Shown in pieces: positions 1 through 23,107 of a stretch of DNA of 23,107 bases. The first letter of the stretch is position 1; each line of letters opens with the position of its first letter. The stretch spans positions 1 to 23,107 of the IMG/VR virus record IMGVR_UViG_3300032799_000074; one strand, given 5' to 3'. Below the pieces are notes generated by a model. It saw nothing but the letters and a program-made list of their open reading frames with translations. It was not told the DNA's origin and did not search any database. Both the position numbers and the translations under genes were made by a program. This stretch comes from a virus.

Positions 1-55
1 CGGCATACGAGATATCGTCTCGTGACTGGAGTTCAGACGTGTGCTCTTCCGATCT
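1..55. other. Illumina P7/i7 adapter contamination
   Basis: Bases 1-13 are the 3' part of the P7 flow-cell sequence, 14-21 are an 8-base index (ATCGTCTC as written), and 22-55 are the read-2 primer ending in GCTCTTCCGATCT. This is library construct, not phage DNA. Biological sequence starts at 56, so the first gene is cut by an assembly or trimming artefact. Confidence 0.98.
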
Positions 56-179
56 CAACGAGTACCACCCGCCTCGGCGGATTTTTATGAACATGCTCCT
101 TCCCTTCCCGAATAAGTCGGAAACTGACCGGGAATCTCCGCCTAAACCGCCTGATCGCCCTGATGATTACGGTCTTCAT
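56..179 (-). CDS. Small basic protein, 3' end missing (41 codons visible)
   Basis: The reading frame starts MKTVIIRAIRRFRRRF and runs into the adapter, so the C-terminus is unknown. The ATG overlaps the stop of the preceding gene (ATGA), and a GGAGG box lies about 7 bases upstream, inside that gene's tail. The visible part is very rich in arginine. I do not recognise it. A second ATG at 94 in another frame (MFIKIRRGGWYSL) also has a good AAGGAG box, so the real last gene here could begin there, or both could be used. It is the last visible member of the leftward operon. Confidence 0.5.
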
Positions 180-355
180 GCCGCTTCCTCCTCAAAAATG
201 TAAATCTCGACGTTGCCGACAATTAAATGTTTTGTACCCACTTCTTCTTTCTTTTCATGTATGGTGGTGGCTGAACCTTTTGGAACATCGTGTATCCAGA
301 TCGTTAGATTCTTGTCCGCAGCTTCCCTCTGATAATTCAGACATAATTCCATCAT
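176..355 (-). CDS. Hypothetical protein, 59 aa
   Basis: The protein begins MMELCLNYQREAADKNLTIW and ends in an acidic IYIFEEEAA tail. The first ATG overlaps the previous stop, and an AGGAGG box is present just upstream within the end of that gene. There is no signal peptide or membrane segment, and I see no recognisable domain; the predicted character is a small soluble alpha/beta protein. Tight ATGA overlaps on both sides place it in one translationally coupled minus-strand operon. Function unknown. Confidence 0.7.
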   Translation of the reverse strand: MMELCLNYQREAADKNLTIWIHDVPKGSATTIHEKKEEVGTKHLIVGNVEIYIFEEEAA

Positions 356-501
356 TTGCCTCCTCTTTTAAGCATCTCCATCTGCTCGTCTGACGGCCAT
401 TCCTCAAACTCCCCCGGATCGCGCTTGCGCTTGAATGCCGCTACCAAATCTTCCAACAACGCACCGTCGGTGATTTCCTCAATGTCAACGGGGTCGGTCA
501 T
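352..501 (-). CDS. Hypothetical acidic protein, 49 aa
   Basis: Starts MTDPVDIEEITDG and continues into a charged segment (AFKRKRDPGEFEEWPSDEQ). The end KRGGK is encoded by the AGGAGG that serves as ribosome-binding site for the next gene. The start is the first ATG after the upstream membrane-peptide gene, 7 bases past its stop, preceded by a weak AGGTGACAC sequence. No known family is recognised. It is small and soluble, with no cysteine motifs. Its operon position and clean overlap support a real gene. Confidence 0.65.
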   Translation of the reverse strand: MTDPVDIEEITDGALLEDLVAAFKRKRDPGEFEEWPSDEQMEMLKRGGK

Positions 502-508
502 GTGTCAC

Positions 509-646
509 CTATTTAAGAACAAGGGTAATGATAATAGCCACAATAACAGATACCCACATCCCGGTTCCGGTGATACTCTTGCTAATGGCGCAACACCCTA
601 AGAATAGCCAAACACCGCATATCGCAATACCTGTTCCGATGCTCAT
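509..646 (-). CDS. Small membrane protein, 45 aa
   Basis: Translation starts at MSIGTGIAICGVW, one base after the stop of the upstream membrane-protein gene, with GGGAGG as ribosome-binding site inside that gene's last codons. Two hydrophobic segments (about residues 5-20 and 30-44) separated by SKSITGTG suggest a two-pass inner-membrane peptide. A longer reading of this frame from 787 exists but crosses the whole neighbouring gene and is not needed. Small membrane pairs like this in phages are often lysis or host-interaction accessories, but nothing here proves that. Confidence 0.65.
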   Translation of the reverse strand: MSIGTGIAICGVWLFLGCCAISKSITGTGMWVSVIVAIIITLVLK

Positions 647-647
647 C

Positions 648-851
648 TCACCCTCCCGCCACCCATCTGGCCACATCGTCCAACCGCAGAAGCAGATACA
701 TGGTCGCCAGAATGAAGCCGATGCCGACAAGGGACCATATCCAACGTCGAGACTTTCGGTGTTTCCGGCCATTCCTCTTTGCCTCATAATACTTTTCCAT
801 CGTTACCAGCGTTCCGTTTAGTGGCATGAGGATGGTTCCTTTGCTGTCCAT
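648..851 (-). CDS. Single-pass membrane protein, 67 aa
   Basis: Start chosen at MDSKGTILMPLNG, because AGGAGG lies six bases upstream; an in-frame GTG 18 bases earlier would place that box inside the coding sequence. A basic stretch (KRNGRKHRKSRR, residues 26-36) is followed by one transmembrane segment (about 38-56) and a short charged tail, so the positive-inside rule predicts a cytoplasmic N-terminus. The following gene encodes another membrane peptide, suggesting the two work together. I cannot assign a specific role; a holin or spanin part would be speculation. Confidence 0.75.
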   Translation of the reverse strand: MDSKGTILMPLNGTLVTMEKYYEAKRNGRKHRKSRRWIWSLVGIGFILATMYLLLRLDDVARWVAGG

Positions 852-861
852 GATGGGCCTC

Positions 862-1458
862 CTATTCACCCAAACTTGCCCGAAGTTGATTCACCCATTT
901 TGTCCGGGATTCCGAGCGTTCAATTTCTTTGGTGTTTTCTTCGATATAATATTTTATATTCCACTCAGCAGACGAAACCGCTGCAACATAAAAGGCCATC
1001 GGACTTTTTTCTTGATCTTTTGCAATTTCCCTTTCAGTATAAGAAAGGTTGTTCATGCTGATTTTGATTTGATCGAGCATAAAATCTTTCAGTCCTTGAT
1101 GATCCCCTGTGGGCGGTTTCCATGCTCTTACCAGTGATTGCATTTCTGTTAGGCGTTCGTTTTCCATTGTGGCCTTTGCCAACCATTCCATATGGTGTTT
1201 TGTGTTCTTCTCTTTTTCCGCAGTTCCAAAAGCGATTTTTTCATCATTGGTCATTGTGGATAAAATTTTGTGTTCCTTCTTTGCTTTCGCAAGAGCCTTG
1301 ATGTAATAATCGCTTGGTTTAAACGTCTCCGGTATAGGAGCGTCTTTGGGTTCATCCCGCATCATTACCAATGCTCCAAAAGCACGAGCGCAATGAAGGA
1401 CAAAAGAATTGAACGATTCCCCCTTTTCCATCAATTCTGCTGTGTATCCTGTTGGCAT
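862..1458 (-). CDS. Hypothetical phage protein, 198 aa
   Basis: This is the largest unknown of the left operon. It starts MPTGYTAELMEKGESFNSFV with a GGAGAGG box 5 bases upstream. The sequence is mainly helical and highly charged (runs such as AKAKKEHK and AEKEKNTKHH), with no signal peptide or membrane segment. The opening 35 residues (GESFNSFVLHCARAFGALVMMRDEP) look like the compact conserved part. I recall similar N-termini in unannotated phage proteins but no function. The stop TAG is part of the ribosome-binding region of the next gene, showing tight operon packing. Confidence 0.8.
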   Translation of the reverse strand: MPTGYTAELMEKGESFNSFVLHCARAFGALVMMRDEPKDAPIPETFKPSDYYIKALAKAKKEHKILSTMTNDEKIAFGTAEKEKNTKHHMEWLAKATMENERLTEMQSLVRAWKPPTGDHQGLKDFMLDQIKISMNNLSYTEREIAKDQEKSPMAFYVAAVSSAEWNIKYYIEENTKEIERSESRTKWVNQLRASLGE

Positions 1459-1466
1459 ATCCTCTC

Positions 1467-1568
1467 CTATTTCTTAACCTCTTTCAGCTTCCCGCCGCAA
1501 TCGCAGGTGTCCTTTGTTGCCCACCCGTAGTATTTCGCTCCACATTTGGTACATTTAAATTTCGGCAT
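1467..1568 (-). CDS. Tiny zinc-ribbon protein, 33 aa
   Basis: The whole protein is MPKFKCTKCGAKYYGWATKD followed by TCDCGGKLKEVKK. Two cysteine pairs (CTKC at 6-9 and CDC at 22-24) in this spacing are the knuckles of a rubredoxin/zinc-ribbon fold. AAAGGAAAG precedes the ATG, and the stop TAG supplies the start of the ribosome-binding site of the 198-aa gene. Such mini ribbons are common in phage accessory operons; DNA, RNA or protein binding are all possible. Short, but the motif and signals support it. Confidence 0.75.
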   Translation of the reverse strand: MPKFKCTKCGAKYYGWATKDTCDCGGKLKEVKK

Positions 1569-1891
1569 CTTCTTTCCTTTCCGAGCCGGAGCCGCCATTC
1601 ATCCGGCCCGGTTGACGATCCGTTACGATTGATGGGGTTGTCCGGACCGGGTTTGAACCGATGTGGCCGTTCGCTTCCTGCGGTACTATCCGGAATTCTC
1701 GCAAGACCGTATGTTCTGGCTGCTCTCCCTAATCCACGCCGCCGCGACAACCTTTTCCAAAGAACCATTAAATGATGCCGTTTCCTCCTTTCCGAAATGT
1801 TGTGAAAAGAGTGTTGCCGCCCCCGCCCTTTCGGGTTACACGATGCGCCGGTGGTTTTCTGAGGTCTGCGGCTGATGATCCTTAAAAGGTG
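1569..1891 (-). other. 323-bp GC-rich stretch with no confident gene
   Basis: On the minus strand it contains a GTGT..ACAC closed hairpin with a CCC-GAAA-GGG tip (about 1822-1850), an AAAGGAGG box near 1790 with no well-placed start, and complementary arms GGTTGTC (1746-1752) and GACAACC (1636-1642) near a tRNA T-loop-like TTCAAAC. The frame of the pentapeptide gene stays open past its TGA down to 1484, but its arginine-rich composition and full overlap with the zinc-ribbon gene argue against coding. It could be an untranslated structured leader or a decayed gene. Confidence 0.4.
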
Positions 1892-2743
1892 TCAGCGCGC
1901 CTTGCCTCTACCTGTCGGACGCTCAAGCTGGGGGGTACTGCGCCCCTCGACCGTTGCTGTCATCGCCTTCCGGCTCGGCTGGGCGGAGGGTATCAAACCG
2001 ATCTCCTTCAAATCTTTCTCGCCGACAACTTTGCAACGGTGAACTCGAAACTTACCGTCCGTCGCTATCGGGATTGCCGCTATGTCCTTCGCGGTAAATT
2101 CCACGATCAATATTCTGTATCCTTCTCGCCATTCCCTCATGCACCAATCGAGCGTTGAAATATTGATACCGGCAGCGCATTGTTTGGTATCATCTGTATT
2201 GGCATCCTCAACACTGGCAATTTTTCCTTTTTGGTATTTAATTCCGCCGTTATATGGTCCCTCCATATCGGCATTAACGAGTTTGTATGCTCTAATCTTC
2301 CTCGGCTGGTCCGAGAGAAACAAAAGTGGCGTGCAGAGATTTTTATTGATGCCGTTGGCCCCGCTCAGGTAGGCCCCGCTCAGGTAGGCCCCGCTCAGGT
2401 TGGCCCCGCTCAGGTCGGCCCCGCTCAGGTAGGCCCCGCTCAGGTTGGCCCCGCTCAGGTAGGCCCTGCTCAGGTCGGCCCTGCTCAGGTCGGCCTCGCT
2501 CAGGTCGGCCCCGCTCAGGTTGGCCTTGCTCAGGTCGGCCCTGCTCAGGTTGGCCCTGCTCAGGTCGGCCCTGCTCAGGCCGGCCTCGCTCAGGTAGGCC
2601 CCGCTCAGGTAGGCCCCGCTCAGGTTGGCCCCGCTCAGGTCGGCCCGGCTTTTCCAAGCCGCTTCGATGCATAATTTCAATGATTCCGTTTCCAGTGAGA
2701 AGATAACCGATCCGGTAAACCTATTTTTAATCTTGAATTTCAT
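1892..2743 (-). CDS. Pentapeptide-repeat protein with conserved C-terminal domain, 283 aa
   Basis: A 33-residue N-terminal cap (MKFKIKNRFTGSV...) leads into 19 perfect-register pentapeptides of the A(D/N/Y)LS(G/R) type (about 34-130), which should form a right-handed quadrilateral beta-helix. Residues 131-283 hold a separate globular part with LDWCMREWREGYRILIVEF, AIPIATDGKFRV and CKVVGEKDL. From memory this matches a domain (DUF7666-like) often found beside pentapeptide repeats in phage proteins. AGGAGG precedes the ATG. Some pentapeptide proteins mimic DNA and block gyrase; that is a family possibility, not shown here. It is first in the leftward operon, behind its own promoter. Confidence 0.92.
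   Translation of the reverse strand: MKFKIKNRFTGSVIFSLETESLKLCIEAAWKSRADLSGANLSGAYLSGAYLSEAGLSRADLSRANLSRADLSKANLSGADLSEADLSRADLSRAYLSGANLSGAYLSGADLSGANLSGAYLSGAYLSGANGINKNLCTPLLFLSDQPRKIRAYKLVNADMEGPYNGGIKYQKGKIASVEDANTDDTKQCAAGINISTLDWCMREWREGYRILIVEFTAKDIAAIPIATDGKFRVHRCKVVGEKDLKEIGLIPSAQPSRKAMTATVEGRSTPQLERPTGRGKAR
2354..2644 (-). repeat. 15-bp tandem repeat, about 19 units, in pentapeptide gene
   Basis: Near-identical 15-mers (plus-strand form CCCCGCTCAGGTAGG) run head to tail. Differences sit at one or two codon positions that swap D/N/Y and G/R/E/K. Nucleotide identity is higher than protein function would require, indicating recent expansion by slippage or unequal recombination. Copy number may be unreliable in short-read assembly. 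Confidence 0.95.
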
Positions 2744-2806
2744 AACGCCTCCTTCAGGATAAAAGAGCTCCCCTCTCGGAGGAGGGGGATTTCATATCGC
2801 GATTGC

Positions 2807-2835
2807 AGACTATCAAAGAATTTCCGTTTTGTCAA
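2807..2835 (-). promoter_or_regulatory. Predicted leftward sigma-70-type promoter
   Basis: On the minus strand a perfect TTGACA (2830-2835) is followed after 17 bases by TAGTCT (2807-2812), a weak -10. Transcription would begin near 2800, about 57 bases upstream of the pentapeptide gene. A GC-rich hairpin (CCCCTC/GAGGGG, about 2770-2788) lies in that leader. Only the -35 is strong, so an activator or different start is possible. Confidence 0.45.
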
Positions 2836-2851
2836 GGGGAATCTTTGACAA
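2829..2851. promoter_or_regulatory. Inverted repeat TTGTCAA-9-TTGACAA, likely operator
   Basis: Perfect 7-bp arms lie 9 bases apart (2829-2835 and 2845-2851). One arm contains the leftward -35 and the other a plus-strand TTGACA. Its place between divergent genes, next to a small HTH protein gene, suggests an operator for that protein. Confidence 0.45.
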
Positions 2852-2884
2852 TCTTTCAAGGGTAGAATGGTCTATTTTTTCCGC

Positions 2885-2913
2885 TTGACATTGATTCAAA
2901 AAGGGCGCAATAT
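2885..2913 (+). promoter_or_regulatory. Predicted promoter giving a leaderless regulator mRNA
   Basis: TTGACA (2885-2890), 17-base spacer, CAATAT (2908-2913). Transcription would start about 7 bases later, essentially at the ATG at 2921, and no Shine-Dalgarno sequence precedes that ATG. This resembles lambda cI transcribed from PRM, a known leaderless message. Confidence 0.45.
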
Positions 2914-2920
2914 ACCCACC

Positions 2921-3118
2921 ATGCTGAAAATACACATTGAAAAAATGGAACGGGAACGGGAACGGCTGGGGCTGTCTAAGGCTGAAATTGAACGACGCGC
3001 CAAACTAAAACCTTCAGCATATAGCAAGGTTGTGTCGCGGCGCGTTACATCACTCTCCACACTTAATCGGATTGCCGATGCCCTGTATCTGGACCCCAAG
3101 GATCTACTCACAAATTAA
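2921..3118 (+). CDS. Cro/CI-type helix-turn-helix regulator, 65 aa
   Basis: Starts MLKIHIEKMERERERLGLSK and has a classic HTH_3/XRE fold: helix 2-3 LSKAEIERRAKLKPSAYSKV (about 18-37), then TSLSTLNRIADALYLDPKDLL. The length equals a single HTH domain with no oligomerisation or cleavage domain, so it is Cro-like rather than CI-like. An in-frame ATG at 2867 preceded by AAGGG would add 18 residues unlike the family; I prefer 2921, which sits just after a promoter. It probably binds the TTGTCAA/TTGACAA repeat upstream and governs the early genes. Confidence 0.85.
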   Translation: MLKIHIEKMERERERLGLSKAEIERRAKLKPSAYSKVVSRRVTSLSTLNRIADALYLDPKDLLTN

Positions 3119-3158
3119 GAGGTTCCATGAAAAATCTCCATGCAATGAGGAGACGGAT

Positions 3159-3611
3159 TTGAATAAATTGCCGATACCAAAATCGTTCCTTTGCCTTGCC
3201 GCTAAAATGACTACGAAAGAACTCGCCTATAAGTATCATGTCTCGGATCGCACCATCGATAATTGGAAGCAAAAAAGCGGGATCGTTTTCCGCAAGGCAA
3301 ATGCGATTGATTATGATCGCATGGATGACCTTATCCGGGAATTCAAGACGACGCGGGAGATCATGGCCGCGATGGGCTGCGTAAAGTCCACAGTCAATCT
3401 TCGCAAGCAGAAACTCGGCTTGGGTCGCAAAGCAATGACTCACGGCTCGAAAATCCGATACGAACAGAGCGAGAAAATCATCCCACCCGCCGAGCGCCTT
3501 GAACAAGCAATCAAAATCAAACGCAAGAATCTCTGTTTCACATCGACGCAAATGGACTGGTGGCTCAAGGGTCCGGCGGGGGCGCAATTTATCGGGGGGA
3601 TAAATGGGTAA
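3159..3611 (+). CDS. Helix-turn-helix DNA-binding protein, 150 aa
   Basis: The protein has two HTH-like segments: MTTKELAYKYHVSDRTIDNW (about residues 17-36) and a second around REIMAAMGCVKSTVNLRKQ, an arrangement seen in resolvase-like or homeodomain-like phage regulators. The start is uncertain: TTG at 3159 has GAGGAG six bases upstream, which I favour; ATG at 3208 lacks a ribosome-binding site and would begin at the HTH; the long upstream extension overlaps the Cro-like gene and looks non-coding. It follows the small regulator and precedes an HNH gene, overlapping it by 8 bases. It may be a transcription factor or a replication accessory. Confidence 0.7.
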   Translation: MNKLPIPKSFLCLAAKMTTKELAYKYHVSDRTIDNWKQKSGIVFRKANAIDYDRMDDLIREFKTTREIMAAMGCVKSTVNLRKQKLGLGRKAMTHGSKIRYEQSEKIIPPAERLEQAIKIKRKNLCFTSTQMDWWLKGPAGAQFIGGING

Positions 3612-3906
3612 ACGTCTGCCCTCGACTCCTCGATCAAAGGTCCGGGCCGCGCTTCGGAAGTTGAGCCTGAGAAGCCGGGAACGTTCCGCCGCCCTTAAAC
3701 GCGATCATTACATCTGTCAAGTCTGCGGTGTCAAGCAATCAAAACGGAAAGGACACGAGGTCCAAGTGGAATGCCATCACCGTGACAAAGAAATACTATG
3801 GGACGTACTCATAGATACTGTGTATGAGATGCTTTTGGTGCATCCAGATTCATGGATAACCCTCTGTAAAGATTGTCACAAAAAGGAACATAATGAAAAA
3901 GGTTAA
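3604..3906 (+). CDS. HNH-family nuclease with altered C-terminus, 100 aa
   Basis: A basic N-terminus (LRKLSLRSRERSAALKRDHY) precedes a zinc-bound HNH fold: CQVC (38-41), ECHHR (57-60), and CKDCH (88-92). Conserved histidines fit the beta-beta-alpha metal site that cleaves DNA. GGGGGGATAA precedes the ATG. The first two thirds have the GC level of the neighbouring genes, while the last third looks AT-rich. The ending CHKKEHNEKG is mirrored by CHQRETDD at the end of the following endonuclease VII gene, suggesting that this tail was replaced when that gene inserted. A role in phage recombination, packaging or homing is possible. Confidence 0.8.
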   Translation: MGKRLPSTPRSKVRAALRKLSLRSRERSAALKRDHYICQVCGVKQSKRKGHEVQVECHHRDKEILWDVLIDTVYEMLLVHPDSWITLCKDCHKKEHNEKG

Positions 3907-4543
3907 AATTGTCTGCGCTTATTGTAATGCGATTGTTGATGTTTGGGATTACCGTAAAAAAACAGCCAAATATTGCTCGGCTTCATGTAGATACAAAGGA
4001 ATTTCCGCCACTAAACGAGCAAAATGGAAGGAGATTTTTGAATCCGACCAAAAAAAATGTTCCCTTTGTAAGGAAACGAAATCTTTTTCTGATTTTTATA
4101 AAAGTAAGCAAAAATGGGATGGTTATGACTCTTGGTGTAAAAAGTGTAAATTATTAGCAAACCGTAAATATGTAAAACATCCCGAAGTTGCCGCCAGAAA
4201 ACGCGCATTCCGCATAAAATATAATCTGAATACTAAGGAAAAACGTAAATTTGTCAGGATGAGACATTTATATGGTTTGTCTTTTGAAGAATATAACTCC
4301 CTTGTTGCCGGACAAGCGGGGAAATGTGGAATCTGTGGAGAATCTTTCGTATTTGATCGATTTTGTCACATAGATCATTGCCATGAAACAAATATTGTAC
4401 GTGGTCTATTATGCCATAAATGCAACGCCGGGTTGGGATTTTTCCGAGAATCAAAAGAGATACTCTTAAAGGCCATTTCTTATATCGAGAAATGCCACCA
4501 GCGCGAGACCGACGACATCATCATCAAGGAGACGGGGATATGA
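3893..4543 (+). CDS. Endonuclease VII-type recombination endonuclease, 216 aa
   Basis: Residues 125-185 match the Endonuclease_7 family (T4 gp49 type): LYGLSFEEYNSLVAGQAGKC, CGIC (145-148), DHCH (161-164) and CHKCNAGLG (174-182), the zinc and catalytic elements of its HNH-like core. T4 gp49 resolves Holliday junctions. The N-terminal 90 residues add two cysteine clusters (CAYC, C-SASC; CSLC, CKKC) resembling DNA-binding fingers of mobile HNH proteins. The gene is AT-rich until codon 200, then turns GC-rich for CHQRETDDIIIKETGI, which looks like the displaced tail of the upstream HNH gene fused in frame. It is probably a mobile free-standing endonuclease. Confidence 0.85.
   Translation: MKKVKIVCAYCNAIVDVWDYRKKTAKYCSASCRYKGISATKRAKWKEIFESDQKKCSLCKETKSFSDFYKSKQKWDGYDSWCKKCKLLANRKYVKHPEVAARKRAFRIKYNLNTKEKRKFVRMRHLYGLSFEEYNSLVAGQAGKCGICGESFVFDRFCHIDHCHETNIVRGLLCHKCNAGLGFFRESKEILLKAISYIEKCHQRETDDIIIKETGI
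4493..4543 (+). repeat. Displaced HNH gene tail fused to endonuclease VII gene
   Basis: The codons for C-H-Q-R-E (4493-4507) parallel C-H-K-K-E at 3874-3888 in the upstream HNH gene (TGC versus TGT, CAC in both, GAG versus GAA). From here to the stop the base composition returns to that of the older HNH part. Read as the original 3' end of the HNH gene left behind after insertion. Confidence 0.55.
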
Positions 4544-4785
4544 AAAACGCATGGACAGAGGAGGTTGACCGCCTCCGGGCGGAGAATAAGGAGTTTTTGG
4601 CGGTGTGTGAGACGGCGATTGGACAGATTGATCAAGCGCAAACGATTATGAGAGATAATGGATATGTGATTGATGATCTCTCTAACCGCTGGCAGAAATT
4701 AGCATTTACGCTTTACAATCTTCTTGTCGAAACAGCCACAGAAGCCGAAGCCGTCCGCGACCGGGTGAAGGGGGAGGGTGCATGA
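4540..4785 (+). CDS. Predicted coiled-coil protein, 81 aa
   Basis: Starts MKNAWTEEVDRLRAENKEFL at an ATG overlapping the previous stop, with AAGGAGACGGGGAT upstream. The sequence is one long amphipathic helix with heptad spacing (EEVDRLRAENKEFLAVCETA), a short break at DNGYVIDDLSN, then another helix with ETATEAEAVRDRV. It lacks cysteine motifs and membrane segments. Such small coiled coils occur widely in early phage operons and usually have no assigned role. It overlaps the methyltransferase start by ATGA, so the two are probably co-translated. Confidence 0.8.
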   Translation: MKNAWTEEVDRLRAENKEFLAVCETAIGQIDQAQTIMRDNGYVIDDLSNRWQKLAFTLYNLLVETATEAEAVRDRVKGEGA

Positions 4786-5183
4786 ACCGCGTTCTGTTTT
4801 CCAGCACCAATCATTGTTGGGAAACGCCGGATGATGTCTATTCCGCCCTTAATGATGAATTTCATTTTGATTTTGATCCTTGCCATAAAGATTCTGTTTG
4901 GGACGGTCTAAGTGTTGAGTGGGGAAAAAGTAACTTTGTTAATCCGCCTTATGGCCACGAGATTGGGAAGTGGTTGGCAAAAGGATTTATGGAAAGTCTT
5001 TTAGACGGCAAAACATGCGTCTTTCTAATTCCCGCTCGGACAGATACACGATGGTTTCACGACTACTGCATGAAATCAAACGAGATCCGTTTCATTAAGG
5101 GGCGACTAAAATTCAAGGGTGCTGTCAATCCGGCTCCATTTCCAAGCATGATCGTTATTTTCAAAACACAGGAGGCCCCATGA
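4782..5183 (+). CDS. dam: Phage DNA N6-adenine methyltransferase (Dam family), 133 aa
   Basis: Matches the phage-type DNA_Dam family: an N-terminal WETPDDVYSALNDEFHFDFD segment (13-32) followed by DPCHKDSV, the catalytic NPPYG (54-58) of amino-methyltransferases, and a C-terminal RFIKGRLKFKG with PFPSMIVIFK. It would transfer a methyl group from S-adenosylmethionine to adenine N6 in DNA. Full family length is about 130-170 aa, so it is probably complete though compact. GGAGGGTGC precedes the ATG. Phages use such enzymes to evade restriction or mark their own DNA; no cognate restriction enzyme is visible. Confidence 0.92.
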   Translation: MNRVLFSSTNHCWETPDDVYSALNDEFHFDFDPCHKDSVWDGLSVEWGKSNFVNPPYGHEIGKWLAKGFMESLLDGKTCVFLIPARTDTRWFHDYCMKSNEIRFIKGRLKFKGAVNPAPFPSMIVIFKTQEAP

Positions 5184-5407
5184 CCCGCAAATCCTTATTA
5201 ATAGCAGGCATAATTGCGATCCTCATCGTCTGGGCGATTTTATATTGGCACCTCTGCATCCCCGAGCCGGTTAGGACATATCAGGAGATCACGCCGAAGG
5301 AGAAGGCATATTTCAGCGAACGGTTCAAATATCACGGCATCGGTGGCTGTGAATGTGACGGTGATGTTTGTTGGTTTGTGAGAGATGGCAAGAGGATGAA
5401 ATTATGA
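5180..5407 (+). CDS. Small membrane-anchored protein, 75 aa
   Basis: A basic start (MTRKS) and one strong transmembrane helix (LLIAGIIAILIVWAILYWHL, about 6-25) precede a 50-residue soluble part with YQEITPKEKAYFSERFKYHG and a cysteine pair (CECDGDVC). The N-terminus is predicted inside, so the cysteine part would face the periplasm, where it could form a disulfide. CAGGAGGCCCC is an excellent ribosome-binding site. It overlaps genes on both sides by ATGA. I do not recognise a family. Confidence 0.8.
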   Translation: MTRKSLLIAGIIAILIVWAILYWHLCIPEPVRTYQEITPKEKAYFSERFKYHGIGGCECDGDVCWFVRDGKRMKL

Positions 5408-5730
5408 AGATTCCCCAAAAGTTAAAGGTTGGCGGACGTGATTATCGTATTTATTATCCTCATATATTTTCGGATAGTTCTCTTCCCCATTATGGACTGC
5501 ATGATTCTGGCGGACAGACGATAAAAATCTCACAGAAAGATGAATTTAATGTCAACAGGAACGACCAAAGCATTCTCCATACGTTCATCCATGAAACATT
5601 ACACGCTATCGACAATGTTTTTAATGGCGGAAGATTAACGGGGTGGGAAAAGGGGGAAGAAACAATAAATCAATTAGCAGAAGGTTTGATGCAGGTGATC
5701 CGGGACAATAAATTGGATTTCAAAGAGTGA
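5404..5730 (+). CDS. Small predicted zinc metallopeptidase-like protein, 108 aa
   Basis: The motif FIHETLHAID contains HExxH (residues 63-67), the zinc-binding and catalytic signature of zincins, placed in a predicted helix. Glutamates about 20 residues later (EKGEETINQLAEGL) are candidates for the third ligand of a gluzincin-like site. The N-terminal part (IPQKLKVGGRDYRIYY) is strand-rich, with a GLHDSGGQTIKIS segment as in small phage and ImmA/IrrE-related putative peptidases. The start overlaps the previous stop (ATGA). Substrate is unknown; cleavage of a host or phage regulator would be inference. Confidence 0.8.
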   Translation: MKIPQKLKVGGRDYRIYYPHIFSDSSLPHYGLHDSGGQTIKISQKDEFNVNRNDQSILHTFIHETLHAIDNVFNGGRLTGWEKGEETINQLAEGLMQVIRDNKLDFKE

Positions 5731-5737
5731 GGTTGGA

Positions 5738-5998
5738 ATGAAAAAGTTGGCGAAAAAAGCGGCAAATTTCATGGGGATTAAAGGCGTCGAACTTTATGGC
5801 GTCGTCTATGAGTTTTCCCAAAATTCAGATTCATGTCAATCACCGGATGACGGTCAATCAATTAAGGTTTTTACTGAGGATGCTGGCGGTGGATCATATA
5901 TCGTTTTTTCAACAGAACGGTGGGCCATAGATGCGGAAGATATAGATAAATTTGCCGAAACCCTAAAAAGGATTGTCAACATGCCGGAGGAGAGATGA
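5738..5998 (+). CDS. Hypothetical protein, 86 aa
   Basis: A basic N-terminus (MKKLAKKAANFMGIKG) is followed by a strand-rich domain (VELYGVVYEF, IKVFTEDAGGGSYIVFSTERW) and a C-terminal helix (DAEDIDKFAETLKRIVN). The alternating pattern suggests a compact alpha/beta fold similar in outline to small phage regulators, but I recognise no family. GAGGTTGGA precedes the ATG, and the stop overlaps the next start. Confidence 0.75.
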   Translation: MKKLAKKAANFMGIKGVELYGVVYEFSQNSDSCQSPDDGQSIKVFTEDAGGGSYIVFSTERWAIDAEDIDKFAETLKRIVNMPEER

Positions 5999-6243
5999 TT
6001 GAAATTGAAAGGGTGGACAACGGATATACCTGCCAGTGGTGGGAGAACAACGAGGAGGGCGAGGAACTTGTCAAACACCAGCAGGTTTTTGAAGAGATTA
6101 ACAAGGAACACGGAGAAATAGAATGCTTCCAGCAACTTCTTTGGTTCATAACAGAGCATTTCGGCATGGTCGGAAGTAAGCACGATACGCGGCGAATAAG
6201 TATCGCGATAGGAGACGAAGATGCTGACGGTATATGTTCGTAA
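5995..6243 (+). CDS. Hypothetical protein, 82 aa
   Basis: Begins MIEIERVDNGYTCQWWENNE after a strong GGAGGAGAG site. The first 25 residues form a beta hairpin typical of small phage proteins that carry the pattern 'NGYxxxW.....E'; this is followed by helices (QVFEEINKEHGEIECFQQLL). A family role is not known to me. The acidic C-terminus overlaps the next gene by 23 bases. It is likely a member of the early operon with no enzymatic motif. Confidence 0.75.
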   Translation: MIEIERVDNGYTCQWWENNEEGEELVKHQQVFEEINKEHGEIECFQQLLWFITEHFGMVGSKHDTRRISIAIGDEDADGICS

Positions 6244-6574
6244 TATCAAAACGGTCAAAGACATTGCCGACTATGAATACATCGTCATGGTCAACGCGGA
6301 AAAGATCGCGGAAGGCAAAGTATTAAAACACAAACGATCCGACGGATGGGTGCCGTTGATTAGGGGGATTGTGGAGCAGAATGAAAAGAATGAAGAGAAA
6401 AAGGGTTATGAAAACGCCGCCCTTCGCTGTGAGCTAAAAAGGACAAAACTGCATCTGGATCGGCTGTCTCAAGAAATCGGAAAGAGGATTGATACGTTTT
6501 CCGGTGTACCCAAAACGGGTACAAACGTACTCAATATAGAGACAATCTATCCACCGATTGTGAAAGGGAAATGA
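6221..6574 (+). CDS. Hypothetical protein, 117 aa
   Basis: Starts MLTVYVRNIKTVKDIADYEY, overlapping the upstream gene, with TAGGAGACGA as ribosome-binding site. The N-terminal half is strand-rich. The middle (residues 50-92) is a charged helix (EKNEEKKGYENAALRCELKR) that probably forms a coiled coil, and the tail contains FSGVPKTGTNVLN. No catalytic motif or membrane segment is seen. Its ATGATG overlap with the next gene indicates coupling. Confidence 0.75.
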   Translation: MLTVYVRNIKTVKDIADYEYIVMVNAEKIAEGKVLKHKRSDGWVPLIRGIVEQNEKNEEKKGYENAALRCELKRTKLHLDRLSQEIGKRIDTFSGVPKTGTNVLNIETIYPPIVKGK

Positions 6575-6744
6575 TGGAAAAGACTAAATGCCCTATCTGC
6601 CAGGGTACGGGATTCGCAAATGGCAAATTGTGCATCTGCATTACCGGAAAAAAGCCGGAAGGTATGCCAGATTTACCGGACGGATGGGCGGACATTTTCG
6701 AGGACATTTTCCACTACAAAGGGGATAAAAAAGAGACAAAGTAG
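6571..6744 (+). CDS. Small zinc-finger protein, DnaJ-like knuckle, 57 aa
   Basis: The protein MMEKTKCPICQGTGFANGKL then CIC contains CxxCxGxG, the knuckle of DnaJ zinc fingers, plus a second CIC pair (21-23) that can complete one zinc site. The remainder is acidic with aromatic residues (DGWADIFEDIFHYKGD). AAGGGAA precedes the first ATG; the ATG three bases later is equally possible. It ends the gene group before a repeated control element. Confidence 0.75.
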   Translation: MMEKTKCPICQGTGFANGKLCICITGKKPEGMPDLPDGWADIFEDIFHYKGDKKETK

Positions 6745-6752
6745 CGGAAAAG

Positions 6753-6817
6753 TACCCGCACGGGAATATCCCGACACTTTTCACGAAATATTGTCGTGAT
6801 TATACCCGTTCGGGAAT
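6753..6817 (+). promoter_or_regulatory. Control element A: paired CCCGnnCGGGAAT boxes 50 bp apart
   Basis: Two palindromic boxes, TACCCGCACGGGAAT (6753-6767) and TACCCGTTCGGGAAT (6803-6817), start exactly 50 bases apart. Between them lies a conserved CGACACTTT and TTG...TGATTAT, a possible extended -10. The element ends just before the ribosome-binding site of the next gene. A second copy lies at 8619-8681. Confidence 0.65.
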
Positions 6818-6833
6818 TAAAAGGAGAAAAGTG

Positions 6834-7025
6834 ATGGAAAAACCTGAATGGTGGCCGGAATGTCCATATCCTGAATCGGTATTTACTATGACAGAGGACG
6901 AATATGTAAAGGCAATTCCCGATCCGCATTTACGGACCGCAATCAGTGGATTCTGTGGGCGTTATTTTTGGACTCTCGCATCCGATTTTATATGGGAGAA
7001 ATTTCAAGATGAATCCAATGGATAA
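6834..7025 (+). CDS. Hypothetical protein, 63 aa
   Basis: First gene after control element A. Starts MEKPEWWPECPYPESVFTMT, with AAGGAG seven bases upstream; a GTG immediately before the ATG is a weaker choice. The WWPECPYPESVF opening followed by an acidic TEDEYVKAIPD segment and an aromatic C-terminus (FCGRYFWTLASDFIWE) recalls short unnamed phage proteins that begin with 'PxWWPxCPYP'. I know of no function. It overlaps the following gene by 17 bases. Confidence 0.75.
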   Translation: MEKPEWWPECPYPESVFTMTEDEYVKAIPDPHLRTAISGFCGRYFWTLASDFIWEKFQDESNG

Positions 7026-7299
7026 AAATACCAGCAAAAGTAAATTTGTGCCTGTTTCTTTAACGGAAGAAAGCGTGATGAATTATGATGCTCTCGCTCC
7101 GGAACTGTATGGATGGCGGTATTTCCGCGTTGAGTATGGCGGATGTAATGAATGTTGCTTCATGGAGCGGCCTATTTGGCTGCCGCCAATGGCCGACGCC
7201 TACATTTTCGACCTGCTGTTCGACTTCTGGCAATCGAAACGCACAAAAAGACGGAAACTCTTGCATCAGATAATTCAAGAATTGGAGAGGGGATTATGA
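7009..7299 (+). CDS. Hypothetical protein, 96 aa
   Basis: Start chosen at MNPMDKNTSKSKF because GGGAGA lies nine bases upstream; the next ATG, three codons later, has no site. The protein has a strand-rich centre with CNECCF (about residues 50-55), which may bind metal, then WLPPMADAYIFDLLFDFWQS and a basic C-terminal helix (KRTKRRKLLHQIIQELE). I recognise no family. Its last codons overlap the deoxyribosyltransferase-like gene by ATGA. Confidence 0.75.
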   Translation: MNPMDKNTSKSKFVPVSLTEESVMNYDALAPELYGWRYFRVEYGGCNECCFMERPIWLPPMADAYIFDLLFDFWQSKRTKRRKLLHQIIQELERGL

Positions 7300-7613
7300 A
7301 GAAAATCTATATTGCGTCACCATACACCAAAGGAAATGCTTCTGTTAATGTCAAACGGCAAATAGATGCCGCAAATGAGTTAATTGATGCTGGATTTTGC
7401 CCCCTTACTCCTCTTCTGTTACATTTCCATAATATAGTGCATCCGAGACCCTATGACGATTGGATCAAGATTGACCGGGAATGGGTCATTGTCTGCGATG
7501 CCATTCTGCGACTCCCCGGCGAATCAAAGGGAGCCGATAACGAAGTTGCCTTAGCCATAAGACGGGGTATTCCCGTTTTTCATTCAATCGAAGAACTTAA
7601 GAGGTTATTATAA
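7296..7613 (+). CDS. Nucleoside 2-deoxyribosyltransferase-like protein (DUF4406), 105 aa
   Basis: Begins MKKIYIASPYTKGNASVNVK, the nucleotide-binding strand-loop of this superfamily, followed by AANELIDAGFCPLTP and the signature LPGESKGADNEVALAIRRGI (73-92), in which E83 corresponds to the usual catalytic or ribose-contacting glutamate. DUF4406 members are widespread in phages and are related to enzymes that swap bases on deoxyribose; they may alter nucleotide pools or clear modified nucleotides. The length is normal for the family. Exact substrate unknown. Confidence 0.9.
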   Translation: MKKIYIASPYTKGNASVNVKRQIDAANELIDAGFCPLTPLLLHFHNIVHPRPYDDWIKIDREWVIVCDAILRLPGESKGADNEVALAIRRGIPVFHSIEELKRLL

Positions 7614-7837
7614 TGCCACTTAGATGGACCGCAGAAGAAGAAGATGTTTTAAGGAAAATGGCTCAAACGAAAATGGATTACGGGAAAATGGCAATGGTTT
7701 TGAAATCAAGAACACCAAAGGCGATAGAATGTCATTGTTTTGATCTTGGAATTCGACTCCCGAAAAATACCAGCGAAATAGATTTTGAGGCTTTCAAAAA
7801 CTTAATGAAAACTGTGAGGAATCCGAAATGTGTATGA
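7613..7837 (+). CDS. Myb/SANT-like helix-turn-helix protein, 74 aa
   Basis: Residues 4-48 (RWTAEEEDVLRKMAQTKMDY, then KMAMVLKSRTPKAIECHCFD) show the W...E(E/D)..L spacing and third recognition helix of Myb/SANT-type DNA-binding domains found in phage small regulators. GAGG lies 10 bases upstream and the start overlaps the previous stop (TAATG). The C-terminal 25 residues are an extra helix. It overlaps the phosphoesterase gene by 10 bases, suggesting one operon. Target unknown. Confidence 0.8.
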   Translation: MPLRWTAEEEDVLRKMAQTKMDYGKMAMVLKSRTPKAIECHCFDLGIRLPKNTSEIDFEAFKNLMKTVRNPKCV

Positions 7838-8616
7838 TGGCTGTTGTAGCAGATATGCAGGTTGGTCATGTAGCGGCTCTATGGCCGGAAAAATTCAAAA
7901 TAAACGAGCAGGGAAACATTCTTGAACTTGCCACCCATCAAAATATTTTACTGGAATATTGGCGGGATTTTTGGAATAGCAGAGAAGCAAAAGAAGCCGA
8001 ATATGTCCTCAATCTTGCTGAATCTATTGAAGGAAATAACCGAAAAGAATTTGGAAAGTGTCTAATGTCGCCAGATATTGATATTCAATGTATGGCTTCT
8101 GTCAAACTAATCAAGCCATACATTCAGGGCAAGAAATATTTTGGTCTTGTTGGATCTAAATATCACACATCCCTTGATGTAAATTGTGAGCAACATATTG
8201 CCAAAGAGCTGAAGGGTGAATTTTGCGGCGATATCGCCAATCTGAAAATCAAAAAAACTGGTCATGTTGTATGGGCGACACATAAGGGCGGCGATGCAAT
8301 GTTATACCGTTCAACAATGCTTGACAGAAACAGCCTCTATTTTTCAGCTATCAAATCAAAAATTGAAGATGATCCCGATATCATCATTTATGGGCATCAT
8401 CATAAATGCTTCAGGGTCGATACCGAAACACGGATCAATATAATCGCTCCGTCGTGGTGCTTCTGGCATCCCATTAAGGGAGCTGCGAAATTTCCCTATA
8501 CTCAACCTACCATCGGCGGTCTGATATTGAAATTTCCCAAAAGGCGCGGACAGATCGAGGTCATAAAAAAGTTTTATCCTCTGGAACATATTTATAGTGC
8601 CTTGTGTGCGGTTTGA
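7828..8616 (+). CDS. Calcineurin-like metallophosphoesterase, 262 aa
   Basis: Metal-binding landmarks of the superfamily are visible in order: D9-x4-H14 (ADMQVGH), a GSKYH segment (109-113) at the usual GNH(D/E) position, H152 in WATHKGG, and GHHH (189-192) near the C-terminus. The family hydrolyses phosphate esters or nucleic acids; phage members resemble SbcD/Mre11-type or small phosphodiesterases. The GSKYH variant, with serine and lysine for the usual asparagine region, matches a phage subgroup from memory. A ribosome-binding site is not obvious (GAGGAATCCGAA), so it may be translationally coupled. It precedes the replication gene. Confidence 0.88.
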   Translation: MCMMAVVADMQVGHVAALWPEKFKINEQGNILELATHQNILLEYWRDFWNSREAKEAEYVLNLAESIEGNNRKEFGKCLMSPDIDIQCMASVKLIKPYIQGKKYFGLVGSKYHTSLDVNCEQHIAKELKGEFCGDIANLKIKKTGHVVWATHKGGDAMLYRSTMLDRNSLYFSAIKSKIEDDPDIIIYGHHHKCFRVDTETRINIIAPSWCFWHPIKGAAKFPYTQPTIGGLILKFPKRRGQIEVIKKFYPLEHIYSALCAV

Positions 8617-8618
8617 TT

Positions 8619-8681
8619 CCCTACCGGGAATATCGCGACACTTTGCGCGTCATTTTGCCATGATTATGTATGATCGGGAAT
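8619..8681 (+). promoter_or_regulatory. Control element B: second copy of the paired CGGGAAT boxes
   Basis: ATTCCC-TACC-GGGAAT is a dyad, and the CGGGAAT at 8625 recurs at 8675, again exactly 50 bases later. Aligned with element A, 46 of 60 positions match, including CGACACTTT and TGATTAT. The second box also provides the only ribosome-binding-like sequence (GGGAA) before the replication gene, so a bound protein could block translation as well. Confidence 0.65.
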
Positions 8682-8685
8682 AAAA

Positions 8686-9435
8686 ATGGATTGGATTAAG
8701 GTTTTGAATAAGCACATCTTGGCAGAATACTCCGATTTGAAAGATTCTGAGTTTGCCGCATGGATCAAAATAATGGCCCTTACCGCCGAGCTGGAACATG
8801 AACCAACGAGGGCGCAAATTCTGAAACACGTCCATTATAAAACCTTAACAAGCCTTCAAGACAAGCTCAATACACATTCAATAGACCTTCAATACATCGT
8901 CAATAAGGTCTTAATAGACGTTCAATACACAGTCAATAAGAAGAGGGAATGGAAAGAAAATAGTCAACAATATCGAGAAAGAAAGCGCTTAGAGAATACC
9001 ACCGTCATAGAGACGTCTTGTGCAGATAAGATAAGATTAGATAAGATAAGAGATATAAAGAAAGACATTGCGATCCCTGAATGGATAAAACCAGAGACCT
9101 GGACCGCCTTCCTTGAAGTTAGAAAAAAGCTAAAAGCACCCGACACAGAACACGCCCTAAGGACCATCATAACCAAACTTGAAAAACTTAAAGCCACAGG
9201 ACAAAACCCAAACGAGATATTAGATGAATCAATATCAAATGGTTGGAAGGGGGTATTTCCATTAAAGAATGGAGGACAAGATGGAAAACGAGCGCGAAAC
9301 AGCGGCGGAGGATCAGGGATACCGCATCCAAAGGAATGGGTTGGAGAAACACCGCCCGTTATTTCCGAAGATGAAAGAGCAGCCAACTTGCTACGAATAC
9401 GAGGATTTATCGGAGAAGGGTCTGGTTCGGATTGA
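8686..9435 (+). CDS. Replication initiation / replisome-organiser-like protein, 249 aa
   Basis: The N-terminus (KVLNKHILAEYSDLKDSEFA) resembles winged-helix phage replication proteins. A repeat-encoded middle follows (IDLQYIVNKVL and IDVQYTVNKKR), then a C-terminal helical domain with IKPETWTAFLEVRKKLKAPD and NEILDESISNGWKGVFPLK, typical of DnaD/lambda-O-like and DUF1376-associated proteins that load the helicase. The tail has PHPKEWVGETPPVISEDERA, also seen in this group. The coding DNA contains 11-bp iterons and an AT-rich tract, as lambda O contains its origin. It directly follows control element B. No helicase is visible; the host DnaB is probably recruited. Confidence 0.8.
   Translation: MDWIKVLNKHILAEYSDLKDSEFAAWIKIMALTAELEHEPTRAQILKHVHYKTLTSLQDKLNTHSIDLQYIVNKVLIDVQYTVNKKREWKENSQQYRERKRLENTTVIETSCADKIRLDKIRDIKKDIAIPEWIKPETWTAFLEVRKKLKAPDTEHALRTIITKLEKLKATGQNPNEILDESISNGWKGVFPLKNGGQDGKRARNSGGGSGIPHPKEWVGETPPVISEDERAANLLRIRGFIGEGSGSD
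8868..8944. repeat. Seven 11-bp iterons, candidate origin
   Basis: Seven consecutive 11-bp units with consensus CAATAnACntT start at 8868, 8879, 8890, 8901, 8912, 8923 and 8934; two weaker units may precede them. The 11-bp step keeps each site on one DNA face. Three units (33 bp) also create an 11-residue protein repeat. Confidence 0.7.
9024..9060. repeat. AT-rich tandem repeat, possible unwinding element
   Basis: GATAAGATAAGA occurs twice with a 15-base period and is followed by GATATAAAG. The purine/AT-rich tract lies about 80 bases after the iterons, as the unwinding region does in lambda ori. Confidence 0.5.
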
Positions 9436-9556
9436 ATTTTTAAGAGGATATAAAAAAGGGCAAGAATCCGTCATAAATCAAACCCTTGCCGAGGATAGGA
9501 TAAAACATAGATGGGCGGTGAAATCTGTGAATCAGAAAAGGGTCATACAAAAATAA
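9281..9556 (+). CDS. Hypothetical protein overlapping the replication gene, 91 aa
   Basis: Start MENERETAAEDQGYRIQRNG has GGAGG five bases upstream. The first 155 bases lie in another frame of the replication gene; the last 40 residues (IEFLRGYKKGQESVINQTLA...) are unique. A later start at 9371 (MKEQPTCYEYEDLSEKG) would cut the overlap to 65 bases but has no ribosome-binding site. The unique part is helical and charged without a known motif. The long overlap is unusual for this phage, so the N-terminus is uncertain. Confidence 0.55.
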   Translation: MENERETAAEDQGYRIQRNGLEKHRPLFPKMKEQPTCYEYEDLSEKGLVRIEFLRGYKKGQESVINQTLAEDRIKHRWAVKSVNQKRVIQK

Positions 9557-9572
9557 AAACAAGGATTAATTA

Positions 9573-9920
9573 ATGGACTGCTCAAACTGCCCGAAATGGA
9601 ATAAAGGACGAGGCCAGAAAGAATGTCTCAAATGTAAAAAATACATCGATATTCAGCGAAAATCTATCAAGCGCGAATCAATTAAAACTGAACATATCCC
9701 TACCGCGATTCTTGAGAATATCGCAGACCCCCGGACGCGGACGCTGATTAATATAATCCAGCAGTTGCCTATTGACTATGCGGTACCTTTAATGATGCGG
9801 GCGATCTTGCGCATGTCATACCGGGAGATTGCCGATTATCATGGTTCGACTATCTCACCGATGCAGCGGCGGATCTCTCATGCAATTAAGATTATTAAAA
9901 AATCTCTGCTCGATGGGTAA
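9573..9920 (+). CDS. Zinc-finger plus sigma-region-4-like HTH protein, 115 aa
   Basis: An N-terminal cysteine cluster (CSNC at 3-6, CLKC at 18-21) can hold zinc. Residues 55-110 form a helical domain with ILRMSYREIADYHGSTISPM followed by RRISHAIKIIKKSL, the layout of sigma factor region 4 / RinA-like HTH proteins that bind -35-type DNA. AAGGATTAATTA precedes the ATG. It is the last gene of the early operon, immediately before a terminator shared with opposing genes, the position where many phages keep the activator of late transcription. That role is inference. Confidence 0.8.
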   Translation: MDCSNCPKWNKGRGQKECLKCKKYIDIQRKSIKRESIKTEHIPTAILENIADPRTRTLINIIQQLPIDYAVPLMMRAILRMSYREIADYHGSTISPMQRRISHAIKIIKKSLLDG

Positions 9921-9921
9921 T

Positions 9922-9947
9922 AAAAAAGCCGGGTGGTTAGCCCGGCT
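9922..9947 (-). terminator. Rho-independent terminator of the 9.9-11.9 kb minus operon
   Basis: A perfect 7-bp stem AGCCGGG/CCCGGCT with a 7-base loop is followed on the minus strand by six T's. On the plus strand there is no T tract, so it is mainly a terminator for leftward transcripts, located two bases beyond the stop of the converging HTH gene. Confidence 0.85.
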
Positions 9948-9964
9948 CCTCGCAGTTATTATTT

Positions 9965-10114
9965 TCATCCCCTCCCTTCTGCTTTTTCGGTCAGGTAGTT
10001 CGTCAAAATTTCAATGATTAGCACCTGCATGGTTTTATGCTCGACCATCGCCTGCATTTTCAGATCCCAATGCAACTTCTCCGGCATGTCCTTTATCGTG
10101 TAGGATTTTTTCAT
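9965..10114 (-). CDS. Arc/ribbon-helix-helix-like protein, 49 aa
   Basis: The sequence MKKSYTIKDMPEKLHWDLKM then QAMVEHKTMQVLIIEILTNY fits the Arc/MetJ pattern: a short strand (YTIKDMP), helix (EKLHWDLKMQAMVE), turn, then a second hydrophobic helix. Such proteins bind operators as dimers through the strand. GGAGGATAAACAGAGAA lies upstream of the ATG. It is the last gene before the terminator, and could repress its own operon or the early region. Confidence 0.78.
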   Translation of the reverse strand: MKKSYTIKDMPEKLHWDLKMQAMVEHKTMQVLIIEILTNYLTEKAEGRG

Positions 10115-10135
10115 TTCTCTGTTTATCCTCCAGTT

Positions 10136-10336
10136 TTATGATGTTAAACTACTCTTTTCGGGGTAAAATGGCCACGCGATAAACTCCCCCGTAATGTTGT
10201 CATGCCGACCAGTGCAAACATAACCTGTCTCGGCAAATTCTTTTTCATAGCTATCTAATAGTGTGGGTGTTAGCCGTGATTTTCTGTAATAGCGCTCAAT
10301 GTAATCCCTTACGGATTCCGCTTCTACAATTTTCAT
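10136..10336 (-). CDS. Hypothetical protein, 66 aa
   Basis: Starts MKIVEAESVRDYIERYYRKS with GGGGAGAA directly upstream, inside the tail of the 23-codon gene before it (ATGA overlap). The middle contains LTPTLLDSYEKEFAETGYVC and GRHDNITGEFIAWPFYP. It is soluble, mixed alpha/beta, with one cysteine. No family is recognised. Confidence 0.75.
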   Translation of the reverse strand: MKIVEAESVRDYIERYYRKSRLTPTLLDSYEKEFAETGYVCTGRHDNITGEFIAWPFYPEKSSLTS

Positions 10337-10404
10337 TTTCTCCCCTTCTCCGCGCTCTCTTGCGCCTCAATTAGTTTGAGCACTTTCTCCGCCCGTGCGA
10401 TCAT
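10333..10404 (-). CDS. Micro-protein, 23 aa
   Basis: The ORF (MIARAEKVLKLIEAQESAEK then GRK) has an AAAGGGGAGCG box and overlaps both neighbours by ATGA. It is a single amphipathic helix. Its length is below normal gene-calling limits. It may be a real micro-protein or simply a translational coupler between the 60-aa and 66-aa genes; the clean signals make chance less likely. Confidence 0.5.
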   Translation of the reverse strand: MIARAEKVLKLIEAQESAEKGRK

Positions 10405-10583
10405 TCGCTCCCCTTTATTTTTAGTATTTCCGGCCAGCCCCATCGGTCGAGATTCTGCCGGCCAGTGTTCCGCAGTGGGAAAATCCGCGCGATATCCTGT
10501 CGGCACCTATCGGCATAGTCCGGCATTTTGTCCCGCTCCGCGCATCGCACATCCGATATTAAGTCCCTGATAATCATCTTCAT
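10401..10583 (-). CDS. Hypothetical basic protein, 60 aa
   Basis: Starts MKMIIRDLISDVRCAERDKM with GGAGAGGAGGAATT upstream, a near-perfect ribosome-binding site. The N-terminal half repeats acidic/basic helix residues; the C-terminal half has FPLRNTGRQNLDRWGWPEIL. The single cysteine is not part of a zinc motif. The stop overlaps the micro-gene start. No family recognised. The product is probably cytoplasmic. Confidence 0.72.
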   Translation of the reverse strand: MKMIIRDLISDVRCAERDKMPDYADRCRQDIARIFPLRNTGRQNLDRWGWPEILKIKGSE

Positions 10584-10627
10584 AATTCCTCCTCTCCGCG
10601 TGTAGGATGCGACGGCCCGGATGATGA

Positions 10628-11152
10628 TTAGGCGGCCTTATATTCCACTTTGAAAAAATCTTCCCATTGTCCACAAGTGACATCAGTTTTTGACAGCCCC
10701 GTAATGACAGCACCCGCCGGAAGGGATGTCTTTCCCATGATCCGATGCACCCATGTAGTCGCCCATTGGCCCATGATGTTTATGTTATGAATTGGACCAT
10801 CAAATGGAGTGCCTTGACGCTGGCAAAGCTCTCGGATGATAAGATCGTAAACATAATCCGGGACGTGACGGTTTGCCATTGCATATTTCGTTTCGCCGTG
10901 TGTTTTCCTAAATGCTTCACGGTTTGGATCATGGTCATAATTGTAAAGGTCTTCCATGCCGTCAAAGTTCCCCATTTCATATTTGCCGATGATCGCATCA
11001 ACCTCTTTTGTCGTCGGTCCCAGTTCCCAGTTTACGGTAACATCGTCACCCATCGAAAATGATTTGCTTTTTACGCTGAATTTGATGCCCGGAAATGCCT
11101 TCTGCAATTCCCTTTTGATGTTTCCTGCTGCTGTGGCGTGTGATGATTTCAT
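10628..11152 (-). CDS. LPD29-like domain protein, 174 aa
   Basis: The N-terminal segment SSHATAAGNIKRELQKAFPG followed by KFSVKSKSFSMGDDV, VNWELGPTTKEVDAII and GNFDGMEDLYNY matches, from memory, the large polyvalent protein-associated domain 29 found in phages and integrative plasmids. The remainder includes a helical segment (DYVYDLIIRELCQR) and WATTWVHRIMGKTSLP. LPD29 occurs alone or fused to conflict and DNA-processing proteins; its activity is not known. GGGAGAA precedes the ATG. It is the largest gene of the minus operon. Confidence 0.82.
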   Translation of the reverse strand: MKSSHATAAGNIKRELQKAFPGIKFSVKSKSFSMGDDVTVNWELGPTTKEVDAIIGKYEMGNFDGMEDLYNYDHDPNREAFRKTHGETKYAMANRHVPDYVYDLIIRELCQRQGTPFDGPIHNINIMGQWATTWVHRIMGKTSLPAGAVITGLSKTDVTCGQWEDFFKVEYKAA

Positions 11153-11159
11153 TTCTCCC

Positions 11160-11318
11160 TCATTTCTCCCCGTCTGTCCGGGGTGCGTTAGAGTAATAGA
11201 TTTCTAAATGCCGCAATCGATCTAATATATGGCAGAGTTCATCCGTGGCATTTCCATCATCACAGATTTTTATCAGTTCATCGATTGCCCGCTGCATTCG
11301 TCGCTCATCTCGTTTCAT
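11160..11318 (-). CDS. Hypothetical helical protein, 52 aa
   Basis: Starts MKRDERRMQRAIDELIKICD after GGAGGG, with a second helix (DELCHILDRLRHLEIYY). The pattern suggests a helical hairpin with two cysteines, one per helix. It ends DGEK, whose codons form part of the ribosome-binding region of the LPD29-like gene. An ATG seven bases upstream in another frame gives only six codons and was not used. No family recognised. Confidence 0.72.
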   Translation of the reverse strand: MKRDERRMQRAIDELIKICDDGNATDELCHILDRLRHLEIYYSNAPRTDGEK

Positions 11319-11349
11319 GGCCCATCCCTCCTTTGGTTTATGGGTTTAT

Positions 11350-11677
11350 GGTTCTTAATCCGTTCACCCCGCGCCCCAGCGGAGCGCAGAGTCAAGGGAT
11401 TAGGCGATTTCGCCGGCGTCATGCCAATTATTTATGATGCCTCGGTGAAAGGCGCTTTCCGCAAAACAGATATCAAATGACTTTGTTATTCTCTCTCCTT
11501 CCAGATGTTTGTCAATCTGATGATGTGTAGGATCTGTTTTCACCTCCAGCCAGCGATCTTCCTCCAGCTCTACGAATCGGTGAGGCGCTGGATTGCCGTC
11601 CGTCGATGGTGACGTTCTAACGCGGTGTTTTTCCATGGTCTGTCCCTCCTGTTAGTGGTTTAGGTTCTTAATCCGTT
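11350..11677 (-). repeat. 15-bp direct repeat in two intergenic leaders
   Basis: GGTTCTTAATCCGTT (plus-strand form) occurs at 11350-11364 and 11663-11677, in each case about 30 bases upstream of a minus-strand ribosome-binding site. A further shared string, AAACCACTAAC on the minus strand, precedes the genes starting at 11636 and 11853. They look like duplicated leader or regulator sites. Confidence 0.6.
11400..11636 (-). CDS. Hypothetical protein, 78 aa
   Basis: Begins MEKHRVRTSPSTDGNPAPHR with GGAGGGACAGACC upstream. The central part, FVELEEDRWLEVKTDPTHHQ, is strand-rich and acidic; histidines cluster at HHQIDKH. The end is EIA, within a small GGCGA/TCGCC dyad at the stop. No recognised family; it may be an alpha/beta protein with metal-binding potential, though that is speculation. 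Confidence 0.65.
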   Translation of the reverse strand: MEKHRVRTSPSTDGNPAPHRFVELEEDRWLEVKTDPTHHQIDKHLEGERITKSFDICFAESAFHRGIINNWHDAGEIA

Positions 11678-11853
11678 TTTGCTCGACGTACATATAACGG
11701 ATAGGGGTTGTTCGTTTGTCTTCCGACCTCTATCCGGTCGCCTGGCCGGAGGTCTGTGTCAGTGGGACGCGAATACAAGGTTTCGTTTTTTGCACTGCGC
11801 CGGACCCGGATAATAATCCTCTCGTTCGAAATCTCTATTACTGTCGCAATCAT
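11668..11853 (-). CDS. Small beta-rich protein, 61 aa
   Basis: Starts MIATVIEISNERIIIRVRRS after GAGAGGGATGA. Strands alternate with RPTDTDLRPGDRIEVGRQTN, ending YPLYVRRAKTD. The pattern V-x-E-I...RPGDRIEV resembles an SH3-like or OB-like small barrel, which often binds nucleic acid or protein. It is first in the minus operon, facing the non-coding region that should hold its promoter. Function unknown. Confidence 0.72.
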   Translation of the reverse strand: MIATVIEISNERIIIRVRRSAKNETLYSRPTDTDLRPGDRIEVGRQTNNPYPLYVRRAKTD

Positions 11854-12016
11854 TTCATCCCTCTCGGTTAGTGGTTTCGGTTTGTTACCTTTGCCTTATA
11901 TGTAGCAATGCCTATGCCAGATCACCATAATAATCAAAATAAACCGTAAGTGTGTGAAGTATAAAGGAATGAATTATCGACAACGTTTTTAATGGATGCT
12001 GAAAGCTGCTGTATCT

Positions 12017-12069
12017 GTGAAAATCACCCGTGAAAACACCAGAGATGCCCCAAAGACCGTGAAAATCAC
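12017..12069. repeat. GTGAAAATCAC dyad repeats
   Basis: GTGAAAATCAC is present at 12017-12027 and 12059-12069, with a variant GTGAAAACAC at 12030-12039. Each has GTGA/TCAC arms around AAA, so it is a dyad suited to a dimeric protein. They lie upstream of the minus operon. Confidence 0.55.
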
Positions 12070-12543
12070 AGACAAATACTGTTGATAACTCCAATTCTGT
12101 TGATAACTTTGCGCCATTCAACACAGCATTGAACTACAAACGACCCGCCCTGTTTATAACCCTGTTGATTCAGTATAACACAAGAACACATGAACAATAT
12201 AGGATAGCACCCAAAGCGTATGCAGTAACAGCCAGCCCACTGCGTCCAGGATAACACAAGGGGTTAAGATAACAAAAAAGAAGGGGAGTGGACAGGGTAC
12301 ATCGTGCCACGATCTCCTACGCAATCTAATGTCTACCCTTTTAATAGAGATGATGTCTACTAAGTCTATCGAAATAGTAGAGTATGGGCAGATCGCCCTA
12401 TAATATAGCCTTGTCAGTGATCCGTAATATTCATCATGTACGCAAGCCGCTGATATGACTGATAACGATAGAGCAATGTCTTATAAGATGAGTTTTGTAA
12501 ACTTTCAAGTGCCGGTTCTGGGCACCCCCCCCTACCCCCCACA

Positions 12544-12598
12544 GTCGGGACGAGGGGTGGCTATCGGATGACGATTCATGCTCTGCCTACGTCCCGAC
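12544..12598. repeat. 9-bp inverted repeat GTCGGGACG / CGTCCCGAC with inner hairpin
   Basis: Perfect arms (12544-12552, 12590-12598) enclose an inner ATCG-GATGA-CGAT hairpin. Just before it lie a GTGCC/GGCAC hairpin and a long C tract. This would fold as a branched RNA or single-stranded DNA structure. No T tract follows, so it is not a terminator on the plus strand. Confidence 0.55.
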
Positions 12599-12738
12599 AT
12601 GCGCCCATACTTTTCTCAAACCAAAAAGGGTTTGTATTCCACCCGTGGGGCTATGGCATTTGGGGTGTGATATTGTTGAGTATTTAGGAAGGGGTTTGTT
12701 GGGGGATATTTGGTGGAATTTTTCTCAAAAGAAAACAC

Positions 12739-12767
12739 TTGACGGTAATCTGTAAACCTGATAGGGT
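12739..12767 (+). promoter_or_regulatory. Predicted rightward promoter
   Basis: TTGACG (12739-12744), 17-base spacer, TAGGGT (12762-12767). The start would be near 12774, just before GGAG and the ATG at 12790. The -35 is good and the -10 poor, as for activator-dependent late promoters. Confidence 0.45.
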
Positions 12768-12789
12768 AATAATTATGGAGTCCAATTAG

Positions 12790-13053
12790 ATGGATTGTTT
12801 ATATTGCCACAAGCCATTGAAGGGGGCGTCGAAGAAGTACCATGTGGAGTGTGGGAATATAGTAAACAGGATAAAGGCGAAGGAGCGATATGATCTGGAC
12901 CCGGAGCCGTCGAGGGCGTGTTCTCGGAGGCGGAAGAAGAGGCCGAAATGCACGTGTTGCGGGAGGAATCCGATAGGCAAGGGGAACAGGTTTTTGTGTG
13001 ATCTGTGTTTTGAGAATGATGGAGATGGCTGGAGAGAAGATAGTGGGAAATGA
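12790..13053 (+). CDS. Small double zinc-finger protein, 87 aa
   Basis: Two cysteine clusters are visible: CLYC (3-6) with H18 and C21, and CTCC (54-57) followed by CDLC (70-73). A basic bridge (SRRRKKRPK) lies between them, so nucleic-acid binding is likely. TGGAG is placed eight bases before the ATG. It is the first gene of the rightward late region, and its arginine codons are mostly AGG/CGG, giving a GC-rich third position. It resembles unnamed phage zinc proteins near terminase; function not established. Confidence 0.75.
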   Translation: MDCLYCHKPLKGASKKYHVECGNIVNRIKAKERYDLDPEPSRACSRRRKKRPKCTCCGRNPIGKGNRFLCDLCFENDGDGWREDSGK

Positions 13054-13092
13054 GGGGTTGACATAAACCCGTAAAGGTGGTACAGGTGAGTT

Positions 13093-13245
13093 ATGTTGGA
13101 TCGGGAAACGATGAAACTTTATCAGAGGGCGCGGCGGAAGAGACTGAAGGATCTCCATAGGGACGAGATTACGTTAAGGATTGATGGGATAGAGGAGAGG
13201 GTGTATTTGCTGGAGAGGAAAGTGAAGGATGAAGAAAAGGACTAA
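13093..13245 (+). CDS. Small coiled-coil protein, 50 aa
   Basis: Starts MLDRETMKLYQRARRKRLKD after AGGTGAGTT. Nearly every residue is charged, with heptad leucine/valine spacing in EERVYLLERKVKDEEK, so a coiled-coil helix is likely. It overlaps the next gene by 17 bases. The function is unknown; basic N-terminus and acidic C-terminus suggest a binding adaptor. Confidence 0.7.
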   Translation: MLDRETMKLYQRARRKRLKDLHRDEITLRIDGIEERVYLLERKVKDEEKD

Positions 13246-13507
13246 AGATGAGGAGAGGGCCTATAAAAAACTTTGGCGGTCGCGCAAACCCGTCCCACCT
13301 TGTCCCACCACCGCCGTTTTGACTGTCGTTGATGTCCCACCTGTCCCACCCGATGACAAGGATGTGGTGATAAAGATTTTGAGGGCGAAGGTTTTGATGT
13401 TGGAGAAGGAACTGGGTCTTTTGAAAAAGGACAAGAGGGAATCCATTCAATTGGACGGCCAGGGGCTGAAACCGACGAGTCCTTACAGATTTGGTCCGGG
13501 ATTATGA
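13229..13507 (+). CDS. Hypothetical basic/coiled-coil protein, 92 aa
   Basis: Starts MKKRTKDEERAYKKLWRSRK within the tail of the preceding gene, with AGAGG upstream. A proline/valine-rich centre (VPPCPTTAVLTVVDVPPVPP) links to a helix (KILRAKVLMLEKELGLLKKD) with leucine heptads. No enzyme motif. The stop overlaps the next start by ATGA. Likely a small structural or adaptor protein. Confidence 0.68.
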   Translation: MKKRTKDEERAYKKLWRSRKPVPPCPTTAVLTVVDVPPVPPDDKDVVIKILRAKVLMLEKELGLLKKDKRESIQLDGQGLKPTSPYRFGPGL

Positions 13508-13641
13508 TTGGCGATAAATGGGCGGACAGTCCCAAGGGATTCTGGGCCTTGATCGGCTTGACGATTCTTTTTGGGATCGCCTATTTATTCGGGGCGAAGA
13601 AACTGATTGACTGGACGTTGAGAAAGATGACGGAGGAATGA
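13504..13641 (+). CDS. Single-pass membrane protein, 45 aa
   Basis: Starts MIGDKWADSPKGFWALIGLT. A transmembrane helix (FWALIGLTILFGIAYLFGA, about 13-31) is followed by a basic amphipathic tail (KKLIDWTLRKMTEE). The ATG overlaps the previous stop; the upstream coding sequence has GGTCCGGG as weak ribosome-binding site, so it is probably coupled. The size and topology match many small phage holin-like or accessory membrane peptides, but there is no lysin next to it. Confidence 0.65.
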   Translation: MIGDKWADSPKGFWALIGLTILFGIAYLFGAKKLIDWTLRKMTEE

Positions 13642-13749
13642 ATGGCGGGTGGCTCAAATAGGATAACATGACGGGATATCACGGAACATGTTTTAACCGA
13701 TCCGGCGGGACTACCCACCGGGAAGATTGTCGGCCAAGCCTACCCACTT

Positions 13750-13795
13750 GACTGCCGGGTGCAGCGACGCCGAAAGGTGACTCCGCCCGGCGGTC
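13750..13795 (+). ncRNA. Structured leader hairpin with GNRA inner loop
   Basis: A 10-bp stem (13750-13759 with 13786-13795, including one G-U) encloses a second short stem CGCC-GAAA-GGTG (13768-13779) across an internal loop. It ends nine bases before the AAGGAGG of the next gene. No T tract follows, so it is a leader structure rather than a terminator; it may act on translation. I match it to no known riboswitch. Confidence 0.5.
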
Positions 13796-13814
13796 ATTAA
13801 AAAAGGAGGACAAT

Positions 13815-13988
13815 ATGAGTCCAGCAGTATCGAAGAAGCAAAGAAGGGCAATAGCAATCGCGGAACACGAGCCGGGGAAACTTTACAAGAGAAATGCGGG
13901 CCTAAAGAAGATGTCAAAAAAGGACGCACATGAGTTTGCATCGACAAAAGAAAAAGGACTTCCATTAAAAAAGAAGAAAAAGAAATAG
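13815..13988 (+). CDS. Small lysine-rich phage protein (DUF3008-like), 57 aa
   Basis: The sequence MSPAVSKKQRRAIAIAEHEP, then KLYKRNAGLKKMSKKDAHEF and STKEKGLPLKKKKKK, is the recognisable 'PAVSKxQ(R/Q)...HxPxKLYKRN...FASTxxKGLP' small protein placed near terminase in many phages. Its function is not known; the strongly basic tail suggests DNA or RNA contact. AAGGAGGACAAT lies upstream, under the structured leader. The DUF assignment is from memory of the pattern. Confidence 0.8.
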   Translation: MSPAVSKKQRRAIAIAEHEPGKLYKRNAGLKKMSKKDAHEFASTKEKGLPLKKKKKK

Positions 13989-13995
13989 GAGTCTT

Positions 13996-14601
13996 ATGGG
14001 TATCAAGATAGACGAAAACGTAATGATGCAGATGTATCGAGACGGCAAGAATGCGGCTGATATCGCCAGACATTTCGGCTGTACGTATATGGCTGTCGTG
14101 AACATGAAGAAGCGTGTTGAAGGAAGGCTTCTCAGGGTTCCCGATGTCAGCGGGTCGCAACTGTCAAGACAGAACATTGATACTGTGGCTCAGTTAAAAC
14201 TGATGAACGAACACGTTCTAAAAGAACTGAAACGAAGCCAAAGATTAATTGACCGAGAAGATAAGCTGGTCATTGAATACGACAGGTTGGAAAAACAGGT
14301 CAAGAAAGACCCAACAAACAACGAACTGATCCAAAAACTAAAGGTTGCTTACGCGGGGGTGAGCGTCCCCGACATTCTGAAAATCCAGACCAACATCATC
14401 GCCATTTCCGGCGAGGTCCGAAAACAGATCGAACTTCAGGTGAAAATCTTTGAGACCATTTACAACGTCACGATGGTGAGTGAGTTCCAAGAGGAGATCA
14501 TTGAGCTTCTGAGACAGGTCGATCCTGTGTTAAAAGACCAAATTATCAAGAAACTCAAAGAACGTCGAAACATCCGAAGCATAACCAAAATGGACAACTA
14601 A
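13996..14601 (+). CDS. terS: Terminase small subunit (putative), 201 aa
   Basis: The N-terminal 40 residues form an HTH (ENVMMQMYRDGKNAADIARH followed by CTYMAVVNMKKRV), which would bind the packaging site. Residues 60-130 are long charged helices (LKLMNEHVLKELKRSQRLID), and a C-terminal helical part (SEFQEEIIELLRQVDPVLKD) may contact the large subunit. Position immediately before terL and the HTH-plus-coiled-coil order support the call; sequence similarity to named families is not evident to me. The stop overlaps the ATG of the next ORF (TAATG), as expected if terL originally started there. Confidence 0.75.
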   Translation: MGIKIDENVMMQMYRDGKNAADIARHFGCTYMAVVNMKKRVEGRLLRVPDVSGSQLSRQNIDTVAQLKLMNEHVLKELKRSQRLIDREDKLVIEYDRLEKQVKKDPTNNELIQKLKVAYAGVSVPDILKIQTNIIAISGEVRKQIELQVKIFETIYNVTMVSEFQEEIIELLRQVDPVLKDQIIKKLKERRNIRSITKMDN

Positions 14602-14783
14602 TGACCTCACGTGGCGAACTAAAAATCGACAAGGACACACAACGGGTTGTTTTGGACACACAAAATCTTTTGGATGAGCAAAACATTCCAAAAGGTTCTC
14701 GTTGGATACGAATAGGGAATACGTTCTATCGCTTAGAAATAGATCCCGATCTTAAACTGACCGCAATTCCAGATTTGTTTTAA
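14601..14783 (+). CDS. Small inserted ORF sharing the terL start, 60 aa
   Basis: Its first eight residues, MTSRGELK, are the same as those of TerL, with synonymous changes at T (ACC/ACA), S (TCA/TCC) and K (AAA/AAG). Afterwards it diverges into IDKDTQRVVLDTQNLLDEQN and a strand-rich tail (GSRWIRIGNTFYRLEIDPDL). It lies exactly between terS and terL and uses the TAATG overlap with terS. I read it as cargo inserted at codon 8 of terL that took over the old start while a recoded start serves terL. Function unknown. Confidence 0.7.
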   Translation: MTSRGELKIDKDTQRVVLDTQNLLDEQNIPKGSRWIRIGNTFYRLEIDPDLKLTAIPDLF

Positions 14784-14792
14784 GGATAATAA

Positions 14793-16406
14793 ATGACATC
14801 CCGTGGCGAACTAAAGAAAGCTGAGTATTTCACTAATCTACTGAACTCGATTGACACGGCTTTCTATAACGAAGAAGATAAGCCAGACCTCGGCAGTTGG
14901 GCGTTAAGCAACCGAATCCTACTTGACGGCAGGGAATTTCAATTCAAGAAGCATGAATACCTTATAGAACCCTATGCCGACAATCATCCCTTTCAGGTTG
15001 AACTGAAGGCCGCCCAGTTAGGATTAACCTCTAAAGCCCTTCTTCGGGTTGTACATGGATCGAGATACGGGAAGTACCGGGGCATCCTCTACCTATTTCC
15101 TTCCAAGACAGACGTTACGGACCTTTCCAAGTCTCGTCTTGATCCCCTGATTGAAGATAACCCAGATACCATTGGATCGTGGTTGAAAGAAACCGATTCG
15201 GCAAACATCAAGAAAATCTGGAATAGTTACCTCTATCTCAGGGGGATGCAGTCGAGGATCGGATTGAAAGGAATCCCGGTGGACCTGATTGTTTTCGATG
15301 AGTTAGACGAGGCTCCCCAAAAAGCTGTCGATATGGCGAATGAGAGAATGGGGCATTCGGACATAGGGGAAAGTCTTTTCCTGTCCAACCCCACCATGCC
15401 GGATTACGGAATTGATAAACTGTTCCAGACAAGCGACCAGAGATACTGGCTTTTAAAATGTCCCAAGTGCAATCACTACACAAACCTGATCGACACCTTC
15501 CCGGACTGCCTGATTACTGTAAAGGGAAAGGTCATAAGGGCTTGCGAGAAGTGTCATGCGGAACTCAACCCGTCCATCGGGGAATGGGTCGCCAAAAGAC
15601 CTTCGATCACCGAAAGAAGGGGGCGGCAGTATTCGCAACTCTTTTCCCAGTCTCGCACTACAACCCCCGAAACCATGCTCCAGATGTGGCGCACGACGAC
15701 TAACGTAACAAGTTATATGAACCTAAAGGTCGGCGTGGCCCATGTGGAAGCCCAAAACCGACTTTCCGTACAGGAGGTTTTGGATTGCTGTGGAACGAAA
15801 GGGATGGATAGCAGTTCTGACGTAGGAACCTTCATGGGAGTGGATCAAGGGAACAATCTTCATGTCGTCATAGGAAAGGCAAGCGAAAGTCGTTCCGGAG
15901 AGATTATCTATATGGGGATTCACAAAGGAAACGATTCCACTAACCCCGGAGACGAAAGCGGTTGGTTTGAATTAGATGCCCTGATGAAAAGATTCAGAGT
16001 CGTAAGGTGTGTCGTGGACGCCATGCCGAATACCAAATTCGCCCGGAACTTCGCCGAAAGACACAAGGGAAGGGTCTATATGAACTTCTATAACGAGTTC
16101 CAGAAGGGGTCACTAAAATGGAACGACAAAGAACTGATCGTACAAGGGAACCGTACAGAAACACTTGATGCCTCTCATAATCTTGTCTCGACACAGAACA
16201 TTATTCTACCGAGACAGTCGGATATGGTAAGGACGTTTGCCCTTCAGATGCACAATGTCGCCAAAAGGTTAGAAGTGGATGAAGAGACTGGGAGTCAGAG
16301 ATACGCATATTTGAGATTGGGCGACGATCACTTCAGGCACGCTTTTTCATATTTCGTAATGGGGCTACAGGGATGTCCCGAGTTTTATTTTCCCGAGTTA
16401 ATGTAG
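14793..16406 (+). CDS. terL: Terminase large subunit, GpA-like, 537 aa
   Basis: The ATPase has a degenerate Walker A, AAQLGLTSKALL (73-84), as in lambda gpA relatives, and Walker B VDLIVFDELDEA (163-174). A zinc-binding pair CPKC (223-226) and CEKC (251-254) follows. The RNase-H-type nuclease shows D351 (FMGVDQG), D409 (CVVDAMPN) and D511/D512-H513 (GDDHFRHAF). It cuts and translocates DNA into the head with TerS and portal. AAGGATAATAA precedes the ATG. Both ends are peculiar: the first eight codons are duplicated upstream at 14601, and the last codons FPELM-stop are duplicated after the downstream HNH gene. Confidence 0.95.
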   Translation: MTSRGELKKAEYFTNLLNSIDTAFYNEEDKPDLGSWALSNRILLDGREFQFKKHEYLIEPYADNHPFQVELKAAQLGLTSKALLRVVHGSRYGKYRGILYLFPSKTDVTDLSKSRLDPLIEDNPDTIGSWLKETDSANIKKIWNSYLYLRGMQSRIGLKGIPVDLIVFDELDEAPQKAVDMANERMGHSDIGESLFLSNPTMPDYGIDKLFQTSDQRYWLLKCPKCNHYTNLIDTFPDCLITVKGKVIRACEKCHAELNPSIGEWVAKRPSITERRGRQYSQLFSQSRTTTPETMLQMWRTTTNVTSYMNLKVGVAHVEAQNRLSVQEVLDCCGTKGMDSSSDVGTFMGVDQGNNLHVVIGKASESRSGEIIYMGIHKGNDSTNPGDESGWFELDALMKRFRVVRCVVDAMPNTKFARNFAERHKGRVYMNFYNEFQKGSLKWNDKELIVQGNRTETLDASHNLVSTQNIILPRQSDMVRTFALQMHNVAKRLEVDEETGSQRYAYLRLGDDHFRHAFSYFVMGLQGCPEFYFPELM

Positions 16407-16412
16407 GCACTT

Positions 16413-17129
16413 ATGAAGATATGCAGTAGATGTAAAACGGAAAAAGACGTGACCGAATATTATAAAAGTACTCGCAATAATGATGGTTTGAATTATCATT
16501 GCAAGGAATGTGTTGCCAGGGAACGTTCTAATAGAGATGCAAAAAACAAAGAAGCAATATCTTTATGGAGAAAAAATTGGTATCAGAAAAACAGAGAGAA
16601 AGTATTAGAATCTTGTCGGATTTATAACTTAAAAAATCCAGAAAAAAACAGAGAGAAGGCTCGGGCCGCTTATTGGAAAGATCCGGAAAGGTGTAAACAA
16701 CGTACGGCAAGATGGATAAAGGAACATCCGGAAAGAGTCAGGTCTTATTATCAAGGGAAAACAAGACCGAGTACCAAAACCATTAAATATAGACTAAACA
16801 ATAGCATACGGGGATCTATATCAAAATCAATAACAAGGGGAACAAAAAGAAACAGACGATGGGGTGACCTTGTTGGATATAATATTGACCAATTAAAAAG
16901 ACATCTTGAAAAACAATTTTTAGAAGGAATGTCGTGGGATAACTATGGAGAATGGCATATAGATCACATAGTTCCGATTTCGGTATTTAATTTTGAAAGA
17001 CCCGAAGATATTGATTTTAAAAGATGTTGGTCGTTAAAAAACCTACATCCGTTATGGAAAACAGAGAATCTCCAAAAACACAACAAGATTTACAAGCCTT
17101 TTCAGCCGTCATTATGTGTGGCGGTATGA
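16413..17129 (+). CDS. HNH homing-type endonuclease, 238 aa
   Basis: An N-terminal finger CSRC (4-7) with CKEC (30-33) is followed by a lysine/arginine-rich region holding repeated NPEKNREKAR and PERCKQRTAR segments that resemble DNA-binding NUMOD-like repeats. The catalytic part is EWHIDHIVPIS (180-190) with N210, and ENLQKHNKI (218-226), the HNH signature. It is AT-rich compared with TerL. It begins seven bases after the terL stop and is followed by a second, synonymously recoded FPELM-stop, so it appears to have inserted at the terL 3' end. Its likely target is an uninvaded terL end. Confidence 0.88.
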   Translation: MKICSRCKTEKDVTEYYKSTRNNDGLNYHCKECVARERSNRDAKNKEAISLWRKNWYQKNREKVLESCRIYNLKNPEKNREKARAAYWKDPERCKQRTARWIKEHPERVRSYYQGKTRPSTKTIKYRLNNSIRGSISKSITRGTKRNRRWGDLVGYNIDQLKRHLEKQFLEGMSWDNYGEWHIDHIVPISVFNFERPEDIDFKRCWSLKNLHPLWKTENLQKHNKIYKPFQPSLCVAV

Positions 17130-17131
17130 TG

Positions 17132-17149
17132 TTCCCGGAATTGATGTGA
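17132..17149 (+). repeat. terL: Second copy of terL C-terminal codons (FPELM-stop)
   Basis: TTC CCG GAA TTG ATG TGA here against TTT CCC GAG TTA ATG TAG at 16389-16406: four codons are synonymous variants, M is the same, and the stop type differs. It is not translated as part of TerL. It is likely the displaced original terL tail, and its TGAGGAGG now serves as ribosome-binding site for the next gene. Confidence 0.7.
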
Positions 17150-17158
17150 GGAGGGATT

Positions 17159-17335
17159 ATGCACTATGTCGGTTGTAATAAGGGGGATTTTCCAATGTGT
17201 CCTTTTTGTAATAAACGGTTAATTAAAATTCAACGTCATTTCTTATATACTGTATTTTGGTTTAGATGGAAATGCGGAAAATGTAAACGAATCTTTACTC
17301 TTACTAAGGGTTGTGCAGACAATGTTAGAAATTGA
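17159..17335 (+). CDS. Zinc-ribbon protein, 58 aa
   Basis: The cysteine pairs CPFC (14-17) and CGKC (39-42) with a basic, aromatic middle (KIQRHFLYTVFWFRWK) form a zinc-ribbon. The start has a strong GAGGAGGGATT site. The gene is AT-rich, like the HNH gene before it. After its stop, the string ATTGATGTGAGGA recurs (also at 17141-17153), linking to another possible gene-end junction. I do not recognise a specific family; it could be a single-finger DNA-binding accessory. Confidence 0.7.
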   Translation: MHYVGCNKGDFPMCPFCNKRLIKIQRHFLYTVFWFRWKCGKCKRIFTLTKGCADNVRN

Positions 17336-17347
17336 TGTGAGGAATTT

Positions 17348-17560
17348 ATGAATAATCGGCAAATAAAGAAGATATTCAAGTTATATGGGAGATGGTTCCC
17401 TGTTAGTATTGACTTTATAAAGCCAGAAGGAACAGGGATTGAATATTTTAGTCTGTGTGGTTATGAGAAAAACATTCCATTGAAGAAATTAAAGAAATTT
17501 TATCCGTATTCGATTGATGGAATGAGATTTCACTATTCTATTCACGGGTTAGATTTGTGA
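17348..17560 (+). CDS. Hypothetical protein, 70 aa
   Basis: Starts MNNRQIKKIFKLYGRWFPVS, with TGAGGA nine bases upstream in a repeat shared with the preceding gene. The sequence is lysine- and tyrosine-rich with mixed strands (SIDFIKPEGTGIEYFSLCGY) and an aromatic tail (YSIDGMRFHYSIHGLDL). AT-rich, and lacks known motifs. The stop TGA overlaps a GTG that could start the next gene. It is probably part of the same imported island. Confidence 0.65.
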   Translation: MNNRQIKKIFKLYGRWFPVSIDFIKPEGTGIEYFSLCGYEKNIPLKKLKKFYPYSIDGMRFHYSIHGLDL

Positions 17561-17565
17561 TTGGA

Positions 17566-18141
17566 ATGGAAAATGATGTAAAAATGACACCGCCGACAAT
17601 TTCCGTTCGCCATATCTATGGTGGTCTGGTCTGGCCGGAGAAGGGATATCCGGCATATTGTTGCACCATAGGCGAAAAGATCCCAGAAAAGGACAAATCG
17701 TTTGACCCCGGTTCAATAGGATACCAAATCTATCAGGAATGTGAGGTGAAAACACTTAAGGAACTAAACGAATTCTTGCAAAATGTTCCCAAGTACACAA
17801 AAACCATTTATGCCATGCTGGAACCTCGTTATCATAGTTACATTCGTGATTTCAATAGGTGGAAAAGAGACACGGGATCGGATTTGAGTCTCAAAAGTAC
17901 CAGATCATCCAATTTTGAGGCTTCTCTACTGAAAATCAAGGCATTAGTCCAATCAAATGGACTGACTTTTCCGCCAAAATCGCTTATCAGATCACAGTTA
18001 GCCATGTTTTCCAAGGCGAATCTGTCGGATGAAGTGGAATATTATGCCGTAAGGTCACTATCGTTGGTTATCGGGGCGTTTGATGTTAAACGAAACAGCG
18101 AAACGGGGGAAGTTGTTCCAAAATTGAGGTCGTGGTGGTAA
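17566..18141 (+). CDS. Hypothetical protein, 191 aa
   Basis: Start uncertain: ATG 17566 (MENDVKMTPPTISVRHIYGG) or a GTG nine bases earlier that overlaps the previous stop; neither has a clear ribosome-binding site. The N-terminal part is strand-rich (VRHIYGGLVWPEKGYPAYCC). The middle has LKELNEFLQNVPKYTKTIYA and a helical region follows (FEASLLKIKALVQSNGLTFP). It is close in composition to the terminase and portal genes, so probably resident. Its end, VPKLRSWW, is repeated at 18619 after two small genes. Function unknown; it may be a structural or packaging accessory. Confidence 0.75.
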   Translation: MENDVKMTPPTISVRHIYGGLVWPEKGYPAYCCTIGEKIPEKDKSFDPGSIGYQIYQECEVKTLKELNEFLQNVPKYTKTIYAMLEPRYHSYIRDFNRWKRDTGSDLSLKSTRSSNFEASLLKIKALVQSNGLTFPPKSLIRSQLAMFSKANLSDEVEYYAVRSLSLVIGAFDVKRNSETGEVVPKLRSWW

Positions 18142-18150
18142 GGAGGGGAG

Positions 18151-18318
18151 ATGAAACACATTAGATTTGTGCCCAAAAAGGACATAACACTTAATGAATT
18201 AGCAGAAATAGTTAGAATTATTACTATAATACCCGTAGACGGTGGGGGTGGAAAACAATTAGAGGATTATATTGATAAGTTGCCCGACAACATTAAAAGA
18301 CATATCGAGGAAACGTAA
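18151..18318 (+). CDS. Hypothetical small protein, 55 aa
   Basis: Starts MKHIRFVPKKDITLNELAEI with AAGGAGGGGAG upstream. A hydrophobic helix (VRIITIIPVDGGGG) precedes KQLEDYIDKLPDNIKRHIEE. It is AT-rich compared with genes on either side and sits between the two copies of the VPKLR-WW tail. No known family; the even helix content suggests a small soluble binder. Not homologous to the other cargo by eye. Confidence 0.65.
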   Translation: MKHIRFVPKKDITLNELAEIVRIITIIPVDGGGGKQLEDYIDKLPDNIKRHIEET

Positions 18319-18352
18319 ACTTTAATTAAGTTCTCGGCGGGGAGGGACGAAT

Positions 18353-18613
18353 ATGGGTGATTTAACGGATAAGTTAAAGAAAATAGACAACGGAAGATTT
18401 GAAAAGATAATGAGTGTCTTGGATATATCAGATGTGTGTTTTGAGTGTGGGTACTTTAATTTAACAAAGGGTGATTTTTATAGATGTCGTGTATTTCCCG
18501 GTTGCATTGGAGCAACATTAAGTAAGGATTTAATTTCTTATTTGAATTGGAAGTTGGATTTTATTTCTTCCGAAGAACATTTAACAAATCTAAGGTTAGA
18601 TAGAAAACAATAG
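18353..18613 (+). CDS. Hypothetical protein with cysteine pair, 86 aa
   Basis: Starts MGDLTDKLKKIDNGRFEKIM with GGGGAGGGACGAAT upstream. CFECGYF (29-35), a later C45 in FYRCRVFPG, and C51 in GCIGATLS give four cysteines that could bind zinc or a metal cluster. The C-terminus is helical. AT-rich; sits five bases before the repeated gene tail. Probably cargo of the same insertion as the 55-aa gene. Confidence 0.65.
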   Translation: MGDLTDKLKKIDNGRFEKIMSVLDISDVCFECGYFNLTKGDFYRCRVFPGCIGATLSKDLISYLNWKLDFISSEEHLTNLRLDRKQ

Positions 18614-18618
18614 AGAGG

Positions 18619-18645
18619 GTGCCGAAATTAAGGGCGTGGTGGTAA
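18619..18645 (+). repeat. Second copy of an upstream gene tail (VPKLRAWW-stop)
   Basis: Nine codons parallel 18115-18141. V is GTT there and GTG here, P is CCA/CCG, L is TTG/TTA, S/A is TCG/GCG; K, R, W, W and the TAA stop codons are the same. It has no start codon with a ribosome-binding site and looks like a displaced remnant. Confidence 0.75.
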
Positions 18646-18736
18646 GAAAAATATTTTTGTTGCGGGGAACTCGGATTTGTGATATGGAGACATCCTGTAT
18701 AGACATGTACACAACCATACAAACATGAGGTTTGAG

Positions 18737-20833
18737 ATGGATCAAGGATTACTTCCGGTTTTATCCGCCCAAGAAGTTGCCCAAGCAGAAATCGACAAAC
18801 AAAAAATCAAACAAGAAGCCGAAAAGTCCACAGAAGAGATTGAAACTTCTCTAATAAAAAACATTATGGAGAAGTGGACGGCGGCTAAAGAAGCCAAGGT
18901 TGAAGTCGAACTCCAAATGCTTAAGAACGTCCGGCAGAGAAAGGGCGAGTACGACCCCGAAAAACTTGCCGACATCCGTTCAGTCGAACAGCCCGAAATC
19001 TTCCTGAATGTCACCGATACCAAATGTTATAACGGGATAGCATGGATTAAAGACATTGTAATCCAACCATCAATGAGAATCTTCGCGGTTGATCCCACTC
19101 CCATTCCCGAACTTCCCCCACAGATAAAGGCGCAAATCACCCAAGGTGTTGTAAGACAGTTCCTTGACATGGCGGTTTCGCAGGCGCAACAGACGGGACA
19201 GTCAATCCCATCAGAAATGCTCAGAACCTATATCCAGCAACAGTCGGAAGAAATCGACCTTAAGGTTCATGCGGCAATTATTAAAAAAGCAAAACAGATG
19301 GCCGAAGAGGTCGCAGACCAGATAGATGACCACTTCACCGAAGGCGGGTTCTATAAGGCTCTCGAACAGGCCATTGATGATATCGTAGCCGTTAAGAATG
19401 GTTTTATAAAAGGGCCGATATTCCGCAAGGAACGAGTCAAAAGAACCAATCAAGACCCCATGACAGGGAAGATTTCCAAGACCATCGAGGAAAAAATCGT
19501 CCCTCAATACGACCGCAGATCGCCGTTTTCCATCTTCCCGTCTCCAAGATCCACGGGGATTGACAATGGATATCTGTTTGATGTTATCACCATCACCCCC
19601 CGCCAACTTCATGGACTTATGGGTGTAGATGGTTTTAAGGAAGACGAAATAAGGGCCGTCCTGAAAGAGTTCAATGATGGGGAATTAAAGGGCGACTGGC
19701 TTGATCTTTCGTCTGAATCCCTTGAAGGTTTGGGACAGGACATTGATGATGAAAACGCAAAGGCGGAAACCATCTATGGCCTTGAACTTTGGGATGAGGC
19801 TTCAGGAGAAGATTTGCTTGAATGGGGCATGACGGAAGAGGACATCCCCGACCCCGCTAATCACTATCCGGTGTGCGTCTGGGTAATCAATAAACACATT
19901 ATAAAGGCCATGCTGTATTACGACAAACTTGGCCGCAAACCCTACTCCATGACTGGATTCAGAACTAATAACGATTCCTTCTGGGCCACCCCCATCCCAG
20001 AACTGATAGCAGACTGTCAACAGGTGTGCAATGCCTGTGCCAGAAACATTCTCTCTAATATAGGATTCGGTTCTGGCCCCATGATTGATTTGAACGTTGA
20101 TCGCCTTGAACCTAACGCTTCACGAAAAATATGGCCATTAAGAGTATTCTTAACGACTGATGAACAGATGGGGGCTGGTAGCAAGGCGGTCAACTTTTAT
20201 CAACCCACAATGGTCACGGATCAACTTACCAACGTCTATCATACCTTCTCAAAGATCGCAGACGAACACTCAGGCGTGCCTGCGTGGACGCATGGAGACA
20301 CTTCGGTAGGGGGAGCGGGAAATACCTCGTCCGGGTTGTCTCAGTTGATTACACAGGCCGCCAGGGGCATTAGATCGGTTGTCAGGAACATCGACCTCGA
20401 TCTTATTGTCCCGACCCTTGAACGTCATTATGATTATCTTTTAGATAATTTTGAAATCTACGGATTGATGGGAGACTATAAACTATCCGCTAAGGGAACC
20501 TCTGCGCTGATCGCCAAAGAACAACAGTCCATGCGTAAGACGGAGTTTATGAATTATACCCAAAACCCGGTGGATATTCAATTAATTGGACCGGAAAACC
20601 GCCGGAAGATGCTGTTTGACGTGGCTAAGAGTTTGGGGATTGATTTGGATGAGGGACCGACACCGCCGATTAACGTGCAACAGTTGATCCAACCACCGGC
20701 ACCGCCCCAACCCAATGCCGAAACCCTGGATAACGCAGGCAACCCGGTGCAGGGGACCGATACGAGGCAGTTTTCTCCCTCCCGGCCTCGTCTTGAGGTC
20801 TCCTCTCCGGGTGTTGCCGGGGGTGCTGGATGA
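18737..20833 (+). CDS. Portal protein, 698 aa
   Basis: Chosen start MDQGLLPVLSAQEVAQAEID has TGAGG six bases upstream; an ATG 12 bases earlier lacks a site. The length and plan fit large podovirus/P22-type portals: helical N-terminus (residues 20-60), wing, RRSPFSIFPSPRSTGIDNGY in the middle, ITPRQLHGLMGVDGF, then SGVPAWTHGDTSVGGAGNTS with GLSQLITQAARGIRSVV in the crown-stem zone, and a proline/glutamine-rich C-terminus. It forms a 12-mer ring at the head vertex where TerL docks. The gene order terL - portal - scaffold - capsid supports it. Stop overlaps the next ATG. Confidence 0.88.
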   Translation: MDQGLLPVLSAQEVAQAEIDKQKIKQEAEKSTEEIETSLIKNIMEKWTAAKEAKVEVELQMLKNVRQRKGEYDPEKLADIRSVEQPEIFLNVTDTKCYNGIAWIKDIVIQPSMRIFAVDPTPIPELPPQIKAQITQGVVRQFLDMAVSQAQQTGQSIPSEMLRTYIQQQSEEIDLKVHAAIIKKAKQMAEEVADQIDDHFTEGGFYKALEQAIDDIVAVKNGFIKGPIFRKERVKRTNQDPMTGKISKTIEEKIVPQYDRRSPFSIFPSPRSTGIDNGYLFDVITITPRQLHGLMGVDGFKEDEIRAVLKEFNDGELKGDWLDLSSESLEGLGQDIDDENAKAETIYGLELWDEASGEDLLEWGMTEEDIPDPANHYPVCVWVINKHIIKAMLYYDKLGRKPYSMTGFRTNNDSFWATPIPELIADCQQVCNACARNILSNIGFGSGPMIDLNVDRLEPNASRKIWPLRVFLTTDEQMGAGSKAVNFYQPTMVTDQLTNVYHTFSKIADEHSGVPAWTHGDTSVGGAGNTSSGLSQLITQAARGIRSVVRNIDLDLIVPTLERHYDYLLDNFEIYGLMGDYKLSAKGTSALIAKEQQSMRKTEFMNYTQNPVDIQLIGPENRRKMLFDVAKSLGIDLDEGPTPPINVQQLIQPPAPPQPNAETLDNAGNPVQGTDTRQFSPSRPRLEVSSPGVAGGAG

Positions 20834-21084
20834 TTAAACCCACTCCTGACACAATCCGCGCTATTCTGACCCTTGAGAGTAATGTCTTTTGGAAAGAAAT
20901 TGTCGGATGGATTGAGAAGTCACTAATCAAACAAAGTTTGGCAAACAATAATTTTTCAGGGGAGAACACCATCAAAGGGCAGGGCCGGAACATGGAATTG
21001 GATGAATTGTTGAAATACATAAACGAAGCACACAATTACGAACAAAACGCGAAAGATGCGAAACGTATGGAAAAAGGAGGATAG
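20830..21084 (+). CDS. Small head-region protein, 84 aa
   Basis: Starts MIKPTPDTIRAILTLESNVF at a GATGA overlap with the portal stop, so it is translationally coupled. The remaining sequence is helical and charged (WKEIVGWIEKSLIKQSLANN), then LDELLKYINEAHNYEQNAKD. I recognise no domain, but small helical proteins with this placement follow the portal in many phages and are sometimes adaptor or scaffold-related. The tail RMEKGG is encoded by the next gene's ribosome-binding site. Confidence 0.75.
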   Translation: MIKPTPDTIRAILTLESNVFWKEIVGWIEKSLIKQSLANNNFSGENTIKGQGRNMELDELLKYINEAHNYEQNAKDAKRMEKGG

Positions 21085-21087
21085 ATC

Positions 21088-21450
21088 ATGGCGGCCAACA
21101 GTCTGACAAGTTCAACGGGAACCAAAAGTGGGACCGACCCTAACTTCATTGTCGCCTACAAGACACAGCAGAGTCAGGGTGTTGTCCTCTATGTCAAATA
21201 CACGCGCGGGAGCGATACGGGAATCACAATCACGTTTGATGTCCTGAATACTTCCCTTCACGCGACGGATAAATACAGACACACGTCCCTGGATGGGACG
21301 GCTTTGAAAGCATACACTCTGGTTATTTCTACGAGCGGAAACTATCGTATCCCTCTTCCGGTAATATCCGGGGAGACCACGGTGTATGCCAATATCACTT
21401 ACGGTGGTGGCGCAGATGGCGTTACGGTGGCCAATTTCTGCGAGAGTTAA
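21088..21450 (+). CDS. Beta-rich virion protein, possible head decoration, 120 aa
   Basis: After AAGGAGGATAGATC it starts MAANSLTSSTGTKSGTDPNF. The remainder alternates strands and small turns (VLYVKYTRGSDTGITITFDV, YTLVISTSGNYRIPLPVISG, TVYANITYGGGADGVTVANF), a pattern of small jelly-roll or Ig-like beta-sandwich virion proteins. There is no signal peptide or cysteine cluster. Placed between portal and scaffold, it may decorate the head, but no sequence match is claimed. Confidence 0.68.
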   Translation: MAANSLTSSTGTKSGTDPNFIVAYKTQQSQGVVLYVKYTRGSDTGITITFDVLNTSLHATDKYRHTSLDGTALKAYTLVISTSGNYRIPLPVISGETTVYANITYGGGADGVTVANFCES

Positions 21451-21463
21451 ACAGGAGGTAATT

Positions 21464-21643
21464 ATGGCGGCCAAATGGATCGCGGGTGCCATCCAACACC
21501 CCGGAACATTACACAAAGCACTCAAGGTCCCCGCTGGTAAAAAAATACCGGCGGGTAAGTTGAAAGTGAAATCAACAGATAGTGCCTTAATGAAGAAACG
21601 CAAGAACCTTGCCAAAACACTTGGCAAGATGAAACACGGATAG
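21464..21643 (+). CDS. Small basic phage protein, 59 aa
   Basis: Starts MAAKWIAGAIQHPGTLHKAL with AGGAGGTAATT upstream. The pattern 'KWIxxAIxxPGxLxxALxVxxGxxIPxxKL' followed by KKRKNLAKTLGKMKHG is common to small basic proteins placed in phage head operons. Their role is unknown; basic charge suggests contact with DNA or the acidic scaffold. It is the last gene before a strong terminator. Confidence 0.78.
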   Translation: MAAKWIAGAIQHPGTLHKALKVPAGKKIPAGKLKVKSTDSALMKKRKNLAKTLGKMKHG

Positions 21644-21704
21644 ATAGATAATCGGGTTCCCTGACTCTCCGGCCAGAGAAAGCAGGGACGCAAGAAAGAA
21701 TTAG

Positions 21705-21741
21705 GGGCTGTATGGAGCCATACCTTCGTACAGCCCTTTTT
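21705..21741 (+). terminator. Rho-independent terminator inside the head gene cluster
   Basis: An 8-bp perfect stem GGGCTGTA (21705-21712) with TACAGCCC (21729-21736) is followed by TTTTTCTTT. A preceding hairpin (CCCTG/CAGGG with CTCT/AGAG, about 21659-21686) is present. It separates portal-side genes from scaffold and capsid, so downstream genes need readthrough, antitermination or a promoter in 21742-21810. Confidence 0.85.
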
Positions 21742-21824
21742 CTTTGCCCGACAATGCTTATAGGGGAGACGGATAACCCGCCCCCGCAAATAGTGGAGAC
21801 CTAAATGGCCCACAGGAGGAACAA

Positions 21825-22856
21825 ATGAGTAGTTACATGGAAAAGAAGTTAGAGAAAGCGGAAGCGGCAGCGGAGGAATTATGGAAAGAAACATACGAGA
21901 CCCCTACCGGGGCCGTACCAGCAGGGGAGACCGCGACACCGGCCCCCGAAACAGTCGTAGAGGCAGCAGCGGAAGTAGTACCGGAAGTCCCAGTCGAGAC
22001 CCCAGTAGAGACACCCGTAGAGGTAGTAGCGGAGACCCCAGTCCCCGTCGCAGAGGTAGTGGTTAAAGAGGAACCCGTTAAGAGCGATACTGCTGATTAC
22101 AAACAGAAGTATCAGACTCTTGAAGGCAAGTACAAAGCCGAGGTTCCTCGTCTTAGCGCAGAGATTGGACAATGGAAGGATTATGCCACAAGTCTTCAGG
22201 AGAGAATCACCGCTCTTGAAAAGGTGAAGCCCGTCAAGATTGATGAACCCGTAACTGACCCGGATATAGAAGCCGTAACAACGGCCTACCCGGAAGTTGC
22301 GACACTCATCAAGAAGATGGAAAAGAAACATGAGGTGGAAATCCAAAAACTCCGAAGCGAACTTGAGGGTGGTTCGGCGGAAATCAAAGACCTGAAAAAC
22401 GAGACCGTGCTTTCAAAGCAAGACCGTTTTGACATGGCGATGAGAACTGCCGGAGTTCCAGACTGGAAAGTTATCGACAAAGACCCCGTGTTTATCGAAT
22501 GGTTAGGGGAACAGGTTCCCTATACCAGATCGACTAAACTTCAACTGCTTCAACAGGCGGCGAGAGAGTTTGACGCGGATACCGTTTCAAAGTTCTTTCT
22601 CGACTTCAAGGAGTCAATAAAGGAACCGGATGGGAATGTTGAACCCCAGCCGGACAAATTAAAAAAATTCGTAGCACCGCCAAGAGGAGGGGGAATCCCC
22701 CCCGTCAAGCCGGTGCCAGCGGGTGTCACGAAAGCGCAATACGAAAAATTTATGAACCCTCGCTATAAGTTTAACCCCGCCGATTGGGGCGGGAAAACCG
22801 AAGCGCAGATGGACGCTATCTTTGATAACGCCATCCAGAAGGGAACATTGTTTTAG
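21825..22856 (+). CDS. Head scaffolding protein, 343 aa
   Basis: A short charged N-terminus is followed by a low-complexity Pro/Val/Glu/Ala segment (about 25-85, with repeated VETPVE motifs), a coiled coil (DYKQKYQTLEGKYKAEVPRL to about residue 200), and a C-terminal part with YPEVATLIKKMEKKHEVE and a terminal KFNPADWGGKTEAQMDAIFD. This acidic, coiled plan immediately before the major capsid gene is standard for scaffold proteins, which assemble with capsid and portal and then leave the prohead. ACAGGAGGAACAA precedes the ATG. No protease signature is visible, so it is not a protease fusion. Confidence 0.85.
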   Translation: MSSYMEKKLEKAEAAAEELWKETYETPTGAVPAGETATPAPETVVEAAAEVVPEVPVETPVETPVEVVAETPVPVAEVVVKEEPVKSDTADYKQKYQTLEGKYKAEVPRLSAEIGQWKDYATSLQERITALEKVKPVKIDEPVTDPDIEAVTTAYPEVATLIKKMEKKHEVEIQKLRSELEGGSAEIKDLKNETVLSKQDRFDMAMRTAGVPDWKVIDKDPVFIEWLGEQVPYTRSTKLQLLQQAAREFDADTVSKFFLDFKESIKEPDGNVEPQPDKLKKFVAPPRGGGIPPVKPVPAGVTKAQYEKFMNPRYKFNPADWGGKTEAQMDAIFDNAIQKGTLF

Positions 22857-22893
22857 TATTCGCCTCCGGGATGCCCCCATATAGGAGGACAAG

Positions 22894-23107
22894 ATGAGTT
22901 TAAACCGCGTAGCAGGGCATCCTGATTATTCAAGTGCTGGAACCAGTAAATTTTTGCCGGAGGTCTGGTCGTCCAAAATTCTCAAAAAGTATTACATGAG
23001 CGCCATCGCAACGGCAATCTGTAATACGGATCACGAAAATGAGATCAAGAATGGTGGCGATAAGGTTTACATTCGCACCATTCCCGACATCACGACCTTC
23101 GACTACC
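22894..23107 (+). CDS. Major capsid protein, 5' part (71 codons)
   Basis: Starts MSLNRVAGHPDYSSAGTSKF with ATAGGAGGACAAG upstream. The segment LPEVWSSKILKKYYMSAIAT, followed by GGDKVYIRTIPDITTFDY, has the 'W...(I/L)...(Y/F)....V..I....GG..V.IR..P' pattern of the N-terminal part of HK97-fold capsid proteins of the P22-like/coat family. Order scaffold then capsid supports it. The window ends inside the gene, so the fold core is not visible. Confidence 0.82.
   Translation, partial: MSLNRVAGHPDYSSAGTSKFLPEVWSSKILKKYYMSAIATAICNTDHENEIKNGGDKVYIRTIPDITTFDY

Follow-up and report, generated by a model that had tools for sequence, protein, structure and literature searches.

Several genes in a viral DNA stretch of 23,107 bases (IMGVR_UViG_3300032799_000074, positions 1-23,107; hereafter the window, meaning this whole stretch) have small blocks of cargo at one of their ends, with a second version of the same gene end lying beyond the cargo. 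At one of these loci, the gene is a hybrid, in which a foreign end adjoining an endonuclease VII gene has been substituted and the original end has been pushed downstream. We consider it somewhat probable, and the best reading of these arrangements, that they arose by terminus-replacing homing, as in the WHO elements of yeasts and the mORFs of fungal mitochondria. The features on which the analysis draws are as follows.

3604..3906 (+): resident gene of locus A, a 100-aa HNH-type hybrid whose native part reaches about codon 78 and is followed by a foreign 3' end; PHROG HNH matches and nucleotide identity to relative L146
3838..3906, start approximate (+): locus A carried (replacement) end, ...LCKDCHKKEHNEKG-stop; identity break against L146, resemblance to LCKDCHKKEENK-stop of L145
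3893..4543 (+): locus A cargo, endonuclease VII-type nuclease ORF; PF02945 E=5.9e-21, phrog_2633 E=1.7e-35
4493..4543 (+): locus A displaced native end, CHQRETDDIIIKETGI-stop; 41/51 nt shared with the gene end of L146, which is syntenic and uninvaded
13996..14601 (+): small terminase-like gene upstream of terL; position, HTH_23 match, homologs in L001, L002 and L009
14601..14624 (+): locus B displaced terL start at the native position, overlapping the upstream stop codon; insert-free terL starts in relatives
14625..14783 (+): locus B cargo, 52 codons that are fused to the displaced terL start and resemble an inner part of a phage major head protein; L059 protein match, 38% over 37 aa
14793..14816 (+): start of terL as carried at locus B, MTSRGELK; differs synonymously in 3 codons
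14793..16406 (+): terL, terminase large subunit; phrog_675 E=2.1e-98
16383..16406 (+): locus C carried terL end, FYFPELM-stop; gene-end test
16413..17129 (+): locus C cargo hnhC, endonuclease VII-like HNH nuclease; phrog_1035 E=3.4e-21, L001 homolog
17126..17149 (+): locus C displaced terL end, MMFPELM-stop; p=0.0015, M before F as in relatives
17159..17335 (+): small zinc-ribbon ORF between the second and third terL-end pieces; weak zinc-ribbon matches
17332..17343 (+): third short terL-end piece, TTGATGTGAGGA; exact 12-mer, only other copy at 17141
17348..17560 (+): 70-aa ORF between the third terL piece and orfD; ORF
17557..18141 (+): orfD, conserved gene between terL and portal; homologs in L001, L002 and L009
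18115..18141 (+): locus D carried orfD end, VPKLRSWW-stop; gene-end test, codon count
18151..18318 (+): locus D cargo, 55-aa ORF; GC3 0.32
18353..18613 (+): locus D cargo, 86-aa ORF; GC3 0.29
18619..18645 (+): locus D displaced orfD end, VPKLRAWW-stop; p≤0.0005
18725..20833 (+): portal-position structural gene; downstream of orfD also in L001, L002 and L009

Relatives were gathered via terL homologs, at 9 loci (58-75% identity) and later about 90, several of them as whole contigs. Repeated ends were assessed with a gene-end or gene-start test, which scores the terminal codons, as amino acids, against all stretches beyond the cargo that are anchored on a stop or start, with shuffled DNA (2000 shuffles) as the control.

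At locus A, the two ends at 3874 and 4493 have only C-H-x-x-E in common, and the pair therefore fails this test (p=0.19 against shuffled DNA). The native end is identified by L146, which is syntenic and has no insert. Its homolog ends in LCKSCHQRETDGEIIKEIGI-stop, and the displaced end of the window follows the same CHQRETD..IIKE.GI-stop pattern, with 41 of 51 bases identical (score 67, compared with 30 for the best of 2000 shuffles). A protein search placed residues 1-94 of L146 at window positions 3604-3888 and residues 90-105 at 4493-4540, with the endonuclease VII gene, whose last ~17 codons extend into the displaced gene end, lying between them. Nucleotide identity to L146 is 0.56-0.61 at first, 0.90 over codons 66-78 and 0.29 over codons 79-85; the current end resembles those of other lineages, such as L145. 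A donor boundary at the composition step around codon 62, where GC falls from 0.55 to 0.36, was rejected: the same stretch of L146 is likewise AT-rich, and with 90% identity across codons 66-78 the boundary falls at codon 78/79. Given this break and the L146 end that equals the displaced one, the window gene is a hybrid whose native end was displaced. The original prediction, that inserts bring a replacement terminus and displace the native one and that a relative lacking the cargo should end like the displaced copy, was thus borne out at this locus.

The other three loci show the repeated layout directly. At locus B (14601/14793), MTSRGELK stands on both sides of the cargo, with synonymous changes in 3 of the 7 non-start codons and no non-synonymous ones (score 39, p≤0.0005, 2000 shuffles). 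The ends of locus C (16383-16406 and 17126-17149) have an identical FPELM-stop, and 4 of 7 codons differ synonymously and 2 non-synonymously (score 31, p=0.0015). Locus D (18115-18141 and 18619-18645) repeats VPKLR[S/A]WW-stop with 3 synonymous changes and 1 non-synonymous change in 8 codons (p≤0.0005). Same protein with other codons, as had been proposed for all four loci, therefore describes B, C and D in the shuffle tests and not A, with its C-H-x-x-E. The end of terL has a third piece beyond the pair first noticed, TTGATGTGAGGA occurring at both 17141 and 17332. Cargo B is absent from L001, L021, L023 and L097, where the terS/terL junction has the start of terL at or next to the upstream stop codon, and the locus C cargo is absent from L021, L023 and L024, where terL adjoins orfD. 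A methionine precedes the F in the displaced terL end and in L001, L002, L009, L021 and L024, and is missing from the current window end; this one residue is consistent with the displaced copy at C being the native one. Searches of Pfam and PHROG gave no match for orfD, nor did a single-sequence search.

Regarding cargo content, Pfam and PHROG gave nuclease family matches for cargo A, cargo C and the relative G001, and B and D had no such match; a recognisable nuclease is lacking in most cargos. Cargo B is similar to residues 172-208 of an L059 protein that matches the phrog_267 major head protein (38% over 37 aa), and because of this likeness it is probably a gene fragment. Thus, the view of two cargos as endonucleases and the others as tiny AT-rich ORFs stands for A and C and needs amending for B. 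Neither cargo D ORF has an assignment, and the 86-aa one had no relative in the phage collection. The window does not show a group I intron or intein arrangement, with a split gene and spliced cargo, because terL, orfD and the locus A gene each form a complete reading frame from start to stop codon, and the cargo ORFs have starts and stops of their own.

Among relatives, the displaced-end pattern is patchy, not universal. Across the 82 terL loci fetched (the window counted separately), a strong displaced end occurred in L057 only, and L003/L025 were borderline, with a 4-codon PELL-stop match. L057 has three differently spelled copies of the terL end QYQVDLLFPELL-stop, which surround two 69-aa ORFs; the end GI[N/S]PRAWT-stop of its gene in the orfD position is also present a second time, and GKGDHSTA[Q/K]PL-stop occurs twice, plus a shorter third copy, around small ORFs. 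The hnhC relatives in other viral contigs (n=80) yielded one displaced end, in G001, where the layout is mirrored at a 5' end: an hnhC-family HNH nuclease is preceded by the start MEIKRSPERE and followed directly by the gene start MQIKRSPEREEY, 6 of 9 codons being synonymously changed. G012 repeats a gene start around a short zinc-finger-like ORF, and a weaker case is formed by the repeated starts MTDEPKKE, MTDDPKKE and MSDPQKPE before orfD in L002/L003. L001 has an hnhC homolog, and L097 a 68-aa cargo, after terL with no displaced end, and displacement is therefore not obligatory. Searches for uninvaded relatives of the L057 terL and of the G001 gene returned these sequences themselves only. 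Displaced orfD pieces start 8 codons before the stop in both the window and L057 (two cases only), and displaced terL pieces start at differing codons (17-18, 12 and ~7 codons).

Two candidates, L166 and L208, were set aside as tandem nuclease paralogs, and tandem paralogous genes or near-exact repeats, not displaced ends, probably account for the high-scoring repeats G010, L038, L089 and L081 (L080 perhaps) of a wide scan. Strong, mainly synonymous pairs (score ≥34) numbered seven, plus locus C at 31, in a 708 kb clade set that was chosen around the finding, compared with two or three, one of them tandem nuclease paralogs, in ~966 kb of controls (T4, T5, SPO1, nuclease loci and others).

Taken over nine gene-end pairs, which are not fully independent (one phage supplies four and two share a copy), 34 codons were unchanged, while 45 differed synonymously and 10 non-synonymously. 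Synonymous changes made up 0.82 of the changed codons (45/55), against a neutral mean of 0.16 when the same number of changes was made at random (p≤0.0002). Because the changed codons are mainly synonymous, each copy must, judging by its spelling, have belonged to a functional gene during the divergence, which places the copies in different lineages. No special recoding is needed for such differences in spelling; ordinary divergence between related phages is enough. A rule that carried ends are always AT-richer was discarded, their GC being lower in C, D, both L057 genes and G001 and higher in B, G012 and the STAQPL case.

We favour terminus-replacing homing because L146 has the displaced end of locus A and identity breaks at codon 78/79; because cargo-free junctions exist in relatives, both terS/terL (L001, L021, L023 and L097) and terL/orfD (L021, L023 and L024); because of the repeated ends of L057, the 5' mirror in G001 and the 45 synonymous changes among 55; and because the same layout has been tied experimentally to homing in WHO elements (PMC7282813). 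An endonuclease VII or HNH nuclease would cut the coding sequence near the gene end in a phage without the element, and the donor would repair the break through homology within the gene on one side and with little homology on the other. This would leave the gene with the donor's terminus, then the nuclease gene, then, as a fossil, the native terminus; an event at a 5' end would give the mirror-image order. The gene could thereby be kept whole without intron or intein splicing, and further rounds would produce stacked cargo and old termini. Small nuclease-free cargo might represent elements that lost their nuclease, genes or fragments copied in the same repair, or elements moved in trans. Counted against homing were the nuclease-free majority of cargos, the single displaced end in 80 hnhC relatives, the L001 and L097 insertions without one, the varying starts of displaced terL pieces (17-18, 12 and ~7 codons) and the head-gene likeness of cargo B. 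The fuller proposal, that phage homing elements spare the invaded gene without RNA or protein splicing by means of a recoded, cut-resistant 5' or 3' end, and that the machinery also mobilises nuclease-free cargo in trans, seems to us unlikely.

The strongest alternative, and a serious rival to homing, is one-sided recombination between diverged relatives without a dedicated nuclease: a homologous crossover within the gene and an illegitimate joint close to its end would bring in whatever flanked the donor's gene and leave the recipient's old end as debris, nuclease genes being merely common neighbours. It stays serious because cargo B is capsid-gene-like and cargo in some relatives has no displaced gene end beyond it. 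It is also favoured by the scarcity of nucleases, which the majority of cargos do not encode, and by the hnhC relatives, which as a rule are inserted cleanly, with no old gene end left behind; synonymous divergence would follow from any related-phage donor. Arguing against it, the several events in the window all lie just inside a gene end, and in a distant relative terL and orfD show the same at their ends; a homing-type nuclease directly adjoins the carried end in three independent cases; and the start of the displaced orfD piece is 8 codons ahead of the stop in the two phages alike, consistent with a fixed cut site, albeit in two cases only. We regard this rival as possible, if on the doubtful side.

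Tandem duplication of a gene end within one genome, followed by divergence in place, would also put copies on both sides of the cargo, and the copies at locus B and in G012 differ at 3 nt only. However, a non-coding leftover would not retain its amino acids (synonymous changes make up 82% of those seen, where 16% would be expected), and the ends at locus A come from different lineages, as L146 shows, which makes this account highly improbable. Least probable of all are chance short matches. Locus A alone falls within chance (p=0.19) and the PELL-stop match of L003/L025 is borderline, but B, C, D, L057, G001 and G012 score at the far edge of the shuffled controls or past it. The argument that the pairs are not random short repeats was upheld: chance is refuted for B and D (both p≤0.0005) and for A via L146, which confirms that pair as real, while C rests on p=0.0015.

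Terminus-replacing homing would give phages a concrete way to acquire genes next to essential ones that stay intact, with displaced gene ends as readable fossils of past invasions and a synonymous-pair signature that is searchable in any genome. The layout was not at first recognised as a described system, whereas it is already known from WHO elements (PMC7282813) and fungal mitochondrial mORFs (PMC3630166). We found no report of a phage case in an open-access library, nor a description there of a 5' version. The free-standing homing endonucleases of T4-like phages (seg, mob), as presented in the excerpted text of PMC2988022, are likewise phage-borne, lie between genes or split them, and spread by co-conversion of flanks; their cut sites are hundreds of bases or more away, and a displaced gene end is not described in that text. 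A nuclease between otherwise intact flanks fits the hnhC homolog of L001, whereas A and C have a displaced end too, and a scan of 150 kb of T4 gave no comparable synonymous gene-end pair.

Closer parallels exist in fungi. According to the excerpted text of PMC3630166, which cites Paquin et al. 1994, mORF gene hybrids (Glomus atp6, atp9, cox2 and nad3) contain an inserted foreign C-terminal end with an endonuclease ORF, and the native end, displaced downstream, matches an uninvaded relative; the inserted end differs in DNA more than in protein, mainly synonymously. The inserted end with its endonuclease ORF and the displaced native end matching an uninvaded relative are shared with the phage case. 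Unlike it, the mORFs in that text have LAGLIDADG or GIY-YIG nucleases, are mitochondrial, and involve 3' ends only and no nuclease-free small cargo. WHO elements of Torulaspora and Lachancea yeasts (eLife 2020) combine a nuclease gene with a substitute 3' end for the gene that they target; whenever one integrates, the FBA1 end is exchanged and old 3' fragments stay behind downstream, stacked into clusters, and fragments of other genes were reported too in T. globosa WHO10 insertions (PMC7282813). The phage genes differ from this system in having nucleases that match endonuclease VII/HNH families and do not belong to the intein-derived WHO/HO family (an intein-like region plus zinc finger), fragments of 5-18 codons compared with ~400 bp, invaded 5' ends as well, and many nuclease-free cargos; WHO homing is experimentally supported, whereas homing in the phage case is proposed from sequence. 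As in WHO elements, a carried replacement terminus lies next to the cargo and the native terminus beyond it, as found at A by comparison with L146 and consistent with the layout at B, C and D, and terminus-replacing homing in this window would extend the yeast and fungal-mitochondrial mechanism to phages.

In one of the viral loci compared with the window, L166, two HNH paralogs lie in tandem (1590-3301), and over their last 40 codons they differ mainly by synonymous changes (21 synonymous vs 6 non-synonymous). L146, a syntenic relative without the insert found in the window's locus A, carries at 1742-2500 a nuclease gene of the same family as hnhC, the endonuclease VII-like HNH cargo of locus C, directly against the start of its locus A homolog.

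At the contig start, positions 1-55 of the window (CGGCATACGAGAT...GTGTGCTCTTCCGATCT) look like a complete Illumina index adapter, that is, an assembly artefact. The gene at 1892-2743 on the minus strand consists mostly of pentapeptide repeats (ADLSGANLSGAYLSGA...).

Cargo B, inserted between the displaced and carried starts of the terminase large subunit gene terL, shows similarity (14625-14783) to a stretch from within a phage major head protein. In related loci terL itself has insertions: on the contig shared by L009 and L063, approximately 146 in-frame codons follow residue 159 (L009 6384-6823), and L066 has an insertion of approximately 1.1 kb at the same terL position (2517-3616). The L009 insertion, which begins with CHDDQTEVLTRRGWK, is intein-like.
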